Shown here: positions 1-64,000 of the stretch, piece after piece | Position numbering within the stretch: the first letter of the stretch is position 1 | Layout: every line of letters begins with the position of its first letter | Source of the DNA: Lacticaseibacillus absianus | GTDB taxonomy: Bacteria; Bacillota; Bacilli; Lactobacillales; Lactobacillaceae | Assembly: GCF_013407595.1 (NCBI RefSeq) | Contig: NZ_JABEKX010000003.1 | Span: 124,001-188,000, forward strand | Length of the DNA stretch: 64,000 bases | Direction of reading: 5' to 3' | Notes under the pieces: model-generated | Seen by the model: the letters and a program-made list of their open reading frames with translations, nothing else | What the model was told of the DNA's origin: nothing | The model's database searches: none | Program-made: the position numbers and the translations under genes

Positions 1-1
1 C

Positions 2-313
2 ATTTCGGAGCCGGTGGCGGCCAGCGCCAGCGGCGTGATCGTCAGTTTTGCCTACGACATTCTCGTCGAGCGGGCGATGAAGGACACGGCACTGATGACC
101 GAGCTACAAAGCGGGCTGGCGCGGCTGCGCGGCGACAAGCTGACCATTGTGCTCGTCCAGCAGGATGAATGGCCGAAGGTGCGCAAGACCTACCTCGCAG
201 AGATGGGCGCGCCGCAGACACCCAAGCCGGCCGAGCCGACCGAATCACCGGTGGTCAAGACCATCACGGATATGTTCGGCGACGAAGAAAATATCACGAT
301 CAAAAACGACTAG
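2..313 (+). CDS. dnaX: DNA polymerase III subunit gamma/tau, C-terminal end (partial)
   Basis: Only the last 103 codons are present, open from the left edge and ending in TAG. The visible part is the C-terminal region of DnaX: a small alpha/beta segment (LTIVLVQQDEWPKVRKTYL) followed by a Pro/Glu-rich, acidic tail. The clamp-loader ATPase domain lies outside the window, so the call rests on context. The gene sits 18 bp before ybaB, followed by recR, which is the conserved dnaX-ybaB-recR order of Firmicutes. In the cell DnaX is the clamp-loader motor that places the beta clamp on primed DNA. HolB, another clamp-loader subunit, is encoded further down the same cluster. Confidence 0.85.
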   Translation: MSEPVAASASGVIVSFAYDILVERAMKDTALMTELQSGLARLRGDKLTIVLVQQDEWPKVRKTYLAEMGAPQTPKPAEPTESPVVKTITDMFGDEENITIKND

Positions 314-331
314 AAGAAAGAGGAATCGATT

Positions 332-640
332 ATGCGTGGAATGGGCAATATGCAGGGTATGATGAAGCAGATGAAGAAGCTTCAAAAAGAAATGACGGAC
401 GCGCAAGATGAGCTGAACAGCACGACCTTCAGCGCCAGCTCCGCCAGCGATATGGTCACCGTGACCTTCACCGGCGACAAGAAGATGCAAGACATCGCGA
501 TCAAGCCGGAAGCCATCGACCCAGACGATCCGGATATGCTTCAAGACCTCGTGCTCGAAGCGGTCAACGCGGCGCTGGCCCAAGTCGACACCGCGACCCA
601 GGCCAAGATGGGCAAGTACACCCGCGGGTTGGGAATGTAA
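332..640 (+). CDS. ybaB: YbaB/EbfC family nucleoid-associated protein
   Basis: This is a 102-residue protein of the small DNA-binding YbaB/EbfC family, whose members bind DNA as dimers and may affect nucleoid structure or recombination. The N-terminus is rich in Met, Gly and Gln ([20 protein letters not shown]) and is followed by the acidic family core with the [20 protein letters not shown] segment. The length is typical. AGAAAGAGG lies upstream of the ATG. It lies between dnaX and recR as in most Firmicutes. Here, however, 320 bp of repeat DNA separates it from recR, which is unusual for this cluster. Confidence 0.93.
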
Positions 641-665
641 CTAGACCAGAGCGCCGGTTCGCGTA

Positions 666-915
666 CTTAGCGGGGCGAGTAGCCTAGCGCAAGCATTTAG
701 ACCCCGAATTTGGGTCTGAGTGCTTGCGCGTCGCTAGTCATCCCCGCGCTGCGGACGGGCGCTCGATGATCCAGAGCGGAGGACTCGCGGGCTTAGCGGG
801 ACGACTAACCAAGATAAGCGCGTTGCGCCCTGCACTTGGGCGCGACGTGCTTATCGTAGTTAGACGCGCCCGCGTTGCGAGCACGCAGCTCGACGACCAG
901 CAGGGTTCCCCGCGC
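666..915. repeat. Two tandem diverged copies of a hairpin repeat between ybaB and recR
   Basis: Two modules of about 126 bp start at 666 and 792, each with CTTAGCGGG followed by CGAnTA. Each holds a strong hairpin: about 687-727 (GCGCAAGC... with arms around CGAATTT) and 813-855 (GATAAGC... with arms around TGCACTT). The two stems differ in sequence, but each is self-complementary. After the hairpin both modules continue with a related GCGC/TGCGGACG/CTCGA stretch. The segment at 771-800 recurs in inverse orientation at 27567-27596. This is an intergenic palindromic repeat family, different from the 210-bp family elsewhere in the window. No gene is seen in 641-959. Confidence 0.7.
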
Positions 916-959
916 GTCGCGTGTCCCACCCATTTTCAGACCCATTCAGGAGGCCCCAC

Positions 960-1559
960 ATGCAATACCCAGATCCGATCGCCAAGCTGATCGACAGCTA
1001 CATGAAGCTGCCGGGGATCGGCAGCAAGACTGCCACACGGCTGGCGTTTTTTACCATCGACATGAACAAGGACGACGTGGACGGGTTCGCCAAGAGCCTG
1101 ATCGCCGCCAAAAACGACCTGCACTACTGCACGGTGTGCGGGAACATCACCGACGAGGACCCGTGCGAGATCTGCCGCGACACCGGGCGCGATCAGAGCA
1201 CGATCCTGGTGGTCGAGCAGGCCAAAGACGTGATGAGTATCGATCGCACCGGCGAGTACCGGGGGCTGTACCACGTGCTCCACGGCGTGTTGAGCCCGAT
1301 CGAAGGCCGCGGACCGGAAGACCTCAACATTGAGAGCCTGATCCGTCGGTTGCAACAAAACGAGGCGGTCAAGGAGATCATCGTGGCGACCAATGCGACG
1401 CCAGAAGGGGAAGCGACCGCGCAGTACCTTGCGCGGCTGATCAAGCCGGCGCGGATCAAGGTGACCCGGCTGGCGCATGGGTTGGCGGTCGGCTCGGATA
1501 TCGAGTACGCCGACGAGATGACGCTCCTCAAGGCGGTCGAAGGCCGCACCGAGATCTGA
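960..1559 (+). CDS. recR: Recombination mediator protein RecR
   Basis: A 199-residue RecR. It has the N-terminal helix-hairpin-helix region ([15 protein letters not shown]), a four-cysteine zinc finger (CTVCG...CEICRD) and a C-terminal Toprim domain with the VVEQAKD and [11 protein letters not shown] segments. RecR works with RecO and RecF to load RecA on gapped DNA during recombinational repair. I chose the ATG at 960 because AGGAGG lies 7 bases upstream and the product then has normal family length. A longer in-frame start at 921 would add 13 residues inside the repeat-derived spacer and has no ribosome site. The neighbours ybaB and yaaL are the usual ones. Confidence 0.96.
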
Positions 1560-1578
1560 TGAAAGGCGGGCGAACGAG

Positions 1579-1860
1579 ATGTTTGGGCACAAACGACCGG
1601 ATGTGAAGCAGACGGCTGACCGGGAATTGATGATCAGCGTGGGCCGGGTGCGCGACCGCATGGCGGCGCAACGTAAGCTCGTCGCGACGTTCCGCGAGGT
1701 CGATCCAGCGACCCGCGCGCAGGTCAACCTGCAGGAGGGGCTCTTCGACTTCCTGCACCGCGAGGCCCGCACCCGCAAGGTCTCGGGGCAGCTCGTGGCC
1801 GAGATGGCCGCGCAGCAGCTTCAGGCGGATAATCTGAACTGGCAAAACGGCAAACGCTGA
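1579..1860 (+). CDS. yaaL: YaaL family protein (DUF2508)
   Basis: A 93-residue, charged, mostly helical cytosolic protein that follows recR by 19 bp. Position, size and the pattern of Arg/Lys-rich helices (LMISVGRVRDRM, FDFLHREA) match the YaaL/DUF2508 family found directly after recR in Bacilli. The family has no firm biochemical role. In Bacillus the equivalent gene is followed by bofA; here the next genes are tmk and darA, as in lactobacilli. It is probably co-transcribed with recR and ends just before a terminator at 1890. Confidence 0.85.
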   Translation: MFGHKRPDVKQTADRELMISVGRVRDRMAAQRKLVATFREVDPATRAQVNLQEGLFDFLHREARTRKVSGQLVAEMAAQQLQADNLNWQNGKR

Positions 1861-1889
1861 GCGGCCGAGTGTGTAGGCGCTCGGCGACG

Positions 1890-1917
1890 GGTCACCGGGC
1901 GATCGGTGGCCTTTTTT
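1890..1917 (+). terminator. Rho-independent terminator after yaaL
   Basis: GGTCACCG pairs with CGGTGGCC around a six-base loop and is followed by six T. It ends the dnaX-recR-yaaL transcription unit 30 bp after the yaaL stop. Confidence 0.75.
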
Positions 1918-1973
1918 GGGCCGGTGCCCCGAGCACGGCGCCGGCGGATTTTTCTCGCCCAATTTGGCGGTGC

Positions 1974-1997
1974 CCGGGGTGCAATCACCCGGTTTTT
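1974..1997 (+). terminator. Second terminator-like hairpin before tmk
   Basis: CCGGGGTG-CAAT-CACCCGG followed by five T lies about 40 bp before the tmk start. It may be a second terminator or a leader hairpin. The bases after it (TACACTATAAG) include a possible -10 for tmk. Confidence 0.45.
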
Positions 1998-2037
1998 CAA
2001 GTACACTATAAGTATTGACGAGAAAGAAGGCAGACGG

Positions 2038-2691
2038 TTGGCAGGCACATTCATCACGTTCGAAGGCCCGGATGGCGCGGGCAAAACCAGCGTCTTAGCA
2101 GCGCTGATCCCGCAGCTCGCCGCACACCTGACGCGGCCGGTCCGGCTGACGCGGGAGCCCGGCGGGGCGCAGCTCTCGGAGAAGATCCGGGAGCTGATCC
2201 TCGATCCGGCGAACACAGCGATGGATGCGCGCACCGAGGCGCTGCTCTACGCGGCGTCGCGCCGGCAGCATCTGGTCGAGGTGATCGAGCCGGCCCTTGA
2301 GGCGGGTGACGTGGTGGTCTGCGATCGATTCGTCGATAGCTCGGTCGCCTATCAAGGCGCTGGGCGGCAGATCGGTGAGGCGGCGGTGTTGGCGATGAAC
2401 CAGTTCGCCACCGGTGGCCGCACCCCGGATCTGACCATCTACTTGGACGTGCCGAGCGCGGTCGGGCTGGCGCGCATTCAGGCGCACCGATCCGACCGTC
2501 AGTACGACCGGCTCGACCAGGAGTCGCAGGCGTTCCACGAACGCGTGCGGGCAGCCTACCTGCGCCTGGCCGAGCAAGATCCCGCCCGCATTCGGACGAT
2601 CGACGCCACGCAGCCGATGGCCGAAGTTGTCGCGGCGTGCCTGGCGGCGCTCCATGTCTACTTGGCCGACGACTGGCAGGCGAACGCCTAA
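2038..2691 (+). CDS. tmk: Thymidylate kinase
   Basis: A 217-residue thymidylate kinase that phosphorylates dTMP to dTDP for DNA synthesis. The P-loop FEGPDGAGKTS is near the N-terminus, the DR motif is in VVCDRFVDSSVAYQGAGR, and a lid segment (RSDRQYDRL) follows. The open frame extends upstream to 1906, but the TTG at 2038 gives the family length and is preceded at 7 bases by GAAAGAAGG. The N-terminus then reads LAGTFITFEGPDG, close to other Tmk proteins. It heads the tmk-darA-holB-yabA-rsmI cluster. Confidence 0.95.
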   Translation: MAGTFITFEGPDGAGKTSVLAALIPQLAAHLTRPVRLTREPGGAQLSEKIRELILDPANTAMDARTEALLYAASRRQHLVEVIEPALEAGDVVVCDRFVDSSVAYQGAGRQIGEAAVLAMNQFATGGRTPDLTIYLDVPSAVGLARIQAHRSDRQYDRLDQESQAFHERVRAAYLRLAEQDPARIRTIDATQPMAEVVAACLAALHVYLADDWQANA

Positions 2692-2736
2692 AGGCCGGCC
2701 TGTCACGTTCTTATCACGCAAAGGGAGGTTTTTCAT

Positions 2737-3066
2737 ATGAAGTTGATCCTAGCGATCGTTCAAGACAAGGACAGCAACCTGCTGTCCTCCGAGTTCATCG
2801 ATGCCAATATCCGCGCCACGAAGCTCTCGACTACTGGGGGCTTCCTGAAGTCTGGGAACACGACGTTCATCATCGGGATCGACGATGAACGCGTGCCGGA
2901 AGTGCTGCAGATCATCAAGGAGACAGCGCAGACCCGTGAGCAATTCATGACGCCGCCGGTCAACTTGGACTCGACGAGCGACTCGACGATGGCCTACCCG
3001 ATCGAGGTGCAAGTCGGCGGGGCGACGGTCTTCGTGCTGCCGGTCGATCAGTTCCTGCACTTCTGA
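2737..3066 (+). CDS. darA: Cyclic-di-AMP receptor DarA/PstA (YaaQ)
   Basis: A 109-residue PII-like protein of the YaaQ/DarA/PstA family, which forms trimers and binds cyclic di-AMP. The start MKLILAIVQDKDSNLL, the loop with TTGGFLKSGNTTFIIG and the C-terminal GGATVFVLPVDQF are characteristic. The receptor's output is not settled in any species. GGGAGG is 9 bases before the ATG. The gene lies in its usual place between tmk and holB and overlaps holB by one base. A KimA-type potassium importer, a known c-di-AMP target in Bacillus, is encoded 50 kb away in the same window. Confidence 0.94.
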   Translation: MKLILAIVQDKDSNLLSSEFIDANIRATKLSTTGGFLKSGNTTFIIGIDDERVPEVLQIIKETAQTREQFMTPPVNLDSTSDSTMAYPIEVQVGGATVFVLPVDQFLHF

Positions 3067-4034
3067 TGCCTGAGATCGCAGCGCTTCAGCCCCAGCTGGT
3101 CCAGCAGTTCAGCCAGATCGTGGCGAACCAGCGGCTGAGTCAGGCCTATATTTTCAACGGCCCCAGCGGCACCGGCAAGGCGCAGCTGGCCGAGTGGCTC
3201 GCCATGCGGCTGTTTTGCACCAACGTGCAGGCCGGCCAGCCCTGCGGCGAGTGTCCGGAGTGCCAGCGCGTGCGCGGCGGTAACCATCCAGACGTGGTGT
3301 GGCTGACGAGCGACGCGAAGAGCATCAAGGTGGACGACATCCGCGCGCTGAAGGCGGAGATGAGCAAAAGCGGGGTGGAAGGCACCCAGCGCGTGTTCAT
3401 CGTGACCGATGCGGATAAGCTGACCGCCGGCGCGGCCAACAGCCTGCTGAAGTTCTACGAGGAGCCGGTGCCGGGGATGACGATCATCCTGACGACGACC
3501 GCCAAGAATCAGCTGCTGCCGACGATCCTGTCGCGCGCGCAGGTGATCAACTTCCCGGCGCCGGCGCGCGCGCAAGTACAAGTCGAGCTCGAGGCCGCCG
3601 GGGTCGAGCCGCGGTTGGCGGCGGTGGCGGCGCATCTGACGGTCGACGTGACCGCCGGGGTCGCGATGGCTGAAGACGAGCGCTTCGCCGCCCGGTTGAA
3701 GGCCGTGCTGACGCTGGTGGGCAAGCTGACGCAGGGCGACGCGGAGGCCTTCGTGCTGGTACAGACCACACTGGTCCCGCTGGCCAAAACACTGCCGGAG
3801 CAGCAGCAGCTCCTGGCGATGCTGGCGCTGGCTTACGCCGACGCGCTCAACGCGCATTACCAGGTGCCGCTGCCCGGTGCCTTCGGGGATGATGCGACGA
3901 TCGCTGCGCTGGCCGGCCGGGCCAGCCGGCAGCTGAGCGACGGGCTGGCGCACATCTTGGCCACCCAGATCCGCCTCGGGCAGAACGTGACGTTCCAGTC
4001 CGCCCTTGAGGCGCTGGTACTACAGCTATTATGA
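3066..4034 (+). CDS. holB: DNA polymerase III subunit delta' (HolB)
   Basis: A 322-residue clamp-loader subunit. It has a P-loop-like segment (FNGPSGTGKAQLAEWLA), a cysteine cluster (CTN...CGECPECQRV) of the zinc-binding type, and the AAA+ region with AANSLLKFYEEP and LPTILSRAQ (sensor-1 SRxQ). HolB joins DnaX and HolA in the clamp loader. The ATG overlaps the darA stop (TGATG), suggesting coupled translation. Like many delta' proteins it keeps the fold although the ATPase site may not be active. The cluster order downstream (yabA, rsmI) is conserved. Confidence 0.93.
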   Translation: MPEIAALQPQLVQQFSQIVANQRLSQAYIFNGPSGTGKAQLAEWLAMRLFCTNVQAGQPCGECPECQRVRGGNHPDVVWLTSDAKSIKVDDIRALKAEMSKSGVEGTQRVFIVTDADKLTAGAANSLLKFYEEPVPGMTIILTTTAKNQLLPTILSRAQVINFPAPARAQVQVELEAAGVEPRLAAVAAHLTVDVTAGVAMAEDERFAARLKAVLTLVGKLTQGDAEAFVLVQTTLVPLAKTLPEQQQLLAMLALAYADALNAHYQVPLPGAFGDDATIAALAGRASRQLSDGLAHILATQIRLGQNVTFQSALEALVLQLL

Positions 4035-4109
4035 TCGAACGATCGATGGCCGGACCCTTAGCGTTCGGCCATTTCGCAAGGCGGCGGTGACGTCGCGGTG
4101 GGAGGTACC

Positions 4110-4448
4110 ATGGAGAAAAAAGAACTCTATGACGGTTTTGTCGCGCTGGAGCAGGAGACGCAAGCGATCCTGACCCAGCTCAAGGCGCTGAAAGAGGACA
4201 TGGGCGGCGTGCTCGAGAAGAACGCAGAGCTGGAGATCGAGAATCGCCACCTGCGTGAGCACCTGCAGGAGCTGCAGAAGACGGCGGACCACAAGTCCAC
4301 CGGTGCGGCTGAGCTGTCCAAGTCCAAGCTCAACTTGGAGAACCTGTACGAGGAAGGCTTCCACGTCTGCCCGTACATGTACGGCCAGCGCCGCATCGAC
4401 GACGAGCCCTGCGCCTTTTGCCTCGACATCATCTACGGTGAGCACTGA
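4110..4448 (+). CDS. yabA: Replication initiation control protein YabA
   Basis: A 112-residue YabA. The N-terminal half is a coiled coil (residues about 3-65, rich in Leu, Glu and Lys). The C-terminal zinc domain shows FHVC...CAFCLDI, i.e. a His/Cys plus CxxC arrangement. YabA bridges DnaA and the beta clamp DnaN and restrains new rounds of initiation. I chose ATG 4110 over the GTG at 4098 because GGAGGT sits at 4101-4106. The stop overlaps the rsmI start (TGATG). A cluster of DnaA-box-like sites is present at about 50.2 kb in this window. Confidence 0.94.
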
Positions 4449-5326
4449 TGTGGACACAACAAAAAAGCTTCGCCCCGCATGACACCGGGACGCTCTACCT
4501 CGTGCCGACCCCGATCGGCAACCTCGCCGACATGACCTTCCGCGCCGTTGAGACGCTGCGCAGCGTCGACCTGATCGCCGCAGAGGACACACGCAACACG
4601 CAGAAGCTCCTGAACCACTTTGAGATCGCGACCAAGCAGATCAGCTTTCACGAGCACAACACGCAGGCCCGCATCCCTGAATTACTGGCGAAGTTGCAGG
4701 CCGGCGCGTCGATCGCGCAGGTCTCAGACGCCGGGATGCCGTCGATCTCCGACCCGGGCAAGGAGCTGGTCGCGGCCGCGGTGACCGCCGGCATTCCGGT
4801 GGTGCCGCTGCCGGGCGCCAACGCCGCGACGACCGCGCTGATCGCCTCGGGGCTCGCTCCGCAACCGTTCATGTTCTACGGCTTCTTACCGCGCAAGGCC
4901 AGCGAGCAGCGCGCCGCCCTTGAAGCGCTCGCCGACCAGGAACAGACCATCCTGTTCTACGAATCGCCGTACCGCCTGGCCAAGACCCTGACGGCGATGG
5001 CCGAGGCGTTCGGCCCCGAGCGGCAAGCGGTGCTGGCGCGCGAGCTGACCAAGAAGTTCGAAGAGTTCGACCGCGGGTCCCTGGCTGAGCTGGCCACCTG
5101 GGCCGCCGAGAACGCCCGCGGCGAGTTTGTTGTGATGGTCGCCCCGGCCGCCCCGCAGGCGCCGGTGCGCAGCACAGTGCCGCTGGCCGATCAAGTGGCT
5201 GCGCGCGTGGCGACCGGCGAGAAGCCGACCGCCGCGATCAAGGCGGTCGCGAAGGCCAACGGGCTGAAGAAGCAGGATGTGTACAACGCCTACCATGGCT
5301 TGGAGGAGGAAGACCGTGATCTATGA
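4448..5326 (+). CDS. rsmI: 16S rRNA (cytidine(1402)-2'-O)-methyltransferase RsmI
   Basis: A 292-residue RsmI of the tetrapyrrole methylase fold, which 2'-O-methylates C1402 of 16S rRNA using SAM. Visible motifs are LYLVPTPIGNLADMT near the N-terminus, AAEDTRNTQKLL, SDAGMPSISDPG and the PLPGANAATTALIASG segment. The end is an HTH-like tail (KKQDVYNAYHGL). It overlaps yabA by one base and the thioesterase gene by 11 bases, so all three are likely one operon. Confidence 0.96.
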   Translation: MWTQQKSFAPHDTGTLYLVPTPIGNLADMTFRAVETLRSVDLIAAEDTRNTQKLLNHFEIATKQISFHEHNTQARIPELLAKLQAGASIAQVSDAGMPSISDPGKELVAAAVTAGIPVVPLPGANAATTALIASGLAPQPFMFYGFLPRKASEQRAALEALADQEQTILFYESPYRLAKTLTAMAEAFGPERQAVLARELTKKFEEFDRGSLAELATWAAENARGEFVVMVAPAAPQAPVRSTVPLADQVAARVATGEKPTAAIKAVAKANGLKKQDVYNAYHGLEEEDRDL

Positions 5327-6038
5327 AGAACCAGCCACCGTGCCATTTTTCCTCGGGACCAAGACCGGTGCGCTGAGCCTGGCGACACTAGTCAACGTGA
5401 TGCTACTGGGATCTGAACACCAACTCGACCAGCTCGGCGCCGGGTTGGCCGCGCTGGCGCCGTACGGGGCGGGCTGGGTGATCACCCAGTACCACCTCGA
5501 CGTGGCGCGGATGCCGCGGACCGAGGAACCGCTGGTGGTGGGGACCGAGGCCAGTGCGTATAACAAGCTGATGACGTACCGCGAATACTGGGTCGACGAC
5601 GCGGCGGGTAACCGCCTCGCGACGATGTCCGGGGCGTGGGTGATGATGGACCTGACGACGCGCAAGCTGATCCCGATCATCGAGTCGTTCGCGCAGAAGG
5701 TCGAAGCGGTCCGCACCACTGCGGTGCGCCGCTATCCCCGCCTGCCGAAGCTGGCCACCTGGACGTACAGCGTCCCGTACCGCGTGCGCTACTTCGACAT
5801 CGACGGCAATGGGCACGTGAATAACGTCCACTACTTCGAGTGGATGGAAGACGCACTCGGCGCCGACTTCCTCGATCACCACCGGCTGGTGAGCATGGAC
5901 ATCAAGTACGCGCGCGAGGTCGCGTATGGCACCACGATCGACGCCGCGGTTGCGATCGACGGTCTGACCACACACCATCAGATCATGACAGACGGGGTGG
6001 TCAACGCTGAAGCGCAGCTGACGTGGCAGGCACTGTGA
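5316..6038 (+). CDS. Acyl-ACP thioesterase (FatA/FatB-like double hotdog)
   Basis: A 240-residue protein with two hotdog domains. The first carries WVITQYHLDVARMP, and the second has RYFDIDGNGHVNNVHYFEWM with the Asn/His pattern typical of acyl-ACP thioesterases. It probably hydrolyses acyl-ACP and so sets fatty-acid chain release. The GTG at 5316 follows GGAGGAGGA by 5 bases and gives MIYEEPATVPFF. The listed upstream ATG at 5277 lies well inside rsmI. A thioesterase directly after rsmI is common in lactobacilli. The gene ends 25 bp before repeat copy A. Confidence 0.88.
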   Translation: MIYEEPATVPFFLGTKTGALSLATLVNVMLLGSEHQLDQLGAGLAALAPYGAGWVITQYHLDVARMPRTEEPLVVGTEASAYNKLMTYREYWVDDAAGNRLATMSGAWVMMDLTTRKLIPIIESFAQKVEAVRTTAVRRYPRLPKLATWTYSVPYRVRYFDIDGNGHVNNVHYFEWMEDALGADFLDHHRLVSMDIKYAREVAYGTTIDAAVAIDGLTTHHQIMTDGVVNAEAQLTWQAL

Positions 6039-6062
6039 GTGTCATGACGAGACGCCGAGGGT

Positions 6063-6272
6063 GGGGCTGTGCCATAACGCGGTTTTAGCCCAGAGTATAA
6101 GAGCGATCTCCTGTAAAACCCGAACTTAGGTTTTGCAGGGGATCGCTCTTGTACGGCTTGCGCTGCCCGTTCGAACGCAGTGAGTTACAGGCAGACATGC
6201 GTTAGAAAGGGCGTTGCGTTATGGCGCGTAACGTTCTGGAATAGTCGTGCCACCAAAGGTTACGTCACAACC
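6063..6272 (+). repeat. Palindromic MITE-like element, copy A (full, 210 bp)
   Basis: The ends are GGGGCTGTGCCATAAC and, inverted, GGTTGTGACGTAAC. The centre is a long hairpin (GAGCGATC...GATCGCTC around CGAACTTA). The element starts 25 bp after the thioesterase stop, and its outer right side reads CCGCC followed by five T. No ORF of note is inside it. The rest of 6039-6381 holds only the nitroreductase promoter. Confidence 0.9.
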
Positions 6273-6316
6273 GCCTTTTTAGCTGCTTCGGCGAGGTAAA
6301 AAATCGGTGAGAACCG

Positions 6317-6345
6317 TTGTTGCGTGCTCATTCACGTGCTAGACT
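6317..6345 (+). promoter_or_regulatory. Predicted promoter of the nitroreductase gene
   Basis: TTGTTG, a 17-bp spacer and TAGACT lie 37 bp before the start codon. Confidence 0.5.
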
Positions 6346-6381
6346 GAGGCCATTCGAATCAATTCGTTATGGAGTGAGCAT

Positions 6382-7104
6382 ATGGACACACACGCATTGC
6401 AACACCGCAGCATTCGCCGGTTCAAGCCGGTGGCGATCGACTATCGCGCCCTTGAGACCGTCGCGCAGGCGACCAGTTCCAGCGAGTTTCTGCAGTCGTT
6501 CACGATGATCCGCGTCACGACCCCGCGGCTGCGGGCGGCGATCGCCGCGATCTCGGGCAGCCAAGTGCTGGCTCAGCCCAACGGCGAGCTGTTCATCTTC
6601 GTCGTCGACACCGCGCGCGCCATTCGGCTGACCGCGGCGGGGAGCGACTTGCACACGTTGACCAACTGGAACGCCTTTTTGGCGGGCGCATTCGACGCGA
6701 CGCTGGCGGCGCAGAACGTTCTGGTCAGCGCCGAGCGCGCAGGGTTGGGGGGCGTGTTGCTGGGCAGCATCCTCAACGACCCCCAGCAGATGATCGACCT
6801 GCTCCGCTTACCACGGTACACGTTCCCGCTGCTGGGTCTGATCGTCGGGGTGCCGGCGGAAGCACCGGCGGCCAAGCCGCGGCTGCCGCAGTCGCTGGTG
6901 GTGAGTGAGAATGCTTACCCTGCGCCGGATGACGCGGCGATGGCGCGCTACGATGACGTGGTGGCGGCGTATTATGCAGGGCGTGGCGATGCGGCGCGGC
7001 AGTCGAGCTTCACCAGCCTGGTGCAGCGTCATCTCGGTGCTGACCAGAAGCACCGCGACGAGATCGGCCAGATCCTGCGGCAACAGGGCTTCGTACTGGA
7101 TTGA
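6382..7104 (+). CDS. Nitroreductase family / NADPH-dependent flavin oxidoreductase
   Basis: A 240-residue protein of the NfsA/FRP type. The N-terminus HRSIRRFKP is the FMN-binding start of nitroreductases. AFDATLAAQNVLVSAERAGL and GGVLLGSILNDP match the central helix and FMN loop, and LLGLIVGVPAE is the usual end of the core fold. Such enzymes reduce quinones, nitro compounds or flavins with NAD(P)H. The physiological substrate cannot be told from sequence. The gene is monocistronic: it has its own promoter and a repeat element on either side. Confidence 0.88.
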   Translation: MDTHALQHRSIRRFKPVAIDYRALETVAQATSSSEFLQSFTMIRVTTPRLRAAIAAISGSQVLAQPNGELFIFVVDTARAIRLTAAGSDLHTLTNWNAFLAGAFDATLAAQNVLVSAERAGLGGVLLGSILNDPQQMIDLLRLPRYTFPLLGLIVGVPAEAPAAKPRLPQSLVVSENAYPAPDDAAMARYDDVVAAYYAGRGDAARQSSFTSLVQRHLGADQKHRDEIGQILRQQGFVLD

Positions 7105-7280
7105 GGCCTAGTGGAGCAGTACGAGACAAAAGGGGCCGAGACATCATCAACGGCTCACGATAGATGCACGACGACTCCAGAACAGTACGAGCCATAAAGC
7201 GACGCCCAAGCCGTATAAGCATGGCCCCGTGCAACCGGCGCTGGTCCGCGTCAAGTAGACAGGTCAAATAATTAAAGTGC

Positions 7281-8159
7281 CTATGCAGTTTTCCTTACGG
7301 CATGATTCCGATATTCCATCGGGGTCATGCCGTTTAGTGTTTCTTGGCGGCGTTCGTAGTTATACCAGTTGATTGCCGCTTCGATACTCTTCATCATCTC
7401 AAGCTCGGACAAGCAGTGCTCAAAGGCGAACCACTCAACCTTAAGATGGCTCCACAGGCTCTCCATTGGGCTATTATCGCCAGGAGTGCCCGGCCGCGAC
7501 ATGCTGTGGATAATTCCTTCACCTGCTAAGCACGTGTTGTAGGTGCGCCCGGTGTACGCGGATCCTTGGTCACTATGCGTAATTTCTGGCCTGATGCCAT
7601 TGTTGCTCTTGATGGCCAGCTTAATCGTCTTGGTGGTAAGCGCCGCGGTTTCGCTCGGTGCCACACACCAGGCGATCACGCTGTGATCATAGAGATCCTT
7701 CACGGCACTAAGCCGCAGTTTCTGTCTACCATCTTGACCGTAAGTGAGCTCGGAACAGTCGGTCACCCAGACTTTGTTGGCCGCGCTAGGGTGGAAGGCA
7801 TGCCCCGCATCGACGGTGTACAGCTTGTTGGCTAGGAGGAACTCCTTCCTCTCGGCTCTGCGATCGTGCTTCGCTACACGGATAGAGGCTCGAATCCGTC
7901 CCTGACGCATGAGCCTGCGGACACGACCGTGACTCACGTGATAGGGTGTTTCCTTATTGATATACGTCACGAGCCGTTTGACCCCGAAGACATAGTGATG
8001 CTTTTCCTCAAGGGTCACGATGTAGGCCAGAATAGCCTGATTCTCCCGTTCATGGACCGTCACCTTACGATGCGTCCACTTGTAGTACGCTGCACGCGAG
8101 ATACCCAGAAACCGGCATGTCTCACTGATGCCATAAAGCTGACCGGAGTCGGGATTCAC
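7281..8159 (-). CDS. IS3-family transposase OrfB (DDE integrase)
   Basis: A 292-codon frame counted from a GTG that overlaps the OrfA stop. The rve integrase core shows the three acidic residues: VTDCSELTY, HSDQGSAY and NSPMESLWSHLK. The frame is open well upstream in the -1 phase of orfA. The functional protein is therefore most likely an OrfAB fusion made by -1 frameshifting at the A7 run near 8231. In the fusion, OrfB begins with the YQAIQQLAQE helix before the ISRAAYYKW motif. It cuts and joins the element ends. Confidence 0.93.
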   Translation of the reverse strand: MNPDSGQLYGISETCRFLGISRAAYYKWTHRKVTVHERENQAILAYIVTLEEKHHYVFGVKRLVTYINKETPYHVSHGRVRRLMRQGRIRASIRVAKHDRRAERKEFLLANKLYTVDAGHAFHPSAANKVWVTDCSELTYGQDGRQKLRLSAVKDLYDHSVIAWCVAPSETAALTTKTIKLAIKSNNGIRPEITHSDQGSAYTGRTYNTCLAGEGIIHSMSRPGTPGDNSPMESLWSHLKVEWFAFEHCLSELEMMKSIEAAINWYNYERRQETLNGMTPMEYRNHAVRKTA

Positions 8160-8884
8160 TTCTTGCGCGAGTTGCTGAATGGCCTGATATTGCCTGTCTG
8201 ATCGACATTCCCTCTTTCCAGTTCTTGGAGTTTTTTTAACACTGCGACCTCCGTTGACACACGGGTTAATCGTGCCTGTAGTCGCTTGTTCTCGAGCTTC
8301 AAACGCTCTACTTCAGTGAGCTGACCATTATCTTCCTTCGCCTTACCGCGGCGGTCTGCGAGGGCGGACTCACCACCTTGCTTGAACTTTTTGACCCATG
8401 CATAGACCTGTCCATACGAAACGTTGAACTGCTGGGTTGCGGCGACGTAGTCGTGTTCGTTGGCGATGGTCCATTGTGCGATCTCGACACGTTCGAGCTG
8501 CGTAGTCTTGCGTCCATCTTTCATTGGCTTGGCCCTCCCAGTGGCTTGTAGTGATTTACCACTAGTATACAGGGATACCCATTGACCGATGACGGTTTTA
8601 CCCGGAATGCCGTAGGCAACAGCCAGCTGCCGAAAAGATGTGTTACCGGCTAGGTACTTCTGCACGACTTCTAGCTTGAACTCCCGAGAATACTGTTGGT
8701 TAGTATGCCTGGACTTAAGACCATCCATCCCATCAGCTGCGTAACGGTTTAACCACTGGTTGACCTGGTGGTGATCGATACCGTGTATCCTTTCCACTGC
8801 CTGTGAACTCCAGCCGCCCTCATTAACCAGACCAATGTAGAACAGTTTCTCTGCGGGCGTGTATCTTGAACCTATCCGGCCCAT
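8156..8884 (-). CDS. IS3-family transposase OrfA (double HTH)
   Basis: A 242-residue OrfA with two helix-turn-helix domains (around YTPAEKLFYIGLV and SREFKLEVVQKYLAG) and a C-terminal leucine-zipper-like coiled coil (VERLKLENKRLQARL). It binds the inverted repeats. The start ATG at 8884 lies 49 bp inside the right end. The codon pair TTA AAA AAA at about 8233-8241 gives an A7 slippery run. Reading it in -1 joins OrfA to OrfB without a stop. Confidence 0.92.
   Translation of the reverse strand: MGRIGSRYTPAEKLFYIGLVNEGGWSSQAVERIHGIDHHQVNQWLNRYAADGMDGLKSRHTNQQYSREFKLEVVQKYLAGNTSFRQLAVAYGIPGKTVIGQWVSLYTSGKSLQATGRAKPMKDGRKTTQLERVEIAQWTIANEHDYVAATQQFNVSYGQVYAWVKKFKQGGESALADRRGKAKEDNGQLTEVERLKLENKRLQARLTRVSTEVAVLKKLQELERGNVDQTGNIRPFSNSRKK
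8231..8240 (-). other. Putative programmed -1 frameshift site in the transposase
   Basis: On the minus strand GTTAAAAAAACT is read as TTA AAA AAA CTC in OrfA. A -1 slip on the A7 run enters a frame that continues without a stop through YQAIQQLAQE into OrfB. IS3 elements usually make their transposase in this way. Confidence 0.75.
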
Positions 8885-9032
8885 AAAAAAACTCCTTCCC
8901 AGGAAGGCAAGCTTTAATTATTTGCTTGTCTACCTAAGTAGGAGTATAGCCACCCCTAAGTTCGGGGCTTTCACGGGGCCATGCTTATACTCTGGGCTAA
9001 AACCGCTTTATGTCTCAGCCTAGTTGTCTCGA

Positions 9033-10742
9033 TCAACTGCGGCGCTTGCGCCAGCCGAGCGCGAGCAGGGCGACGATGAGCGCCACGCCGCTCACGGCGA
9101 TGAGCGGGGCCTTGGCGTCGCCGGCCTGCGGAAGGGGTTGGCGCTTTGCGCGCGGGGCCTTAGTGGCTTTGGGGCCAGGCTTCTGGGGGGCCGGCTGCTT
9201 GTGTGCGGCTGGGCCTGGCTTCTGAGGACCGTCCGTGTGCGGTTTTTCAGCCGGCACCGGCGTCTTGCGGTAGATCAGGATCACGTCTTGGTCGGTTGCG
9301 GTGTAGGTGCCGGTCAGCGCGCCTTGGCCGACGCGAACGAAGGTGTAGCCGGCCAGCGCCGGTGGGGTAATGGTGTAGCCCTGATCGACCACCCCGTTGA
9401 GCGTCGAGACCGGCGCAAGACCGGCGCCCTGTTCGTCTTGGACGTGGATGTGGACGTGGCCCGGTGTTGGGTCGGGCGGGATCGGGTCTTGGTCATAGAC
9501 ATAGGTGACCGTCTGAGGCGCCGCGGTGTACGTGCCGGTGGGCGCCCCTTCGATCGACTGGACGGTGTATCCCTTGATCGGCAGGGGGGTCGTGGTGTAG
9601 GCCTGCCCGACGTCGCCGGTCAAGTGGGTGGCTTCGGCCAGCGGGTGCCCGTCGCGGTCTACGTACCGGACGAACAGGTTGCCCCAGGTCGTGCGGTAGT
9701 ACTCCATCCCGGTCTGGACCAGGGTATTCCCGTTCGGGTAAGTGACCGGGTCGGGGTAAGGGTAGCCGACGTAGCCATATTGGTTATCGATGATCGTGTA
9801 GCCGATCTTGCCGTACTGCCGCGACTGCGAGATGAGGTAGTCGTGCCCGTTGACGGTCACTTCAGGCGTTGCGCTGTTGTAGGTGTGGTAACCGGTCGCG
9901 ACGGGCTGGCCGTCGATCCCGATCGTCTGGCTGTGGATCAGCAGGTCCTCACCGGTTTGGGCCGCATAGGCGGGCGCCTGGAAGACGCGGTAGTTGTTGA
10001 CGGAGAAGACCTCCGTGTTCGTGAATTTGGCAAAATACGAGAAATCCGACAGGCGTTGGCCGGACAGCGAGAAGTAGACCTTGGCCGGGCTGGCGGCCGC
10101 CGCTTTGGTGAACAGCGGGTCTAGCTGCCGTAGCTGCTCATTGCGCAGACCGGTCGTGTTCGTGCTGTTGGTGACGCCGGCCAACTCGAGGCCCCAGTAC
10201 GGATCAAACTGACCGAACGTGAGCGAGTTCAAGGCGGTGATGTCGGCGTCGGTCCAGTTCCCCGCGCCGTCTTGTTGCAGGGAAATATTGCCGGCGATGT
10301 GTAGACCGGTCAGGGGGACCAGGGAGACACCAGGGGCCATGAACAGCTTGAGCTGAATGCTCCAGCCGCTTGGTAGCTCGCGCAGGGCTTCGAGCCCGGT
10401 CAGGTCGGTCAGCGGGGTCGTGATCATGTCAGGGATCAAGTTGACCACAATGCGCTGATTCGGCATGGCCCCCGAGTTGGGGTCAACGTGGCGAATGTCG
10501 CCGTAGGTCAGCTCGCCGGTTTTGATCCCGAAGGCCTTGCGCAGCCCCGCCTTGAGCTGCGGGTCGTTGATCGTGACGGGATCGGTATCCGCGTGTGTGC
10601 TGAGCGCGCGCGGTCGACTGAGGCGAGTCGCCGGCGTCGTCGTGCTCGGTAGACTGGCCGCGTGAACTGGAACAGCGCCGATCGCTAGGGCAGCGGCCGC
10701 CCCGATCAACAGCGCGGTCGCGTGATGATGACGAATGAACAT
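9033..10742 (-). CDS. MucBP-domain surface protein with LPQAG sorting signal
   Basis: A 569-residue cell-wall protein. Signal peptide at residues about 1-28 (ATALLIGAAAALAIGAVPVHA). Then an internalin-like region with leucine-rich spacing (LTDLTGLEALREL, LVPLTGLHIAGNISL), a middle domain, and two MucBP repeats (VRYVDRDGHPL...TYVYD and IHVQDEQGAGL...LIYRK). A Pro/Lys linker leads to LPQAG, a hydrophobic span and RKRRS. LPQAG departs from LPxTG at position 4. It is likely a mucin or glycan adhesin. The ATG at 10742 follows GGAGG; the open frame runs 99 codons further upstream without a ribosome site. The gene lies 32 bp after a sortase-like gene in the same direction. Confidence 0.88.
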   Translation of the reverse strand: MFIRHHHATALLIGAAAALAIGAVPVHAASLPSTTTPATRLSRPRALSTHADTDPVTINDPQLKAGLRKAFGIKTGELTYGDIRHVDPNSGAMPNQRIVVNLIPDMITTPLTDLTGLEALRELPSGWSIQLKLFMAPGVSLVPLTGLHIAGNISLQQDGAGNWTDADITALNSLTFGQFDPYWGLELAGVTNSTNTTGLRNEQLRQLDPLFTKAAAASPAKVYFSLSGQRLSDFSYFAKFTNTEVFSVNNYRVFQAPAYAAQTGEDLLIHSQTIGIDGQPVATGYHTYNSATPEVTVNGHDYLISQSRQYGKIGYTIIDNQYGYVGYPYPDPVTYPNGNTLVQTGMEYYRTTWGNLFVRYVDRDGHPLAEATHLTGDVGQAYTTTPLPIKGYTVQSIEGAPTGTYTAAPQTVTYVYDQDPIPPDPTPGHVHIHVQDEQGAGLAPVSTLNGVVDQGYTITPPALAGYTFVRVGQGALTGTYTATDQDVILIYRKTPVPAEKPHTDGPQKPGPAAHKQPAPQKPGPKATKAPRAKRQPLPQAGDAKAPLIAVSGVALIVALLALGWRKRRS

Positions 10743-10774
10743 AATGATCTCCTCCATATCGATTGAAACCCGAG

Positions 10775-11458
10775 TCATTGGGCAAAATACAACGTCAAGG
10801 GACTCTCGCGGCTGTCGCCCTGAGGCACGCAGGTCTGAAACGAGATCCCGCCTAGGGCCGCACGTGCGGTGGTCAGGGTGTCGATCGCAGCCTCGTCGTT
10901 CGGCACTCGGTCGAGGATCTTGGTCACATGATAGGTGTGGCCGTCGACCGTGATTGCCGAGCCGCGCTCGACGAACGCGAGCGCTGCATGGGCGGCCCCG
11001 GTGTACTCGATCAGATAATGCCCTGGCAGTGCGGTCCACTCGTAGACGTACCCATCGCCGGGGACCCGTCCGATCCCGGCGAATGGTCTGATCGGATAGT
11101 GGCGACCTGCGAGGTTGAAGCCCGTGGCGGGCGCCGGCGGCCGGCGGACCTGGGCCGGCCGGGTAGTCGTGGTGCTGGTGGTGCGAGCGGTCGGCGGAGG
11201 TGGCGAGTCAACTTGAGCGGATGAGGCCGCAGCTGGGTGCGGCGCATCAGTTGGTGGGTTGACCGGGCGGGAACTGGGGCGAGTGGCCTCGGTGTGGTGG
11301 CTTGTCGCCGATTTCGATGCTGGATTCGGTGCGGTGAACGCCTGACGTGGTGGTGCCGACACAGGTTCCGGGCGTTGACGTCTGGCGGTCGCGGTCCAGC
11401 CAAGCATGGCACAGGTGAGCGTGATCAATGCGCCGCAGTAGACCCCGCGGCGCCTCAT
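10775..11458 (-). CDS. Sortase-like membrane-anchored protein
   Basis: A 227-residue protein: a signal anchor (GALITLTCAMLGWTA), a Pro/Ser/Thr-rich stalk to about residue 110, then a beta-rich domain. The domain shows EYTGAAHAALAFVERGSAIT, DGHTYHVTKI and ISFQTCVPQGDSRES. These could be the His, the beta-strand core and the TC...R of a sortase (His-Cys-Arg triad). I infer this from the pattern and the neighbour: the next gene encodes an LPQAG substrate. It could instead be a degenerate sortase fold with another role. There is no ribosome site before the ATG. A small upstream ORF overlaps it (ATGA), so translation is probably coupled. Confidence 0.5.
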   Translation of the reverse strand: MRRRGVYCGALITLTCAMLGWTATARRQRPEPVSAPPRQAFTAPNPASKSATSHHTEATRPSSRPVNPPTDAPHPAAASSAQVDSPPPPTARTTSTTTTRPAQVRRPPAPATGFNLAGRHYPIRPFAGIGRVPGDGYVYEWTALPGHYLIEYTGAAHAALAFVERGSAITVDGHTYHVTKILDRVPNDEAAIDTLTTARAALGGISFQTCVPQGDSRESPLTLYFAQ

Positions 11459-11529
11459 GCTGGGCCGGCCGGATGCGCGAACGGCAGCGCCCCCGCTGCC
11501 GTTGTTGTGTTGATCGGTTTTATCCTCAA
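11455..11529 (-). CDS. Small leader ORF coupled to the sortase-like gene
   Basis: Twenty-four codons starting at a TTG with AAGGAGGG 7 bases upstream. The stop overlaps the next start as ATGA. The peptide (MRIKPINTT...) has no recognisable function. The sortase-like gene lacks its own ribosome site, so this frame probably delivers ribosomes to it. A GGCAGCG/CGCTGCC hairpin lies within it. Confidence 0.4.
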   Translation of the reverse strand: MRIKPINTTTAAGALPFAHPAGPA

Positions 11530-11569
11530 GCCAAGCCCTCCTTACCCATATGATCGCGCCTCCAGTGCG

Positions 11570-11599
11570 ATTATATAACGATAGTCATTATAAAGACAA
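11570..11599 (-). promoter_or_regulatory. Promoter of the sortase-like/MucBP operon
   Basis: On the minus strand TTGTCT, an 18-bp spacer and TATAAT. The AT-rich stretch 11560-11755 is otherwise empty. Confidence 0.7.
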
Positions 11600-11760
11600 T
11601 AAGCGAACCGTTATCTGTGCTGAACGATATTTTCGATATGAAGAAGGAATAATCGACTGACTACAGGGGAAAAATATCGCGCGCTGAAGAATTAAATGCG
11701 ATGGTTTGAGATTAAAATTCAAATCATTTTAAAAAGGAAAATGTTTTTTTCGGTCAATGC

Positions 11761-11806
11761 AAAAACCCGAGCACCGTGACCACAGTCGTGGTCACGGTGC
11801 TCGGGT
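11761..11806 (-). terminator. Terminator of the LPQTG repeat-protein gene
   Basis: A perfect 19-bp stem starting ACCCGAGCACC around AGTC, with five T after it on the minus strand, 15 bp past the stop codon. Confidence 0.9.
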
Positions 11807-11820
11807 CAGGGACAATGGGG

Positions 11821-13239
11821 TCAGGCGCGCTTACGGCGGCTGCCGGCGAGGCCGAACAGGGCGCCGAGGGTGGCGGTCAGACCTAGGCCGCTCAGAAGCA
11901 GGTCTTGGTCATCCCCTGTCTGCGGCAAGGCCGCCCGCTTAGCAGCCATGCGGCTGAGCGGCGCCTTCGCGGGCTGAGTGGCTGGACGCACGCTGAGCGG
12001 GGTCACCTTCGCGGCCGGCTGATCCGGCGTGCCAGCAGGGGCCGGCGTGGCGGACTGCTGGGTCGCGTGATCACCAGTGCCCGGCGTCGGCTGGTCGACG
12101 CCAGGCTTGGTTACCGGCTTCTCCGGTAGCGCAGGTTGGTCAGGCGTCTCAGGTTGCGTCGGTTTGTCAGGTGCTGGGCTTGGCGCCGGGGCCGGTGTTG
12201 GCGCGATCGGCTTAGGCCCGACATGGTTGGCCCAGACCTTCTGACCGGCTTCGAAGCCTTGCTGCATGGCGGCTTTGACCGTGTCGGATTTGCCGGCGAG
12301 CAGGCTTTCCGGCAGGGCGGCGGCCCCGGTCTGGCCGATCTTGTTGCCAAGGGCGTAAGCGTCGGTGGCTTCTTGGGTCATGCCCGTGGCGTTACCGGCC
12401 TGGTTCTGGTTGTCGGTGATCGGCTTGGTGTTAGCATCGATGCGGTTGGCCCAGACCTTCTGGCCGGCTTCGAAGCCTTGCTGCATGGCGTCTTTGACCG
12501 TGTCGGATTTGCCGGCAAGCAGGCTTTCCGGCAGGGCGGCGGCCCCGGTCTGGCCGATCTTGTTGCCAAGGGCGTAGGCGTCGGTAGCTTCTTGGGTCAT
12601 GCCCGTGGCGTTACCGGCCTGGTTCGCGGCGTCGGTGATTGGGCCAGCGTGGTTGTAATCCGGGCGGCCAGCACCGGACTGATCAGCGTTGTTCTGGTTC
12701 GCGGCGTCGGTGATTGGGCCAGCGTGGTTGTAATCCGGGCGGCCAGCACCGGTTTGATCAGCGTTATTCTGGTTAGTGGCGTCGGTGATCGGGCCAGCGT
12801 GGTTGTAATCCGGGCGGCCAGCGCCGGATTGATCGGCGTTGTTCTGGTTCGCGGCGTCGGTGATTGGGCCAGCGTGGTTGTAATCTGGGCGGCCAGCACC
12901 GGATTGATCGGCGTTGTTCTGGTTCGCGGCGTCGGTGATCGGGCCGGCGTGGTTGTAATCCGGGCGGCCAGCACCGGATTGATCGGCGTTGTTCTGGTTA
13001 GTGGCGTCGGTGATCGGGCCAGCGTGGTTGTAACCTGGGCGGCCGGCGCCGGATTGATCAGCGTTGTTCTGGTTCGCGGCGTCGGTCAGGACGCGCGCGT
13101 TGAGGGCCGCCGGGGTCGCGGCGGTCACCGGCTGGCTGCTCAGCGCTTGGAAGCTGAGCAGGGTCGTGGCGGTGAGGGCGGCGGTCACCCAACCGCGCCG
13201 GGTCTTTTTCAGGGTCTTGCTGCTGCGAAGCTCTGTCAT
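11821..13239 (-). CDS. LPQTG cell-wall protein with 25-residue tandem repeats
   Basis: A 472-residue surface protein. Signal peptide at residues about 1-40 (VTAALTATTLLSFQALSS). Then six near-identical 25-residue units of the type NQNNADQSGAGRPDYNHAGP plus ITDAA, two copies of a unit of about 66 residues (GNATGMTQEATDAYALGNKI...VKDAMQQGFEAGQKVWAN), a Pro-rich wall-spanning region, LPQTG, a hydrophobic span and RRKRA. The role is unknown; adhesion or surface masking is plausible. The start is ATG 13239 after AGGAGGAG. The 75-bp DNA repeats are nearly identical and prone to copy-number change. The gene has its own promoter and terminator. Confidence 0.88.
   Translation of the reverse strand: MTELRSSKTLKKTRRGWVTAALTATTLLSFQALSSQPVTAATPAALNARVLTDAANQNNADQSGAGRPGYNHAGPITDATNQNNADQSGAGRPDYNHAGPITDAANQNNADQSGAGRPDYNHAGPITDAANQNNADQSGAGRPDYNHAGPITDATNQNNADQTGAGRPDYNHAGPITDAANQNNADQSGAGRPDYNHAGPITDAANQAGNATGMTQEATDAYALGNKIGQTGAAALPESLLAGKSDTVKDAMQQGFEAGQKVWANRIDANTKPITDNQNQAGNATGMTQEATDAYALGNKIGQTGAAALPESLLAGKSDTVKAAMQQGFEAGQKVWANHVGPKPIAPTPAPAPSPAPDKPTQPETPDQPALPEKPVTKPGVDQPTPGTGDHATQQSATPAPAGTPDQPAAKVTPLSVRPATQPAKAPLSRMAAKRAALPQTGDDQDLLLSGLGLTATLGALFGLAGSRRKRA
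12639..13090 (-). repeat. Six tandem 75-bp coding repeats
   Basis: Six units of 75 bp within the LPQTG protein gene encode the 25-residue repeat. They differ at a few positions only (Ala/Thr, Ser/Thr, Gly/Asp). Many of the DNA differences between units are silent. Confidence 0.85.
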
Positions 13240-13288
13240 TGTTCTCCTCCTTATTAGGTGGTTCTGATGGATCGATGCCATCGAGCCC

Positions 13289-13318
13289 AGTATACGAGGT
13301 GTCACGACAGGGGGTCAA
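13289..13318 (-). promoter_or_regulatory. Promoter of the LPQTG repeat-protein gene
   Basis: On the minus strand TTGACC, an 18-bp spacer and TATACT, about 50 bp before the ATG. It lies directly downstream of a terminator hairpin. Confidence 0.75.
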
Positions 13319-13331
13319 TTGAATCGAGAGT

Positions 13332-13371
13332 AAAAAAAATTGATAGCTCGCGTTACACAGCGTGCTATCAA
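13332..13371 (-). terminator. Terminator hairpin in front of the LPQTG gene promoter
   Basis: TTGATAGC/GCTATCAA arms with eight T after them on the minus strand. It would stop read-through from the asparaginase and endonuclease genes. The spacer 13372-13562 contains nothing else I recognise. Confidence 0.75.
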
Positions 13372-13562
13372 TCGAAAAAATAGTATAAATGATTATCTCG
13401 GCGAGCGATATAGTGGGTCGACCGCGTGCGAAAGGCGGTTGCGGTGCACGGTCACGGCCCATGGTGGACGGCGATCCGCGGTGGCGTGCGCCGATCGCTG
13501 ACGGCGTCAGCATCATGGGACTCACACTTGATTATTTTTGAATGAAAGGACGATGAGTCGAT

Positions 13563-14210
13563 TCACAGTATTAGCTGGTGTCCGGCGAGGAAACTTGCCG
13601 CAAAGTCCGTGTCGTGCTTGATCGCCTTGCCGAAGTTGTCGATCAGCCCGTGGAGCTCCTGGGCGTCCTGCAGCGCCCAGTCATCGACGGCACGTGTCGC
13701 CCGGCGCAGGCTCGCGTAAGTCGTGTGCGGCTGGCCGAGCCAGCCGAAGAGGCGGCGCGCATACTGATCCGCGATGAATGTCGGCTGGTCGAAAACGTAA
13801 AGGCGCATCGCGTCAGCGGTTTCTGCCCCAATACCGCGTAAGTCGAGCAAGTCGGCGCGAAGCTGCGCCGGCGGCAGGGCCGCGGGGCGGGACAGGTCAT
13901 AATCCCACTGACGCAACCACGCGAGCAAGTCGATCAACGCGCGGCTCTTGTTCTGGTAGAACCCGCTGGGGCGGATCAGCGCGATCAGGTCTGCTTGAGG
14001 CAGCGCAGCGAGGCGGTGACTGTCAAAGGCGGTCGCGGCGCGCAGGTTGGTCAAGCTACGGTCGACGTTGCGCCAATTCGTGTTCTGCACTAGGATGGCG
14101 CCGACGAGGATCTCTAACTTGGTGTCCGCGGGCCACCAACCGGAAGGCCCGAGGTGGGCGGCGAGCTGATGGTAGAGCGCGGGCAGGGTGAGGCGCTCAG
14201 CTGACGGCAT
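13563..14210 (-). CDS. Endonuclease III-like HhH-GPD DNA glycosylase without iron-sulfur cluster
   Basis: A 215-residue helix-hairpin-helix GPD protein. LVGAILVQNTNWRNVDRSL matches the start of the glycosylase domain, LLDLRGIGAETADAMRLY is the hairpin motif, and FIADQYARRLFGWLG carries the catalytic Asp. The Lys of classic EndoIII hairpins (GRKTA) is replaced (GAETA), and the C-terminal four-cysteine cluster is absent, as in archaeal mismatch glycosylase-type relatives. It probably excises damaged or mismatched pyrimidines. The start overlaps the asparaginase stop by 14 bp, so the two genes are co-transcribed although functionally unrelated. Confidence 0.82.
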   Translation of the reverse strand: MPSAERLTLPALYHQLAAHLGPSGWWPADTKLEILVGAILVQNTNWRNVDRSLTNLRAATAFDSHRLAALPQADLIALIRPSGFYQNKSRALIDLLAWLRQWDYDLSRPAALPPAQLRADLLDLRGIGAETADAMRLYVFDQPTFIADQYARRLFGWLGQPHTTYASLRRATRAVDDWALQDAQELHGLIDNFGKAIKHDTDFAASFLAGHQLIL

Positions 14211-15165
14211 TGTTCACATACGTCGCCAGGGCCGCGCCGCGCTTGCCGCCGCTGAGGCCAACGATGAGCTTGATCCGCGCTTTTTGCCCATTCAGCCCTT
14301 GGCAGAAGATCACGCCCATCTTCTTGAGGGTCACGCCGCCGCCTTCGTAGTCATAGAAGTCCTCGGCCACGCCGTTGAAGCAGCGCGAGACGAGCACGAC
14401 CGGCACGCCGCGGGCCAGTAGACGTCCCAGTGCCGGCAGGGTCGCCGGGGGCAGGTTGCCGGCCCCGAGCGCCTCGATCACGAGCCCGTGGGTCGTGGCC
14501 GGTAGCGCGTCGAACAACGTCCCGTCCATGCCGGCGAAGGCCTTGAGCAGAAACACGTTGTCGGTGACCGTGTCGACGGGGCACGCCTGCTGATTGATCA
14601 ACTCTTGGAAGAAGTGCGCGCCGTCTTTGGTCACCAGCCCGATCGGCCCGAATGTCGGGGTGCGGAAGGTGGCGACGTTGGTCGTGTGTGTCTTAGTCAC
14701 GAAGCGGGCGGTGTGGACCTCGTCGTTCATCACGACCAGACAGCCCTTGCCCCGTGCGCCGTCGCTGGCTGCGGTGCGGATGGCCGACAGAAAATTGTAG
14801 CGCCCGTCCGATCCGATCTCGTTGGACGACCGCATCGCGCCAGTCACCACTACGGGGATGGTCGGGTCGAGGGTCAGGTCGAGAAAATACGCAGTCTCCT
14901 CCAGTGTGTCGGTCCCGTGCGTGACCACGACGCCGTCGATGCCTTCGGATTCGGCGGCGCGGATCCGTCGGCTCAGTGTCAGCATCTGCGTCGGGGTCAC
15001 GTGCGGTGACGGCAGGTTGAAGACCTCCTCACTGATCACGTCGATCCCGTCTAGGTGGGCGGAGAGGTCCAGCAGCGGATTCACGTCGCTGGGCACGACG
15101 GCACCGGTGTCTGTGGCGGTCATCGAGATCGTGCCGCCGGTGTGTAGCGCAAGGATATGTTTCAT
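14197..15165 (-). CDS. ansA: L-asparaginase (type I, cytosolic)
   Basis: A 322-residue asparaginase that turns L-asparagine into aspartate and ammonia. Both threonine motifs are present: LHTGGTISM at the N-terminus and VVVTHGTDTLEETAYFL. SSNEIGSDGRYNFLSA is typical of the family. There is no signal peptide, so it is cytosolic. GGAGG precedes the ATG at 15165. The leader contains a 36-codon ORF and an intrinsic terminator (15292-15443), which suggests attenuation. Confidence 0.95.
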   Translation of the reverse strand: MKHILALHTGGTISMTATDTGAVVPSDVNPLLDLSAHLDGIDVISEEVFNLPSPHVTPTQMLTLSRRIRAAESEGIDGVVVTHGTDTLEETAYFLDLTLDPTIPVVVTGAMRSSNEIGSDGRYNFLSAIRTAASDGARGKGCLVVMNDEVHTARFVTKTHTTNVATFRTPTFGPIGLVTKDGAHFFQELINQQACPVDTVTDNVFLLKAFAGMDGTLFDALPATTHGLVIEALGAGNLPPATLPALGRLLARGVPVVLVSRCFNGVAEDFYDYEGGGVTLKKMGVIFCQGLNGQKARIKLIVGLSGGKRGAALATYVNNAVS

Positions 15166-15291
15166 CAGGTAGCCTCCATTCTGGCTTCAGCGTAGCACCG
15201 ATCCGGCGCGTTGTATACGGACAGGTGCGCGTCGGTGTCAGACTGGGGAGACCAGGGCGGCCCCTCCCACCATCTGGCCCTTGGTGGACGC

Positions 15292-15317
15292 AAAAAAACG
15301 CGCAGTATTACTGCGCG
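15292..15317 (-). terminator. Intrinsic terminator in the asparaginase leader
   Basis: CGCGCAGTATTACTGCGCG is a near-perfect palindrome followed by seven T on the minus strand. It lies 127 bp before the ansA start with no complete gene upstream on that strand, so it is best read as an attenuator. Confidence 0.75.
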
Positions 15318-15332
15318 CCTAAGGGATACCCG

Positions 15333-15443
15333 TTACGGGTGGTGGTACTTGGTGGTTACTAGCAGACAGTGTACCGCGGGCGCGTTAAATTGGCTTGGGG
15401 AGGGGCGAGGGAATTGAAAAGAGTCTTGTGTGAGAGCGCTCAT
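15333..15443 (-). CDS. Candidate leader peptide upstream of ansA
   Basis: Thirty-six codons from an ATG with AGAGGTG close upstream (about 3-base spacing). The stop TAA sits in the loop of a small hairpin, ACCCG-TAA-CGGGT, 16 bases before the terminator stem. The end reads LLVTTKYHHP. The arrangement resembles a translational attenuator. I do not know a matching family, and the spacing of the ribosome site is short, so it may be chance. Confidence 0.35.
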   Translation of the reverse strand: MSALTQDSFQFPRPSPSQFNAPAVHCLLVTTKYHHP

Positions 15444-15473
15444 ACACCTCTCATTGTGCAGTGGCGCGCAATG

Positions 15474-15501
15474 TTGCAATTCCTGTCGCGACAGGTAAGA
15501 T
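15474..15501 (+). promoter_or_regulatory. folT promoter with a palindrome in the spacer
   Basis: TTGCAA, a 16-bp spacer and TAAGAT. The spacer contains the perfect 14-bp palindrome CCTGTCGCGACAGG (15482-15495), a likely operator. Confidence 0.6.
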
Positions 15502-15518
15502 AGGGGGGTACGATAAAT

Positions 15519-15643
15519 CTAAGGAGTAGGATCCAACGCGTTAAGTGCCGCCGGAACGGAATGTGAACGGTGGACGAAGGCTGCAGCCGCGGTGTTGGAC
15601 CCGCATTCGCCTATCTTTAGTAGGCGTCTCCGCACAAAGGAGA
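15519..15643 (+). promoter_or_regulatory. Tetrahydrofolate riboswitch controlling folT
   Basis: The conserved bases of the THF riboswitch are visible: GGAGTAGGAT, GCGTTAAGTG, GAACGGAATGTG, GACGAAGGC and GCCGCGGTG...CCCGCA. P1 is formed by CTAAGGA (15519) and TCTTTAG (to 15620). Just after it, TCTCC (15627) can pair with the ribosome site GGAGA (15639), so folate binding probably decides access to the ribosome site. The gene that follows belongs to the folate ECF transporter family, which fits. Confidence 0.9.
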
Positions 15644-15651
15644 TTGTCCCA

Positions 15652-16176
15652 ATGTCAATTATTTCACTTCGTAGCCCCAAGGTCTCGACCCTAGCTGTCG
15701 CATACATGGGCCTGTTCATGGCCATGCAGATCATCTTAGGGCGTTTTTCGTTCGGCACGAGTTTTCTCAAAGTTAGCCCGGCGTTCTTCGCCACGATCCT
15801 GATGGGGTACTTCCTCGGGCCATGGCTGGCCGGGCTGACCGCCGCGATGACGGATCAGCTCAGTATCATGATCTTCAACCCCGGCGCGAACTTCCCGGGA
15901 TTCACCGTCAGCGCCGCGCTGGCCGCGATCCTTTACGGGATGCTTTTTCACGACAAAAAAGTCACCGTCTGGCGCACGCTGCTGGCGGTGACCCTGGTGA
16001 TCGTGATCTGCAACATCTTCTTGACCACGCTGTGGCTGGACATGATGGGCACGCCGTGGCAAGGCATCATCGGGCTCCGGGCCTTCAAGAACCTCGTGAT
16101 GATCCCGATCCAGACGTTCCTGTCCTACACGACGCTCAAGGCGGTCGAGCGGGTCAAGCCGCGCCTGGCGCTCTAA
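15652..16176 (+). CDS. folT: Folate-specific ECF transporter S component FolT
   Basis: A 174-residue membrane protein with about six hydrophobic segments. [19 protein letters not shown] and [20 protein letters not shown] are typical of the folate-family substrate-binding S component of energy-coupling factor transporters. It binds folate and needs the shared EcfAA'T module, which is not in this window. The start is ATG 15652, with AAAGGAG 9 bases upstream inside the riboswitch expression hairpin. A long bidirectional terminator follows. Confidence 0.93.
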
Positions 16177-16249
16177 CTTGAGGCGTTGCCGAGTGACCAA
16201 GCGATGAGCACGGCGCACGGCAGTCACCACTAGACCAGGCTGAACAGAC

Positions 16250-16301
16250 AGCCCAACAAGAAGGGGACGCGACTTTGGTCGCGTCCCCTTCTTGTTGGGC
16301 T
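16250..16301. terminator. Bidirectional terminator between folT and the ABC operon
   Basis: A perfect 24-bp stem around TTTG. On both strands the GGGGACGCGAC core is followed by the T-rich TTCTTGTT. It separates two converging units. Confidence 0.8.
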
Positions 16302-16340
16302 AGGTCGGTGATGTGATCGGCCCGCTTGTCACTCAGGTGC

Positions 16341-17216
16341 TCAGACCCGTTCGTCGGTCTGCGCGTAGAAGTGGTTGAACTGCTCCTCAAGCGTCAGCGG
16401 TCCGACGGTGAAGGCCAGCCCCGCGGCGTACAGGGGGGTGAGGCGCTCGACCAGGGTCGCCAGTGGCAAGTCGGCCACTGGTAGCACCGCCAGGCCGTCG
16501 GTGTAGGCGGCCGCACCGGGCACAAGGGCCGGGTCGCCGCTGAACTTCAGGTAGTGCGCCGGTTCGACATGGGCGTCGAGGTCGAGGACGAAGTGGCCGT
16601 CTTTGAGAAAAATGGTCCGGTCGACGAAGGTCTGCAGGTTATTTAGCATGTGGGAGACGATCAGGATCAGCTTGCCCTCCGCGCGCAGGACGCGCAGCTG
16701 CTCGGAGATCATCGCGACGTTGAGCGGGTCGAGCCCGTTCATCACCTCATCGAGAAGCATCACCGGGGTGTTGGCCGCCACCACGAGCGCGAAGCACAAG
16801 CGCTGCTTCATGCCCAACGAGTAGGTCCGAGTCGGCCGGTCGACGTAGCTGGCCATGTGCAGCGTGGCGATGATCTCGTCGACAGACTTGGTCTTGTTCT
16901 GCCAGCACTCGGCATAAAACTGCATCAGCGCGCGGCCGCTCAGGTCGTCGTACAAGTCGCTCTGGTCGGGGAAGGCACAGATCAGCGCGTGGTTCTTGCG
17001 CGTCTGCGCCTGGCTGGTGTAGCCGTGATCCGCGATCGTGACACGCCCAGCAGAGGGGTGCAACCGGTTCAAGATCACCTTCAACAGGGTCGTTTTGCCC
17101 ATCCCGTTGGGGGCGACCAGCCCGACGATCTCGCCAGGGGTAGCGTGCAAGTCGATGTCCGCCAAGACGTTCGGCTTGCCTGGAAAATCTAAGTGAATAT
17201 GATCGAGTTCTAGCAT
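16341..17216 (-). CDS. ABC transporter ATP-binding protein (exporter cassette 1)
   Basis: A 291-residue ATPase: Walker A LVAPNGMGKTTLLKV, Q-loop region ICAFPDQSDLYDDL, signature YSLGMKQRLCFA, Walker B VMLLDEVMNGLD and switch His IVSHML. An extra tail of about 70 residues follows the core. It pairs with the two permeases encoded just upstream in the same operon. The signature SLGMKQR and the APNG variant of Walker A are shared with the ATPase at 45537, so the two cassettes are related. Substrate unknown; an exporter or self-protection role is possible. Confidence 0.9.
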   Translation of the reverse strand: MLELDHIHLDFPGKPNVLADIDLHATPGEIVGLVAPNGMGKTTLLKVILNRLHPSAGRVTIADHGYTSQAQTRKNHALICAFPDQSDLYDDLSGRALMQFYAECWQNKTKSVDEIIATLHMASYVDRPTRTYSLGMKQRLCFALVVAANTPVMLLDEVMNGLDPLNVAMISEQLRVLRAEGKLILIVSHMLNNLQTFVDRTIFLKDGHFVLDLDAHVEPAHYLKFSGDPALVPGAAAYTDGLAVLPVADLPLATLVERLTPLYAAGLAFTVGPLTLEEQFNHFYAQTDERV

Positions 17217-17234
17217 CAGTTACCTCCTTAATGG

Positions 17235-18350
17235 TCACGCCTGGCGCCGGTCGACGATCTGCGCAAACAGCGCGATCATCAGGCCCGTCCAGACCAGCAA
17301 GACGCCAGCCCCGCCGGCCAGCCCCAACGCCCAGTTACCCGCTTCGTTCTGAAAGGTGCCGTTGAACAGTGACTGCGGTGCCAGCCCCGCCAGCGGGGTG
17401 AACCACAGCGTGCGCGCCACGGCAGGAAAGGCTAGCGGGATCGCGGCGATTGCGGCGCCGGCCAGGAAGCTCCAGTAGACGTTGCGCAGCCACGCGTTGA
17501 GCACGAGCATCAGCGCGCAGACGAACAGGCTCTCGATGACGGCAAAGCCCAGCAGGAGCAGGGTCTGCGCCCACAGCGGGACGACGATCATGCGCTGACC
17601 GAGCGCGACGACGACTGGATATTGCCAATCGCCAAGGCCGCCTTGAAGCGCTGCGGCCAATGCGCCGACGCCGATGATGCTCACGGTTATGATCAGCGGT
17701 AGCGCGACGCGGGTCAAGACTTTCGTCAGCGCCTGAGTCGGGAGCTTGACGGGCAATGTCGCCGTGACGGTCGGGTGAGCGGCGTTGACTAACCACAGGT
17801 CTGCCGTCAGCAGCATGATCAAGAAGGGTAAGGCTAGCGCGAGGAGGGGCAAGCACTGCTCCATTGCGCTAGCAGCGTCTTGAATCGTCACGTGCACAGG
17901 CCGCTTTTGGTGGATCAGTGCTTGGATCGCAAGCAGATGGCGTTGTCCATCGGTCCAGGTCGGGAGGGTCGCATCGACGACCCCGAGGTAACCAGTCTTG
18001 GCGCCTTGACGCTCGAGCTTGGCGCCTTCGAGCAAGCCGTCGCGAATATCTTCCGCATTGCCGAGCTTGACGCCGACGATGACCGCATTTTGTGCCTGGA
18101 TCTGACGGTTCAAGAGATCGGCGGTCCGACGTAGGGTGGGGGTCGGCGCATCCGTATAGCGTTGGATGTCGTCTGCGGCGACCTTGAGGCGATCGTGCGC
18201 GTGTGTCGCCACGGTCGCCAAGTCCCCCACATGTTGGTAGCGCGCAACTGGGACGAAGAGGATGGCAAGAAGTAAGAACGCGATGATCGCAGCGACGTTG
18301 CGTGTGCTGTGGGTCGCGGCGCGCCAATCGAGTTTTAGCAGTGCCTTCAT
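17235..18350 (-). CDS. ABC transporter permease (exporter cassette 1, second permease)
   Basis: A 371-residue membrane protein. One N-terminal hydrophobic segment (residues about 19-36), then about 120 extracellular residues with heptad-like spacing, then five to six membrane spans. The layout is that of ABC-2 type permeases. Its ATG overlaps the stop of the preceding permease (ATGA), indicating coupling. No family-specific motif lets me name the substrate. Confidence 0.8.
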   Translation of the reverse strand: MKALLKLDWRAATHSTRNVAAIIAFLLLAILFVPVARYQHVGDLATVATHAHDRLKVAADDIQRYTDAPTPTLRRTADLLNRQIQAQNAVIVGVKLGNAEDIRDGLLEGAKLERQGAKTGYLGVVDATLPTWTDGQRHLLAIQALIHQKRPVHVTIQDAASAMEQCLPLLALALPFLIMLLTADLWLVNAAHPTVTATLPVKLPTQALTKVLTRVALPLIITVSIIGVGALAAALQGGLGDWQYPVVVALGQRMIVVPLWAQTLLLLGFAVIESLFVCALMLVLNAWLRNVYWSFLAGAAIAAIPLAFPAVARTLWFTPLAGLAPQSLFNGTFQNEAGNWALGLAGGAGVLLVWTGLMIALFAQIVDRRQA

Positions 18351-19522
18351 AAGATCACCCGCTCTCGCTGTAATGACTGACTGCCGGCATATAAGGCGAG
18401 TTCAATGAGCAGTCCCCAGCCAAGCCACACGGCGACGGCGATCGCGCCGTTCATCAGCCAAGTGGCGTAGAAGAAGTGCTCCGTCCCGGTCAGGACGCGG
18501 CCGATACCGGTGAATGTCATCGGGAGAAAGACCGGTACCGGGAACGGGTCGAAGGCCCCTTCGCTGCGAACATAATAGAGCAGGGGGCTCAAAAACAGGC
18601 ACGCAGCGCTGGCCAACGCGACGAATTCATTGCGGACGACTAGTTGCAGAACCAGTAAGAGACGGACCGTGAACCAGCAGGTCAGCGCCAAAAGCCCAGT
18701 CCAACGCAGGAAGTACACTGGCATGCTGAGCACGCGATACTGATAAGTGAACTGGCCGCCGAGGTACTGGGTGACACCAGCCCCCAAGCCGATCCCGTAG
18801 CGGGGGATGGTCGCGACTGCGAGAACGAGCACTGTGAACAGAAGCACTGCCGCAACGGGCGTCAGCACGGCGAGGGTCTTGAGCCCCAGCTGACGCCGCA
18901 TGCTGAGCGGAAGGGTGGCGGTCACGCTGCGATGGTGCCAGTCTTCCGTGAGCCGATCGCAGGCCAGAATGGCACACAGTGCGATGGCGGCCCAAGGTAA
19001 CCATTGTGCGGATAGCCGGGCTAGCGTATGCAGGAAGGTCTGCTCGTTATAGACCGCCAGATCGACGCGAACCGTGGGGTGCTGGCGATAATACTTGAGG
19101 CGGGCGCGAAGGCGCGTGACGCCGAAGTGACCATCTGTGATCGGATAGGCGTTGAGACTGTGCGCGGTGTAGTAGACGGCTGGATAAGTGTAGAGGTTGC
19201 GGTTGTGCCACTGGACGTCATAGGCCTGGAGCTTGGCGTCCAGACCGGCGATCAGTGTTGCGCGCGGCCCCTTCACCCCAGCAAGGATGGTCTGGTCGGC
19301 TTTGAGAACGGCTGCCTCATTGCTGAAAAGCTTCGGCGCGGCCTGAAGTGTGCGCACTTCGTTGCGGATCACGGTCAGGTTGGCTTTTTCCGGGGGCAAA
19401 AGCACCGCGCTGTAATGGAAGGCTACGGCGATCGCGGCGATCACCGCCAATAACAACGCGAGGATGTTCTTCTTATTGCGCAGGATCAGTGTCAGCTGGG
19501 TCTTGTAATACATCCAGTTCAT
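18347..19522 (-). CDS. ABC transporter permease (exporter cassette 1, first permease)
   Basis: A 391-residue membrane protein starting MNWMYYKTQLTLIL. One N-terminal span, an extracellular region of about 130 residues with Tyr-rich stretches (NLYTYPAVYYTAHSL), then about six spans, ending as an ABC-2 type permease. I chose ATG 19522, which has GGGG upstream and follows a promoter by about 50 bp. The listed frame starts 55 codons earlier, upstream of that promoter. It is the first gene of the three-gene operon. Confidence 0.8.
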   Translation of the reverse strand: MNWMYYKTQLTLILRNKKNILALLLAVIAAIAVAFHYSAVLLPPEKANLTVIRNEVRTLQAAPKLFSNEAAVLKADQTILAGVKGPRATLIAGLDAKLQAYDVQWHNRNLYTYPAVYYTAHSLNAYPITDGHFGVTRLRARLKYYRQHPTVRVDLAVYNEQTFLHTLARLSAQWLPWAAIALCAILACDRLTEDWHHRSVTATLPLSMRRQLGLKTLAVLTPVAAVLLFTVLVLAVATIPRYGIGLGAGVTQYLGGQFTYQYRVLSMPVYFLRWTGLLALTCWFTVRLLLVLQLVVRNEFVALASAACLFLSPLLYYVRSEGAFDPFPVPVFLPMTFTGIGRVLTGTEHFFYATWLMNGAIAVAVWLGWGLLIELALYAGSQSLQRERVIL

Positions 19523-19573
19523 CGTATTCCCCCGATCCCCGGCCTGGTTCGGCAGGTGGTAAAAATTATTCCC

Positions 19574-19602
19574 ATTGTAAAATGATAAACTGATTAAATC
19601 AA
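19574..19602 (-). promoter_or_regulatory. Promoter of ABC exporter cassette 1
   Basis: On the minus strand TTGATT, a 17-bp spacer and TACAAT, in an AT-rich patch 52 bp before the first permease. Confidence 0.75.
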
Positions 19603-19677
19603 TATAAAAGGTCGATTGGATAACTCGCTTTTGATATACAGCAGATAGTCTAGTAATATTCAAGGGCCGTGCGCACC

Positions 19678-19704
19678 AAAAAACCACCCGCTGGTAGCGG
19701 ATGG
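19678..19704 (-). terminator. Orphan minus-strand terminator upstream of ABC cassette 1
   Basis: CCATCCGCT-ACC-AGCGGGTGG followed by six T on the minus strand. No gene on that strand lies upstream before tsaB, which is on the plus strand. It could end an unannotated small transcript from 19710-19900. The remaining intergenic DNA to 19977 shows only the tsaB leader. Confidence 0.6.
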
Positions 19705-19977
19705 TCGGGGGGCATCGCGGTCAGCCCGCGGTCGTGGCGCCGAGCGTGATGTTGTGCGGCGATCTTTGTGCCTAGTCGCAACTTGTTCACGCCTTCATAG
19801 TGGCTAAAAAATACATAGCGAGTATATTATCGGTTGATATCATAGCACGTCGGGCGCTGGCGGCCTAGCCAGTGCGAGCAAGTGGAACGCCGGCCGCAGA
19901 CCGAGTGCGCCTCCCACGCCTGACGCCCCTTGCCCCGTGTGGTAAACTGTAGGGAACGACTAAAGGAGTGGACTGCA

Positions 19978-20700
19978 ATGAAAGTGTTGGCGCTTGACAC
20001 CTCGAATCAGGCGATGAGCGTGGCGGTGACGGTCGACGGCCAGCTGATGGCCGAGACGCTGTTGAACCACAAAAAAACGCACAGCGAGCAGCTACTGCCG
20101 ACGATCAAGCGGCTGCTGGCGGCAAGCGACCTGACGCCGGCCGCCCTCGACCGGATCGTGGTCGCCGACGGGCCGGGCTCCTACACGGGGATCCGCATCG
20201 CGGTGACGACGGCCAAAACGCTGGCGTACACGCTGGACCGCGAGCTGGTCGGCGTGTCGAGCCTTGCGGTGCTGGCGGCCAACGTGACGCGGACCAAGGC
20301 GCTGATCGTGCCACTGATGGATGCGCGGCGCGGCAACGTGTTCACCGGCGTCTATCAGTGGGTGGATGGGCAGCTGACCGACGTGGTCGCCGACCGGCAC
20401 CTCGCGCTGGCACAGCTGCTCGACGAGGTGCGTCTGCTGAACCAGCCCGCGTTTTTCATCGGCGCCGACGTGGCGAAGATGCGCGGGCAGATCACCGACG
20501 CCTTGGGTGGAGCGGCGCGCTTCGGTGAGCCGGTCGACGACTTGCCACACGCCAGCCGCTTGGCGGCGCTGGGGGCGAAGTTGCCGCCAGTCTCGCCGAT
20601 CACCTTCGTGCCCCGCTACTTGCGCCTGACGGAGGCGGAGACCAATTGGCTCAAGACGCACCACGACGAGAGGCACGCGCCTTATGTTGAGAAAGTTTAA
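19978..20700 (+). CDS. tsaB: tRNA threonylcarbamoyladenosine biosynthesis protein TsaB
   Basis: A 240-residue TsaB (YeaZ). It has the ASKHA-fold start VLALDTSNQAMSVAV, the TSGPGSYTG-like DGPGSYTGIRIAV and the KTHSEQLLP segment. It partners TsaD and TsaE in making t6A37 in tRNAs that read ANN codons. ATG 19978 follows AAAGGAG; the upstream in-frame start at 19930 has no ribosome site. The operon continues with rimI and tsaD, the conserved arrangement. Confidence 0.95.
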   Translation: MKVLALDTSNQAMSVAVTVDGQLMAETLLNHKKTHSEQLLPTIKRLLAASDLTPAALDRIVVADGPGSYTGIRIAVTTAKTLAYTLDRELVGVSSLAVLAANVTRTKALIVPLMDARRGNVFTGVYQWVDGQLTDVVADRHLALAQLLDEVRLLNQPAFFIGADVAKMRGQITDALGGAARFGEPVDDLPHASRLAALGAKLPPVSPITFVPRYLRLTEAETNWLKTHHDERHAPYVEKV

Positions 20701-21217
20701 GTCCTGGTTCGACCCGGAACCGCCGGCGGAGCTGCTTTTTGCCCCGCAGACGCTGATGATCAACGGCGTGACTTACACGCTGCGCCGCATGCAGAACACG
20801 GATATCGACGCTGCCTTAGCCATCGAGCGGGCGGTGTACGGCGATACCCCGTGGGACCGTGTGGCGTTTTTGTCCGAGCTTCGCAAGGTGCGCCAGTCGC
20901 TGTACCTCGTGTTGGAAAGCGCGCTGGGCATCGACGCCTTCATTGGCTGCTGGTTCACGAAGAGCGAGGCGCACGTGACGAACCTCGCCGTCGCGCCGAG
21001 CGTCCAGCGCACCGGCGTCGGTGAACGCCTGATGCGCGTGATGATCGCCAAGGCGCTGGATTACGGCAGCGCGCAGATGACGCTGGAGGTCCGCACCGAT
21101 AACTTGGCAGCCCAGGCGCTGTACCACAAGCTCGGCTTCCAAGACGGCGCGATCAAGCGCGGTTATTACGTGGCCGACCACCAAGACGCGATGGATATGT
21201 GGATGCACGTGGAGTGA
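20684..21217 (+). CDS. rimI: Ribosomal protein S18-alanine N-acetyltransferase RimI
   Basis: A 177-residue GNAT acetyltransferase. The acetyl-CoA motif is VAPSVQRTGVGERLM (QRxGxG), followed by LEVRTDNLAAQALYHKLGF, the typical RimI end. An N-terminal extension of about 25 residues precedes the GNAT core. It probably acetylates a ribosomal or other protein N-terminus. It overlaps tsaB by 17 bp, and tsaD follows, as in other Firmicutes. Confidence 0.9.
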   Translation: MLRKFKSWFDPEPPAELLFAPQTLMINGVTYTLRRMQNTDIDAALAIERAVYGDTPWDRVAFLSELRKVRQSLYLVLESALGIDAFIGCWFTKSEAHVTNLAVAPSVQRTGVGERLMRVMIAKALDYGSAQMTLEVRTDNLAAQALYHKLGFQDGAIKRGYYVADHQDAMDMWMHVE

Positions 21218-21295
21218 CCCGCAGCCGCTGGGCTGCGGTGGCCCGGCGGCCGACTGGCGCGCGGGCAAGACTCAAGACCCTGAATGGAGGACCCC

Positions 21296-22318
21296 ATGAC
21301 CCGAGAATTGATCTTAGCGTTTGAGAGCAGCTGCGACGAGACCAGTGTGGCCGTGATCGAGAATGGCGACACCATCCTCAGCAACATCATCGCCACGCAG
21401 ATCAACTCCCACCAGCGCTTCGGTGGTGTCGTGCCCGAGGTGGCAAGCCGCCACCATGTCGAGCAGATCACCGAAGTCATCGACTTGGCACTCAAGGAAG
21501 CCGGCGTCGGTTACGCCGACCTGACGGCAGTGGCGGTGACGTATGGCCCCGGGCTGGTCGGCAGCCTGTTGATCGGCGTGACAGCGGCCAAAACGGTCGC
21601 GTTCGCCCATGACCTCCCGCTGATCCCGGTCAACCACATGGCCGGCCACATCTACGCAGCGCGCTTCGTACAGCCGCTCACCTATCCGCTGCTGGCGCTG
21701 GTCGTCTCCGGTGGCCACACCGAGCTGGTGGTGATGACGGCCCCCGGGACCTTCGAGATCATCGGGGACACGCGCGACGACGCGGCCGGGGAGGCCTACG
21801 ACAAGATTGGCCGGGTGCTGGGGCTCCCTTATCCGGCGGGCAAAGAAGTTGATCGCATGGCGCACCTGGGGCAGGATACGTTTCATTTTCCCCGCGCCAT
21901 GGCCGATTCCGAGTCCCTCGACTTCAGCTTCAGCGGCCTGAAATCGGCGTTCATCAACACGGTCCACCACGCCGACCAGATCGGGGAGGCGCTCGATCGC
22001 AACGACCTCGCGGCAAGCTTCCAAGCCGCGGTGGTCGACGTGCTGGTGCACAAGACCGAGCGTGCGCTGGCCGCCCATCCGGTCAGCCAGCTCGTGGTGG
22101 CCGGCGGGGTGGCGGCCAACCGTGGGCTGCGTGAGGCGCTCGCCGCGGCCCTGGCCGCCCGCTTCCCTAACGTCACCCTGATCGTGCCACCGGTGCGGCT
22201 GACTGGCGATAACGCCGCGATGATCGGTGCCGCCGCTCATGTCGAACTGGCCCATGGCCACTTGGCCGACGCCAGCCTGAACGCGGTGCCGGGGCTGGAC
22301 TTTGCCCACGTGAATTAG
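21296..22318 (+). CDS. tsaD: tRNA N6-adenosine threonylcarbamoyltransferase TsaD
   Basis: A 340-residue TsaD that transfers the threonylcarbamoyl group to A37 of tRNA. It shows [11 protein letters not shown], the metal-binding HMAGH in [19 protein letters not shown], and the [13 protein letters not shown] motif. [10 protein letters not shown] and TGDNAAMIG lie near the end. ATG 21296 is chosen because TGGAGG lies directly upstream; the ATG at 21284 is part of that site. Repeat copy B starts 56 bp after the stop. Confidence 0.97.
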
Positions 22319-22373
22319 GCCGTCGGCAAAGGTGGCCGGCACCCGCCAAGCGGCCTCGCCACACACCAAAGGT

Positions 22374-22537
22374 GGGATTGTGCCATAACCTCTGGTGGCA
22401 CGACTATTCCAGAACGTTACGTGCCATAACGCAACGCCCTAGCCGTATAAGAGCGATCCCCCGCAATACCTAAGTTCGGGTTTTGCAGGGGATCGCTCTT
22501 ATACTCTGGGCTAAAACCGCGTTATAGCACAGCCCCC
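22374..22537 (-). repeat. Palindromic MITE-like element, copy B (short, 164 bp)
   Basis: Same ends as copy A but in reverse orientation, and lacking a 49-bp segment (CGCCCT joins directly to AGCCGTATAAG). Just outside, AAAGGTGGG on the left pairs with CCCACCTTTTTTT on the right, forming a terminator for tsaD around the element. Confidence 0.88.
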
Positions 22538-22571
22538 ACCTTTTTTTGACTCGGGACCGACCTGACGGGGC

Positions 22572-22685
22572 CTACTTAGCCCGCAGGTACTTGATCAGTG
22601 CCGCGACCAGCAATGCGCCGATCGCGATCACCGCTACGATGGCAAAACCCGTGACGATGTTGAACAGTGTGTCGCCCGTTGTCAT
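22572..22685 (-). CDS. Small hydrophobic membrane peptide (37 aa)
   Basis: Thirty-seven codons from ATG 22685 with GGAGGAGG 7 bases upstream. The peptide is MTTGDTLF, one long membrane span of Ile/Val/Ala/Gly, then KYLRAK. Size and build resemble small single-span regulators or type I toxins, but I recognise no family. It is encoded by itself between tsaD and the LacI-type gene. Confidence 0.5.
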   Translation of the reverse strand: MTTGDTLFNIVTGFAIVAVIAIGALLVAALIKYLRAK

Positions 22686-22841
22686 TGGACCGCCTCCTCC
22701 GTGTGTGATGCGCCTAACTGCCCTAAGGATAGCACGTGGCGAGGGGGCGCCCAATAGACAAAGTGTGACCAGATCCGGCGGCCGGTTGGTCGGTGCCGGC
22801 GCAGTTCGGTATACTGGACTGGAGGGAATGGAGGCGGTCAC

Positions 22842-23804
22842 ATGGTCAATATTCAAGACGTCGCACGGCGGGCACGCACGTCGAAGTCGACAGTGTCGCG
22901 GGTGATCAGCGGCAACCCGCATGTCGCGGCCGCGACGCGGGCGCGGATCCTGGCGGCGATCGACGCGTTGCAGTACGTGCCCAACGGTCTGGCGCGGCAG
23001 ATGCAGGCGCAGCGCTCGCACACGCTGGGCCTGCTGACGCGCGGGTACTTCCCGGTCACCGGGGATTACATGAACGCCTTCGCCAAGGTCGCCGCCAGCT
23101 ACGGTTACCGGGTGACGGTGTTCTTCACCACCGACAAGGCATCGGAGCTGGCGGTCCTGGATCAGTTGCGCACGCACCTGCTTGACGGGGTGTGCCTGAT
23201 GTCCAAGTTCAATGCGTGGGCCAAGATCCGGCCGTATGCCGAATACGGGCCGATCGCGACGTGGCGGCGCGTCGAGTCACGCCAGATCTACTCCAGCTTC
23301 GTCGACCACGAGCCGGTGTACCGGCAGATCCTCGATTACCTGCACGCGCAGGGGGACACGCGTATCGGCCACGTGTTCAACGCGCGCGAGAGCTCGAACA
23401 CACAGGCGCGGCTGCGCGCCATCGCCGTGGACGCTGCGGCCCATCCCGGTACGGATCACCGCTGGCAGCGCTTCTATTCAGCGCAAGAAGGCAGCGGGGC
23501 GGCCGCTGCGGTCCAGTGGCTGGCCGACCCGGCCGCGCCGCCGGTGGTCGTGATCTACTCCGACTACGTTGCGGCCGACTTCATCGCTGAGCTGCGCACC
23601 CACGGCCGGCAGGTGCCGGGCGACTGCCGGGTGTTCGGCTTCGATAACTCCGCGTTCGGGCGGGTGATGCAACTGACGACGGTCGAGCCGTTCCTCGCCC
23701 AGCAGGCGCACAACGCCTTCGCCTACCTCTACACGCAGCTGACCGCCACGCCGCTGCCGGTCCAGGTGATCCAGCCGCAGCTGGTGTTTCGCGAAACATG
23801 CTGA
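22842..23804 (+). CDS. LacI-family transcriptional regulator
   Basis: A 320-residue LacI/GalR protein. The N-terminal HTH reads IQDVARRARTSKSTVSRVIS with the hinge helix VPNGLARQMQ, followed by a periplasmic-binding-like effector domain ending FGFDNSAFGRVMQLTTVEP. It most likely represses the adjacent 6-phospho-beta-glucosidase gene: a CGTGGGAT/ATCCCACG palindrome sits in that gene's promoter at 23878. It resembles MsmR-like sugar regulators. It has its own terminator at 23828. Confidence 0.9.
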   Translation: MVNIQDVARRARTSKSTVSRVISGNPHVAAATRARILAAIDALQYVPNGLARQMQAQRSHTLGLLTRGYFPVTGDYMNAFAKVAASYGYRVTVFFTTDKASELAVLDQLRTHLLDGVCLMSKFNAWAKIRPYAEYGPIATWRRVESRQIYSSFVDHEPVYRQILDYLHAQGDTRIGHVFNARESSNTQARLRAIAVDAAAHPGTDHRWQRFYSAQEGSGAAAAVQWLADPAAPPVVVIYSDYVAADFIAELRTHGRQVPGDCRVFGFDNSAFGRVMQLTTVEPFLAQQAHNAFAYLYTQLTATPLPVQVIQPQLVFRETC

Positions 23805-23827
23805 CGGAGGCGTTATTTATCCCTGTC

Positions 23828-23860
23828 ACACCGTGTGGGCAAGCCCTACACGGTGTTTTT
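23828..23860 (+). terminator. Terminator of the LacI-family gene
   Basis: ACACCGTGT/ACACGGTGT stem with an 11-base loop and a T5 tail, 24 bp after the stop. Confidence 0.85.
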
Positions 23861-23873
23861 GTATCCAAAATCC

Positions 23874-23895
23874 TTGACGTGGGATTGATCCCACG
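23874..23895 (+). promoter_or_regulatory. Promoter -35 and LacI-type operator before celF/licH
   Basis: TTGACG overlaps the palindrome CGTGGGATTGATCCCACG (8-bp perfect arms). A TAGGGT -10 candidate lies 19 bp from TTGACG. Binding there would block polymerase. Confidence 0.65.
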
Positions 23896-23927
23896 CGGTA
23901 GGGTAGACCCATAGGAGGGATGCGATC

Positions 23928-25316
23928 ATGAGTCATGAAGCACTAAAGATGGTGACGATCGGTGGCGGGTCGAGCTATACCCCGGAGCTGATCGAAGGGT
24001 ACATCAAGCGCGCGGATCAGCTGCCGATCAAGGAGATCTGGCTGGTGGATATTCCGGCCGGCGAAACCAAGCTCAACATTGTCGGCGCGATGGCGCAGCG
24101 AATGGTCAAGGCGGCCGGGCTGGACTGGGAGGTCCACCTGACGCTGGACCGGCGCGCAGCGCTGAAGGACGCGGACTTTGTCTCCACGCAGTTTCGCGTT
24201 GGGCTGATGCAGGCGCGGGTCAAAGACGAGCGGATCCCGGGGTCCTACGGGATGCTGGGCCAGGAGACCAACGGGGCGGGCGGGATCTTCAAGGCCTTCC
24301 GCACGGTACCGGTGATCCTCGACATCGTCGCGGACATGAAGGCGCTGTGCCCCGACGCGTGGCTGATCAACTTCACGAACCCGAGCGGCATGATCACCGA
24401 GGCGATCAAGACGTACGGGCAGTGGGATAAGGTGATCGGGCTGTGCAACGTGCCGGTGATGGCGATGATGACTGAGCCGGCTTTGATCGGCAAAACGCTG
24501 GACCAGCTGACCTATCAGTTCGCCGGGATCGATCACTTCCACTGGCACCGCGTGTACGATGAGACGGGGCGCGAAGTGACGATGGACATCCTGGACGCGA
24601 TGGCGCGCGGCGACGCCGGGTTACCGAAGAACATTTTTGACGTTCAGTTCTTCCCGGAGCAGCTCGCGCAGATGAAGCTGATCCCGTGTGGTTACCACCG
24701 CTACTACTACCGCCAAGAAGAGATGCTGGCGCACGCGCTGGAAGAGCAGGCGGCCGGCGACACCCGCGCCCAGCACGTGATGGCGATCGAAGCCGAGCTG
24801 TTCGAGCTCTACAAGGATCCGCACCTGGACTACAAGCCCAAGCAGTTGGCCGAGCGCGGCGGTGCGCACTACAGCGACGCGGCGTGCGAGGCGATCGCCT
24901 CGGTGTACGGGGACAAGCGCACGCACATGGTGGTGTCGACGCTGAACCGCGGTGCGGTGCCGGATCTGCCGGCGGACCACGTGGTGGAAGTCTCCGCGCA
25001 GATCGGGGCTGCCGGCGCGATCCCCCTGACGTTCGGGCATTTTCAGCCGGCCGAGCGCGGCTGGTTGCAGTTGATGAAAAACATGGAGCTCGTGATCGAT
25101 GAAGCCGCCGTCACCGGTGACTACGGCCTGGCGCTACAGGCCTTCTTGATGAATCCGCTGATCCCGGGTGGCCAGCACGCCAAGGACCTGCTCGACGAGA
25201 TGCTGGTCGCCAACAAGGCCCACCTCCCGCAGTTCGCCGCCAAGATCGCCGCGCTCGAGGCCGCCGGCGTGCACGTGCACGATGAGGTCGCGGCCCACAT
25301 CGACGAGACGCTGTAG
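23928..25316 (+). CDS. licH: 6-phospho-beta-glucosidase, glycoside hydrolase family 4
   Basis: A 462-residue GH4 enzyme that needs NAD+ and a metal. It has the Rossmann start VTIGGGSSYTPELI, NFTNPSGMITEAI, the metal-binding Cys in IGLCNVP and the His in GIDHFHWH. It hydrolyses phosphorylated beta-glucosides such as cellobiose-6-phosphate after PTS uptake. GGAGGGA precedes the ATG. It forms a regulator-enzyme pair with the LacI gene. A PTS IIC of the cellobiose type is encoded at 42243 and could supply the substrate. Confidence 0.92.
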   Translation: MSHEALKMVTIGGGSSYTPELIEGYIKRADQLPIKEIWLVDIPAGETKLNIVGAMAQRMVKAAGLDWEVHLTLDRRAALKDADFVSTQFRVGLMQARVKDERIPGSYGMLGQETNGAGGIFKAFRTVPVILDIVADMKALCPDAWLINFTNPSGMITEAIKTYGQWDKVIGLCNVPVMAMMTEPALIGKTLDQLTYQFAGIDHFHWHRVYDETGREVTMDILDAMARGDAGLPKNIFDVQFFPEQLAQMKLIPCGYHRYYYRQEEMLAHALEEQAAGDTRAQHVMAIEAELFELYKDPHLDYKPKQLAERGGAHYSDAACEAIASVYGDKRTHMVVSTLNRGAVPDLPADHVVEVSAQIGAAGAIPLTFGHFQPAERGWLQLMKNMELVIDEAAVTGDYGLALQAFLMNPLIPGGQHAKDLLDEMLVANKAHLPQFAAKIAALEAAGVHVHDEVAAHIDETL

Positions 25317-25366
25317 ACGCCAGAAGACGCTTTGCCTGCAATGCGGGCGACGCGTCTTTTGGCGTG
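25316..25366 (+). terminator. Terminator of the 6-phospho-beta-glucosidase gene
   Basis: AGACGC/GCGTCT stem followed by TTTT. The outer bases GACGCC and GGCGT extend the pairing. Confidence 0.7.
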
Positions 25367-25493
25367 CATGAGCCGGTAGTATCGGCTGTACGGAATGTCT
25401 AGATTAAAAAATTCTAATGGTACATGGCCAGGACTTGTGCACCAAGGCGGGGTCTGCGATGCTGGGGGCAATGGCATAAGAGGAGGCCTTGGG

Positions 25494-25832
25494 ATGAAGA
25501 GACGAAAGCTTTCCCTGAATGGTTGGATCAAACTTGCCTTGGTGGTGATCGTGGTCGCGTTCGTTGGGGTACACCTGACGCCGACGATCGCGATCCGCTA
25601 CGCGCTGTTCAAAGCAGGCGAGTATGAGATGCTCACCACCGCGACGATCCGACGCGTACCGGATGCACGCGCCCCGTATGAACCGGCAACGGCGTTCTGG
25701 GCCCCACGGCTCTACGAGGTAATCCCAGACACCAGCCACGCGAAGGATTATGTCACCGCCCATCTTCCCCCTGACCTGTATGAGGTGCAGACGCTGGGGT
25801 TGAGTTTTGCGACATACACGTCTGGGACTTGA
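25494..25832 (+). CDS. Hypothetical membrane-anchored protein
   Basis: A 112-residue protein with a basic start (MKRRKLSLNGW), one membrane span (residues about 12-30) and an outside domain of about 80 residues, ending YEVQTLGLSFATYTSGT. No known family is evident. ATG 25494 follows AGGAGG; the listed frame starts 33 codons earlier without a ribosome site. It is single, between a terminator and the ClC gene. Confidence 0.6.
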   Translation: MKRRKLSLNGWIKLALVVIVVAFVGVHLTPTIAIRYALFKAGEYEMLTTATIRRVPDARAPYEPATAFWAPRLYEVIPDTSHAKDYVTAHLPPDLYEVQTLGLSFATYTSGT

Positions 25833-25918
25833 TCTCAGCGTCAGTGACTGGGCCGTTGCGTGGTGCGGCCGGGGATGTGCTAAGATAGACTGAAAGCTAA
25901 TCTGAAAGTGGGAGCGCA

Positions 25919-27253
25919 TTGAAGTCACAACACAATCTCGGCCTGGCGATCGTCACGGTCACCGTCGGCCTGCTCGCGGGCTTGGGGGCCGTGGCGCTGA
26001 GCCTGTTCCTGGAGTTCGTCACGCATGTTTTGCTCAATTATGAAGAGACCGCGCGCCAGCCCTTCGCTGCGGGGGTGCCACCGGTGCAGCGCGTCGCCGT
26101 GCTAGCCGGGGTCGGGCTGCTGGCCGCCAACCTGTGGTGGGTGGTACGTAACCGGATGCGGCCGACCGTCAGTGTGAAAAACGCGGTGGACGGGCAGCCA
26201 ATGCCGGTCGCGACCACGCTGGTGCACACGTTCACGCAGATGCTGTTCGTCGGCGCCGGCGGGTCGGTCGGCCGTGAGCTCGCGCCACGTGAGTTGGCCG
26301 CGATGCTGGCGCAATGGTGGCAGCGGCGCTTGCAGCGGTGGGGCTTGGACTTGAGCCCCGCCGATCAGCAGCTGGTCGTGGCCGCGGCCGCCGGCGCCGG
26401 CTTTGCCGGCGTCTACATCGCACCGATCACAGGGATGTTGTTTGCCGTCGAGATCCTGCTGCAGCGCATCTCGCGGCGGGCGGTCGTGGTCAGCCTGAGC
26501 ATGTCGGTGATCGCGACGTTCGTCGGCGCGACGCTCAAAGGCTTCAAGCCGTATTATTTGCTGGGGTCGACGCCGTTCAGTCCGCGCCTATGCCTCGCGA
26601 TCCTCGCGGTCGGGCCGGTGTGCGGGCTGGTCGGCGCCCTGTTCCGCCGGGCGATCCAGTGGGCAGCGGTGCGCCAGGCCCAACGTCGGCCGCTTTTGTG
26701 GCAGCTACCGCTAGCGGCGCTGATCACGGGGCTGATCGCGGTGGTTTTTCCCCAAGTCACGGGGAACGGGCGCGCCTTCGCTCAGATGGTGTTCAATAAC
26801 CGGCTGGCCGACCTCGTACCGCTCCTGCTGGTCGGCGCGCTGGTCAAGGCGCTGGTAACGCTGATGAGCATCGCCGCCGGTGCAGCCGGGGGCACACTGA
26901 CCCCGTCGATCGCCGTCGGGGCGGCCGTCGGGGCTGCGGTTGGCACGGCCGTGAACCTCTGGCTCACGCCGGTGGTCGTCTGGCAGTGCGCCGTGGTCGG
27001 CGCGGCGGCCGTCTTGGCGGTCACCCAGCAGGCACCGCTGATGGCGATGATGATGGTGTTCGAAGTCAGTCACCTCAGTTACGCGGCCTTCCTGCCACTG
27101 GCGCTGGGTATTGCCTTGGCACTGATTGTGGCGAACTGGTTCACCGACACCCGCCGTATGCCGCCGGAAGCAGTCGGTGAGACCGAGACCGCCGATCTGT
27201 TGCAGGCCAAAGGCGAGCAGGTGTTGGCGGCCAAAAAGCAAGGAAACGGGTAG
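25919..27253 (+). CDS. ClC-family chloride channel or H+/Cl- antiporter
   Basis: A 444-residue polytopic membrane protein. GAGGSVGRELAPRE corresponds to the ClC GxGxPxE-type selectivity motif with its gating Glu. GAGFAGVYIAPITGMLFAVE and AAGAAGGTLTPSIAVGAAVG match the other two ClC signature loops. It probably moves Cl- or fluoride across the membrane. The start is TTG 25919, after GGGAG with only 4 bases of spacing; translation from there gives a normal N-terminus. Confidence 0.92.
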   Translation: MKSQHNLGLAIVTVTVGLLAGLGAVALSLFLEFVTHVLLNYEETARQPFAAGVPPVQRVAVLAGVGLLAANLWWVVRNRMRPTVSVKNAVDGQPMPVATTLVHTFTQMLFVGAGGSVGRELAPRELAAMLAQWWQRRLQRWGLDLSPADQQLVVAAAAGAGFAGVYIAPITGMLFAVEILLQRISRRAVVVSLSMSVIATFVGATLKGFKPYYLLGSTPFSPRLCLAILAVGPVCGLVGALFRRAIQWAAVRQAQRRPLLWQLPLAALITGLIAVVFPQVTGNGRAFAQMVFNNRLADLVPLLLVGALVKALVTLMSIAAGAAGGTLTPSIAVGAAVGAAVGTAVNLWLTPVVVWQCAVVGAAAVLAVTQQAPLMAMMMVFEVSHLSYAAFLPLALGIALALIVANWFTDTRRMPPEAVGETETADLLQAKGEQVLAAKKQGNG

Positions 27254-27303
27254 TGGTGCGTGGTCAGGCCGAATCTGCGCCGTCTGATCCGAGCATAATT
27301 ATG

Positions 27304-27339
27304 AAACAGCACGTTCCGAACATGGGACGTGCTGTTTTT
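27304..27339 (+). terminator. Terminator of the ClC gene
   Basis: AAACAGCACGT and its complement with a T5 tail, 50 bp after the stop. Confidence 0.9.
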
Positions 27340-27377
27340 GGTGTGGGCTGGATGATGGCGGGGTCGTGCTTTGGGGG

Positions 27378-27600
27378 CGTCGAGTGGCGTTCTGGATCGT
27401 CGAACTGCGAAGCGCGTGCGGATGCGGCCTAAGTCGGCCCACCACAAGGCCACGCCCGGGGGATGCGCACAATATTGTGGCTTTGGGGCTGACGTTGGGC
27501 GGGGACTCACCAACGGTTGGGTGCTTGCTTACTGCTTCCCGATTGCCGTCGAGCTGCGGACGCGCCCGCTAAGCCCGCGAGTCCTCCGCTCTGGTTTTTA
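27378..27600. repeat. Intergenic repeat related to the ybaB-recR repeat
   Basis: The segment 27547-27596 (CGTCGAGCTGCGGACG, CGCCCGCTAAGCCCGCGAG, TCCTCCGCTCTGG) is the inverse of 771-800 and nearby bases. Upstream there are further GTCGA/GCGAAGCGCG pieces of the same type and a CCACAA...TTGTGG hairpin at about 27449-27481. No ORF here is convincing. Confidence 0.6.
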
Positions 27601-27604
27601 CACA

Positions 27605-27830
27605 CACCAAAGCCGCCCTCAGGGCACCTGAGGACGCCTTTGGCTGACTACCGCGGCTGTCCCGCGGGGGCGCCCGGCCGGGGGTGAACGGTCTGCCATC
27701 GACCGGCCGGGTGGTGACGCGGTCAGTCTGCGTCACCGTCTTGATTATCCCGCCAGATTCAGACCGTCTGGCGTGGCAGCGTGCAGTTGCACCGATCACC
27801 ACCGTCTTGCCTTGTGCCCGGTGGTGTCAT
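27605..27830. other. Cluster of consecutive hairpins, candidate structured RNA
   Basis: Within about 225 bp at least six inverted repeats follow one another: CCAAAG...CTTTGG, CCGCGG...CCGCGG, CCCGGCCGG...CCGGCCGGG, GTGACGC...GCGTCAC, CGCCAGA...TCTGGCG and CACCACCG...CGGTGGTG. I match it to no known RNA (not RNase P, tmRNA, SRP or T-box by motif). The stretch 27340-28115 has no plausible protein gene. Confidence 0.45.
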
Positions 27831-28115
27831 CCGACTTAGACCAGCTAACGTGAGCATACTCATCACGCCTCACCGTATCGATACTCCGGGCCTAGCCTAC
27901 TGAGGAAGCAATATCCCCTGGATGATTTCGGCTACCCGTCGGTGAACGACCGCGTTGCGCTGACGCGACCACCAGGCGAGCTCCCCTTGGATTACCTGCA
28001 GTCTACTGCGGGGCGATTTTTTTGGCAAGTGAAACGACTCGAACAATCGCGAGGCAAAATCTGGGCGTTTTGGCGGCGTGGCGCGTACACTGTGAGCATC
28101 AAAGGAGGGGGTCGG

Positions 28116-28703
28116 ATGGAGACGATGAAAGGGGCGCTGACGGTTAACGGCTGGATCGTCAATGCTGTATCGACGCGGTGGCTAACGTCCAGTGCAGTGT
28201 GGACGCCTGAGGATTTTATTGTGCTCGGGGTCGATGAATGGTTCGATGGCGCGGGACGGCGGTTGGATCTGCCACCACAAACGGTCTGGATGCGCTTCGA
28301 GTCACGGGCGGCAAAGCTGTCAGCGACGTTGCCGAGTATTGGCATGCGTTTACAGGTCACGGGGATAGTCGCCGCGCTGACGGTCGTCCAGGCGCTGCCG
28401 CGAGTGCAGCCGTTGCTGACTCAGATCGCAATGGTTCGACGACGGATCGTCGATCAAGGAGTGCTCTGGCTGAAGCAGGCGTGGCCGGATATGCGGCAAG
28501 CAGGGGAGAAGGTCTGGCTCCGCCACCTCGCCACGCGCTTCCGCCGGTTGGCGCCGCGCTACCTGGCGGGCCAGCTAACGCTGGATCAGTTCCATCAGGC
28601 GCTGGCCCTCAGGTGGCGACGGGGCCAGCGTTCATGCGGCAGTCCGCCGCGCGACTTTTTGCCCGCCAACGCCGGCTGGCACAGGCCTTGGACGCGACGC
28701 TGA
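28116..28703 (+). CDS. Hypothetical protein, probably 5' part of a frameshifted gene
   Basis: A 195-residue frame starting METMKGALTV after AAAGGAGGGG. The first 170 residues (a beta-rich start, then helices such as QIAMVRRRIVDQGVLWL) parallel the protein encoded at 28975, which begins METMTLGRAA. The last 25 residues are Arg/Pro-rich and look out of frame. The missing C-terminal part is encoded in the -1 frame from 28634. So this looks like one gene broken by a single-base change, or a recoded gene. I recognise no domain. Confidence 0.5.
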   Translation: METMKGALTVNGWIVNAVSTRWLTSSAVWTPEDFIVLGVDEWFDGAGRRLDLPPQTVWMRFESRAAKLSATLPSIGMRLQVTGIVAALTVVQALPRVQPLLTQIAMVRRRIVDQGVLWLKQAWPDMRQAGEKVWLRHLATRFRRLAPRYLAGQLTLDQFHQALALRWRRGQRSCGSPPRDFLPANAGWHRPWTRR

Positions 28704-28963
28704 CGGCGCGGCTGACGCGGCATTATGTGCTGACGGACTTGCGCCAAGTTCGCCTGTTGCGGATCGGCTTCGACCCGCTGCGGCGGTACCAGGCGCCCCA
28801 GCCACACAAAGCTAAGCGCGCTTGGTACCGGCACGAGCTGACGCAACGGCTACAGGCCCAGCGTCTGGACCGGCTCCGGCGGGGGTTGCCCCTGGTCGAG
28901 CCGCGAGATGTCGCGGCCGTCGGGGTGGCGGTCCCGTGGACGCCGGTGGCACCGGAAGAATAG
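28634..28963 (+). CDS. Hypothetical protein, probably 3' part of the frameshifted gene
   Basis: A 109-residue frame from ATG 28634, without a good ribosome site and overlapping the previous frame by 70 bp. Its last third (LTDLRQVRLLRIGFDPL, KRAWYRHELTQRL) lines up with the end of the 28975 protein (LTSLDPVSEATG...AAYRHAHFRQWL). The pair 28116+28634 therefore equals one copy of a duplicated gene. It is very basic and Arg-rich. If translated separately it would be a new small protein. Confidence 0.45.
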   Translation: MRQSAARLFARQRRLAQALDATLTARLTRHYVLTDLRQVRLLRIGFDPLRRYQAPQPHKAKRAWYRHELTQRLQAQRLDRLRRGLPLVEPRDVAAVGVAVPWTPVAPEE

Positions 28964-28974
28964 GAGGAGAGCAG

Positions 28975-29691
28975 ATGGAGACGATGACTTTAGGGCGCGC
29001 CGCGGTCGACGCACGGGTGCTCGGCGGCAGCACGGAGTGGACGCTGGGGGCCGGCGACCAGCTGGTGCGCGCAGACATGGTGCTGCTGACGCCGACGCTG
29101 ATCGAGGCCGTCGGTGAGGGTGAGCTGAAGGTGGCCGACACGCTAGACGAGCTGCGGCTACCATACAACGCGGCGGTGATCGGGCACCACGTGCAGATGG
29201 GGGACGCGCTGACGCTGACGGGCACGCTGGTCCGCTACCGCGCGGTGCCGGCTGCGGCGGTCGCAGCGGCTCGAGCCCAGCAGGCGGCGGTGATCGCAGC
29301 GCTCGACCAGGCGACGAACGCGTGGGCGAAGCGGGTGCTGGACCCCGCGACGCAAAAAACCGTTGCGCACCAGCTTGCCCAGCGGCGCAACGGCATGATC
29401 GATCTGACGGCTCAGCTGGATCAGCTCCATGACCTGCTCCAGGCGCGCCACTATGATGCGTTCAGCGCACTGGCGGATGCACAGCACCAGCGGTGGGCGG
29501 ACTGGCGGACGTGGCTGGTCGGTCACTTGGCGTGGCGCACGGCGGTGGTGCAGCTGACCAGCCTGGACCCGGTCAGCGAGGCCACCGGTGCGGTTTTGGC
29601 CGACCCGCTGCCGTTCGACCCGACCCAGTTGAACTCGGCTGCCTATCGCCACGCGCACTTTCGCCAGTGGCTGACGACTAGCGCGCCTTGA
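28975..29691 (+). CDS. Hypothetical protein, intact paralogue of the preceding split gene
   Basis: A 238-residue protein starting METMTLGRAAV after AGGAGGAG. The N-terminal 90 residues are beta-rich with TLDELRLPYNAAV and LTLTGTLVRYRAVP. The rest is helical and Ala/Gln-rich (QQAAVIAALDQATNAW, QLDQLHDLL), ending AAYRHAHFRQWL. No signal peptide or membrane span. The family is unknown to me. It follows the split paralogue by 11 bp and converges on the MFS gene with a 14-bp overlap of coding ends. Confidence 0.6.
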   Translation: METMTLGRAAVDARVLGGSTEWTLGAGDQLVRADMVLLTPTLIEAVGEGELKVADTLDELRLPYNAAVIGHHVQMGDALTLTGTLVRYRAVPAAAVAAARAQQAAVIAALDQATNAWAKRVLDPATQKTVAHQLAQRRNGMIDLTAQLDQLHDLLQARHYDAFSALADAQHQRWADWRTWLVGHLAWRTAVVQLTSLDPVSEATGAVLADPLPFDPTQLNSAAYRHAHFRQWLTTSAP

Positions 29692-30841
29692 GGTGCAGGA
29701 GGCGGGTCTGCCAGAGCAGCACCCCGCCCATCAGGAGCGTGAAGGCGAGGATGTAGACCGGATAGAGCCGGATCGTCGCCACGCTGGCGAGCAGGCCGAA
29801 CAACGGTGGGGCGAAGGTCGAGCCGACGTAGGCCGCGGCCATCTGCAGGCCGATGACGGCTTGCGAGCGGTCGGCGCCGAAGTTGGTCGGCGTCTCGTGG
29901 ATGATCGTCGGGTAGATCGGCGCGCACCCGACACCGAAGACCACTAGGCCGACCAGCGCGAACGAGACCGGTAGTGGCAGGAGGATCAACGCCACGCCGG
30001 CGAGCATGATGGCCGTGCCCAGCCCGAGCATCCGTCGGTCGCCCAGCCGGTCGGCGATGATCCCTGACAGGAAGCGACCGACGGTGATGCCAATGTAGAA
30101 CAGGGCGGCGAAGCGCGCCGCGGTGGTCACGCTCACGGCGCGCGCCTGCACCAGGTAGCTAGCCGCCCAAATGCCGGCGGTCCCTTCAAGGGCGCAGTAG
30201 GCGAGAAAGGCGATGAGCGCTTGTGGCAGGCCGCGCAGCCGCAGTAGGGCCGGCAGACGCAGTGCGGTGGTCGGGACCTGTGTCTCGGTCGGCGAGCGGT
30301 GCGCCCACAGCGGCAGGCTGAAGACCAAGATCACGGTCAGCGCCACCTGCACGATCCCGATGATCCGGTAGCCACTTTGCCACCCCAGCTGGTGGGTCAA
30401 GGCAAAACTCATTACGTTCGGGCTGATCGCCGCGCCCAGCCCCCAGAAGCAGTGGAGCCAGTTCATCTGACGCCCGGCGTAGTGCAGTGCGACGTAGTTA
30501 TTCAGTGCGGCGTCCACCGCCCCAGCGCCCAGCCCGTATGGCACGGCCCAGACGCACAGCCAGATGAAGCTCGGCGACAGTGAGAACCCGAACAGCGCGA
30601 GGGCGGTCGTCGCGACGCTAGCCGCAGTGACCCGCCCGGCGCCGAATCGCCGGGTCAGCCGGTCGGACAGGAGGCTGGAGATGATCGTGTCCGCCGAGAT
30701 CAGCATCGTGATGATACCAGCGTATGCAGTGGGCACACCCAGCTGGACGTGCATCGCCGGCCAGCCGGCGCCGATCAGAGAATCCGGCAACCCGAGGCTG
30801 ATGAAGGCGAGGTAGATGATGACAAGTAATAATGAGAACAT
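29678..30841 (-). CDS. Major facilitator superfamily transporter
   Basis: A 387-residue MFS protein with 12 predicted spans. The loop 2-3 motif is SDRLTRRFGAGRV and the second-half equivalent is SGIIADRLGDRRML. HYAGRQMNWLHCFWGLGAAISP resembles fucose/FucP-like and YfkF-type members. Substrate not predictable. No RBS of note. It is a single gene, converging on the 28975 gene. Confidence 0.85.
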   Translation of the reverse strand: MFSLLLVIIYLAFISLGLPDSLIGAGWPAMHVQLGVPTAYAGIITMLISADTIISSLLSDRLTRRFGAGRVTAASVATTALALFGFSLSPSFIWLCVWAVPYGLGAGAVDAALNNYVALHYAGRQMNWLHCFWGLGAAISPNVMSFALTHQLGWQSGYRIIGIVQVALTVILVFSLPLWAHRSPTETQVPTTALRLPALLRLRGLPQALIAFLAYCALEGTAGIWAASYLVQARAVSVTTAARFAALFYIGITVGRFLSGIIADRLGDRRMLGLGTAIMLAGVALILLPLPVSFALVGLVVFGVGCAPIYPTIIHETPTNFGADRSQAVIGLQMAAAYVGSTFAPPLFGLLASVATIRLYPVYILAFTLLMGGVLLWQTRLLHLKAR

Positions 30842-30950
30842 GAGACCCTCCGAATAAGCATTACCTGCCTATTCTAAGGGAGTGACGGGGAATGTCAACG
30901 GTTACATGGCCAAAATGGGGCAGTGATGACGGGGCCGGTGGCGCGACGGC

Positions 30951-30979
30951 AAAAAAACTCGCCCCTTCACAGGGACGAG
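30951..30979 (-). terminator. Terminator of the ABC-F gene
   Basis: CTCGTCCC/GGGGCGAG stem with seven T on the minus strand, 14 bp after the stop. Confidence 0.85.
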
Positions 30980-30992
30980 CGGTGCGGGTGAC

Positions 30993-32933
30993 TCATTGTT
31001 GCATCTCCTCCAGCGCCAGGCTGGCTTCCTCCCAGGCGTCTTCTGTCGTTGCTACCTGGGCGTTGACCGCGTCGAGCTGGGTCTGGAGGTCCTGCATCTT
31101 GACGTAGTCGGTCAGGACCGCCGGGGCGGTCATTGCCGTCTGCAAGGCGTCGGCCTGGTCGTTCAGCGCGCTCAGCGTGTCCTCCAGCTTGGCGACCTCG
31201 CGTTCAAGCTTGCGCTGGGCCTTCTGGTCGGCCTTGCTCTGCTGGTAGTTGACTGCGGCGGCCGAGGCCACCGGGCCGCTGGTCTCGCCGGCGGCTTCGG
31301 CTTCGGCGGCCAGGGTCTCTTGCAGTTTCTCCTGGTAGTAGTCCCAGTTGCCGAGGTACAGGCGACTGCCGGTCGGCTGGACGGCGATGATGTTGGTCGC
31401 CAGCTCGTTGATGAAGTACCGGTCGTGGCTGACGAAGAGCACGGTGCCGGCAAAATCGGCCAGCGCCTGCTCCAGCACCTCCTTGGAGTTGATATCCAGG
31501 TGATTGGTCGGCTCGTCGAGGATCAGGAAGTTGTCGTGCTTCAAGGCGAGTTTGGTCAGCTCCAGCCGCGCCTTTTGGCCCCCGGAGAGGTCGCCGACGC
31601 GCTTCTCGAGGTCATTTGCGTCGAACAAGAAGGCGGCCAAGGCGGCCCGGATGTCTTTTTCCGGCATGGTCGGGTGGTCATCCCAGATCTCGTCGATCAC
31701 CGACTTGTCCCAGTGCAGCTGGTGCTGATCCTGGTCGTAGTAGCCGGTGGTGACGTTGGTGCCGAACTTCGCGGTGCCGGCAAGAAAGGGGATCTGGCCG
31801 AGCACGGACTTGAGCAGTGTGGACTTGCCGACGCCGTTGGGGCCGATGATGGCGATGCGGTCGCCCTTGTTGACTTGAAAATCGATCGGGCCGGCCATCG
31901 GCTCCGCCGCCTCGTAGCCGACGGTCGCGCCGACCACCTTGAGCACCTCGTTGCCGGACGTCTTGTCCGGAGTGAAGCGGAAGTGGACGGTCTTCTCCGG
32001 GCCATCGGGGCGCGGCAGGCGGTCCATCTTCTCGAGCTGCTTGCGCCGTGCCTGGGCCTGCTTGGTGGTCGAGGCGCGCACGATGTTCTTGTCGACGAAC
32101 TCCTGCAGCTTGGCGATCTCCTCTTGTTGCTTCTCGTAGGCCTTCCAGGCCAGCGCGCGGTTCTGCGCTTTTTGGCTCAGGTAGCCGGAGTAGTTCGTCC
32201 GGTAGTGGACCGCGCGGCTCGGGGTCAGCTCGTAGATCTCGGTGACGACGTGGTCGAGGAAGTACTGGTCGTGCGAGACGGTCAGCAGGGCGCCGGCGTA
32301 TCCGCGCAGGTAGCCTTCCAGCCACGTCAGCGTGTCGATGTCCAAGTGGTTGGTCGGCTCGTCCAAGACGATCAGGTCGTGGTGTTCGAGCAGGAGCTTC
32401 GCCAAGGCCAACCGCGAGCGCTCACCGCCGCTCAGCGTGTGGATCGGCATGGTCCAGGTGGCCTCCGGGAAGTTGAAGCCCGCTAAGACCCCGCGGATCT
32501 CGGCGCGGTAGCCGTAGCCGTTAGCGGCCTCGAAGTCGTGTTGAAGCTGGTCGTACTGGCGCATCACCGCTTCGAACTGCGCCTGGTCCTGCGCCAAGGC
32601 AGGGTCGGCGATCTGCGCTTCGAGCGCGTGCATGCGGGTTTCCATCGCGATCACTGGCGCGAAGATGGTCAGCATCTCGTCGAAGATCGCCCGGTTGGAG
32701 TCCAGCCCGGAGTCCTGCGCGAGGTAGCCGATCGAGACGTTCTTGCCGGTGGTGACCTGGCCGCCGTCCGGTGGGTTCAGGCCGGCGAGGATCTCCAGCA
32801 GGGTGGTCTTGCCGATCCCGTTGGGGCCGACCAGCCCGACGCGGGCGTTGGTCTGGACCTCCAAGCTGATGCCGGTGAAGAGGTCATTGCCGTCGAACGT
32901 GCGCCCGACCCCTTGGGCTTGCATGATGATCAT
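30993..32933 (-). CDS. ABC-F family ATPase (YdiF-like)
   Basis: A 646-residue soluble protein with two ABC domains. Domain 1: GPNGIGKTTLLEI, LSGGERSRLALA, LIVLDEPTNHLD. Domain 2: GPNGVGKSTLLKS, LSGGQKARLEL, LILDEPTNHLD. The linker between them is Lys/Arg-rich, and a C-terminal coiled coil of about 80 residues follows, as in YdiF. Such proteins act on the ribosome rather than in transport. No known antibiotic-resistance linker type is evident. The ATG at 32933 is 9 bases after AAAGGA. Confidence 0.93.
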   Translation of the reverse strand: MIIMQAQGVGRTFDGNDLFTGISLEVQTNARVGLVGPNGIGKTTLLEILAGLNPPDGGQVTTGKNVSIGYLAQDSGLDSNRAIFDEMLTIFAPVIAMETRMHALEAQIADPALAQDQAQFEAVMRQYDQLQHDFEAANGYGYRAEIRGVLAGFNFPEATWTMPIHTLSGGERSRLALAKLLLEHHDLIVLDEPTNHLDIDTLTWLEGYLRGYAGALLTVSHDQYFLDHVVTEIYELTPSRAVHYRTNYSGYLSQKAQNRALAWKAYEKQQEEIAKLQEFVDKNIVRASTTKQAQARRKQLEKMDRLPRPDGPEKTVHFRFTPDKTSGNEVLKVVGATVGYEAAEPMAGPIDFQVNKGDRIAIIGPNGVGKSTLLKSVLGQIPFLAGTAKFGTNVTTGYYDQDQHQLHWDKSVIDEIWDDHPTMPEKDIRAALAAFLFDANDLEKRVGDLSGGQKARLELTKLALKHDNFLILDEPTNHLDINSKEVLEQALADFAGTVLFVSHDRYFINELATNIIAVQPTGSRLYLGNWDYYQEKLQETLAAEAEAAGETSGPVASAAAVNYQQSKADQKAQRKLEREVAKLEDTLSALNDQADALQTAMTAPAVLTDYVKMQDLQTQLDAVNAQVATTEDAWEEASLALEEMQQ

Positions 32934-33026
32934 GGTATCGTGTCCTTTCAGTGCATTCCTGTTCAGTGTACCATAATCGGTGCAGAGGTAATTGTGAAAA
33001 AAATTGAGCAAGTCAGCCCGTGACGC

Positions 33027-33055
33027 TTGCAGGTTCACCCAAAAGCGGTTACTAT
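33027..33055 (+). promoter_or_regulatory. rex promoter
   Basis: TTGCAG, a 17-bp spacer and TACTAT. Downstream at 33068-33093 ATGCCG/CGGCAT arms enclose TTTTCACAAA, which resembles half of a Rex operator, so autoregulation is possible. Confidence 0.6.
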
Positions 33056-33134
33056 AAATTTGATAGTATGCCGTGCTTTTCACAAAGCGGCATGACAAGC
33101 CGTGCGCCCAGTGCGCACCCAGAGGAGGAACATC

Positions 33135-33794
33135 ATGGCTGAAACGATCATCCCGAAGGCAACGGCCAAGCGCCTGCCGTTGTATTACCGGTACCTGAAC
33201 TTCCTGGCCAATTCCGGCACGACCAAGATCAGTTCGACGGAACTCTCCGAGGCGGTCAAGGTGGATTCTGCCACGATCCGCCGCGACTTCTCGTACTTCG
33301 GCGCGCTCGGCAAGCGCGGCTATGGCTACGATGTGATGGACCTGATCAAGTTCTTCAAGAAGATCCTGAACCAGGACCGCCTGACCAACGTTGCGCTGGT
33401 CGGGGTCGGGAACCTCGGTCACGCGCTGTTGAACTACAACTTCCGGCAGGCCAACAACATCCGCATCTCCGCGGGCTTCGACGTGAACCCGGAGATCGCC
33501 GGCACGATCCAAAGCGGGGTGCCGGTCTACCCGATGGAAGAGCTGGCCAACCAGATCCGGCAGCAGCAGATCGAGATCGTGATCCTGACCGTCCCGACCG
33601 ACGCTGCACAGTCGCTGACCGACGAGCTCGTCGCTGCCGGCATCAAGGGCATCATGAACTTCACGCCGATCCGCATCTCCGTGCCGAGCTACGTCCGGGT
33701 CCAGAACGTGGACCTCGCGACGGAGTTACAGACGCTGATCTACTTCCTCGACCACTACGGCCCGACGCTGCAAGAGAGCGACGACGCTGAGTAA
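33135..33794 (+). CDS. rex: Redox-sensing transcriptional repressor Rex
   Basis: A 219-residue Rex. The winged-helix N-terminus has [24 protein letters not shown], and the NAD(H)-binding Rossmann domain has [25 protein letters not shown] and the helix LIYFLDHYG are at the C-terminus. Rex senses the NADH/NAD+ ratio and represses fermentation genes when NADH is low. ATG 33135 follows AGAGGAGG; the earlier frame start at 33102 lacks a site. Terminator at 33806. Confidence 0.96.
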
Positions 33795-33805
33795 GCGCGG
33801 GCACG

Positions 33806-33836
33806 CAAAAGCCGCCTCCGAATGGGAGGCGGCTTT
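33806..33836. terminator. Bidirectional terminator after rex
   Basis: GCCGCCTCC-GAAT-GGGAGGCGGC flanked by AAAA and TTTT, between converging genes. Confidence 0.9.
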
Positions 33837-33864
33837 TGTGTTGCCCAGCAGGCGGCGATGTGGC

Positions 33865-34065
33865 TCACGCCCGCGCGTAGGCCGCGCGGCTCTCGGTGCT
33901 CGCGGCGCGGTACCACTGGTGAGCTTCGCGTAGGGCCATCATCAACGCCAAGTGTTCCGGGACGTTATCGGCCATCATTTGGTTGGCCAGCTCGATCGCT
34001 TTTTTGCGTACCAGCTGGCGTACCGGGATCAAGGGGTCGGGACAGTTCGTCATCGTCCAAGTCAT
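33865..34065 (-). CDS. Small conserved protein (WTxxxxPD...RKKAIELAN type)
   Basis: Sixty-six residues from ATG 34065, which has GGAGGTG upstream. MTWTMTNCPD followed by VRKKAIELANQMM and a helix ending AHQW resembles a family of small Bacilli proteins with the pattern MPWTxxDYP...RxKAIEIAN...AxxW, whose function is not known. The listed frame starts 43 codons earlier with no ribosome site. Confidence 0.65.
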   Translation of the reverse strand: MTWTMTNCPDPLIPVRQLVRKKAIELANQMMADNVPEHLALMMALREAHQWYRAASTESRAAYARA

Positions 34066-34190
34066 CTGGTCACCTCCAAAGTGTGTGGGTCGGTCGCTGT
34101 TCTTATTGTAGCGAGTTGACCGGGGCAGATGCGAGGATGAAGGTCGACTGATATCAGATCCGCGCGGCTGGCGCGGGTCACGGGTGGCGG

Positions 34191-34649
34191 TCACGCGCGG
34201 ACGTGCAGCACCGCCATGGTGTCGTCACCGTCCGTCATGCCTTGGACGACCTCGAAGCCGTGCTTGGCGTAAAACTGCGCGGCGACGCGGTTGGTCGGCG
34301 CGTAGCTGAGCACGATGTCTCGGACGGCCCACTGGTGGGTGATCTGCGCACAGATCAGCGGTAGGAACTGGCCACCGAGCCCTTGGTGCTGTAAGGCGGC
34401 GTCGATCATGAACCGGTCCAGCCAGATGTAGCCTTGGGCAGCGTTATAGGCGCCGACCATCGCAAAGCCGACCGCCACCCCGTCGCGAACTAGGGCGAAG
34501 GGGTGCCAGTCGAATTGCGGATCGGTGCGGACTTCGGCGAGCGACTGTGCGTTCGGCTCGATGAAGGCCAGCTGGTCGGGCGCGACTTGCAGCGCGATGA
34601 CTGCGCGGACGTTATCGGGGGTGACGGGTGTGATCGTGAGTGCGGACAT
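34191..34649 (-). CDS. GNAT family N-acetyltransferase
   Basis: A 152-residue acetyltransferase. The acetyl-CoA loop is HQGLGGQFLPLI, followed by SYAPTNRVAAQFYAKHGFEVV. The N-terminus has ITPVTPDNVRAVIAL and IEPNAQSLAE, similar to spermidine or diamine acetyltransferase relatives. Substrate unknown. I prefer the ATG at 34649 (GGAG 8 bases upstream) to that at 34679. Confidence 0.82.
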   Translation of the reverse strand: MSALTITPVTPDNVRAVIALQVAPDQLAFIEPNAQSLAEVRTDPQFDWHPFALVRDGVAVGFAMVGAYNAAQGYIWLDRFMIDAALQHQGLGGQFLPLICAQITHQWAVRDIVLSYAPTNRVAAQFYAKHGFEVVQGMTDGDDTMAVLHVRA

Positions 34650-34939
34650 TGGCGTGACTCCAGTCTCGTTTTGAGTCATTATACCACCGCGCGCAGCCCC
34701 GATACCGGCGATGCGCGGCTGGGGGCGTGGCGCTGGTCAGGACCGGCGCGCTCGCTAATGCGAATTGGTTATATTATGAGCTAAAAAGGGACGGCGATAT
34801 CAATAAAATCCTGAATCGGTACGGCTTAATCCTAGCACGCTTTAACCGTCTCTTACGGTTTAATAGAGCCGATTCTGTCCACCTGATACGCAAGGCCGGA
34901 CATGTTTGAACTAAAAATTGGTCCTGTGAGTCAATCGTT

Positions 34940-34967
34940 TTCAATTCCACCTGGCAGGTGTTATGAT
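34940..34967 (+). promoter_or_regulatory. Promoter with palindromic operator before the 35018 gene
   Basis: TTCAAT, a 16-bp spacer and TATGAT. CACCTGGCAGGTG, a perfect inverted repeat, lies in the spacer (34948-34960). The AT-rich DNA 34760-34930 upstream contrasts with the surroundings and holds no convincing gene. Confidence 0.5.
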
Positions 34968-35017
34968 TAGCCCAAGTTTGGATGAGCGAATGAGGGATCG
35001 GTAAGGGGGACGACAAT

Positions 35018-35731
35018 ATGACCAAGGCCCAACAATGGTGGCTCGCGGGCTTGGCGATCGCGGTGGTCGCGGCGGCGAGTCTCGGACTTTATCGTGACGA
35101 CCGGGGCGCCAAGCCCGCGCCGCTGTCAGTAACGCCGCATAGTGGCGGCGTGAAAGATCGCCAGTCTGGTCCAGACCTGTTCTTGGACGCCAAAACACCT
35201 GCGGTTGAATCCGTGAGCGACTTAGAGAAGACCGCGCAGTCAATCGTGATCGCCACTAAAACGGTGCAACATGAGCCGACCGTCAACTACGGGGCTGAAG
35301 GGGGCATCGACATTGCCTATACGCACTCGGACTTTGTGGTCGATCGGGTGATCCGCGGGACGCAACTTCGGGCGGGGGAGACGTTCAATATTCTGGAGAA
35401 CGAGGCCTATAACGCCAAGCAGGATGTGACCTACCACATCGCAGGCTATACGTTGATGGATGTCGGCGCGAAATATCTACTTTTTCTGACGTACTCGGCG
35501 CATGATGGCTGGTACCTCGTCCAAGGCATGAACACGGGCAAAGTGGCGTTGGACAGCAGTGGCACTAAGCACGCCGACCAGGTGCTTGAATCCGTCCGTG
35601 CGCGCGCCGCGGCAACGCGCGAAGACCAGTCAGGCGATCGGCGTGAGATTCTAGAGAACGCCGAGCGAGACGCGCGCATTTATGCGGCGGTACGCGCCAA
35701 GTACGCCGCACAAATTGCGACGGTCCAGTAG
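35018..35731 (+). CDS. Membrane-anchored hypothetical protein, paralogue of the 61456 gene
   Basis: A 237-residue protein with one N-terminal span (residues about 8-25) and an outside beta-rich domain. Shared with the 61456 protein are LFLDAKT, AQSIVIATKT, SDFVVDRVIR, AGETFNILENEAYNA, TYHIAGYTLMD and the C-terminal AxRAKYAxQI. The YHIAGYTLMD/GAKYLLFLTYS part resembles small extracytoplasmic barrel domains described in other Bacilli proteins, without a known role. It has its own promoter and terminator. Confidence 0.65.
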   Translation: MTKAQQWWLAGLAIAVVAAASLGLYRDDRGAKPAPLSVTPHSGGVKDRQSGPDLFLDAKTPAVESVSDLEKTAQSIVIATKTVQHEPTVNYGAEGGIDIAYTHSDFVVDRVIRGTQLRAGETFNILENEAYNAKQDVTYHIAGYTLMDVGAKYLLFLTYSAHDGWYLVQGMNTGKVALDSSGTKHADQVLESVRARAAATREDQSGDRREILENAERDARIYAAVRAKYAAQIATVQ

Positions 35732-35765
35732 TTGGGTGGCCATGCGCGCTTTTGAGTCGCAGTGT

Positions 35766-35806
35766 AACGGCCTCACGCCAGTATTCGTCCGGCGTGAGGC
35801 CGTTTC
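35766..35806 (+). terminator. Terminator of the 35018 gene
   Basis: AACGGCCTCACGCC/GGCGTGAGGCCGTT perfect stem with an 11-base loop and TTT. The same core sequence is seen at 44667. Confidence 0.8.
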
Positions 35807-35987
35807 GTTGGACTGAGCGACAGCGCGCCGGGCTTTGAGCCACGCGCACACTTGGCGATGACAGGCGGACCGTTCAAAAACGCCTCAACACGGGTTGGGG
35901 CGCTTGGTGATCATTCGCGAGTCGAAGCGGGGTTAAATTGGCCCAAGCGCCAGACATCGTGTGGCCGACCGCCTTCATTAGGGGCCC

Positions 35988-36269
35988 TCAGGGCTGCGAG
36001 GGCGAGGTGAGCACCAATAATTCATAGACGTTGTTGTGCCGGACAATGACGCTCAGCTTCTGGGCCGGATTGTCGAACGCGTACGAGATGCCAGTCTTTG
36101 GCGTGTATCTGATCTTTCGGTCGCGGGTGGGGCCTTTGACGATCTCATACGCTGAAGGGGCGGTTGACTTAGATTGCTCGGCGAGCTTTGTGCCGAGGCC
36201 CCCGATCCCGATGCCGATGAGCAACGCGGCAACAATTTTGCTAATGGGAACCAGCTTAGACTTTTTCAT
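35988..36269 (-). CDS. Small membrane-anchored protein
   Basis: A 93-residue protein: basic start, one span with a Gly/Ile-rich core (AALLIGIGIGGLGTKLA) and an outside tail of about 60 residues (VIVRHNNVYELLVL). It overlaps the upstream secreted-protein gene (ATGA), so it is translated with it. Possibly a partner or immunity-like factor of that protein; nothing in the sequence proves this. Confidence 0.6.
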   Translation of the reverse strand: MKKSKLVPISKIVAALLIGIGIGGLGTKLAEQSKSTAPSAYEIVKGPTRDRKIRYTPKTGISYAFDNPAQKLSVIVRHNNVYELLVLTSPSQP

Positions 36270-36823
36270 TTGAGACGAAGTCCGTCGTACTGATCGCTGA
36301 GGACGACATTACTGGCATAGGAGGTCGACAGAAGGGCGTTGTTCATATTGCGGTCGGGTTTGACGAGGAAACGAGTTGCCTTGACGTCGGCGTAGTAGCC
36401 CACAGCGCCAAGCCGACCCGAAGGAACTGGAAAGCTGTACGTGATGGTCGTGGTGCCGGAAAAATTAAAACTTGCTGATCCAGCGCCGTATGAGGCAGAC
36501 GCGGAGCCTGAGAAAGATTCCCCCTTTCCGAAGCTGACGGTGGCGGGCCCTTTAGCATATCCAGAAATAGCCTTTAGGAATTTGTGCTTTGTCGTATGCG
36601 AAGATACGGTAGTGAATGTTGAGTGGGTGCCCGTGGCGTCTTTAACGGGTGGGGTGAAGTAGGGATTTGAGGTCACATCGCCATCTTGCGTACCGATCTC
36701 TGGGAGGTTATTGTCGTCAGAAATTGGGATGATCGCGTCAGTCGCTGCAGAGACATTTGACGTTGTCCCCATTGCCGATCCCATCAAAGCTAAAGGTAGG
36801 ATGAACCAAAGTCGCTTAATCAT
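36266..36823 (-). CDS. Secreted Ser/Gly-rich beta protein of unknown function
   Basis: A 185-residue protein with a signal peptide (residues about 1-28, LWFILPLALMGSAMG, cleavage near VSA-ATD). The mature part has an alternating Ser/Ala/Gly stretch (KGESFSGSASASYGAGSASF) followed by FSGTTTITYSFPV and GRLGAVGYYADVKATRFLV. This pattern occurs in secreted proteins of Clostridia and Bacilli with amphipathic strands, but I cannot name the family. ATG 36823 follows GGAGGG. It forms a two-gene operon with the 93-residue anchored protein. Codon use looks less GC-rich than its neighbours. Confidence 0.6.
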   Translation of the reverse strand: MIKRLWFILPLALMGSAMGTTSNVSAATDAIIPISDDNNLPEIGTQDGDVTSNPYFTPPVKDATGTHSTFTTVSSHTTKHKFLKAISGYAKGPATVSFGKGESFSGSASASYGAGSASFNFSGTTTITYSFPVPSGRLGAVGYYADVKATRFLVKPDRNMNNALLSTSYASNVVLSDQYDGLRLK

Positions 36824-37074
36824 TTTCTTTCCCTCCATTCGGATGTGTAAATACTCATATTACTTCATCTAAAAAAGGCCGCTACGAAAAGCCGCCTAAC
36901 AGACGAATACCCTCGGGGCCGGCTCAATTTTGGCCAACACCGATCGCATTAAGACTAGCGTTGACACCGGGTCAGTGGTCGTGCAGGCGGCGCAGCAGGC
37001 CTAGGCCGTGATGCGCGCGTGTGCGTCCTTCGAAGTGCCCGTGAAGCTGATCGCCCGCCCGTAGACCAAAACAG

Positions 37075-37286
37075 GGGGCTGTGCCATAACGCGGTTTTAG
37101 CCCAGAGTATAAGAGTGCTCCCCTGCAAAACCCGAACTTAGGTTTTGCAGGGGAGCGCTCTTATACGGCTTGCGCTGCCCGTTCGAACGCAGTGAGTTAC
37201 AGGCAGACATGCGTTAGAAAGGGCGTTGCGTTATGGCACGTAACGTTATGGAATAGTCGTGCCACCAGAGGTTATGTCACAACCCC
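37075..37286 (+). repeat. Palindromic MITE-like element, copy C (full, 212 bp)
   Basis: Ends GGGGGCTGTGCCATAAC and GTTATGTCACAACCCC. The central hairpin has GAGTGCTCCCC...GGGGAGCGCTC. Just outside, CCAAAACAG on the left pairs with CTGTTTTGG on the right (13 bp when the outer G/C run is included), giving a T-tract on both strands. It starts 77 bp past the LytR-CpsA-Psr stop. The rest of 36824-37362 has no gene. Confidence 0.9.
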
Positions 37287-37362
37287 CTGTTTTGGGGTTG
37301 GCCCGCGCTGAAGCACGTTTGGGTCAGGGCCTAGAGCCGCTGCGGCCCGGCTTCGCACGGGG

Positions 37363-38424
37363 TCACAGGTCCGGGTTGTAGATCGTGTAGGTCTGGGCCG
37401 CGGCGTTATCCCAGTTGAAGCCGGTGTTGGCGTTGTTCTCGCGGATATTCTGGTTCGTCAGCTGAGTCTTCTCGAGGCCCAAGGCGACGCGCAGCTTATC
37501 GGAGACGCGCTGAAGCTCGGCGTTGGACGGGATCTGGTAGGACGACGGCCCCGGGTAGACCCAGGCATCGTGGCCCTGGACGTGGTCGGTGGTCATGGTC
37601 TTGGCCGCGCCGCGATAGTTCTGGACGAGGCTCATCATGTCGTCGAAGCTGAGGTTGGTGCGCATGTTGCCGGAGATGGTCTTGAGTAGCTGGCTGAAGT
37701 TCTTGAGGGCGTCCATCGAGACCGCTTTTTTCATGACCGCCTTGATCACCTGCTGCTGGCGCTGCTGGCGGCCGTAGTCCCCTTGGGGGTCCTCGTGGCG
37801 CATGCGCGAGTAAGCGAGGGCGAGGGCGCCGTTGAGGTGCATCTTGCCCTTGGTGAAGGTCTGGCCGCCGGTGTATTTACTGGTGAAGGTGAACGGGACG
37901 TCGACGTCGATGCCGCCGACCGCGTCCACGATCTTCTGCATCGCGGCCATGTTGACGGTCAGGTAGTACTTGATCGGCACGTTGACGAGCGCACCGGCCG
38001 TTGCGACCGCCATCTTGGAGCCGCCGATCTCGTAGGCCGCGTTGATCTTTTGCATATTGAACTTCTCGGTGCCGATCATCTTGGCCACGGTGTCGCGCGG
38101 CACGCTGACGAGGGTGGTCTTCTTCTTGGCGGGGTTGACCACCGCGATGATCATGGTGTCGGAGCGGCCCTGTTCGGTACGCCCGAACGCGCCAGAGTCC
38201 ACGCCCAGCAACAGGGCCGCGAACGGCTGCTTGTTGCGGATGGTGGTGTTGACGTTCTTATCGTTGTCGCCGAGCCCGGCGTAGGTCGAGTCGATGGCGT
38301 ATTTGGCTTGGCTGTAGAGGCGCAAGGCGTAGAGCCCCCCGGCGACCATCGCCGTGGTGATGATCAGCACGATCAGCTTGAGCAGGGGATGGCGCATACG
38401 GTTGCGGGCGGAGCGACTGTCCAT
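37363..38424 (-). CDS. LytR-CpsA-Psr (LCP) family cell-wall polymer ligase
   Basis: A 353-residue protein with a cytosolic basic start, one span (IVLIITTAMVAGGLYAL) and an LCP domain: LLLGVDSGAFGRTEQGRSDTM, VSVPRDT, KINAAYEIGG and LAYSRMRHEDPQGDYGRQQRQQQVI with its catalytic Arg/Asp residues. It attaches teichoic acids or polysaccharide to peptidoglycan. It is monocistronic and followed by repeat copy C. Confidence 0.93.
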   Translation of the reverse strand: MDSRSARNRMRHPLLKLIVLIITTAMVAGGLYALRLYSQAKYAIDSTYAGLGDNDKNVNTTIRNKQPFAALLLGVDSGAFGRTEQGRSDTMIIAVVNPAKKKTTLVSVPRDTVAKMIGTEKFNMQKINAAYEIGGSKMAVATAGALVNVPIKYYLTVNMAAMQKIVDAVGGIDVDVPFTFTSKYTGGQTFTKGKMHLNGALALAYSRMRHEDPQGDYGRQQRQQQVIKAVMKKAVSMDALKNFSQLLKTISGNMRTNLSFDDMMSLVQNYRGAAKTMTTDHVQGHDAWVYPGPSSYQIPSNAELQRVSDKLRVALGLEKTQLTNQNIRENNANTGFNWDNAAAQTYTIYNPDL

Positions 38425-38553
38425 AAGAAGACCTCGTTTCTTGATTCTGGTTTCATTGTACTGGTCCGACTGGCTTGGCGGGGCGCAACGGGCGAATTTA
38501 ACCCTCTCTTAAGCACCCGGGCGACTTTTCCCGGCCTTTGAGGGGGTCGGGGG

Positions 38554-38582
38554 TTGCATTTTGATCCGCAACTGGTTATAGT
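38554..38582 (+). promoter_or_regulatory. groESL promoter
   Basis: TTGCAT, a 17-bp spacer and TATAGT, directly before the CIRCE operator. Confidence 0.8.
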
Positions 38583-38593
38583 ATCTAGTGTAG

Positions 38594-38620
38594 TTAGCAC
38601 TTAATCATCAAGAGTGCTAA
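38594..38620 (+). promoter_or_regulatory. CIRCE operator (HrcA binding site)
   Basis: TTAGCACTT, nine bases, GAGTGCTAA: one mismatch from the CIRCE consensus. It indicates HrcA repression of groESL. Confidence 0.95.
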
Positions 38621-38652
38621 GCCTAATCAATTTCATGTATGGAGGGATTGTC

Positions 38653-38937
38653 TTGTTAAAACCATTAGGAGACCGCGTGATCGTGCAGGTCGTTGAAGAG
38701 CAGGAAGAGACCATCGGGGGCATCGTGCTGGCGAACAACGCCAAGGAGAAGCCACAATCCGGTAAGGTCGTCGCTGTCGGCGCCGGTGCGCGCACCCCAG
38801 AAGGCCAGCTGCTGCCGATGACGGTCAAAGTTGGCGACGTCGTGGTCTACGACAAGTATGCCGGTTCCGAAGTGAAGTATGACGGCGAGAAGTATCTGGT
38901 CCTGCACGAGAAGGACTTGATGGCGATCGCTGAGTAA
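38653..38937 (+). CDS. groES: Co-chaperonin GroES
   Basis: A 94-residue GroES starting at TTG 38653 ([12 protein letters not shown]), 6 bases after GGAGGG. The mobile loop [18 protein letters not shown] and [15 protein letters not shown] are typical. It caps the GroEL ring in protein folding. The listed ATG at 38638 would swallow the ribosome site. CIRCE control and groEL 43 bp downstream complete the operon. Confidence 0.96.
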
Positions 38938-38971
38938 CCCGGTCAACAACCAAATCTATTATATGAGGTGA

Positions 38972-40609
<1,638 letters not shown>

Positions 40610-40628
40610 ACCACGATCACAGTATGAC

Positions 40629-40671
40629 AATGCGGCCACCACAGGCTCAACAGTGGTGGCCGCATTTTTTT
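40629..40671 (+). terminator. Terminator of groESL
   Basis: AATGCGGCCACCAC/GTGGTGGCCGCATT perfect stem followed by a T-run. Confidence 0.93.
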
Positions 40672-40697
40672 GACGGTATGCGACTAGCGCCTAGGCA

Positions 40698-40739
40698 CGG
40701 CCCCGTGGCCACCCCAAACTTAGGGGCTTCACGGGGCCG
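40698..40739. repeat. Hairpin matching the interrupted centre of repeat copy H
   Basis: CGGCCCCGTG and CACGGGGCCG arms around an inner CCCC-AAACTTA-GGGG. The same arms and inner hairpin occur at 7221-7231 and 8951-8980, on either side of the IS3 element. Confidence 0.7.
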
Positions 40740-40835
40740 GATTGATGCGGCTGGCTTGACCCAGGTGACGGGTGGCCCCCCGCTCGCAGGCGCATTGGGG
40801 CGTGGACGGCCTGGGCCGAGCGGGGCGGGCGCCGA

Positions 40836-42029
40836 TCACGCCATTCCCAGCAGCTCCTGGCCGATCGCCAGCCCAGCACCGCCGATCGCGCCGTCGAACT
40901 CGGTGAAGGGCTTGACCGTCAGGCGCTTAGGCGTGACCGAGGTGAACTGGAACTGGTTGTCGTTGAGGTACTGTTGCAGCCGCTCGAACAAGGCGGGCCG
41001 GTCGAAGATGCGCCCGTGCAGGATCAGGCGGCGGGCGTCGATCATCAGCGTCAGGTTGTTCAGCTCCGCGGCGAGGTACTTGATGGCGACGTTCAGCGTG
41101 TTGATCACGCCGTCGTCTCCGAGGTCGTAGGCTTGCAACACGGTGGTGAAGGTGATCTGGGCCGGGTCGCTGACGAGCTGGCGCAGGTAGGTGCGCGGGG
41201 CGGTCTCGTACAGTAGGCGGGCCTTGGCGATGATGTCGTTCTCGCTTGCGTAGGTGCACAGGCAGCCGTGGCGGCCGCATTCGCATAGTGTGCCTTCCGG
41301 GTTGACGACGGTGTGCGCGATCTCGCCGACCAGTGGGTTCTGGCGGCCGTAGAGCGCGCCGTCGTGCACCGTCGAGCAGAAGATCCCGCGGGCGACGTGA
41401 AGAAAAATGAAATTGTCATCCAGGGGCGTCGTGCTGAACAGGCGCTCGGTCCACGCCATCGCGTGAGCGTTGTTCTCGAAGTAAGTGGGGAGCCCGAACG
41501 CCTGGCTGACCGGGGCGAGGTCGAAGCCCAGCCAGTGGGGGTGATTCGAGGCGATCTGCTGGGCGGCGGCGAGGTAGTGGCCGGGTAGGGCGACGCCGAC
41601 CGCCTGGATCGGGACTTCCTGGTGGCGGGCCAGGAACGCGCCGAGCGCCGTCACGAGGGTGCTCGGGGTCGATTCGCTGGGGTCAAAGACGTGCGAGAAG
41701 CGGTGTGCGACCCGGTCCAGCACCTGGCCTTGCTGGTCGACGAGCACGAAGTAGAAGCCCTTGGCGCCGAGGTCGACCCCGACGAAGTGGCGCTGGCCGG
41801 GTGCGATCTGTAGCAGCACCTTCTTGCGGCCGGCTTGCACCGCGGTGGTGTGGGCCTCGCCGAGCTCGTCGAGGTAGTGGTCTTCAAGCAGCGCGCCGGT
41901 GATGGTGCTGACCGTGGCCGGCGTGATACCGGTGTTGTGCACGATGTCGGTGCGCGACAGCGGCCCGTGGACATAGAGCTGGTCGAGCACTTGCTGGCGC
42001 AAGGCCAGTTGTTTCGGTGAAATCGTCAT
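40836..42029 (-). CDS. ROK family transcriptional regulator
   Basis: A 397-residue repressor: N-terminal winged helix (GPLSRTDIVHNTGITPATVSTI), then a ROK sugar-kinase-like domain with VGVDLGAKGFYFVLVD, the HxxxNPxG-like HTVVNPEGTLCECGRHGCL with its zinc cysteines, and GGAGLAIG. It is transcribed divergently from the PTS IIC gene and probably senses the sugar or its phosphate to control that operon. Confidence 0.9.
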   Translation of the reverse strand: MTISPKQLALRQQVLDQLYVHGPLSRTDIVHNTGITPATVSTITGALLEDHYLDELGEAHTTAVQAGRKKVLLQIAPGQRHFVGVDLGAKGFYFVLVDQQGQVLDRVAHRFSHVFDPSESTPSTLVTALGAFLARHQEVPIQAVGVALPGHYLAAAQQIASNHPHWLGFDLAPVSQAFGLPTYFENNAHAMAWTERLFSTTPLDDNFIFLHVARGIFCSTVHDGALYGRQNPLVGEIAHTVVNPEGTLCECGRHGCLCTYASENDIIAKARLLYETAPRTYLRQLVSDPAQITFTTVLQAYDLGDDGVINTLNVAIKYLAAELNNLTLMIDARRLILHGRIFDRPALFERLQQYLNDNQFQFTSVTPKRLTVKPFTEFDGAIGGAGLAIGQELLGMA

Positions 42030-42100
42030 CCTGATCGCCTCCAGCGTCAGTGTATCACGTTAGTTCTCAATTATAAATAATTATAATCGCGAAATATTAT

Positions 42101-42138
42101 TGTAAGCGCTTGACCGGGTGCGCGATCCCCACTATGAT
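42101..42138 (+). promoter_or_regulatory. PTS IIC promoter overlapping a cre-like site
   Basis: TTGACC, a 17-bp spacer and TATGAT. The -35 is overlapped by TGTAAGCGCTTGAC, close to the CcpA cre consensus in its first eleven bases. A CTTGTAAGCAAG inverted repeat follows at about 42145 (possible ROK operator). GCAGAAC...GTTCTGC at about 42170 is a leader hairpin. Confidence 0.65.
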
Positions 42139-42242
42139 TACGCTTGTAAGCAAGAGCTCACCGGTGATCGGCAGAACTTTTCCCTTTGTTCTGCTAGGCT
42201 TATATTTGATTATAAAATAGAACTTATTCAGGAGGGAATTTT

Positions 42243-43592
42243 ATGGACAACGAGAAACAATCTGGCCTCAACGCCTTCATCGAAAAGCGCCTGATGCCAG
42301 TCGCGGTGCGCTTGGGCCAGTTCAAGCCGCTGATCGCCATCCGTGACGGGATCGCGATGGCGATGCCGCTGATCATCATCGGCTCGATCTTCTTGATCCT
42401 CGGCAGCTTCCCGATCACGGCGTGGACCGACTGGGTCGCCAACACCGCGATCGACGGCGTCAGCATCGCCGCGATCTTCAACAAGATCGTCAACGGCTCC
42501 TTCGGTATCTTGGGCCTGATCGGGGCCTTCGGGATCGCGTCGAGCTACGCCGAACAGCACAACACCGACGGCAAGTCCGCCGGCGTGATCGCCGTCGCTG
42601 CCTTCTTCGTCGTCACCCCGAGCATCATGAGTGGCGACAAGGCGCCGCTTGAGGGGATGCCTTACGGGTACCTCGGCTCCAAGGGGCTGTTCATCGCGAT
42701 CATCATCGGGCTGATCACCGGTGGGCTGTTCCAGTGGTTCATCAACCACGGCATCGAGATCAAGATGCCGGACACCGTGCCCCCAGCAGTGGCGAAGAGC
42801 TTCTCCGCGCTGATCCCGGGCGCGGCAGTCATCACCCTGTTCGGCGCCGTGTACGCCTTGTTCACCTGGACCGGATTGGGCAACATCCATGATCTGCTGA
42901 TGCACATTTTCGCCAAGCCGTTCGGCGTCCTCTCTGACACCCTCGGCGGCACGCTGGTCTCCATCGCCTTGGTCAGCCTGTTCTGGTTCGTCGGAATCCA
43001 CGGGGCCAACGTCGTCAACAGTGTCATCTCCCCGCTGTGGTTGATGAACACCGACGCCAACCGGGTGCTGTTCAAAGCCGGCCACCTCGACCTCGAACAC
43101 GGCGGCCACATCATCAGCCAGGGCTTCATCGACAACTTCGTCTACATGGGCGGCGGTGGGGCGACCCTCGGGCTGGTGCTCGCGATCGGGTTGCTCGTCG
43201 TGATGCGGCGCGCCAGCAAGCAGCTTGAGATCCTCGCGCCGCTGACCATCACCCCGGGCTTGTTCAACATCAACGAGCCGACCATGTTCGGGCTGCCGAT
43301 CGTGCTCAACACGACGCTGTTGATCCCGTTCATCGTCGCCCCGATGATCAACGCGGTCACCACGTATTTTGCCATGAAGACCGGGATCGTGCCGCTGGCG
43401 ACCGGGGTGCTCGTGCCTTGGACGATGCCACCAGTGCTGTCGGGCTTCCTCGCCACGAACAGCTGGACCGGCTCGCTCCTGCAGCTGATCAACATCGTCT
43501 TGGACGTCCTGGTCTACCTGCCGTTCCTGATGTCTGTCAACAAGCAACAAGTCTTAGAAGAAGCCGGCGACTTGACCGCCGACGCGCAATAA
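42243..43592 (+). CDS. PTS lactose/cellobiose-family transporter subunit IIC
   Basis: A 449-residue IIC permease with about ten spans: AIRDGIAMAMPLIIIGSIFL at the start, FFVVTPSIM, FWFVGIHGANVVNSVISPLW and ITPGLFNINEPTMFGLPIVLN with the conserved NEP sugar-site motif. It would import a beta-glucoside or oligosaccharide with phosphorylation. No IIA or IIB gene is adjacent, so it must use subunits encoded elsewhere. ATG 42243 follows AGGAGGG. Next in the operon is the DUF7916-type gene. Confidence 0.92.
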   Translation: MDNEKQSGLNAFIEKRLMPVAVRLGQFKPLIAIRDGIAMAMPLIIIGSIFLILGSFPITAWTDWVANTAIDGVSIAAIFNKIVNGSFGILGLIGAFGIASSYAEQHNTDGKSAGVIAVAAFFVVTPSIMSGDKAPLEGMPYGYLGSKGLFIAIIIGLITGGLFQWFINHGIEIKMPDTVPPAVAKSFSALIPGAAVITLFGAVYALFTWTGLGNIHDLLMHIFAKPFGVLSDTLGGTLVSIALVSLFWFVGIHGANVVNSVISPLWLMNTDANRVLFKAGHLDLEHGGHIISQGFIDNFVYMGGGGATLGLVLAIGLLVVMRRASKQLEILAPLTITPGLFNINEPTMFGLPIVLNTTLLIPFIVAPMINAVTTYFAMKTGIVPLATGVLVPWTMPPVLSGFLATNSWTGSLLQLINIVLDVLVYLPFLMSVNKQQVLEEAGDLTADAQ

Positions 43593-43605
43593 AAGGAGAG
43601 TTCTC

Positions 43606-44535
43606 ATGACCAAACGTCTCATCAGTGCCAACAGTAGTGAAGTCCTCGCGATGAACGGGGCGGAATTGAAGCAGAGCATCAAGGCCAGCGAAGGCCGCGT
43701 GATCCTGAGCGAAAATGTGGTGATGCACGAGGTCGGCGACGGCCTGACCACCAGTGAGCTCGCCGCGGCGTTCGGCGCCGACCTGATCCTGCTCAACGGG
43801 CTGGATGTGCTCAACCCGATCATCTTCGGCCTGTACCCGGGTGAAGACACCGGGGCAACGGCCAAGGCCCACTACGACGGCGAAAGCATCCACCGCCTGC
43901 AGAAGCTCGTCGGCCGCCCGATCGGGGTCAACCTTGAGCCTGTCGACCCGAACGCCGACATGGCAGAGACCCGTTTGGTCATCCCCGAAGGCCGCATGGC
44001 CAGCGAGAAGACGCTGACCGAGCTCGAACGCCTAGGCTTCAACTTCGTCTGCCTGACCGGGAACCCCGGTACCGGCGTGACCAACGCGCAGATCGCGGCG
44101 AACATCAAGATCGCCAAGCGCGTGTTCTCCGGCCTGGTGATCGCAGGCAAAATGCACGGCGCCGGCGTTAACGAGCCGGTCGTCAGCGTCGAGGCGACGC
44201 AGGCCTTCCTCGACGCCGGGGCGGATGTGATCCTGGTCCCAGCCGTCGGCACCGTGCCAGGGCTGGACGAAGATGAGCTCAAGGCGATCGTGCGCCTGGC
44301 GCACGCCAACGACGCGCTGGTCATGAGCACCATCGGCACCAGCCAGGAGAGTTCGGGCCACAGCTACATCGAGCAGATCGCGATCAAGAACAAGATCATC
44401 GGTGTCGACATCCAGCACGTCGGCGATGCCGCCTGGGGCGTGCAGTCGCCGTTCGAGAACCTCTACGCGATGAGCAAGGCGATCCGCGGGGAGCGCCACG
44501 CGCTGCAGCGGATGGCGCGCTCGATCAACCGCTGA
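43606..44535 (+). CDS. DUF7916-type (TIM-barrel-like) protein linked to PTS
   Basis: A 309-residue cytosolic protein starting LISANSSEVLAMNGAELKQS. FGADLILLNGLDV, VCLTGNPGTGVTN, GADVILVPAVGTVPG and STIGTSQESSGHSYIE alternate strand and helix as in a TIM barrel. Relatives usually lie beside PTS genes and are often annotated loosely as HAD-like or DUF7916. The reaction is not known to me; by context it may process the imported sugar phosphate. It is 13 bp after the IIC gene. Confidence 0.7.
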   Translation: MTKRLISANSSEVLAMNGAELKQSIKASEGRVILSENVVMHEVGDGLTTSELAAAFGADLILLNGLDVLNPIIFGLYPGEDTGATAKAHYDGESIHRLQKLVGRPIGVNLEPVDPNADMAETRLVIPEGRMASEKTLTELERLGFNFVCLTGNPGTGVTNAQIAANIKIAKRVFSGLVIAGKMHGAGVNEPVVSVEATQAFLDAGADVILVPAVGTVPGLDEDELKAIVRLAHANDALVMSTIGTSQESSGHSYIEQIAIKNKIIGVDIQHVGDAAWGVQSPFENLYAMSKAIRGERHALQRMARSINR

Positions 44536-44666
44536 TCGGCCAAGTCCCCACCGCGCGTGCGCGATTCAGCGTCACGCCACCACCAGTCCCAGACCCTAAG
44601 CTGCGACTGGGTGACCGGTCATACCGCGCGTCCGGGCCTGTCCGCATTCAGCGGGGTGAACGTCTG

Positions 44667-44707
44667 ACGGCCTCATACCAGCCTGTTGCTGGCGTGAGGC
44701 CGTTTTT
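44667..44707 (+). terminator. Terminator of the PTS operon
   Basis: ACGGCCTCATACCAGC and GCTGGCGTGAGGCCGT with a five-base loop and a T5 tail. Confidence 0.85.
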
Positions 44708-44771
44708 GGCGTAGTTGGCCGGCGCAACGGCCAAAAAAAGCCGCCTCGGTCGGCGGCGATGACGTTTACCC

Positions 44772-44982
44772 GGGTTGTAACATAACCTCTGGTGGCACGA
44801 CTATTCCAGAACGTTACGTGCCATAACGCAACGCCCTTTCTAACGCATGTCTGCCTGTAACTCACTCCGTTCGAACGGGCAGCGCAAGCCGTATAAGCGC
44901 GATCCCCTGCAAAACCTAAGCTCGGGTTTTTCAGGGGATCGCGCTTATACTCTGGGCTAAAACCGCGTTATGGCACAGCCCC
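44772..44982 (-). repeat. Palindromic MITE-like element, copy D (full, 211 bp)
   Basis: Reverse orientation. Hairpin arms GCGCGATCCCC and GGGGATCGCGC differ from copy A in both arms together. The right outer flank is CCCC followed by TTTT. It lies 237 bp past the DUF7916-type gene, after that operon's own terminator. Confidence 0.9.
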
Positions 44983-45023
44983 TTTTCTATGACCCAGGCG
45001 ACCGCGCAGATGAACCGGGGCCG

Positions 45024-45269
45024 CTAATCGTGCTGAGGGTGATCTGAGCGCAAGAACAGTAACTTGACGCCCACCACCAAAGTTGTCAGCCAGACCAAAA
45101 ACGCCGTCATGCTCCTCATGAAGATGAGTTGCACGACATAAAAAGTGTTTTCGCCGTCGACGATCGGCATGACCCAAGTCGGGATCAAGAAGGCGGTGAT
45201 CAGGCAGAGCAGCACCAGGGCGGCCCCGATGGCGTTGGCGCGTTGGGGATGCGTGAAAAAATAAGTCAT
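45024..45269 (-). CDS. Small membrane protein (81 aa)
   Basis: Eighty-one residues with two membrane spans (NAIGAALVLLCLITAFLIPTW split by a short loop from FLVWLTTLVVGVKLLFL). ATG 45269 follows GGAGG. No family recognised. It ends 42 bp before repeat copy D. Confidence 0.55.
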   Translation of the reverse strand: MTYFFTHPQRANAIGAALVLLCLITAFLIPTWVMPIVDGENTFYVVQLIFMRSMTAFLVWLTTLVVGVKLLFLRSDHPQHD

Positions 45270-45488
45270 GGGTGGTCCTCCAGTCAAGTCAGGGAATGGT
45301 CGGTGGGGCTAAGCATAACACCGGTGAGCGGTGATGCCAAGCGATTGGCGCGCAGGCCCGATCATAGCCCTCGACGTGGGTGGCACTGGCGATGCTAGCC
45401 GCCTTGACCGTGGGGCCGACCGTGAACAATAAGGCCAGCCCGATCCTGAACCGATCGGCAGATGCGCTCATGGGTGGGTGCGGACCCC

Positions 45489-45525
45489 AAAAACCGCGCG
45501 TCACGGATCACCGGAGACGCGCGGT
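45489..45525 (-). terminator. Terminator of ABC exporter cassette 2
   Basis: ACCGCGCGTC/GACGCGCGGT stem with five T on the minus strand. The DNA 45270-45488 contains no recognisable feature. Confidence 0.85.
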
Positions 45526-45536
45526 CTTAGGGGGCG

Positions 45537-46250
45537 TCAGCCGACCGGCTTGGCGGCTGGGGCCTCACTCGGCGTGAATCGCTCACGGTACAGCGCCTCG
45601 AGCGCATCGCCGCTGTTGAAGTGGTAAGGGGTCAGCACGTGCTGCTCAAGGAAGAGCGCGTCGCGACCGACTTGCGCCAGCTCCGGCAGGTTGTGGGTCG
45701 ACAGCAGCAGGGTCCGCCCGTCCGCGTCGATCTGGCGCAGGAGCTTGCGCATCAGCAGCAGGGAATCGAAGTCCAGCCCGTTCAGCGGTTCATCCATCAG
45801 GACCAGCGGGGCGTCTTGCATCAGGATCAGGGCCAGCAACAGACGCTGCTTCATGCCGAGTGAGTAGTCCCCGATCCGCTTCTTGTAATAGGTGATCGCT
45901 TCTAGTTGCGTCAGCGCATCCTTGACCCGCGGGCGTGGGACCTTGTGGCTGGATGCGATGAAGTCGACATAGTCCTTACCGGTCAGGCTCAGCGCGAGGT
46001 CTTCGGCGCTGGGCAGGAAGGCCACGTTTTGGAACACGTGCTGAGGGGTGTTGGGCTGGCCCATGATCTGAATGTCCCCGGTCCGGTATGGTAGCAGGCG
46101 GGTGATCAGCCGCAGCAGCGTGGTCTTGCCGCTGCCGTTGGGCGCGACCAGGCCGTAGATGCCGGGGTGCTCGAGGGCGACGGTCGTGTGGTCGAAGATC
46201 TGCTTGGCCCCGAAGCTGAAGGTCAAGTCTGTGATGGTCAAAGGTGTCAT
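45537..46250 (-). CDS. ABC transporter ATP-binding protein (exporter cassette 2)
   Basis: A 237-residue ATPase: Walker A LVAPNGSGKTTLLRL, signature YSLGMKQRLLLA, Walker B LVLMDEPLNGLD and switch His LSTHNL. It lacks the extended tail of the cassette 1 ATPase but shares the APNG Walker A and SLGMKQR signature. ATG 46250 is used (AAAGGAG upstream); the listed frame runs 92 codons further into the permease. It overlaps the permease stop (ATGA). Confidence 0.9.
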   Translation of the reverse strand: MTPLTITDLTFSFGAKQIFDHTTVALEHPGIYGLVAPNGSGKTTLLRLITRLLPYRTGDIQIMGQPNTPQHVFQNVAFLPSAEDLALSLTGKDYVDFIASSHKVPRPRVKDALTQLEAITYYKKRIGDYSLGMKQRLLLALILMQDAPLVLMDEPLNGLDFDSLLLMRKLLRQIDADGRTLLLSTHNLPELAQVGRDALFLEQHVLTPYHFNSGDALEALYRERFTPSEAPAAKPVG

Positions 46251-47500
46251 TGGTGCTCCTTTCTGCCGCGCCAGAATGTGACGATGACGGCCGCGCCGAG
46301 GATGATCACGGTCCACCCAAGCAGGACCAGACAGCCGGTCAATAGCGACTGCGGGACGGTGGGGGTACTGCTGGCGGTGATCGGAACGTCGACCAAGGCG
46401 TAGCGATCCGCGATCCGGTGGACGTGAAAATAAGTGAACGGCGACCACCAGGCCGTCGGGGCGATCAGACCAAGCAGCATGACCACTAAGCTGCCGCCGA
46501 TCGCGGCGATGAGCTTCCCGAAGCAAGCCGTCAGCGCGAACACGACTGCCGTGAGCAGCAGCATCGCCAGGCCGAGCAAGAGCAGTTCCCGGCCGAGCAT
46601 CCGGTACAGCGGCACGAACGTGAGCGCGTAGCTATGCTGCCATTCCTGAATTGGATAGTTGAAGCTGCCCGGACCGTTGATCAAGTAGCTGCTGAGAATG
46701 AACCCGCCGAGGACGGCGAGGCCTGCGATGACCTCACTCACGGCGACGAGCAGGAAGCTGGTGACGAGGTTGCGTTCCTCACGCACGCCGGTCAGCTGGA
46801 GCAGCACGTTTTGCTTCGTCGCGGCCTGCCGCTGGAACGTGAACCCGAGTGAAAAAACGATCGTCAAGACGGCGATCAGGATCAGCCCCGCATCTTGTTC
46901 GACCAGGTTTTGCAGTTGGTACCACCCGTACTCGTAGAACCGCGACAGCGACTGGTACCGCGCCAGGATCGCCAGGGGCGTCTGACTCTCATCGGTGTGC
47001 TCGTTGGCCAGCAGGCGGGCCGGCATCATCGGGACGAGGGCGTTTTGTTGAACCAGGGTCAACTCCGTCATCGCACTGTAGAGCTCACCGACGTTAGGGT
47101 CCGAGAACGCGGCATTCCTCAATACGGCCTCAGGGGTCTTGACGGCAGCGATCGGGTGGCCGGTGTCGTCGACTGACCGCATCGCGGCGGGCGTTTTCCC
47201 ATAGGCCTTGAGCGTTGAGAGGTACGCCGCAAGATAGGTCGTCGGGGAACTGAAGGAGAGGGTGTGCTCGCGTTGAAGTTTTTGTCTTCTGGCGAGCGAA
47301 TCTTTATCCTGGGCGGGGGACTGGCGATTCTTCGCGACCTGGGTCTGGATCTCTGCCCGGTAAGCGGTCAAATAATCCTGGCGTTGCTTCTCGGCGACCC
47401 AAAGGCTCCCAAACAGCGCCAAGACCGTCAGGATCAGGGGCCACCACAGGGGGAAGAACCGGCGGCGCACGATGTGTAGCCAGAGCCATACTGCTTGCAT
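46247..47500 (-). CDS. ABC transporter permease (exporter cassette 2, second permease)
   Basis: A 417-residue membrane protein: one N-terminal span (LWWPLILTVLALFGSLWVA), about 150 outside residues with coiled-coil character at the start (DKDSLARRQKLQREHT), then about six spans. Same architecture as the permeases of cassette 1. It directly follows the first permease, with no intergenic base. Confidence 0.8.
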   Translation of the reverse strand: MQAVWLWLHIVRRRFFPLWWPLILTVLALFGSLWVAEKQRQDYLTAYRAEIQTQVAKNRQSPAQDKDSLARRQKLQREHTLSFSSPTTYLAAYLSTLKAYGKTPAAMRSVDDTGHPIAAVKTPEAVLRNAAFSDPNVGELYSAMTELTLVQQNALVPMMPARLLANEHTDESQTPLAILARYQSLSRFYEYGWYQLQNLVEQDAGLILIAVLTIVFSLGFTFQRQAATKQNVLLQLTGVREERNLVTSFLLVAVSEVIAGLAVLGGFILSSYLINGPGSFNYPIQEWQHSYALTFVPLYRMLGRELLLLGLAMLLLTAVVFALTACFGKLIAAIGGSLVVMLLGLIAPTAWWSPFTYFHVHRIADRYALVDVPITASSTPTVPQSLLTGCLVLLGWTVIILGAAVIVTFWRGRKEHQ

Positions 47501-48595
47501 CTACAACACCGCCTTTCCTTGCGCAAAGCGGGTGCCGAGCAGCGTTGCAAGCCCGGCGCTGACGAGGAGGCTGACCCCGAGAACCGGCAGCCCAGGGACC
47601 GTGATCAGCCACGCGGCGGGATTCCAGGCCTGCTGCAGCGCCGTGATCAGCAGCGTCACGAGCGTCCAGCCCGCGACAGCGGCGCCCAGTAGCCCCGCCA
47701 TCAAGTAAGGGCGGAACGCGCGCCACAAGACGAGCTGCAGGAGGCTCGCCAATAGGAGCGAAAAACTGACAAAGCCCACACCGCGACCGAGCACGAGCGT
47801 GACCAGCGGTTGCGGGACCTCCGCGAACCGCACGTGCCAGCCCGTTCGCCCGAGACTACCGATCAGGAAGGGGTGCCCGAACAGGTGGCCGGCCGCCCAG
47901 CAGGTGCCAACCGTCACCAGCAGCCCGGCACCCAGCAGCCCAACGACGGTCATGAGCTGGAAGGGCACGAGTTGCCAGCGCCTCTGCGCGCCCAAGACCC
48001 AGACGGTTCGATCAGGGCGGGTCCGGTCCAGGAGCAGGTCGAGCGTCAGAAGCGTGGTGGCAGCCAGCGCGCCCATGCCCGAAAACAGGACGCGCAAGAC
48101 CATCAGCAGATTGTTCGGAAAGAGCGTGCTCGCGTCGAGGGGCTCCAGCAGCTCGTGGCGGCGCACTTTTTGCTGATAGATCGCGACCTTGGGCTTGAGC
48201 ATCGCCTGGGGTTCAGCCAGGAGCCAGACACCGGCGGACCGCTGATACACGCCACTTGCGCGGTAGGTCTCGATGACCGCCTTCATGTACGTCTCGCCGT
48301 TGAGCTTGTCCAGGCTGGCCGATTGCGCATCTAGGCCGTCGCTGATCGCAAAGACTTGATCGAGTGCGCGCTGATTGGCCTTGGTGGGCATCGCCTTGTT
48401 GAGCGCCCGCAGGTTCTCGATCGTCTGGCCGATCCGGGCCGCATCACCCGCAATGGCCTGGTTCCAGCGCGTGATCGTGGCCTCCTGCGTCTGAACTGCC
48501 CTGAAGTTCAGCAAGAGGACCGCGGCCACCAGGATCGCAAGCACCGAGATCCAGACGGCCGACTTGCGTGTTTTGTTCACCCAAAATCTAACCAT
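47501..48595 (-). CDS. ABC transporter permease (exporter cassette 2, first permease)
   Basis: A 364-residue protein with an N-terminal span (AVWISVLAILVAAVLLLNF), an outside helical region, then about six spans. The cytosolic loop LLLDRTRPDRTVWVLGAQRR corresponds to the loop before LP(V/L)S in cassette 1 permeases. The AT-rich leader with TATAAT at about 48631 probably holds the promoter. Confidence 0.8.
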   Translation of the reverse strand: MVRFWVNKTRKSAVWISVLAILVAAVLLLNFRAVQTQEATITRWNQAIAGDAARIGQTIENLRALNKAMPTKANQRALDQVFAISDGLDAQSASLDKLNGETYMKAVIETYRASGVYQRSAGVWLLAEPQAMLKPKVAIYQQKVRRHELLEPLDASTLFPNNLLMVLRVLFSGMGALAATTLLTLDLLLDRTRPDRTVWVLGAQRRWQLVPFQLMTVVGLLGAGLLVTVGTCWAAGHLFGHPFLIGSLGRTGWHVRFAEVPQPLVTLVLGRGVGFVSFSLLLASLLQLVLWRAFRPYLMAGLLGAAVAGWTLVTLLITALQQAWNPAAWLITVPGLPVLGVSLLVSAGLATLLGTRFAQGKAVL

Positions 48596-48825
48596 TTACT
48601 CACCCCAATTTAACGGTTTCACACATTATATATTTACTTACTTATAAATGCATCAACAAAAAAATGGTTAAAAGTAGCCACACTATGCACTAGCCTGAGA
48701 AAGGCAGGGGGGAGATCCTGTGTTGATAACGCTTAGCTGCGCGCGATCATGATGGCGTCGTGGCGAAGACTCTGGGCGGCCTCTGACCGATCAGCTGCGG
48801 CCGCGTCACGCCTGACTAGGCGCGC

Positions 48826-48851
48826 AAAAAGACGCGATCAGACTGATCGCG
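48826..48851 (-). terminator. Terminator of the 48884 gene
   Basis: CGCGATCAG/CTGATCGCG stem followed on the minus strand by TCTTTTT. Confidence 0.85.
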
Positions 48852-48883
48852 CCGCTTGTTGGGGCTTGAGACGAGGGCCACGC

Positions 48884-50110
48884 TCACAGCCCCGGCCGCG
48901 GGGCGTACCACATCAGTGCGGCCTTGACTGCGCGAAACGGGGCACCGGCCTTGCCGCTGGTGGTCGCGTGGTAGGCGGTGACCAGCCGACGCAGGTCGAG
49001 ACGTGCCAGCGGGGTGGCTGTTGGCGTGTGAGTCAGGCCGTCCGTGCTGGTCGCGATGGCAAAAGTCGCCAGCGCGTCGGCCGTCGTCGCGACCCGCACG
49101 TGGCCAGTCGCGTAGAAGGCGACTTGATCACCCTTGGTCCAGGTATAAAAAGTGAAGACTTCGCCGGCGTCACCGGCGGTCGTCCAGTACACCGTCAGGT
49201 CGCGGCCGTACTGGTGGCAGTAGTACTCGCGGGTGACGCGGGCCATCTGGGCGGGCAGGGTACCGTCGGTCAGTGCCCAGTAGGCCATCTGGGCCAGCGT
49301 GGCTGCGTCGCCGCGCGCTAGGTGCTTCGTACTGGCAGGCGTCGCACGGGTCAGCGCGGCGGCCGCTGGGGTCATCTCAGTCGGGGTCTGGGTCGACTGG
49401 TCGCTAGCCGCGTCTGCGCTGGCCGTTGTCGCTGCACTTGAGGCGCTACGGGTGGCGCTGCTCGACGTGCGGCCGCTAGCTGGCTGCACCGTCGTGGGCT
49501 CGGTGCCCATGCGCGGCGACCAGACGTCGTCGCTAAGGGTGGGATCGCCGCCGATGCTGAGCCCCACGCCAGTCGCCAACACCGCCGCAAGGGCTAATCC
49601 GGTGAGGCGTAGCCGGAGGTCGCGGGTTAGGCGGTCCGCAGGGGTCCAGTAGAGGTCGCTTGGGCCGCCGGCATGGGCGGCGTCGGCCGCGCGTTGCACA
49701 CCGGTCAGCCAGTGGGTGAGCCAGGCGGTCAGGCCTGCCCACGCCAGGGTGGCCAGGACGGCGACCAGCGCTAGCCCGGCGATCCAAGGGGTCGGATCGC
49801 TCAGGTCAACGGTGACCGGTGTCGGTAAGACGACCCAGCCGCGGGCGTCGGCCCACAGCGCGAGCGCCCCGGCACCGGTGAGGCCCGCCACCACGCCGAC
49901 TGTGACCGCGATGGCGCGAATGCGCCGCGGACCGGTGGCTTCGCGGATCAAGCCCCGGGTGTAGGTACGGCGCGCCCCGCGGATCTGGCGCGGCAGCATC
50001 ATTTTGTGCGTCGTCAGCTGTAAGTCGATGATCGCCTGCTGGTTGTGCCACCACAAGCCGAGGACGCCCAGCGCGATCACGGCCACGCCGCTCAAGACTG
50101 GCCAAGCCAT
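48884..50110 (-). CDS. Hypothetical membrane protein with Ser/Thr-rich linker
   Basis: A 408-residue protein. An N-terminal span (PVLSGVAVIALGVLGLWW), a basic loop, two spans near residues 65-130 and a fourth at about 165-185, then a Ser/Thr/Ala-rich linker of about 65 residues and a C-terminal domain of about 150 residues (TREYYCHQYGRDLTVYW, VFTFYTWTKGDQ). The outside domain is of unknown type. ATG 50110 is preferred because AGGAGG is 8 bases upstream; the ATG at 50116 would be only 2 bases from it. It diverges from the 50329 gene. Confidence 0.6.
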   Translation of the reverse strand: MAWPVLSGVAVIALGVLGLWWHNQQAIIDLQLTTHKMMLPRQIRGARRTYTRGLIREATGPRRIRAIAVTVGVVAGLTGAGALALWADARGWVVLPTPVTVDLSDPTPWIAGLALVAVLATLAWAGLTAWLTHWLTGVQRAADAAHAGGPSDLYWTPADRLTRDLRLRLTGLALAAVLATGVGLSIGGDPTLSDDVWSPRMGTEPTTVQPASGRTSSSATRSASSAATTASADAASDQSTQTPTEMTPAAAALTRATPASTKHLARGDAATLAQMAYWALTDGTLPAQMARVTREYYCHQYGRDLTVYWTTAGDAGEVFTFYTWTKGDQVAFYATGHVRVATTADALATFAIATSTDGLTHTPTATPLARLDLRRLVTAYHATTSGKAGAPFRAVKAALMWYAPRPGL

Positions 50111-50180
50111 GGCCATCGCCTCCTATGCGAGAATGCGCTTAGCTTAGCACAAGTGGCGCGCGCCGTCCACGCGCCGAGAC

Positions 50181-50272
50181 TTATCCACATTGGCCACTTG
50201 GCTGACTGCGCCGGCCGCGGGGTTGTCCCCACGGTCCCCAGTGGGGCGGGGGATAACCCCGACTTATCCCCA
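50181..50272. promoter_or_regulatory. Cluster of DnaA-box-like sites
   Basis: TTATCCACA (50181-50189, consensus DnaA box), TTGTCCCCA (50223-50231), the complement of TTATCCCCC (about 50248-50256) and TTATCCCCA (50264-50272). All lie in the spacer between two divergent membrane-protein genes. There is no dnaA or rpmH nearby, so this is unlikely to be oriC; it may titrate DnaA or link the genes to it. Confidence 0.5.
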
Positions 50273-50328
50273 GGGGCTCCCCGTGACCGGCAGAATATGC
50301 GATAATGCCTGTAGATGGAGGTGTTGAG

Positions 50329-50523
50329 ATGACGGGTGTGATCGTTCCTGCAGCCCTGTTGGCGCTGATCCTGATGGGTGTCGGGATCACGTTATTGCTG
50401 TCGGCCAAAAAGGCCCCGGTGGCCAAGTTCACGCGGGTCTTGCAGACGCTGATCGGGTTGGTGATGATCGGCGGCAGTGTGTATTGGCTGTGGATTCTGT
50501 GGCAATTCGCAACGGGGTTATAG
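50329..50523 (+). CDS. Small membrane protein (64 aa)
   Basis: Sixty-four residues with two spans (IVPAALLALILMGVGITLLL and LIGLVMIGGSVYWLWIL) and a short basic loop between them. ATG 50329 follows TGGAGGTG. Unknown family. It precedes the 50535 gene by 11 bp. Confidence 0.6.
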   Translation: MTGVIVPAALLALILMGVGITLLLSAKKAPVAKFTRVLQTLIGLVMIGGSVYWLWILWQFATGL

Positions 50524-50534
50524 GGGGCCAGTCT

Positions 50535-50963
50535 ATGGATGGGTTATGGCTAATCGGGGTGAGCGTGCTTGTCGGGCTAGCCGCTTTGGCTGGGTGGGTA
50601 CTGCTGGCGACCACGGTTGCCCAGTTGCACAGCCGGCAGGCGCTGAGTCGGCAAGCGGCGCGGTGGAGCATCGCGCTGCTCGGGGTGACCGTGGGGCTGG
50701 ACTGGCTGCGCGCCTGGCGCACCGGCGACGGCAACGCGTGGCTGACGACCGGTGTGCTCTTGGTGCTCGGCGGGCTGATCGGCGTGTCGCGCTGGGTGCA
50801 CCGGCGCGGGCAGGCCGCGGTCCCGGAGACGCTGGTCCCGGAGGCCAGCGCCCTGCTGGCGGCGGGGCAGGGGCCGCTAGCGACTGTGGCCGCTTTGCGC
50901 GAAGCGCACCCGACGCTGTCGGTGGCAGTGGCCCGCCACGCGGTCGAGCGGGCCAGGGTGTGA
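50535..50963 (+). CDS. Hypothetical membrane protein (142 aa)
   Basis: A 142-residue protein with three hydrophobic segments in the first 85 residues (LWLIGVSVLVGLAALAGWVL, WSIALLGVTVGLDWL, LTTGVLLVLGGLIGVSRW) and a cytosolic tail of about 55 residues (ALLAAGQGPLATVAALREAH) that resembles a small helical or UBA-like repeat. Start ATG 50535 after AGGGGG. Probably in an operon with the 64-residue protein and the MFS gene. Confidence 0.55.
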   Translation: MDGLWLIGVSVLVGLAALAGWVLLATTVAQLHSRQALSRQAARWSIALLGVTVGLDWLRAWRTGDGNAWLTTGVLLVLGGLIGVSRWVHRRGQAAVPETLVPEASALLAAGQGPLATVAALREAHPTLSVAVARHAVERARV

Positions 50964-51010
50964 CTTGACCGGATCGGTCGTGTTCGGCCAAGTGGCCAGA
51001 TCGGAGTTTC

Positions 51011-52177
51011 ATGCAACTGAAGCGTCAACTGACAGCCGCGTACGCGTACAGTTTTCTTGCGTTCTTCGGCATCACCCAGCTGTGGGTGATCTACCTTGGC
51101 CAGCGGGGCCTGAGTCTCATGCAGATCGGACTGTGTGAGAGTATTTTTCATGTCGCGAGCTTCGGCTTCGAGGTCCCGTCCGGCGTCTTGGCCGACCGGT
51201 TCACCTACCGCCGGATGCTGGCGTTGAGCCGGCTGGCCGCCTTGGCCGCCAGCGCGATGATGCTGGCGACCGGGGGGTTCTGGTGGTTCGCGGTGAGCTT
51301 CGTGCTGTCGGCGTGGTCGTATAACCTGCAGTCCGGTACGCTGGAGGCGTTGCTGTACGAATCGCTGAAGCAGACGGGCGAGACCGGACGCTGGCCGCGG
51401 GTGACGAGCCGGTTGAACACGGTGATCGAGCTGGCCGCCAGCAGCGGGCTGCTGCTGGGGGGCGCGATGGTACACTGGCACTTCGAGTGGACGTATGTGA
51501 TCGCCTGTGGTCTGGCGGTGCTCGCGCTCGGCGCGTGCCTGGCCCTGCAGGAGCCGGTGGCCCACCGGATCAGTGAGCACCAGACGATCGGCCGGATCGT
51601 GCGCACCGCCACTCAGGTGCTGCGCCACGACCGGCACTTGCGGCGCCTGATGGCTTACGATGCGGTGTTCTCAGCGGTCAGCTCGACGTATTACTATTAT
51701 TTTCAAGACGTGATGGTGCGGCGCCACTTTTCAGGCGTCGTGATCACCGCACTGCTCCTGGCCGCGTCTTTGACCGCGATCGGTGTGATCCAAGGGTCGG
51801 CACGCGTGGCGACCTGGCCGCGGCGGCGTGTCGCGGTGGGGCTGCTCAGCGTGATGGCGGCGTGCCTGCTGCTGACGGCGTGGGGCACCAGCCCGGTCCT
51901 GGCCGGGGTGTACCTCGCAGTCTACGCGCTGGGGGCCCTCCTACCACCGGTGTTCACAGTCTACTACAACGCGGCGATCCCCAGCGCCCAGCGCGCGACG
52001 CTGCTGTCGGTCGCCTCGCTGCTGTATTCGGTCGTGATGATCGGGCTTTTCCCGCTGGTCGGGTGGGGGATCGACCGCTTCGGCTTCACGCTGACCTTCA
52101 CGCTGATCGGCGTGTGCTTCGCCGCTTCGGCCCTGGCCTTGAGTGTGGTAAAATCAAGAAAAGGAGCTGATGCTTGA
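51011..52177 (+). CDS. Major facilitator superfamily transporter
   Basis: A 388-residue MFS protein with 12 spans. SGVLADRFTYRRMLALSRL is the loop 2-3 motif. YNLQSGTLEALLYESLKQTG is typical of the small MFS branch often labelled as multidrug or sugar efflux. Substrate unknown. GGAG lies before the ATG. The stop overlaps the start of the DUF1827 gene. Confidence 0.85.
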   Translation: MQLKRQLTAAYAYSFLAFFGITQLWVIYLGQRGLSLMQIGLCESIFHVASFGFEVPSGVLADRFTYRRMLALSRLAALAASAMMLATGGFWWFAVSFVLSAWSYNLQSGTLEALLYESLKQTGETGRWPRVTSRLNTVIELAASSGLLLGGAMVHWHFEWTYVIACGLAVLALGACLALQEPVAHRISEHQTIGRIVRTATQVLRHDRHLRRLMAYDAVFSAVSSTYYYYFQDVMVRRHFSGVVITALLLAASLTAIGVIQGSARVATWPRRRVAVGLLSVMAACLLLTAWGTSPVLAGVYLAVYALGALLPPVFTVYYNAAIPSAQRATLLSVASLLYSVVMIGLFPLVGWGIDRFGFTLTFTLIGVCFAASALALSVVKSRKGADA

Positions 52178-52524
52178 TGAAGTTGATTGAAAACCCGATC
52201 CGCTTGAACGCGAGTCTGCACAAGATGCTGCCGTACACGATGCGCTACCTTTACGGGCAGAGCACCGTCAAGGCCTTTCGCCTCTACACGCTGGGCTCGG
52301 TCCACGTGTATTTCATCGAGGGGTTCGAGAAGGATGAGCTGGTGATGACACACGACACCCGCAACATCAAGGACGACGAGATCGATTTTGTCATCGAGAA
52401 GCTGTTCACTGCCGCGGATAAGCCCGCGCTGAAGGTCAACCACGCCGCCAAGAACCAGATCGAAGCCGACCTGCACCGCAAAGTGCGGGTGAAGGATCTG
52501 GTCATTGTCGAGAAGCAACACTGA
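52177..52524 (+). CDS. DUF1827 family protein
   Basis: A 115-residue cytosolic protein (MKLIENPIRLNASLHKML, with RNIKDDEIDFVIEKLF). Size and the RNxKxDEIDF segment fit DUF1827, a family of Lactobacillales with no known role. ATG 52177 overlaps the MFS stop; a TTG at 52174 is an alternative. Repeat copy E begins 12 bp after the stop. Confidence 0.75.
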   Translation: MKLIENPIRLNASLHKMLPYTMRYLYGQSTVKAFRLYTLGSVHVYFIEGFEKDELVMTHDTRNIKDDEIDFVIEKLFTAADKPALKVNHAAKNQIEADLHRKVRVKDLVIVEKQH

Positions 52525-52535
52525 GCGCTTGTTTA

Positions 52536-52698
52536 GGGGCTGTGCCATAACGCGGTTTTAGCCCAGAGTTATAAGAGCGATCCTCTGCAAAACCCGCACT
52601 TAGGTTTTGCAGGGGATCGCTCTTATACGGCAAGGGCGTTGCGTTATGGCACGTCACGTTCTGGAATAGTCGTGCCACCAGAGGTGATGTCACACCCC
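52536..52698 (+). repeat. Palindromic MITE-like element, copy E (short, 163 bp)
   Basis: Lacks the same 49-bp segment as copy B (TACGGC joins AAGGGCGTTGCG). Ends GGGGCTGTGCC and GTGTGACATCACC. The right outer flank is CCCCC then TTTT. It starts 12 bp after the DUF1827 stop. Confidence 0.88.
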
Positions 52699-52832
52699 CT
52701 TTTCGCGTCTTAACGGGCCTGGTGTGCGCGGGTGTCTGCGGGTGGCAGACAGTGGCCTGTCTGGTGTAGACGGTGAAGGCGCTGCCTTTACCAATGCTTA
52801 AACTTCTGCTAGTATTTCCTCGATGTGAGTTT

Positions 52833-52838
52833 TATAAT
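52833..52838 (+). promoter_or_regulatory. -10 element of the kimA promoter
   Basis: TATAAT, 49 bp before the ATG; the -35 is weak. I looked for a ydaO-type c-di-AMP riboswitch in 52706-52880 and saw none. Confidence 0.5.
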
Positions 52839-52886
52839 GCTAAGGTTTGTTAACTCGAATGATACTTGTGAAATGGAGAGTCTTGT

Positions 52887-54722
52887 ATGTTGCATTTGAA
52901 GCGACTATTGGTGGGGAAACCCCTCAAATCCTCCGATGAAGGCGGGCAGAAGCTCGGCAAGCTCAAAGCGCTGGCGATGCTGTCCAGCGATGCGCTGTCC
53001 TCCGTGGCGTACGGGACCGAGCAGATCGTGCTGGTCTTGACCACGCTGTCGGCCGCCGCGATCTGGTACTCGCTGCCGATCGCGGCCTTCGTGCTGATCC
53101 TGCTGCTGGCGCTGACCCTGTCGTACCGGCAGATCATCCACGCCTACCCGAGCGGTGGGGGCGCCTACCTGGTCGCCAGTGAGAACTTAGGCCAAAACGC
53201 GGGCCTAGCCGCTGGCGGGAGCCTCTTGATCGACTACATGCTGACCGCAGCGGTCTCGTCGTCCGCCGGGGCGGAGGCGATCACCTCTGCGATCCCGAGC
53301 CTGTACGGCCACGAGGCGATCATCGCCTTGATCATCATTGTGATCCTGACGGCGATGAACCTGCGCGGGCTGAGCGAGTCCGCCAACTTCCTGATGGTGC
53401 CGGTCTACCTCTTCGTGGTGTCGATCACCGCGATGATCCTCTGGGGCGGCTACCAGATCGCGACCGGTGCGATCCCGTACCACGCCACCGCGGCAGTTGG
53501 CGGTATCGTGCCGGGTATCTCCATGGCCCTGATCTTCCGCGCTTTTTCAAGCGGGTCGAGTTCTTTGACCGGGGTCGAGGCGATCAGTAACGCCGTGCCG
53601 TTCTTCAAAAAACCGCGCGAGCATAACGCCGCGACCACCCTGGCGATCATGGCCGCCATCCTCGGCTTCTTCTTCGCCGGCATCACCTTCTTGAACTACT
53701 GGTACGGGATCGTGCCAGAAGCCAAGGTGACCGTGCTCTCCCAAGTCGCCAAGGCGACCTTCGGCGGCACCGGGGTGATGTATTACGTGATCCAGCTGGC
53801 CACCGCCTTGATCTTGGCGGTCGCGGCCAACACCGGGTTCTCCGCGTTCCCGATGCTCGCGTATAACATGGCCAAGGATAAGTACATGCCCCACATGTAC
53901 ATGGACCGCGGCGACCGGTTGGGCTATTCCAACGGGATCTTGACGCTGGGCATCGGTGCGGGCTTCTTGATCCTCTTGTTCCAAGGCTCCACCGAGCGCT
54001 TGATCCCGCTGTACGCGGTCGGGGTGTTCATCCCGTTCACGCTGTCGCAGACCGGGATGATCCGGCACTGGTGGGCGCGGCACAAGACGGAGAAAGGGTG
54101 GATCGGCAAGAGTATCGCGAACTTCTCCGGCGCGCTGATCTCGTTTGCCATCCTCGTGATCCTGTTCGTCTACCGGTTGGCGGACATCTGGCCGTTTTTC
54201 ATCATCATGCCGACCTTGGTCTTCGTCTTCTGGAAGATCCACGACCACTACAAGCAAGTCGCTGAGCAGCTGCGCCTGCCGCAAGACATCGAGCTGCACG
54301 ACTACGCCGGCTCCACGGTCATCGTGCTCGTCGGCAACGTGACCCGCGTGACGCGCGGGGCGCTGAACTACGCGCAGACCATCGGGGATTACGTCATCGC
54401 GATGCACGTCTCGATGGACGAGAACCCGAACAAGGAGCAGGAGACGCAAGCCGAGTTCAAGCGCGACTTCCCGGACGTGCGCTTCGTCGACGTCCACTCG
54501 TCTTACCGCTCTGTCGAAGGCCCGACCATCCGCTTCGTGGACATCGTGGCCCGCAACGCCGCTAAGCGCAACTTCACCACGACCGTCTTGATCCCGCAGT
54601 TCGTGCCGAAGAAGCCGTGGCAGAACATCCTGCACAACCAGACGACCCTGCGCCTGCGCGCCGCGTTCGCCAGCCGCGAGAACGTCATCATCGCGACCTA
54701 CAGCTACCACCTCAAGCGGTGA
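52887..54722 (+). CDS. kimA: KimA-like high-affinity potassium importer (APC family)
   Basis: A 611-residue protein closely following the plan of Bacillus KimA (YdaO): GKPLKSSDEGGQKLGKLKAL at the start, AMLSSDALSSVAYGTEQIV, SYRQIIHAYPSGGGAYLV, SSLTGVEAISNAVPFFK and LIPLYAVGVFIPFTLSQTGM, then about 150 cytosolic residues (GTVIV-like VGNVTRVTRGALNYAQ). In Bacillus it is a K+/H+ symporter inhibited by c-di-AMP. Older annotation calls it an amino acid permease. A c-di-AMP receptor, DarA, is encoded at 2737. Repeat copy F begins 11 bp after the stop. Confidence 0.88.
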   Translation: MLHLKRLLVGKPLKSSDEGGQKLGKLKALAMLSSDALSSVAYGTEQIVLVLTTLSAAAIWYSLPIAAFVLILLLALTLSYRQIIHAYPSGGGAYLVASENLGQNAGLAAGGSLLIDYMLTAAVSSSAGAEAITSAIPSLYGHEAIIALIIIVILTAMNLRGLSESANFLMVPVYLFVVSITAMILWGGYQIATGAIPYHATAAVGGIVPGISMALIFRAFSSGSSSLTGVEAISNAVPFFKKPREHNAATTLAIMAAILGFFFAGITFLNYWYGIVPEAKVTVLSQVAKATFGGTGVMYYVIQLATALILAVAANTGFSAFPMLAYNMAKDKYMPHMYMDRGDRLGYSNGILTLGIGAGFLILLFQGSTERLIPLYAVGVFIPFTLSQTGMIRHWWARHKTEKGWIGKSIANFSGALISFAILVILFVYRLADIWPFFIIMPTLVFVFWKIHDHYKQVAEQLRLPQDIELHDYAGSTVIVLVGNVTRVTRGALNYAQTIGDYVIAMHVSMDENPNKEQETQAEFKRDFPDVRFVDVHSSYRSVEGPTIRFVDIVARNAAKRNFTTTVLIPQFVPKKPWQNILHNQTTLRLRAAFASRENVIIATYSYHLKR

Positions 54723-54732
54723 TGGCGCGACC

Positions 54733-54943
54733 GGGTTGTGACATCACCTCTGGTGGCACGACTATTCCAGAACGTTACGTGCCATAACGCAACGCCCTTT
54801 CTAACGCATGTCTGCCTGTAACTCACTCCGTTCGAACGGGCAGCGCAAGCCGTATAAGAGCGACCCCCCGCAAAACCTAAGTTCGGGTTTTGCGGGGGGT
54901 CGCTCTTATACTCTCGGCTAAAACCGCGTTATGGCACAGCCCT
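54733..54943 (-). repeat. Palindromic MITE-like element, copy F (full, 211 bp)
   Basis: Reverse orientation. Hairpin arms GAGCGACCCCCCGC and GCGGGGGGTCGCTC, again with paired changes against copy A. The right outer flank CCCTG then TTTT lies on the exit side of kimA. The mutS leader (54944-55113) contains nothing else. Confidence 0.9.
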
Positions 54944-55113
54944 GTTTTAGCTTCTAGGGCGAGCGAGCAGGGCACCGGCGGCTGCGCCGCGGGGCGTGGG
55001 TCAGTCCGCCGGCGTGATACCCGCCCACTTGGCCGTTGCGATCGGCCCTCTCCCCCAAACCGGCGATCAATGTTAAAATAGACCGTAATCAACCCAAGTT
55101 AAGGAGCGCCATC

Positions 55114-57828
55114 ATGCCGCAAAAAACGCAAGATACGCCGATGATGCAACAGTATCAGGCGATCAAAGATCAGTACCCGGATGCTTTTTTGTTCTACCGC
55201 ATCGGGGACTTCTATGAGCTCTTCTACGAGGACGCCATCAAGGGCTCTCAGCTTCTGGAGCTGACCCTGACGGCGCGCAACAAGAGCGCGGATGATCCGA
55301 TCCCGATGTGTGGGGTGCCGCACCACGCGGCGCAGAGCTATGTCGATATTTTGGTCGATCAGGGCTACAAGGTCGCTATCTGTGAGCAGATGGAGGACCC
55401 CAAGAAGGCCGTGGGGATGGTGCGGCGCGAGGTGATCCAGCTGGTCACGCCGGGCACGAAGATGGACGTCCGCCCCGGTGAAGCGAAGGCGAACAACTAC
55501 CTCGCCGCCGTGGTGCCCGCCGGTGAGCGCTACGGGCTGGCTTACGCGGATCTGTCGACCGGTGAGTTCAAGGTGACGACGCTAGCCAACCGCTTCACGC
55601 TTCAAAACGAACTGGCGGCACTGGGCACGCGGGAGGTCGTGGTGCCGACGGATCTGAGCGACGCCGACCGGACGCTGCTGGGGCAGGGGCGGCTACTCAG
55701 CCCGAGCGATGCGGCCGTGTTGGCGGAGGCCAGCTACGTCAGCCAGGACCTGACGGACACCCTGCAGGTGACGGTCGTCGCGATGCTGATGAACTACCTG
55801 CTGACGACGCAGAAGCGCAGCTTGGCCCACATCCAAAAAGCGGTGGCCTATCAGCCCAGCGAGTTTTTGGAAATGGACCAAGACGCCCGCGCGAACCTGG
55901 ACATTCTGAAAAACAGCCGCACCGGGCGCAAGGGTGATACGTTGCTGGCGGTGCTCGACAAGACCAAGACCGCGATGGGCGGGCGCTTGTTGAAGCAGTG
56001 GCTGGACCGGCCGCTGCTGGACCTGGCCGCGATCACGGCGCGCCAGGAGCAGGTGCAGACCCTGATGGATCACTACTTCGAGCGCAGTGAGCTGCAGGAG
56101 CGCCTGACGAAGGTGTACGACCTGGAGCGCCTGGCCGGCCGGGTGGCGTACGGCACGGTCAACGGGCGCGACTTGATCCAGCTGCAGACCAGCTTGGATC
56201 AGATCCCTGCGCTGCAGACTATCCTGAGCACGTTGGATGACGGCAGCTTCACCGAACTGTTAGCCGCCTTGGACCCAGTGCAAGACGTCGCCAACCTGAT
56301 CCGGCGCGCGATCGAACCGGAGCCGCCGATCTCGATCATGGACGGTGGGCTCATCCTGCGCGGCTACAACGAGAAACTCGATACGTACCGCGATACGATG
56401 GCCAACTCCAAGCAGTGGATCGCCGAGCTGGAGGCCAGCGAGCGCGAAGCCACCGGCATCCACAACCTGCGCATCCGCTTCAACAAGGTGTTCGGCTACT
56501 ACATCGAGGTGACCCGCGCGAACCTGAGCAAGGTGCCGGCGGACCGCTACGAGCGCAAGCAGACGCTGACCAACGCCGAACGCTTTTCCACCCCGGCCTT
56601 GAAGGCCAAAGAGGCGCTGATCCTGGAAGCTCAGGAGCACGCGACGGCGCTGGAGTACGACTTGTTCCAAGACATCCGCGAGCAGGTCAAGACCCAGATC
56701 GGCCGCCTGCAGACGCTGGCCGCCAAGGTCGCCGCGCTCGACGTGTTGCAGAGCTTCGCGGTGGCCGCCGAGAACGATCACTTCGTACGCCCGAGCATGC
56801 ACGCCGGCCACCACGACCTCGCGATCCACGGCGGTCGTCACCCGGTCGTCGAGCAGGTGCTCGGTGAGGCACAGTACATCCCGAACGACGTGGTGATGGA
56901 CACCGAGACCGACATCCTCTTGATCACGGGGCCGAACATGTCGGGTAAAAGCACGTACATGCGCCAGCTCGCCCTGACCGTGATCATGGCGCAGGCCGGT
57001 AGCTTCGTTCCGGCGGATGACGCGAGCCTGCCAGTATTCGATCAGATCTTCACGCGCATCGGTGCGGCCGACGACCTCGCCAACGGCCAGAGCACGTTCA
57101 TGGTCGAGATGATGGAGGCCGAGGCGGCCTTGAGCCACGCGACCGCCAGCTCCCTGATCTTGTTCGATGAGATCGGGCGCGGCACCGCGACCTACGACGG
57201 CATGGCGCTGGCCCAGGCGATCATCGAGTACCTGCACGATCACGTGCACGCCAAGACCCTGTTTTCGACCCACTACCATGAACTGACCGCCTTGGCCGAC
57301 CGCCTTGATCAGCTGGTCAACGTCCACGTCGGGGCGGTCGAGGAGAACGGCACGCTGGTCTTTTTGCACAAAATGCTCCCGGGCCCGGCCGACAAGTCCT
57401 ACGGGATCCACGTCGCCAAGCTCGCCGGCCTGCCGGCCAGCTTGTTGCACCGCGCGGATCTGATCCTCACGCAGCTGGAGGACCAGCCGCGCGCGCTGAT
57501 CGACGCGCCGAGTGCGGCGGCACACCCAAGTCCGGTGGCCCTCGACGCGGCGCCGGTTGTCGCAGTCGATGCCGACGCGACGCCGCCTGTTGCGCGCGAG
57601 TCTGACGTGGCCGGCCCCAGCGCCACGCCGACGTCAGCCCGCACCGCCGTCGCACCACCGGTGGTGGCGGAGGCAGACGGCCAGCTCTCGCTGTTCGGTC
57701 CGGCACCGGTCACGACCAAGCCGGACCCGCTGCTGCGCAAGCTCGAGAAGTTCGACTTGATGGACGCGACCCCGATGGACGCAATGAACCTGCTGTATGA
57801 GATCCAAAAGCAACTCAAGAAGAGGTGA
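55114..57828 (+). CDS. mutS: DNA mismatch repair protein MutS
   Basis: A 904-residue MutS. The mismatch-reading motif is in [11 protein letters not shown]. The connector, lever and clamp domains follow, and the ATPase has [23 protein letters not shown] and STHYHEL. An Ala/Pro/Thr-rich linker of about 90 residues precedes the beta-clamp-binding motif QLSLF, then a C-terminal dimer segment. This makes it longer than the usual roughly 860 residues. ATG 55114 follows AAGGAG. mutL starts 5 bp after the stop. Confidence 0.97.
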
Positions 57829-57833
57829 GCCAC

Positions 57834-59834
57834 TTGGCTAAGATCCACGAATTATCCCCGACGCTCGCGAATCAGATCGCGGCCGGGGAAGTGATCGAAC
57901 GACCGGCCAGCGTCGTCAAGGAGCTGGTCGAAAACGCGATCGACGCCGGCGCGACGCAGGTCGACGTGCTGGTCGAAGACGCCGGGCTGCGCCTGGTGCA
58001 GGTGATCGATAACGGCGCCGGCATCGAGCCAGACGACGTGCCCACGGCCTTCGTGCGCCATGCGACCTCCAAGATCCTGACCACGCGCGACTTGTTCAAC
58101 GTGCACAGTCTCGGGTTTCGCGGGGAAGCGCTGGCCTCGATCGCCGCGGTCGCCGATGTGACGCTGGTGACCGCCACCGAGAACGGGCTGGGCACCAGCG
58201 CGCACATCGTCGGCGGCGCCATGCAGGATCAGCACACCACGGCCGCGCGGCAAGGCACGAGCCTGAGCGTGCGCGACCTCTTTTATAACACCCCTGCGCG
58301 CCTGAAGTACGTCAAGTCGCAGGCCACCGAACTGTCGCGCATCGTCGACATCGTCAACCGCCTTGCGCTGGCGCACCCAGAAGTCGCGTTCACGCTTAAG
58401 AACGGGCAGAACACGATGCTCAAAACGGCGGGGCACGGCGACCTCCAGCAGACCATCGCCGGCATCTACGGCGTGGCGACGGCCAAGAGCATGCTGCAGA
58501 TCACGGGCCAGGACCTCGACTTCACCGTCCAGGGCTTCACCAGCCTGCCGGATACCACGCGCGCCAGTCGCAACTACCTGAGCCTGATGGTCAACGGCCG
58601 CTACATCAAGAACTACCAGCTGGTCAAGGCGCTGATCGCCGGCTATGGCTCCAAGCTGATGGTCGGCCGCTACCCGATCGCCGTGATCGACATCACGATG
58701 GATCCGCTGCTCGTCGACGTCAACGTGCACCCGACCAAGCAGGAGGTGCGCCTGAGCAAGGAGGAGCAGCTCAGCGAGTTGCTGACCACGGCGATCCGTA
58801 GCCGCCTGGGTCAGGAGAACCTGATCCCGGACGCCTTGCACAACCTGCGTCGCCGCGAGCCGGTCAACATGGACCAGCTGACGATCGCGCTGAACGCGGC
58901 GTCGCAGGCCAATGTGGTCAGCGATCACCAAGTTCCGTTGCCGGTCACCGAGGCCCCGGCGCCTGAACCCGACGCTTCGGTCACGCCGACAGACGCCGGC
59001 GCGACACGCACTACCGCGCGTCCAACGGCGGCGCCAGCGCAGGGGGCGTCGATCACCCCGCTTGCCCGGCCGGTCGGGCCACAAGACGACTTCGGCTTGA
59101 CCATCGACGCGCTGGATCCGGCGCCGATCTTCAACGACGCTGAACGCTTGGCCGACTGGGATACGCGCCACGCTGAGCCAGTCTCGGCGCCGACGCCGCT
59201 GCGCCCGGTGGCCGCCCCGGCGCAGCGCTTTCCGCAGCTGCGCTACCTGGCCCAGCTCCACGGCACGTACCTGCTGGCGGAAGCCGACGACGGGCTGTAC
59301 CTGCTGGATCAGCACGCCGCGCAGGAGCGCGTGAACTACGAGTTTTACCGCCAGGCGATCGGCCAGGTCGCCGCGGATCAGCAGGCGCTCTTGGTGCCGC
59401 TGGTGCTCGACTATCCGGCGAGCGACGCCGTCGCGATCCGCGCGCACCGCGACGTGTTGGCGAGCGTCGGGTTGTTCCTCGAGGACTGGGGCCAAAACAC
59501 CTTTGAAGTCCGCCAGCACCCGACGTGGTTCAAGGCGGGCCAGGAGGAAGACACCATCCGCGAGATGGTCGACTGGGTCCTGCGCGACGGGCGCATCTCG
59601 GTCGCCAAGTTCCGGGAGAAAACCGCGATCATGATGAGCTGTAAGCGGGCGATCAAGGCCAACCACCACCTCGATGAGGCGCAGGCCAAGGCGCTCTTGG
59701 TCAAGCTCGCTGACTGCGAGAACCCGTTCAACTGCCCGCACGGCCGCCCGGTGCTCGTACAGTTCACCAACACCGACTTGGAGAAAATGTTCAAGCGCAT
59801 TCAAGACAGCCACGAAAGCGGGGATGACTTGTGA
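57834..59834 (+). CDS. mutL: DNA mismatch repair endonuclease MutL
   Basis: A 666-residue MutL. The GHKL ATPase domain shows [26 protein letters not shown] and [11 protein letters not shown]. After a variable linker of about 100 residues the endonuclease domain has [24 protein letters not shown] and CPHGRP. It nicks the new strand during mismatch repair. The TTG at 57834 gives the standard MAKIHELS start with AGAGGTG upstream; the GTG at 57825 is inside that site. Confidence 0.96.
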
Positions 59835-60391
59835 TCATCCTCGCCAGTGGTTCCCCCCGGCGCCGTGAGCTGCTCGCGCGCGTCGTGCCGACGTTCACCG
59901 TCGTGCCGGCGCAGATCGATGAGCGGGCGCTGCCGCTCCTGCCGCCGCGGGCCTATGTCCAGCAGCTGGCTCGCACCAAGGCGCTGGCCGTCGCGGCACA
60001 ACACCCTGAAGCGACCGTGATCGCCGCAGACACCATGTGTTTTTGGCGTGACACCTTCCTCGGCCAGCCGGTGGACCGCGCAGATGCGGCGCGCATGCTG
60101 CGCCAGTTGGCGGGGCAGACCCACCAGTGCTGCACTGGGTTGGCAATCGCCCGCCCGGACCAGCCGGTGCAACAGGCCGTGGTGACGACTGAGGTGACCT
60201 TTTGGCCGCTCGACGCCGCGGCGATCGACGCCTACCTCGACACTGGCGAGTACGTCGACAAGGCGGGGGCGTACGGTATCCAGGGCCAAGGCGCCCTGCT
60301 GGTGCGCGGGCTGGTCGGCGACTACTACAACGTCGTCGGCCTCCCGATCAGCACGCTGGCGCGGATGCTGGCCGGCCAGTCGCTCGATTGA
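59831..60391 (+). CDS. maf: Maf family nucleoside triphosphate pyrophosphatase
   Basis: A 186-residue Maf protein. [12 protein letters not shown] is the N-terminal signature, [18 protein letters not shown] holds the catalytic Asp, and [27 protein letters not shown] is the C-terminal motif. It hydrolyses non-canonical or modified NTPs. GTG 59831 overlaps the mutL stop, so it is part of the mutS-mutL operon. Repeat copy G starts 10 bp later. Confidence 0.94.
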
Positions 60392-60400
60392 AAAAACGGT

Positions 60401-60611
60401 GGGGCTGTGCCCATAACGCGGTTTTAGCCCAGAGTATAAGAGCGCTCCCCTGCAAAACCCGAACTTAGGTTTTGCAGGGGAGCGCTCTTATCCGGCTTGC
60501 GCTGCCCGTTCGAACGGAGTGAGTGACAGGCAGACATGCGTTAGAAAGGGCGTTGCGTTATGGCACGTCACGTTCTGGAATAGTCGTGCCGCCAGAGGTG
60601 ATGGCACAGCA
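60401..60611 (+). repeat. Palindromic MITE-like element, copy G (full, 211 bp)
   Basis: Hairpin arms GAGCGCTCCCC and GGGGAGCGCTC. Just outside, AAAACGGTG on the left pairs with CACCGTTTT on the right: an intrinsic terminator for the maf operon with the element in its loop. Confidence 0.9.
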
Positions 60612-60637
60612 CCGTTTTGAGGTGCTACGGCTAGTCG

Positions 60638-61177
60638 TCACGCTGCAGGGTTCAGGCGGTCGACCCAGTCGGGACGCCAACGCCGGACCAAGGCGAAAGC
60701 GGCATAGCCCAGCAGGCCGCCGGCGGTATTGAGCAGCAGGTCATTGAGGTCGAAGCTGCGACGCGCTAGGTCCAGCGCGGTCAGGACCACTTGCAGACAT
60801 TCGATCGTCAGGCTGGTCAGCAGGCAGAGGACCAGGACCCGGCGTAAGTGGGCGAGGTGTGGCCACAGTAGCGGGGCGATGACCGCCAGCGGGGCGAGCA
60901 GCACCAGGTTACCGAGCAGCTGGCGGGGTTGCCAGTTCAGCAGGTCGCGCAACGAAAGCGCGATGATCACGCGTGGGCCGGCACTGACACCGACTGGTTC
61001 CGGCCACAAGGTCAACACGATCACGTTTTGCACGTAGACGGCTAAGGCGGCGAGGACGGCTAGTCGCCAGCCGTTCACCTGCCTGGCGCGGCATTGACGC
61101 GCCAGGATGATGACCCAGCCGACGAGCATGGCGAGCGGGGGCACGTACGCGATCAACTGAGTCGCACTCAGATCCAT
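60638..61177 (-). CDS. VanZ-like family membrane protein
   Basis: A 179-residue protein with five hydrophobic segments. RDLLNWQPRQLLGNLVLLAPLA, SLTIECLQVVLTALDLARRSFDLNDLLLNTAGGLLGY carry the VanZ-like signature (E...Q and DxxDLLxNTxGxxxGY). Relatives occur widely in Firmicutes, and most have no known link to glycopeptide resistance. It stands alone, converging on repeat copy G. The region 61178-61455 shows no other gene. Confidence 0.88.
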   Translation of the reverse strand: MDLSATQLIAYVPPLAMLVGWVIILARQCRARQVNGWRLAVLAALAVYVQNVIVLTLWPEPVGVSAGPRVIIALSLRDLLNWQPRQLLGNLVLLAPLAVIAPLLWPHLAHLRRVLVLCLLTSLTIECLQVVLTALDLARRSFDLNDLLLNTAGGLLGYAAFALVRRWRPDWVDRLNPAA

Positions 61178-61455
61178 GGGGATTCCCTTCCTTCAGCGGC
61201 GGTGCCTCGGTGGGCGTGGCCGCGGTATTATCGTCAGCATCGTCGAAGCGCAGGCGAGCGGTAAGACCGATCGCCACTCATCTGAGGTCGGCGTGCCACC
61301 GTGAGCACCTGGCGCAACGGCTCATTGAGGTTGGCCACGAGCCAAATGTTCGCCAAAAAGTCGGGTCAATGATAACCTATGGGCGAAGGCGCATGTGGAT
61401 TGGACGCCAACAGCTGGCGCAACGGGACATCAACGCCGGATAGGAGGCGAACCAA

Positions 61456-62172
61456 ATGAAAAAAAGTGGTTGGTGGCTCAGTAGCCTGGCGCTCGGGTCA
61501 CTCTTAGTCGCAGGGCTCGGACGTTATCTTACTACGCGCGGTGGTCAAGCGACCGACGCCGCACCTTCAGCGGCCGCATTCGAGAACGGGATGAAAGACC
61601 ACCAGTTTGGGCAGCGGCTATTCTTAGACGCCAAAACCAAAGGTTTCGACTCGGCAGAGGCATTAGCCCAGGCGGCGCAGTCGATCGTGATCGCGACCAA
61701 GACGGACCAGCATCAACCGACCGTCTCCTACGACCGTGATGACTTGATCGAATACGCGTATACCCGGTCTGACTTTGTCGTTGATCGAGTGATCAGGAGC
61801 AGTCAGCTTCACGCCGGTGAGACGTTCGCTGTCCTTGAGAACGAAGCGTATAATGCGCGGCAGAAAGTCACTTATCACATTGCGGGGTATACCCTCATGG
61901 ACCAAGGCGCCAGATACCTCCTCTTTCTTAATTATTCGGACTCGGATGGTTGGTATATTCCCCTGGGGACCAACACAGGTAAGGTGAATCTGGATAATAA
62001 CGGGACCCGATATGCTGATAAGGTCATCCAAGCAGTTCGCGATGCACCTACCGGGGGCAGTCAAGGCAAAGCAGGCGTCCGTGAGGCGCTCTTGACGAAC
62101 GCCCAACGGGACACGCAGATCCACGCGGCCGCCCGTGCAAAGTACGCCCGACAGATCGCCGCTGACCAGTAG
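61456..62172 (+). CDS. Membrane-anchored hypothetical protein, paralogue of the 35018 gene
   Basis: A 238-residue protein with one N-terminal span (SSLALGSLLVAGLGRYL) and an outside beta-rich domain. It is related over its whole length to the 35018 protein (AQSIVIATKTDQHQPTV, TRSDFVVDRVIRSSQL, AGETFAVLENEAYNARQ, TYHIAGYTLMDQGARYLLFL). Role unknown. Both copies have their own leader, and each is followed by a strong terminator. Confidence 0.65.
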   Translation: MKKSGWWLSSLALGSLLVAGLGRYLTTRGGQATDAAPSAAAFENGMKDHQFGQRLFLDAKTKGFDSAEALAQAAQSIVIATKTDQHQPTVSYDRDDLIEYAYTRSDFVVDRVIRSSQLHAGETFAVLENEAYNARQKVTYHIAGYTLMDQGARYLLFLNYSDSDGWYIPLGTNTGKVNLDNNGTRYADKVIQAVRDAPTGGSQGKAGVREALLTNAQRDTQIHAAARAKYARQIAADQ

Positions 62173-62194
62173 ACGTGCCGATGAAGAAGACGGC

Positions 62195-62252
62195 CCTCAA
62201 AAAGCCAGCCCAATGACGCCCAATGTGGGCGTGCTGGGCTGGCTTTTTGAGG
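62195..62252. terminator. Bidirectional terminator after the 61456 gene
   Basis: An 18-bp outer stem CCTCAAAAAGCCAGCCCA with a nested GCCCA/TGGGC hairpin. It has T5 on both strands, between converging genes. Confidence 0.9.
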
Positions 62253-62330
62253 GGACCGACCGACGCTTCTGGTGCCACCCCCCAACCGGGCCCCGTCGCA
62301 ACGCGCGCGTGGGGTCCGGTTTTGGGTGGA

Positions 62331-62924
62331 TCAGAGCCACTGGGTCAGCCACTGCGCCCCGACGATCAGCGCGTAGCTGTAAGCGGCGATGGTGATCGGT
62401 TTGCCGAGGATGATGATCCAAAAGAAGGTCGAGAACTTCATCTTGGTCAGCCCGGCGATCAGGCAGAGCACGTCGTCTGGCGCGACTGGCGCGATGATCG
62501 CCCCGGCGAAGAGCCAGTTGAAGCGGCGCTGGTTGGTCGTCTTGGCCATGTACTTCTCGTAGGTCGCTTCGCTGATGATCGCGAGGATGAACGGCTTACC
62601 GTACCGGCGGGCGAGGGCGAAGTTGATGCACGAGCCGATCGCGATGCCGATGTAGTTGTAGGCGAACCCCGCCCACGGGCCGAAGAGCAAGACGCCGGCC
62701 GCGGTGCTGATGCCACCGGGGATGATGGGGATGACCACCTGGAGGATCTGGATGGCGATGAAGATCAGCGGGCCGATCAGGCCGATCGCACTGAGGTAGG
62801 CTTGCAGGCTCGGAATGTCGTGAAAGATCCCGAGTTTGTACCAGTACACACAGAGGCTGAGCGAGGCGATCAGGCTGAGCAGCGTGCCGACGTTGATCAG
62901 TCGACGGGTCAGGGGCGCGGACAT
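62331..62924 (-). CDS. TVP38/TMEM64 (DedA-like) family membrane protein
   Basis: A 197-residue membrane protein with five to six hydrophobic segments. IPIIPGGISTAAGVLLFGPWAGFAYN and the GSCINFALARRYGKP helix are the VTT-domain signature, and FAGAIIAPVAPDDVLCLIAGLTKM follows. Members may act in lipid scrambling or proton-coupled transport. ATG 62924 follows GGAGGTG. Confidence 0.92.
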   Translation of the reverse strand: MSAPLTRRLINVGTLLSLIASLSLCVYWYKLGIFHDIPSLQAYLSAIGLIGPLIFIAIQILQVVIPIIPGGISTAAGVLLFGPWAGFAYNYIGIAIGSCINFALARRYGKPFILAIISEATYEKYMAKTTNQRRFNWLFAGAIIAPVAPDDVLCLIAGLTKMKFSTFFWIIILGKPITIAAYSYALIVGAQWLTQWL

Positions 62925-63145
62925 GGGGTCACCTCCAGGCGTTGGGCAGGGTCAACAACCGATTGCTGTTGATTTAATTTTAGCAGGTGGCTTCGGTCTT
63001 GCCTAGCGGGGCCACGGGCTGAACTGCGCTCAGGCGCAGGCCCGAGCGCGCGGCACAGGGGTTTGATCCCCAACGAACAGTTTCGTCACCATGGCGTAAG
63101 TATGATAGAATGGGGACCAAACGTGTGTACTGAAAGGACGGCAAC

Positions 63146-63727
63146 ATGTACGAATATTTCAAGGGCACGATCGCCGCGGTCACGCCCAGCTATGTCGTGA
63201 TCGATGTCAGCGGCGTCGGCTACCGGCTCCTGGTGACCAATCCCTACGCTTACGCGGTCGGGGCCCCGGCGACGATCTACGTCCAGCACATCATCCGCGA
63301 CAACGACCAGGCGCTGTACGGCTTCGCGTCCGCGACGGACAAGCAGACGTTCAACCAGCTCCTGACGGTGACGGGTATCGGGCCCAAGTCCGCGCTCGCG
63401 ATCCTGGCTAACGCCAACCCCGACGGCCTCGCCAACGCGGTGGCGGCCGGCGATGTGACTTATCTGACGAAGTTCCCCGGCATCGGCAAGAAGACCGCCC
63501 AGCAGATCATCCTCGACCTCAAGGGCAAGCTCGACGCCCCGGCCGGGGACCTGTTCACGCCGGCGGCCCCGGTCGCCGACGCCGCGCTGAGCGACGCACT
63601 AGCGGCGCTGGTCGCGCTGGGCTACCCGGAAAAAAGCGTGGAGAAGCTGACCAAGACCCTGACGCAGACCGGTGCGACGACCACCGATGCCTACTTGCGC
63701 GAAGGGCTGAAGTTGCTGAGCAAGTGA
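63146..63727 (+). CDS. ruvA: Holliday junction branch migration protein RuvA
   Basis: A 193-residue RuvA: N-terminal OB fold (FKGTIAAVTPSYVVIDVSGVGYRL), two HhH motifs (VTGIGPKSALAIL, FPGIGKKTAQQI) and a C-terminal RuvB-binding domain (ALSDALAALVALGYPEKSVEKL). It holds four-way junctions for RuvB. RuvB follows by 21 bp. The usual mutL-ruvA neighbourhood is opened here by maf, repeat G, VanZ, the anchored paralogue and TVP38. Confidence 0.96.
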   Translation: MYEYFKGTIAAVTPSYVVIDVSGVGYRLLVTNPYAYAVGAPATIYVQHIIRDNDQALYGFASATDKQTFNQLLTVTGIGPKSALAILANANPDGLANAVAAGDVTYLTKFPGIGKKTAQQIILDLKGKLDAPAGDLFTPAAPVADAALSDALAALVALGYPEKSVEKLTKTLTQTGATTTDAYLREGLKLLSK

Positions 63728-63748
63728 TCAGACCAAAGGAGGGCCACT

Positions 63749-64000
63749 GTGAGCGAAGAGCGTATCGTTTCTACCCATGAATCGGCCGATGAAGACGCGA
63801 TCGAGCGCAGCCTGCGTCCGCACCGCCTGAACGATTACATCGGTCAGACCGCCGTCAAGTCGCAGCTGGCGGTGTACATTCAAGCGGCCCAGAAGCGCGA
63901 AGAGGCATTGGACCACGTCTTGTTGTACGGCCCACCGGGCTTGGGCAAGACCACCTTGGCGCTGGTGATCGCGACTGAGCTGAGCGTCAACATCCGCACC
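63749..64000 (+). CDS. ruvB: Holliday junction DNA helicase RuvB (5' part)
   Basis: The first 84 codons are present; the gene runs off the right edge. The start is GTG 63749 after [21 protein letters not shown] is the standard N-terminus, and [14 protein letters not shown] is the Walker A of this AAA+ motor. It drives branch migration with RuvA. Confidence 0.96.

Follow-up and report, generated by a model that had tools for sequence, protein, structure and literature searches.

The 64,000-nucleotide stretch of the Lacticaseibacillus absianus genome analysed here (the window) contains eight copies, A to H, of a short palindromic element (Table 1). Repeat search, end reading and end pairing bore out all eight copies of the initial annotation, together with the shared ends, the CGGTTTTAGCCCAGAG module and the central hairpin ascribed to them. 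The elements are bounded by terminal inverted repeats (GGGGCTGTGCCATAAC / GTTATGTCACAACCCC), show strong predicted folding, have no ORF of note and encode no transposase. Copy H (7132-9020) belongs to the GGCTGAGACATAAAGCGG sub-type, as found in other species, and is interrupted by an insertion sequence of the IS3 family; its outer flanks, read by eye, are GAGACAA / TTGTCTC. Each copy had been described as following a gene, which stands, with the correction that the facing gene end closest to C, and likewise to D, belongs to a minus-strand gene. Copy D lies 235 bp behind the plus-strand DUF7916 gene, and copy G lies 24 bp from a VanZ-like gene on the minus strand, which faces it with its 3′ end.

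Table 1. Copies of the element in the window, with the insertion sequence that splits copy H
Feature	Position	Strand	Description
Copy A, long class (212 bp)	6063..6274	+	24 bp behind acyl-ACP thioesterase stop
Copy H, right half (element orientation)	7132..7252	-	27 bp behind nitroreductase-family gene; inner boundary approximate
IS3-family insertion sequence in central hairpin of copy H	7253..8933	-	Boundaries approximate, by eye
IS3-family ORFs splitting copy H	7281-8159 and 8156-8884		
Copy H, left half (element orientation)	8934..9020	-	12 bp from 3′ end of minus-strand MucBP-domain gene
Copy B, short class (163 bp)	22374..22536	-	55 bp behind TsaD-family stop; flanks AAAGGTG/CACCTTT
Copy C, long class	37075..37286	+	76 bp from 3′ end of minus-strand LytR-CpsA-Psr gene
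Copy D, long class	44771..44982	-	41 bp from 3′ end of minus-strand gene
Copy E, short class (164 bp)	52536..52699	+	11 bp behind DUF1827 gene
Copy F, long class	54732..54943	-	9 bp behind amino acid permease gene
Copy G, long class (213 bp)	60401..60613	+	9 bp behind Maf-family gene

Genome-wide, we delimited 39 complete copies in L. absianus by repeat search, BLAST and end pairing, a number that leaves out duplicates (L071, a repeat of L013, and the mirror of L068), both halves of copy H, and the loci with only one end paired (L015, L017, L026, L066 and L069). A structure model placed the element at 62 sites in the same genome, and a degenerate pattern of its ends gave 49 matches genome-wide against 1 for the reversed control, that is, above chance. 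With copy C as the query, BLAST returned at least 73 matches, mirror-strand ones included; this is a lower bound, with 40 of 81 candidates scored. The sizes of 163 and 212 bp, initially given as the limits of a range, are both real, but they represent two discrete classes: 17 of the 39 copies are short (163-164 bp) and 14 are long (207-213 bp), the remaining eight differing from both in length (162-330 bp). The short and long classes (163 versus 212 bp) differ by an extra 49-bp module.

The family is spread widely in the genus, across which its core fold covaries strongly. A contig search with a looser end pattern found 32 loci, all in Lacticaseibacillus, the first, exact pattern having given no match in that search. 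The structure model had no match in any of 35 genomes from other families of the order, which argues against its being a mere finder of long hairpins; hairpin-only matches do occur inside the family. At the Rfam gathering score, the window contained a THF riboswitch, located elsewhere, and no match for the element. A known Rfam RNA was also rejected for copy C, which gave four sub-threshold matches only, including three with models of microRNA hairpins (the best, mir-1343, reached 36.1 bits, the cut-off being 51).

All 39 copies face the 3′ end of a gene, at a median distance of 11 bp. Where both neighbours were called (31 copies), 24 gaps were convergent and none was divergent, as compared with 5 and 9, respectively, of 31 element-free gaps in the window. 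Genes were called with our own codon-usage script; for the neighbour count, masked bases were treated as breaks and ORFs entering an element were dropped. At 61 gene ends, the T fraction over the 8 bases beyond the far end of the element was 0.51. Random placement inside genes and promoters, or a lack of terminal repeats, had been named as observations that would speak against such a family, and neither was seen among the 39 copies; the one copy flagged as lying in a gene (L018), in a test based on an earlier run of gene calls, was flagged by read-through of masked bases.

We analysed the sequences that border the elements on the outside. The two outer flanks of one copy are mutually complementary: over the 39 copies the score was 3.65, versus 2.14±0.21 with the flanks swapped, and none of 20,000 permutations reached the observed value. 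Removal of five copies adjoining an IS110-family element left this result in place (3.87 versus 2.18±0.23; 0 of 20,000; 34 copies), and a simpler measure of complementarity agreed for the same 34 copies. A score of 0 was obtained for L007 and L059; in the window, copy C has a perfect 9-bp inverted match between its flanks and copy D a score of 0. Direct repeats occurred at chance level in the 34 copies, so the elements lack the target site duplication of a canonical MITE. A missing duplication is expected for insertion of the IS1182/IS1272 type, and the elements show both of its marks: the target is not duplicated, and what is left of its stem lies on either side.

We compared the occupied gene ends with orthologous sites in relatives, counting the comparisons in which both neighbours lay within 450 bp (13 of the 34 gene ends read). 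The 12 element-free syntenic comparisons between species cover 9 sites; a terminator-like hairpin is present on the relative's side in 10 of these comparisons, although at one site (L023 in L189) the hairpin counted is less obvious than another. With the element set aside, the L. absianus flanks form such a hairpin in 2 of the same 12. One of the 13, L014/L196, was dropped on account of a partial element in the relative; with it kept in, the counts become 11/13 and 3/13. At two of the nine sites (L012 and L016) no terminator-like hairpin was found in the relative. In L062 versus L184, a hairpin stands against an element and the sequence behind is aligned; the bases can be traced there only, and roughly. 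The complementary flanks, together with the hairpins that are present in relatives and mostly missing here, suggest that the element probably replaced native terminator stem-loops. The locus-specific inverted flanks and the hairpins at orthologous empty sites also favour targeted insertion, which had been one of the explanations first put forward.

It is unlikely that the elements insert blindly with respect to structure and persist solely downstream of stop codons, at places where a hairpin does no harm or is of use. The element does fold strongly, and such insertion would account for the 3′ location taken alone, but it would explain neither the complementarity between flanks of the same copy nor the usual absence of native hairpins at element sites. 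We consider it very unlikely that the element is no transposon, but a vertically inherited structured 3′-end RNA or terminator with copies homogenised by gene conversion. Although the strong covariation and the wide spread in the genus would suit such an RNA, a related element occurs at the orthologous site for 1 of 34 gene ends, where it is partial, and about 330 bp off in another (two species); furthermore, inverted flanks specific to each locus are not a product of gene conversion.

An IS1182-family element in L. suibinensis (L083) has ends that match those of the elements in 16/16 and 15/16 bases, and both ends are of the element type, with one mismatch allowed, in 9 of 18 Lactobacillaceae IS1182 loci. 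The ends of the intact IS1182 of L. suibinensis (GGGGYTGTGACATAAC) differ from those of that species' own elements (GGCTGAGACAAAA...). An autonomous partner with matching ends is present in L. suibinensis; the L. absianus genome itself has a decayed IS1182 remnant with the end GGGGTTGTGCCATAAC, and our search of it for an intact transposase of the IS1182 kind found a fragment only. The PF05598 protein of the same genome (L085) was rejected as the cognate transposase, as its match was of the IS5 type, weak and short of the cut-off, and it has no matching ends. Other PF05598 transposases of the genus have ends, where the script found them, of another type (for example, TAGTGGCTG). Among the PF05598 candidates L083 alone matches, besides L093, L098 and L101 of another family. 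The original reading of the elements as MITEs agrees with their shortness, non-coding nature, inverted termini and copy number, and with the insertion sequence of the same ends in a relative.

IS1272 (IS1182 family) and TnSha1 are described as inserting into hairpins, part of which is deleted, while the target is not duplicated; several of these hairpins are confirmed terminators, and the insertions often lie directly downstream of genes (PMC4923244, PMC5678879). Exceptions are one TnSha1 site out of seven, which lay within coding sequence, and three sites of IS1272 that showed no inverted-repeat target. The 16-bp terminal inverted repeats, the lack of duplication and, probably, the hairpin targets are common to them and the elements studied here; however, IS1272 and TnSha1 encode a transposase and measure ~1.9-3 kb, whereas our elements (163-330 bp) encode none (PMC4923244, PMC5678879).

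We consider it likely (probability about 0.8) that the elements are non-autonomous MITEs, inserted by an IS1182/IS1272-type transposase into existing stem-loops with loss of the upper stem and without duplication. The transposase, for which the shared ends make IS1182 the candidate, would recognise the ends of the element and move it into a stem-loop; the upper part of the target stem would be lost and no target duplicated. The copies would lie right behind stop codons, mostly in convergent gaps, because many intergenic stem-loops are intrinsic terminators. Outside the element, the foot of the former stem would remain along with the A/T tracts that belong to it, and the G+C-rich ends of the element would prolong this stem. 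Since stem base and tracts are kept and the stem is continued, the site probably still terminates transcription from both sides.

Our best reading is that the elements would work like the EFAR repeats of Enterococcus faecalis, which Venditti et al. (2007) are said to have described: palindromic, non-coding, ~170 bp long and made of variable modules, these reportedly sit in stem-loops, most of which is lost while part of the stem is left at both ends. By this description EFAR is of the same kind, sharing modular length variation and stem-loop targets; it belongs to a different genus, and IS1182-type ends and an IS110 neighbour are added here. The Correia/NEMIS elements of Neisseria, with ends unlike those found here, insert at TA and duplicate this motif, and BOX of Streptococcus pneumoniae is modular. 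We know of no stem-loop targeting by Correia/NEMIS, nor of flank complementarity for BOX, RUP or SPRITE. EFAR is listed among MITEs (PMC3733652). Correia/NEMIS, which form transcribed stem-loops, resemble our elements in having two size classes through a 50-bp internal difference, here the 49-bp module (PMC2229807). BOX, RUP and SPRITE, compared by description, are likewise small, structured intergenic repeats, SPRITE being terminator-like (PMC10969869). The initial statement that no named family matches thus needs qualifying, as IS1272/TnSha1 (PMC4923244, PMC5678879) are also of this kind. Our literature searches on such elements in lactobacilli and on EFAR brought up no paper recognisable as an account of this family, which looks new within a kind of element already known from other bacteria.

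The right flank common to five copies, considered as an rRNA-linked repeat, contains no RNA gene according to Rfam and is an IS110-family element. All five of its full copies in the genome abut the right end of an element; they adjoin 5 of the 39 copies. These five include both length classes and have different hairpins, as would be expected if IS110 inserted next to the element. It is hardly credible that this IS110 or an unrelated transposase spreads the family, since, for all the constancy of that contact, IS110 lies beside so few copies, and the inverted ends without duplication fit IS1182. The bridge RNA paper is said to concern IS110-family elements such as IS621. REP palindromes, targets of IS110-family elements such as IS621, offer a parallel of a repeated intergenic palindrome serving as landing site (PMC1525189), but REPs are 20-40 bp long (PMC3733652), whereas the IS110 site here is the end of a MITE. 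A tentative extension, which we regard as less likely than not, is that these are mobile terminators of Lactobacillaceae, in which an IS1182-driven swap of native terminators would install a standard structured module with a function (as RNA or as a DNA cruciform) and, with it, a programmed landing site for an RNA-guided IS110 element; the conserved loop and junctions, with covarying stems, would then indicate that the module itself is functional.

Entry into terminators, which leaves the stem base and T tract, may allow a genome to carry dozens of copies at low cost. The elements probably form a MITE family tied to IS1182, a stem-loop-replacing insertion having been documented for IS1272 in staphylococci (PMC4923244, PMC5678879), and they provide a test system in non-pathogenic bacteria, in which occupied sites can be set against their orthologous empty counterparts and a candidate transposase is available. 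The IS110-family element, seen only next to members of the family, is a natural target for bridge RNA testing. Annotation of terminators in Lacticaseibacillus would need to account for this family.

We found seven intact element copies and one interrupted copy with conserved ends in the window, by repeat search and by reading and pairing of ends, at the eight positions proposed in the initial annotation. With copy C as the BLAST query, the genome containing the window (2.84 Mb, 11 contigs) gave at least 73 matches, mirror-strand hits included (a lower bound, 40 of 81 candidates being scored), and a structure model marked at least 62 distinct places at E ≤ 0.001 (likewise a lower bound, from 93 of 678 candidates). 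We took 45 loci, made up of BLAST matches and five extra end-pattern hits; both ends could be paired in 41 places and, less two duplicates, this left 39 complete copies. Their lengths were 163–164 bp in 17 copies, 207–213 bp in 14, where a 49-bp module is present, and 162–330 bp in the other eight, and some diverged copies have added TTCGGCATCGCCGGACGGAAGCA-like units. The middle module of the diverged, mostly longer copies L064, L065, L067, L068 and L072 contains one or more CGGCATCGCCGGACGGAAGCA-like units, reminiscent of the variable boxB units in BOX elements. In other Lacticaseibacillus genomes (loci L040, L043 and L049), the 49-bp middle module is also found apart from the element, whole or in part (CAGGCAGACATGCGTTAG-like).

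We analysed the location of the copies relative to genes called by codon usage. All 39 copies faced at least one gene 3′ end, at a median distance of 11 bp (≤40 bp in 34 copies, 114 bp at most). Where both neighbours were called, with ORFs running into an element dropped, 24 of 31 copies lay between convergent genes, seven between tandem and none between divergent genes, versus 5, 17 and 9 among 31 window gaps of ≥30 bp that lack an element (Fisher p = 2e-6 for convergent and 0.002 for divergent). In all seven tandem cases the copy was closer to the upstream stop than to the downstream start. When ORFs running into an element were allowed, the gene caller placed one of the 39, L018, within an ORF, which it did by reading across masked bases. 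The ten genes checked next to window copies belong to different families.

Flanking genes were located in L. daqingensis and L. suibinensis, where 18 and 16 gene ends, respectively, were read; both neighbours were conserved within 450 bp at 13 of these 34. A related partial element occupied the same site in one of the 34 (L014, in L. daqingensis), and at L012 in L. suibinensis a related element lies ~330 bp behind the gene end. With L014 excluded, 10 of 12 comparisons (7 of 9 sites) showed a terminator-like hairpin in the relative; in the genome of the window, disregarding the element, 2 of 12 did (1 of 9 sites). No terminator-like hairpin was seen at the L. daqingensis sites corresponding to L012 and L016. 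The exchange is plainest at L062, where L. daqingensis has the stop codon, a G+C hairpin and then TTTTTGTG, and the genome of the window has the stop, a few bases and a 163-bp element, after which the alignment resumes further on.

There was no sign of target duplication, as direct repeats at the junctions of 34 copies averaged 0.97 bases versus 1.00 with swapped flanks (12,824 of 20,000 permutations reached or exceeded the observed value). The left and right outer flanks of one copy were complementary to each other (3.65 versus 2.14±0.21 when flanks were swapped between copies, which controls for A- or T-rich flanks common to all; 0 of 20,000; 39 copies), also without the five IS110-adjacent copies (3.87 versus 2.18±0.23; 0 of 20,000). 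The longest exact complementarity agrees (3.65 versus 2.44±0.20, 34 copies), reaching at least five bases in 10 of 34 copies (2.4 expected). Extreme examples are L025 (11/11) and L061 (14/15), and L007 and L059 scored 0.

The anatomy of the element is what a mechanism of the IS1272/TnSha1 type predicts. According to one report, IS1272/TnSha1 uses hairpins as insertion sites, with partial deletion and no duplication; among seven sites, five hairpins were terminators confirmed by RNA-seq and one site was in a coding region (PMC4923244). Another study reports an inverted-repeat-replacing mode, together with three older copies without such a target (PMC5678879). L. suibinensis has an intact IS1182-family element (transposase NF033551, 306 bits, cut-off 270) with ends GGGGTTGTGACATAAC and GGGGCTGTGACATAAC, to which the right end of our element matches in 16 of 16 bases and the left in 15 of 16. 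Relatives of this transposase at E ≤ 1e-30 were found in three of 30 genomes of the genus, and none in the genome of the window, which has a C-terminal IS1182 remnant with end GGGGTTGTGCCATAAC that follows, at a distance of 15 bp, a gene read by eye as ribosomal protein L31. Both ends were of the GRGNNTGNG[AC]CAWAA type (one mismatch allowed) in nine of 18 Lactobacillaceae IS1182 loci, looser in three and unrelated in one; the script found no inverted ends in the other five, two of which show one such end. An IS1182-type mechanism probably moves the element; against IS1182 as the mover, however, the IS1182 ends in L. suibinensis are unlike those of that species' own elements. In another family of the order, two IS1182-type elements (L093 and L101; PF05598 transposase, GGGGCTGTGACATAAG ends) are likewise flanked on the outside by inverted repeats, GGCATTC/GAATGCC and AAAA/TTTT.

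Over 61 gene ends, T made up a fraction of 0.51 of the first eight bases beyond the far end (window G+C 62.5%), and A/T tracts therefore still flank a strong stem. It is likely that the site would act as a terminator in both directions. When 33 left halves from several species were aligned, 96.5% of cells paired, and two-sided changes occurred in 23 of 41 pairs and in 192 cells (56.6 in shuffles, ≤57 in slid controls), figures that are not probabilities, because the fold comes out of this very alignment and its sequences share ancestry. Selection on RNA can produce such covariation, as can template-switch correction of DNA hairpins. The hairpin loop was seen in both orientations (L028 versus L025), which points to template-switch correction, at least sometimes.

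The right flank common to five copies is an IS110-family element (NF033542, named RNA-guided in NCBIfam; 195.5 bits, cut-off 140). Searching the genome yielded five full copies of it plus a 102-base fragment; each full copy begins within ~5 bp of a MITE right end, and the adjoining MITEs are of both length classes. The non-coding stretch upstream of the IS110 gene contains GGGTTATGT, then one base, then CGATTTT, and the joined target has both motifs in the same order; with the reverse complement as control, three scattered 7-mers were obtained. It is possible that the two motifs are a guide, a candidate that we regard as a lead. The stretch has no obvious match to the published bridge RNA geometry. 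IS110-family elements targeting REP palindromes are known (PMC1525189).

Locations of IS110-family copies and of other features of the window
Feature	Location	Remarks
IS110-family full copy L168	C1:1159.4k	
IS110-family full copy L169	C4:475.4k	
IS110-family full copy L170	C4:1046.4k	
IS110-family full copy L171	C4:598.5k	
IS110-family full copy L172	C4:351.8k	
IS3-family insertion sequence	window 7253-8933	interrupts copy H in its central hairpin; inverted ends approximate, by eye
44-bp stretches near copies C and D	window 35762-35805 and 44662-44705	75% alike; 64% to IS3 ORF end 7292-7335; perhaps IS3 remnants
Tetrahydrofolate riboswitch	window 15520-15614	Rfam RF01831, 73.9 bits
Tandem 75-bp repeats and 212-bp near-duplicate	window 12212-13143	repeats 72-95% alike; inside long reverse-strand ORF

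A search of the named genome collection with a degenerate left-module pattern gave 32 loci, every one in Lacticaseibacillus (L. daqingensis, L. suibinensis, L. suilingensis, L. jixianensis and L. hegangensis). A covariance model built from the 33 left halves matched 26 of 30 Lacticaseibacillus genomes and, with stricter filters, 13 of the 81 Lactobacillaceae genomes sampled, spread over 9 of 40 genera and counting the genome of the window; it matched none of 35 genomes from other families of the order. Four loci read in other genera were weaker matches; in part they keep a GCGGTTAG junction or a CCCGTACTTAGG-like loop, features for which the model itself selects. The open-licence literature searched gave no description of the family. 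The family is real and has many copies, and is largely explained as IS1182-type, terminator-replacing MITEs of Lacticaseibacillus that belong to one kind with EFAR repeats and IS1272 insertions.

Follow-up and report, generated by a model that had tools for sequence, protein, structure and literature searches.

Copies in the window

The window, a stretch of 64 kb from Lacticaseibacillus absianus, contains eight copies of a short palindromic repeat. The first-pass annotation had described such a family with eight copies, and all eight could be located as follows.

6063..6274, + strand: MITE copy A, 212 bp, 24 bp past an acyl-ACP thioesterase-family gene
7132..9022, - strand: MITE copy H, of the second terminal class, with convergent gene ends 27 and 10 bp off
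about 7256-8932: IS3-like element splitting copy H, recognised by domain matches, ends set by eye
22374..22536, - strand: MITE copy B, 163 bp, 55 bp past a TsaD-family gene
37075..37286, + strand: MITE copy C, 212 bp; stop codon of a LytR-CpsA-Psr-family gene 76 bp away
37107..37166, no strand: central 26-bp hairpin of copy C, loop CGAACTTA
44771..44982, - strand: MITE copy D, 212 bp
52536..52699, + strand: MITE copy E, 164 bp, 11 bp past a DUF1827-family gene
54732..54943, - strand: MITE copy F, 212 bp, 9 bp past an amino-acid permease-family gene
60401..60613, + strand: MITE copy G, 213 bp, 9 bp past a Maf-family gene, at a convergent site

The distances from stop codon to element given in the annotation (about 25, 56, 77, 237, 12, 11, 10 and 28 bp) were reproduced within 2 bp. 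For copy D the distance to the stop of the left gene stands (235 bp), but a convergent small gene is predicted whose 3′ end lies nearer, at 41 bp. Copy H, regarded earlier as a diverged member, is a single element of the second terminal class that has been split by the IS3-like element and measures 1891 bp with its insert.

The element family

Genome-wide, at least 42 copies with two ends were found, the eight in the window among them, and the family was matched in 12 of the 30 Lacticaseibacillus genomes searched, its own genome counted. Matches without two recognised ends (e.g. C4:807958 and C9:30744) were kept out of the 42, and the ends of C1:277362, C5:59182 and C7:39490 were placed by eye. 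The termini, GGGGCTGTGCCATAAC / GGGGTTGTGACATAAC, are inverted repeats. Chance was rejected as the origin of the family: when up to 3 mismatches are allowed, the window holds the 20-base left end 6 times, against a mean of 0.00 in 100 shuffles. Five of the 42 copies, including copy H, carry the second terminal class GGCYGAGACATAA. Sizes fall into discrete classes of 163-164 bp (17 copies) and 207-213 bp (14 copies), the former being the latter minus a 49-bp block; ten other copies measure 62, 171, 172, 178, 220, 230, 243, 256, 327 and 330 bp.

The elements had been said to carry no open reading frame of note, and zero genes were called inside intact copies; the caller, our own and based on codon bias, overlooks IS genes of low G+C. 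Short, multi-copy, coding-free and bounded by terminal inverted repeats, the family has the properties of a MITE, and this earlier reading gains further support from the IS1182-family ends described below. Rfam 15 holds no family for the element at curated score, the only match in the window being a THF riboswitch at 15520-15614, and the element was unmatched in plasmid and phage collections (blastn, E 1e-5). That no named family matches is consistent with the literature searched, in which IS1272 is a published precedent for the class of mechanism.

In the related species used for comparison, sites A-G are without the element, one independent copy excepted. Among 28 related-species stretches around these sites the element core was present only in L201 (site D, genome G009), and one further stretch, L196, showed a single end-like match and no core.

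Location relative to genes

The strict 3′ location proposed from the window holds for the genome, as all 42 copies adjoin the 3′ end of a gene: 25 lie between convergent genes, 11 between tandem genes and none between divergent genes, while one side is uncalled for 6. The median distance from stop to element is 11.5-12 bp, one copy lying as far as 427 bp away; copy C1:277362, at a convergent site, is 17 and 12 bp from the stops. Compared with the window's gaps of at least 20 bp (8 convergent, 25 tandem, 9 divergent), a control that includes the element-holding gaps, convergent sites are in excess (Fisher, 9e-6) and divergent sites deficient (0.003). Eleven additional one-ended or truncated copies, located using approximate ends, gave 5 convergent, 5 tandem, 0 divergent and 1 unresolved; neither these nor the 42 lie in genes or promoters. 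The 24 copies from other species, one chance match having been removed from 25, behaved likewise (14 convergent, 6 tandem, 0 divergent, 4 unresolved). At the 11 tandem sites neither orientation relative to the gene prevails; by our reading the split is 6 to 5.

The internal hairpin

Each arm of the internal 26-bp hairpin changes in concert with the other around a near-constant loop. The alignment comprises 50 of 55 distinct hairpins (one chance match and four divergent ones were left out), and 98.1% of its cells are paired, a percentage inflated by pre-filtering for at least 18 of 26 paired positions. Both sides have changed in 17 of the 26 pairs, and the double-changed cells, which count sequences and not events, number 197 against 49.4 in shuffles.

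Such figures are what one would expect if the elements were not, or no longer, transposons and were instead RNA structures maintained by the host as terminators or mRNA-end stabilisers, with selection acting on the hairpin. We consider this unlikely. In the variable pairs 8-15 there are 166 double-changed cells against 4 single-sided ones, and many of the double changes are A-U to C-G swaps, for which no wobble route exists. Two copies, L016 and L027, carry an inverted loop. The even orientation relative to the gene and the fact that, one independent copy aside, the species compared lack the element at sites A-G also speak against host maintenance. Concerted correction of the palindrome at the DNA level accounts for these observations better than selection on RNA.

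A probable IS1182-family partner

An autonomous insertion sequence with the same ends was found in the sister species L. suibinensis (G024). This 1.79-kb IS encodes an intact 540-aa transposase enclosed by the ends GGGGTTGTGACATAAC / GGGGCTGTGACATAAC, which scores 306 bits against NF033551 (cut-off 270) and contains the domains DDE_Tnp_1, DDE_Tnp_1_6 and DUF772. The ends G[GA]GGCTGTGACATAA were also seen in four plasmid IS1182 records, examined out of 15 among 1427 with a match; both ends are present in three, and one visible end in the fourth. The element's ends are thus shared with the IS1182 family, and a transposase of this kind may well have served the MITE.

A search for an intact IS1182 transposase in the 11-contig assembly of the MITE's own genome found none; there is a C-terminal fragment below the NF033551 cut-off, which shares 71% identity over 49 aa with the transposase of L. 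suibinensis and adjoins the end GGGGTTGTGCCATAACC. Mobilisation would therefore lie in the past or have an external source, unless the assembly lacks the gene. Within the genus, only 2 of 30 genomes encode an IS1182 transposase that passes the cut-off, and for that of G011 the stretch examined shows no such ends when 3 mismatches are allowed. L. daqingensis (G006) has 30 MITE matches, yet no IS1182 transposase over the cut-off. Only the ends are common to MITE and IS in the sequences read, and since the MITE interior was not seen in the IS, a simple deletion derivative was rejected.

Target sites

Flanks were compared for 37 copies, the five with an adjoining IS110 element being excluded. The left and right flanks of a copy pair with each other with a score of 4.54 against 3.08 +/- 0.20 for swapped flanks, and 0 of 1000 permutations scored as high; permuting flanks among copies in this way also rejects pairing as a by-product of A/T-rich edges. 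In 14 of the 37 the flanks pair weakly, with scores no higher than 3. Copy B, with AAAGGT / ACCTTT on the window's + strand, and copy C, with CCAAAACAG / CTGTTTTGG, are examples from the window; copy G has AAAACGGT on the left and GTTTTGAGG immediately past the right end. The flanks read as inverted repeats, direct repeats having been judged by eye only. A- or T-runs stand at the element edge in 34 of 37 copies against 1 each farther out, and G+C is 0.32-0.41 next to the element against 0.55-0.70 beyond 8 bases.

At orthologous sites in related species, compact intrinsic terminators were called by a simple scanner in 21 of 36 (22 of 37 before one element-bearing ortholog was removed), compared with 13 of 400 coding stretches (Fisher, 1e-17). 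These terminators lie 1-37 bp from the stop, with a median of 11; among the 15 sites left uncalled, some show bulged terminator-like hairpins by eye. From flanks and other species together, the target appears to be an inverted-repeat structure such as a terminator, as for IS1272.

The original hairpin appears to be missing from the filled sites. When flanks were joined, a terminator was called at 10 of 59 sides of the 37 copies and only 3 of 59 span the junction, compared with 13 of 22 element-free gene ends in the window. The scan covered 130 bases at the element-free ends and, at element sites, the distance to the stop and 70 bases more. What remains is A- and T-rich and flush with the element.

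IS1397 in the loops of REP sequences is an example of simple palindrome targeting, and insertion into the loop or edge of a terminator, with the hairpin retained, was our earlier reading. It accounts for the G/C pairs kept beside the element in some flanks (CCAAAACAG / CTGTTTTGG and TAACAGCAA / TTGCTGTTA), but is improbable in view of the A+T-richness of the 8 flanking bases and was given up on the joined-flank result, so few junction-spanning terminators being found.

Insertions in genes and promoters must often be purged by purifying selection. That random or any-intergenic insertion followed by such selection spares only the least harmful, 3′-region copies has been proposed for pneumococcal repeats, which like IS elements are enriched in convergent regions according to the passages of PMC3049150 at hand, but here this is very improbable, as it predicts neither the mutual pairing of a copy's flanks, nor A/T runs flush with its ends, nor the missing local terminator, nor a stop distance resembling that of the ortholog terminators. 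The first-pass annotation had left the choice between targeted insertion and selection for function; targeted insertion is favoured because related species often have terminators at the sites, flanks are inverted repeats above chance and the original hairpin appears to be missing.

Discussion

The family very probably consists of non-autonomous IS1182-type MITEs placed by IS1272-like, hairpin-replacing transposition. IS1182-family DDE transposases would mobilise the MITEs in trans and recognise stem-loop-forming DNA, typically the intrinsic terminator just past a gene. The element would take the place of the hairpin, without target duplication, leaving the A-tract and T-tract remnants flush with its ends. 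Its GGGG..CCCC ends pair among themselves, in many cases with what is left of the flanks too, and this pairing probably rebuilds a stem for termination beside the old T-tract, making insertion nearly harmless. Two copies folded with their flanks gave z scores of -10.3 and -9.2. It is plausible that elements work as terminators after insertion.

Stem-loop-replacing transposition has been described in staphylococci for IS1272 and TnSha1 of the IS1182 family, and in the available passages (PMC5678879, PMC4923244) these share with what is proposed for the present element the hairpin or terminator targets, the removal of the hairpin, the lack of target duplication, the position just downstream of genes and the IS1182 type. 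They are autonomous or composite and were demonstrated by pairs of empty and filled sites, whereas the present family is coding-free, belongs to Lacticaseibacillus, and points to replacement through flanks and other species. In Methanosarcina acetivorans, IS1182-family MITEs of 160 and 169 bp are likewise short, non-autonomous and assigned a partner of that family, ISMac2; the passages of PMC3852290 at hand list a 4-bp direct repeat for one of them, by our reading of the column order, and mention no hairpin targeting, modular interior or covarying hairpin. IS1182 is listed among the families over-represented between convergent genes in the part of a survey available to us (PMC9208149), which concerns full IS and not MITEs.

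Other short repeats offer partial parallels. Among those of S. pneumoniae, RUP has been matched to IS630, while to our knowledge BOX has been matched to no known IS. As far as the relevant passages of PMC3049150 go, BOX, RUP and SPRITE are short structured repeats over-represented between convergent genes, BOX being modular and SPRITE terminator-like as in the MITE family, and IS1182-type ends, which the MITE family has, are not described for them.

All five full copies of an IS110-family element abut the right end of a MITE. A guide-pairing search between the non-coding part of IS110 and the MITE end gave one 9-base match, which by our estimate is expected by chance about once per eight such searches and is only a lead. 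In Coxiella burnetii, the MITE QMITE2 serves IS1111 as a landing site (PMC10969869, in the passages at hand), so that there too an element of the IS110/IS1111 group lands on a MITE; QMITE2 is unrelated to the present family and two IS copies are named there, against five here. Hairpin-replacing transposition is already published for IS1272, and what is unusual here is the concerted internal hairpin, the modular size variants and the adjacency of IS110.

One may tentatively go further and regard the element as a transposable terminator, a wider proposal that is possible though on balance doubtful: copies would replace terminators and take over termination for one or two genes, the hairpin arms would evolve in concert by DNA-level palindrome correction or loop flipping and not by RNA selection, and the element would act as a landing pad for IS110.

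The analysis ties a puzzling gene-end repeat to a particular transposition mechanism of an unusual kind, and a single genome supplies more than 40 natural cases for studying hairpin-replacing transposition. These cases bear on whether a mobile element can take over the terminators of its host genome, and the concerted arm changes and inverted loops may record how long DNA palindromes mutate naturally.

Results

The eight copies in the window (A to H), which the first-pass annotation had described as a MITE-like family with terminal inverted repeats, are real and non-random members of a genome-wide family. A search with copy C and a relative's copy, with ends paired, recovered 42 two-ended copies in the 2.84 Mb genome of L. 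absianus, where the window spans C5:124001-188000. These measure 163 bp (n = 16), 164 bp (n = 1) and 207-213 bp (n = 14), with single copies of 62, 171, 172, 178, 220, 230, 243, 256, 327 and 330 bp, and copy H reaching 1891 bp with its insert included. With the variable stem excluded, median pairwise identity within the classes is 0.950 (17 copies) and 0.942 (14 copies). Matches were found in 12 of 30 Lacticaseibacillus genomes, L. absianus counted, and the core in L. daqingensis, L. suibinensis, L. suilingensis, L. jixianensis and L. hegangensis.

The location at gene 3′ ends proposed for the window copies holds for all 42 copies. By the gene calls of a codon-bias gene caller, a gene 3′ end flanks at least one side of all 42 copies; 25 lie between convergent and 11 between tandem genes, none between divergent genes, and for the other 6 no gene was called on one side, which in five cases faces an IS110 element. 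The distance to the nearest stop has a median of 11.5 bp and a maximum of 427 bp. Eleven further copies that lack two recognised ends include 5 at convergent and 5 at tandem sites, none at a divergent site and 1 unresolved. Of 24 copies from 40 loci of other species, one additional chance match being left out, 14 are convergent, 6 tandem and 4 unresolved, with none divergent and a median distance of 9 bp.

The element is ordered as left end GGGGCTGTGCCATAACGCGGTTTTAGCCCAGA, a 60-base hairpin, the block GGCTAGGGCGTTGCGTTATGGCACG and right end CCAGAGGTTATGTCACAACCCC. In the longer class a further 49 bases follow the hairpin, and the TGCCGAACTGCGGCC..GGACGGAAGCA module is an addition in some longer variants; sequence related to it lies on the opposite strand in the 178-bp variant. 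A second end class, GGCYGAGACAWAA, comprises 5 of the 42 two-ended copies and is seen in copy H and in copies of L. daqingensis, L. suibinensis and L. suilingensis.

Among 50 distinct hairpins from L. absianus and other species, a set selected beforehand for pairing and in which cells are sequences and not events, 98.1% of cells are paired, 17 of 26 pairs have changed in both arms, and covariation scores 0.464 versus 0.136 when shuffled and at most 0.081 when slid. Mid-stem variation exceeds that outside the hairpin in each class (0.149 vs 0.041; 0.243 vs 0.063), and pairs 8-15 show mostly double changes, one-sided changes being rare. At two loci (L016 and L027) the loop is inverted, with CCTAAGTTCGGG in place of CCCGAACTTAGG, and the arms still pair. 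We interpret the arm changes as probably reflecting correction of a long palindrome at the level of DNA; they do not prove selection on the RNA, which may also have acted.

Pairing between a copy's own two flanks is higher than with those of other copies, a level reached in 0 of 1000 permutations (n = 37 copies). At orthologous ends of the genes beside copies A-G, a protein match was available for 37 loci and lacking for 7 more; terminators were called at 22 of the 37, one of them spurious because that genome, G009, has its own MITE at the site. A compact intrinsic terminator is thus called at 21 of 36, against 13 calls by the same scanner in 400 coding stretches. The MITE was present only at the G009 site among 28 fetched ortholog stretches, and the L. 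daqingensis stretch for site C (L196) holds a lone end-like match, the core being absent. At locus L201 (G009, contig C15) the ortholog of the gene before copy D also has a MITE of this family adjoining its 3′ end, which seems to have inserted independently.

Terminators were called at 13 of 22 element-free gene ends in the window. At MITE sites with the flanks joined, they were called at 10 of 59 sides (37 copies) and spanned the junction in only 3, a difference (3/59 vs 13/22, Fisher 5e-7) drawn from scanned stretches of unequal length. An A-run or T-run is flush with the MITE in 34 of 37 copies, and the adjoining bases are A- and T-rich (G+C 0.32-0.41). This scarcity together with the A/T-rich edges suggests that a G+C-rich hairpin has been lost from MITE sites and its A/T shoulders left behind.

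Insertion elements lie in or beside several copies:
C1:1159400, full IS110-family element, DEDD_Tnp_IS110 domain
C4:353278, the same
C4:475389, the same
C4:598529, the same
C4:1047851, the same
7256-8932 of the window (ends by eye), IS3-like element interrupting copy H within its central hairpin and encoding integrase core and HTH domains in two ORFs

The full IS110 copies (contigs C1 and C4 of L. absianus; about 1.69 kb, 98-100% identical) all adjoin a MITE right end, some 2-4 bases outside, and elsewhere the genome matches the element only over 102 bases at 71% identity, at C1:910729. The MITE end is CCCG at 5/5 of these sites and at 5/37 other copies (Fisher 0.0003). A precedent is described in PMC10969869 for IS1111 in QMITE2 of Coxiella.

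Two further features of the window were recorded:
11821-13305, minus strand, long ORF containing six in-register copies of a 75-bp-period repeat (12544-13143), therefore probably a 25-residue protein repeat
15520-15614, THF riboswitch aptamer, 73.9 bits

Discussion

The MITE ends are common to IS1182-family elements, namely one in L. suibinensis (L068 in G024) and those of the four plasmid records inspected out of 1427 with a match (Limosilactobacillus reuteri, Lactiplantibacillus plantarum, Levilactobacillus brevis, with one end visible, and Lactiplantibacillus pentosus). In L. absianus the sole trace of an IS1182 transposase is a fragment adjoining a MITE-type end. Against the link, a transposase above the cut-off occurs in just 2 of 30 genomes of the genus, and one of these two has no matching ends at up to 3 mismatches. 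The MITE interior was not seen in the IS1182 element sequence.

The apparently missing hairpin corresponds to the mechanism described for IS1272 and TnSha1, which, in Wan et al. 2017 (PMC5678879) and a 2016 paper (PMC4923244), swap out DNA hairpins, often terminators, without target duplication. An IS1182 transposase probably likewise replaces hairpins with the MITE. The hairpin-targeting mechanism is already known; a MITE family combining it with a modular structure and a concertedly evolving hairpin was not found in the literature searched, which covers few subscription papers.

Folded together, the element and its flanks form a single closed structure in which flank and end repeats join at the base; in copy B a T-run comes immediately after it, so termination may survive insertion. 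The family is best explained as an IS1182-type MITE that occupies terminators.
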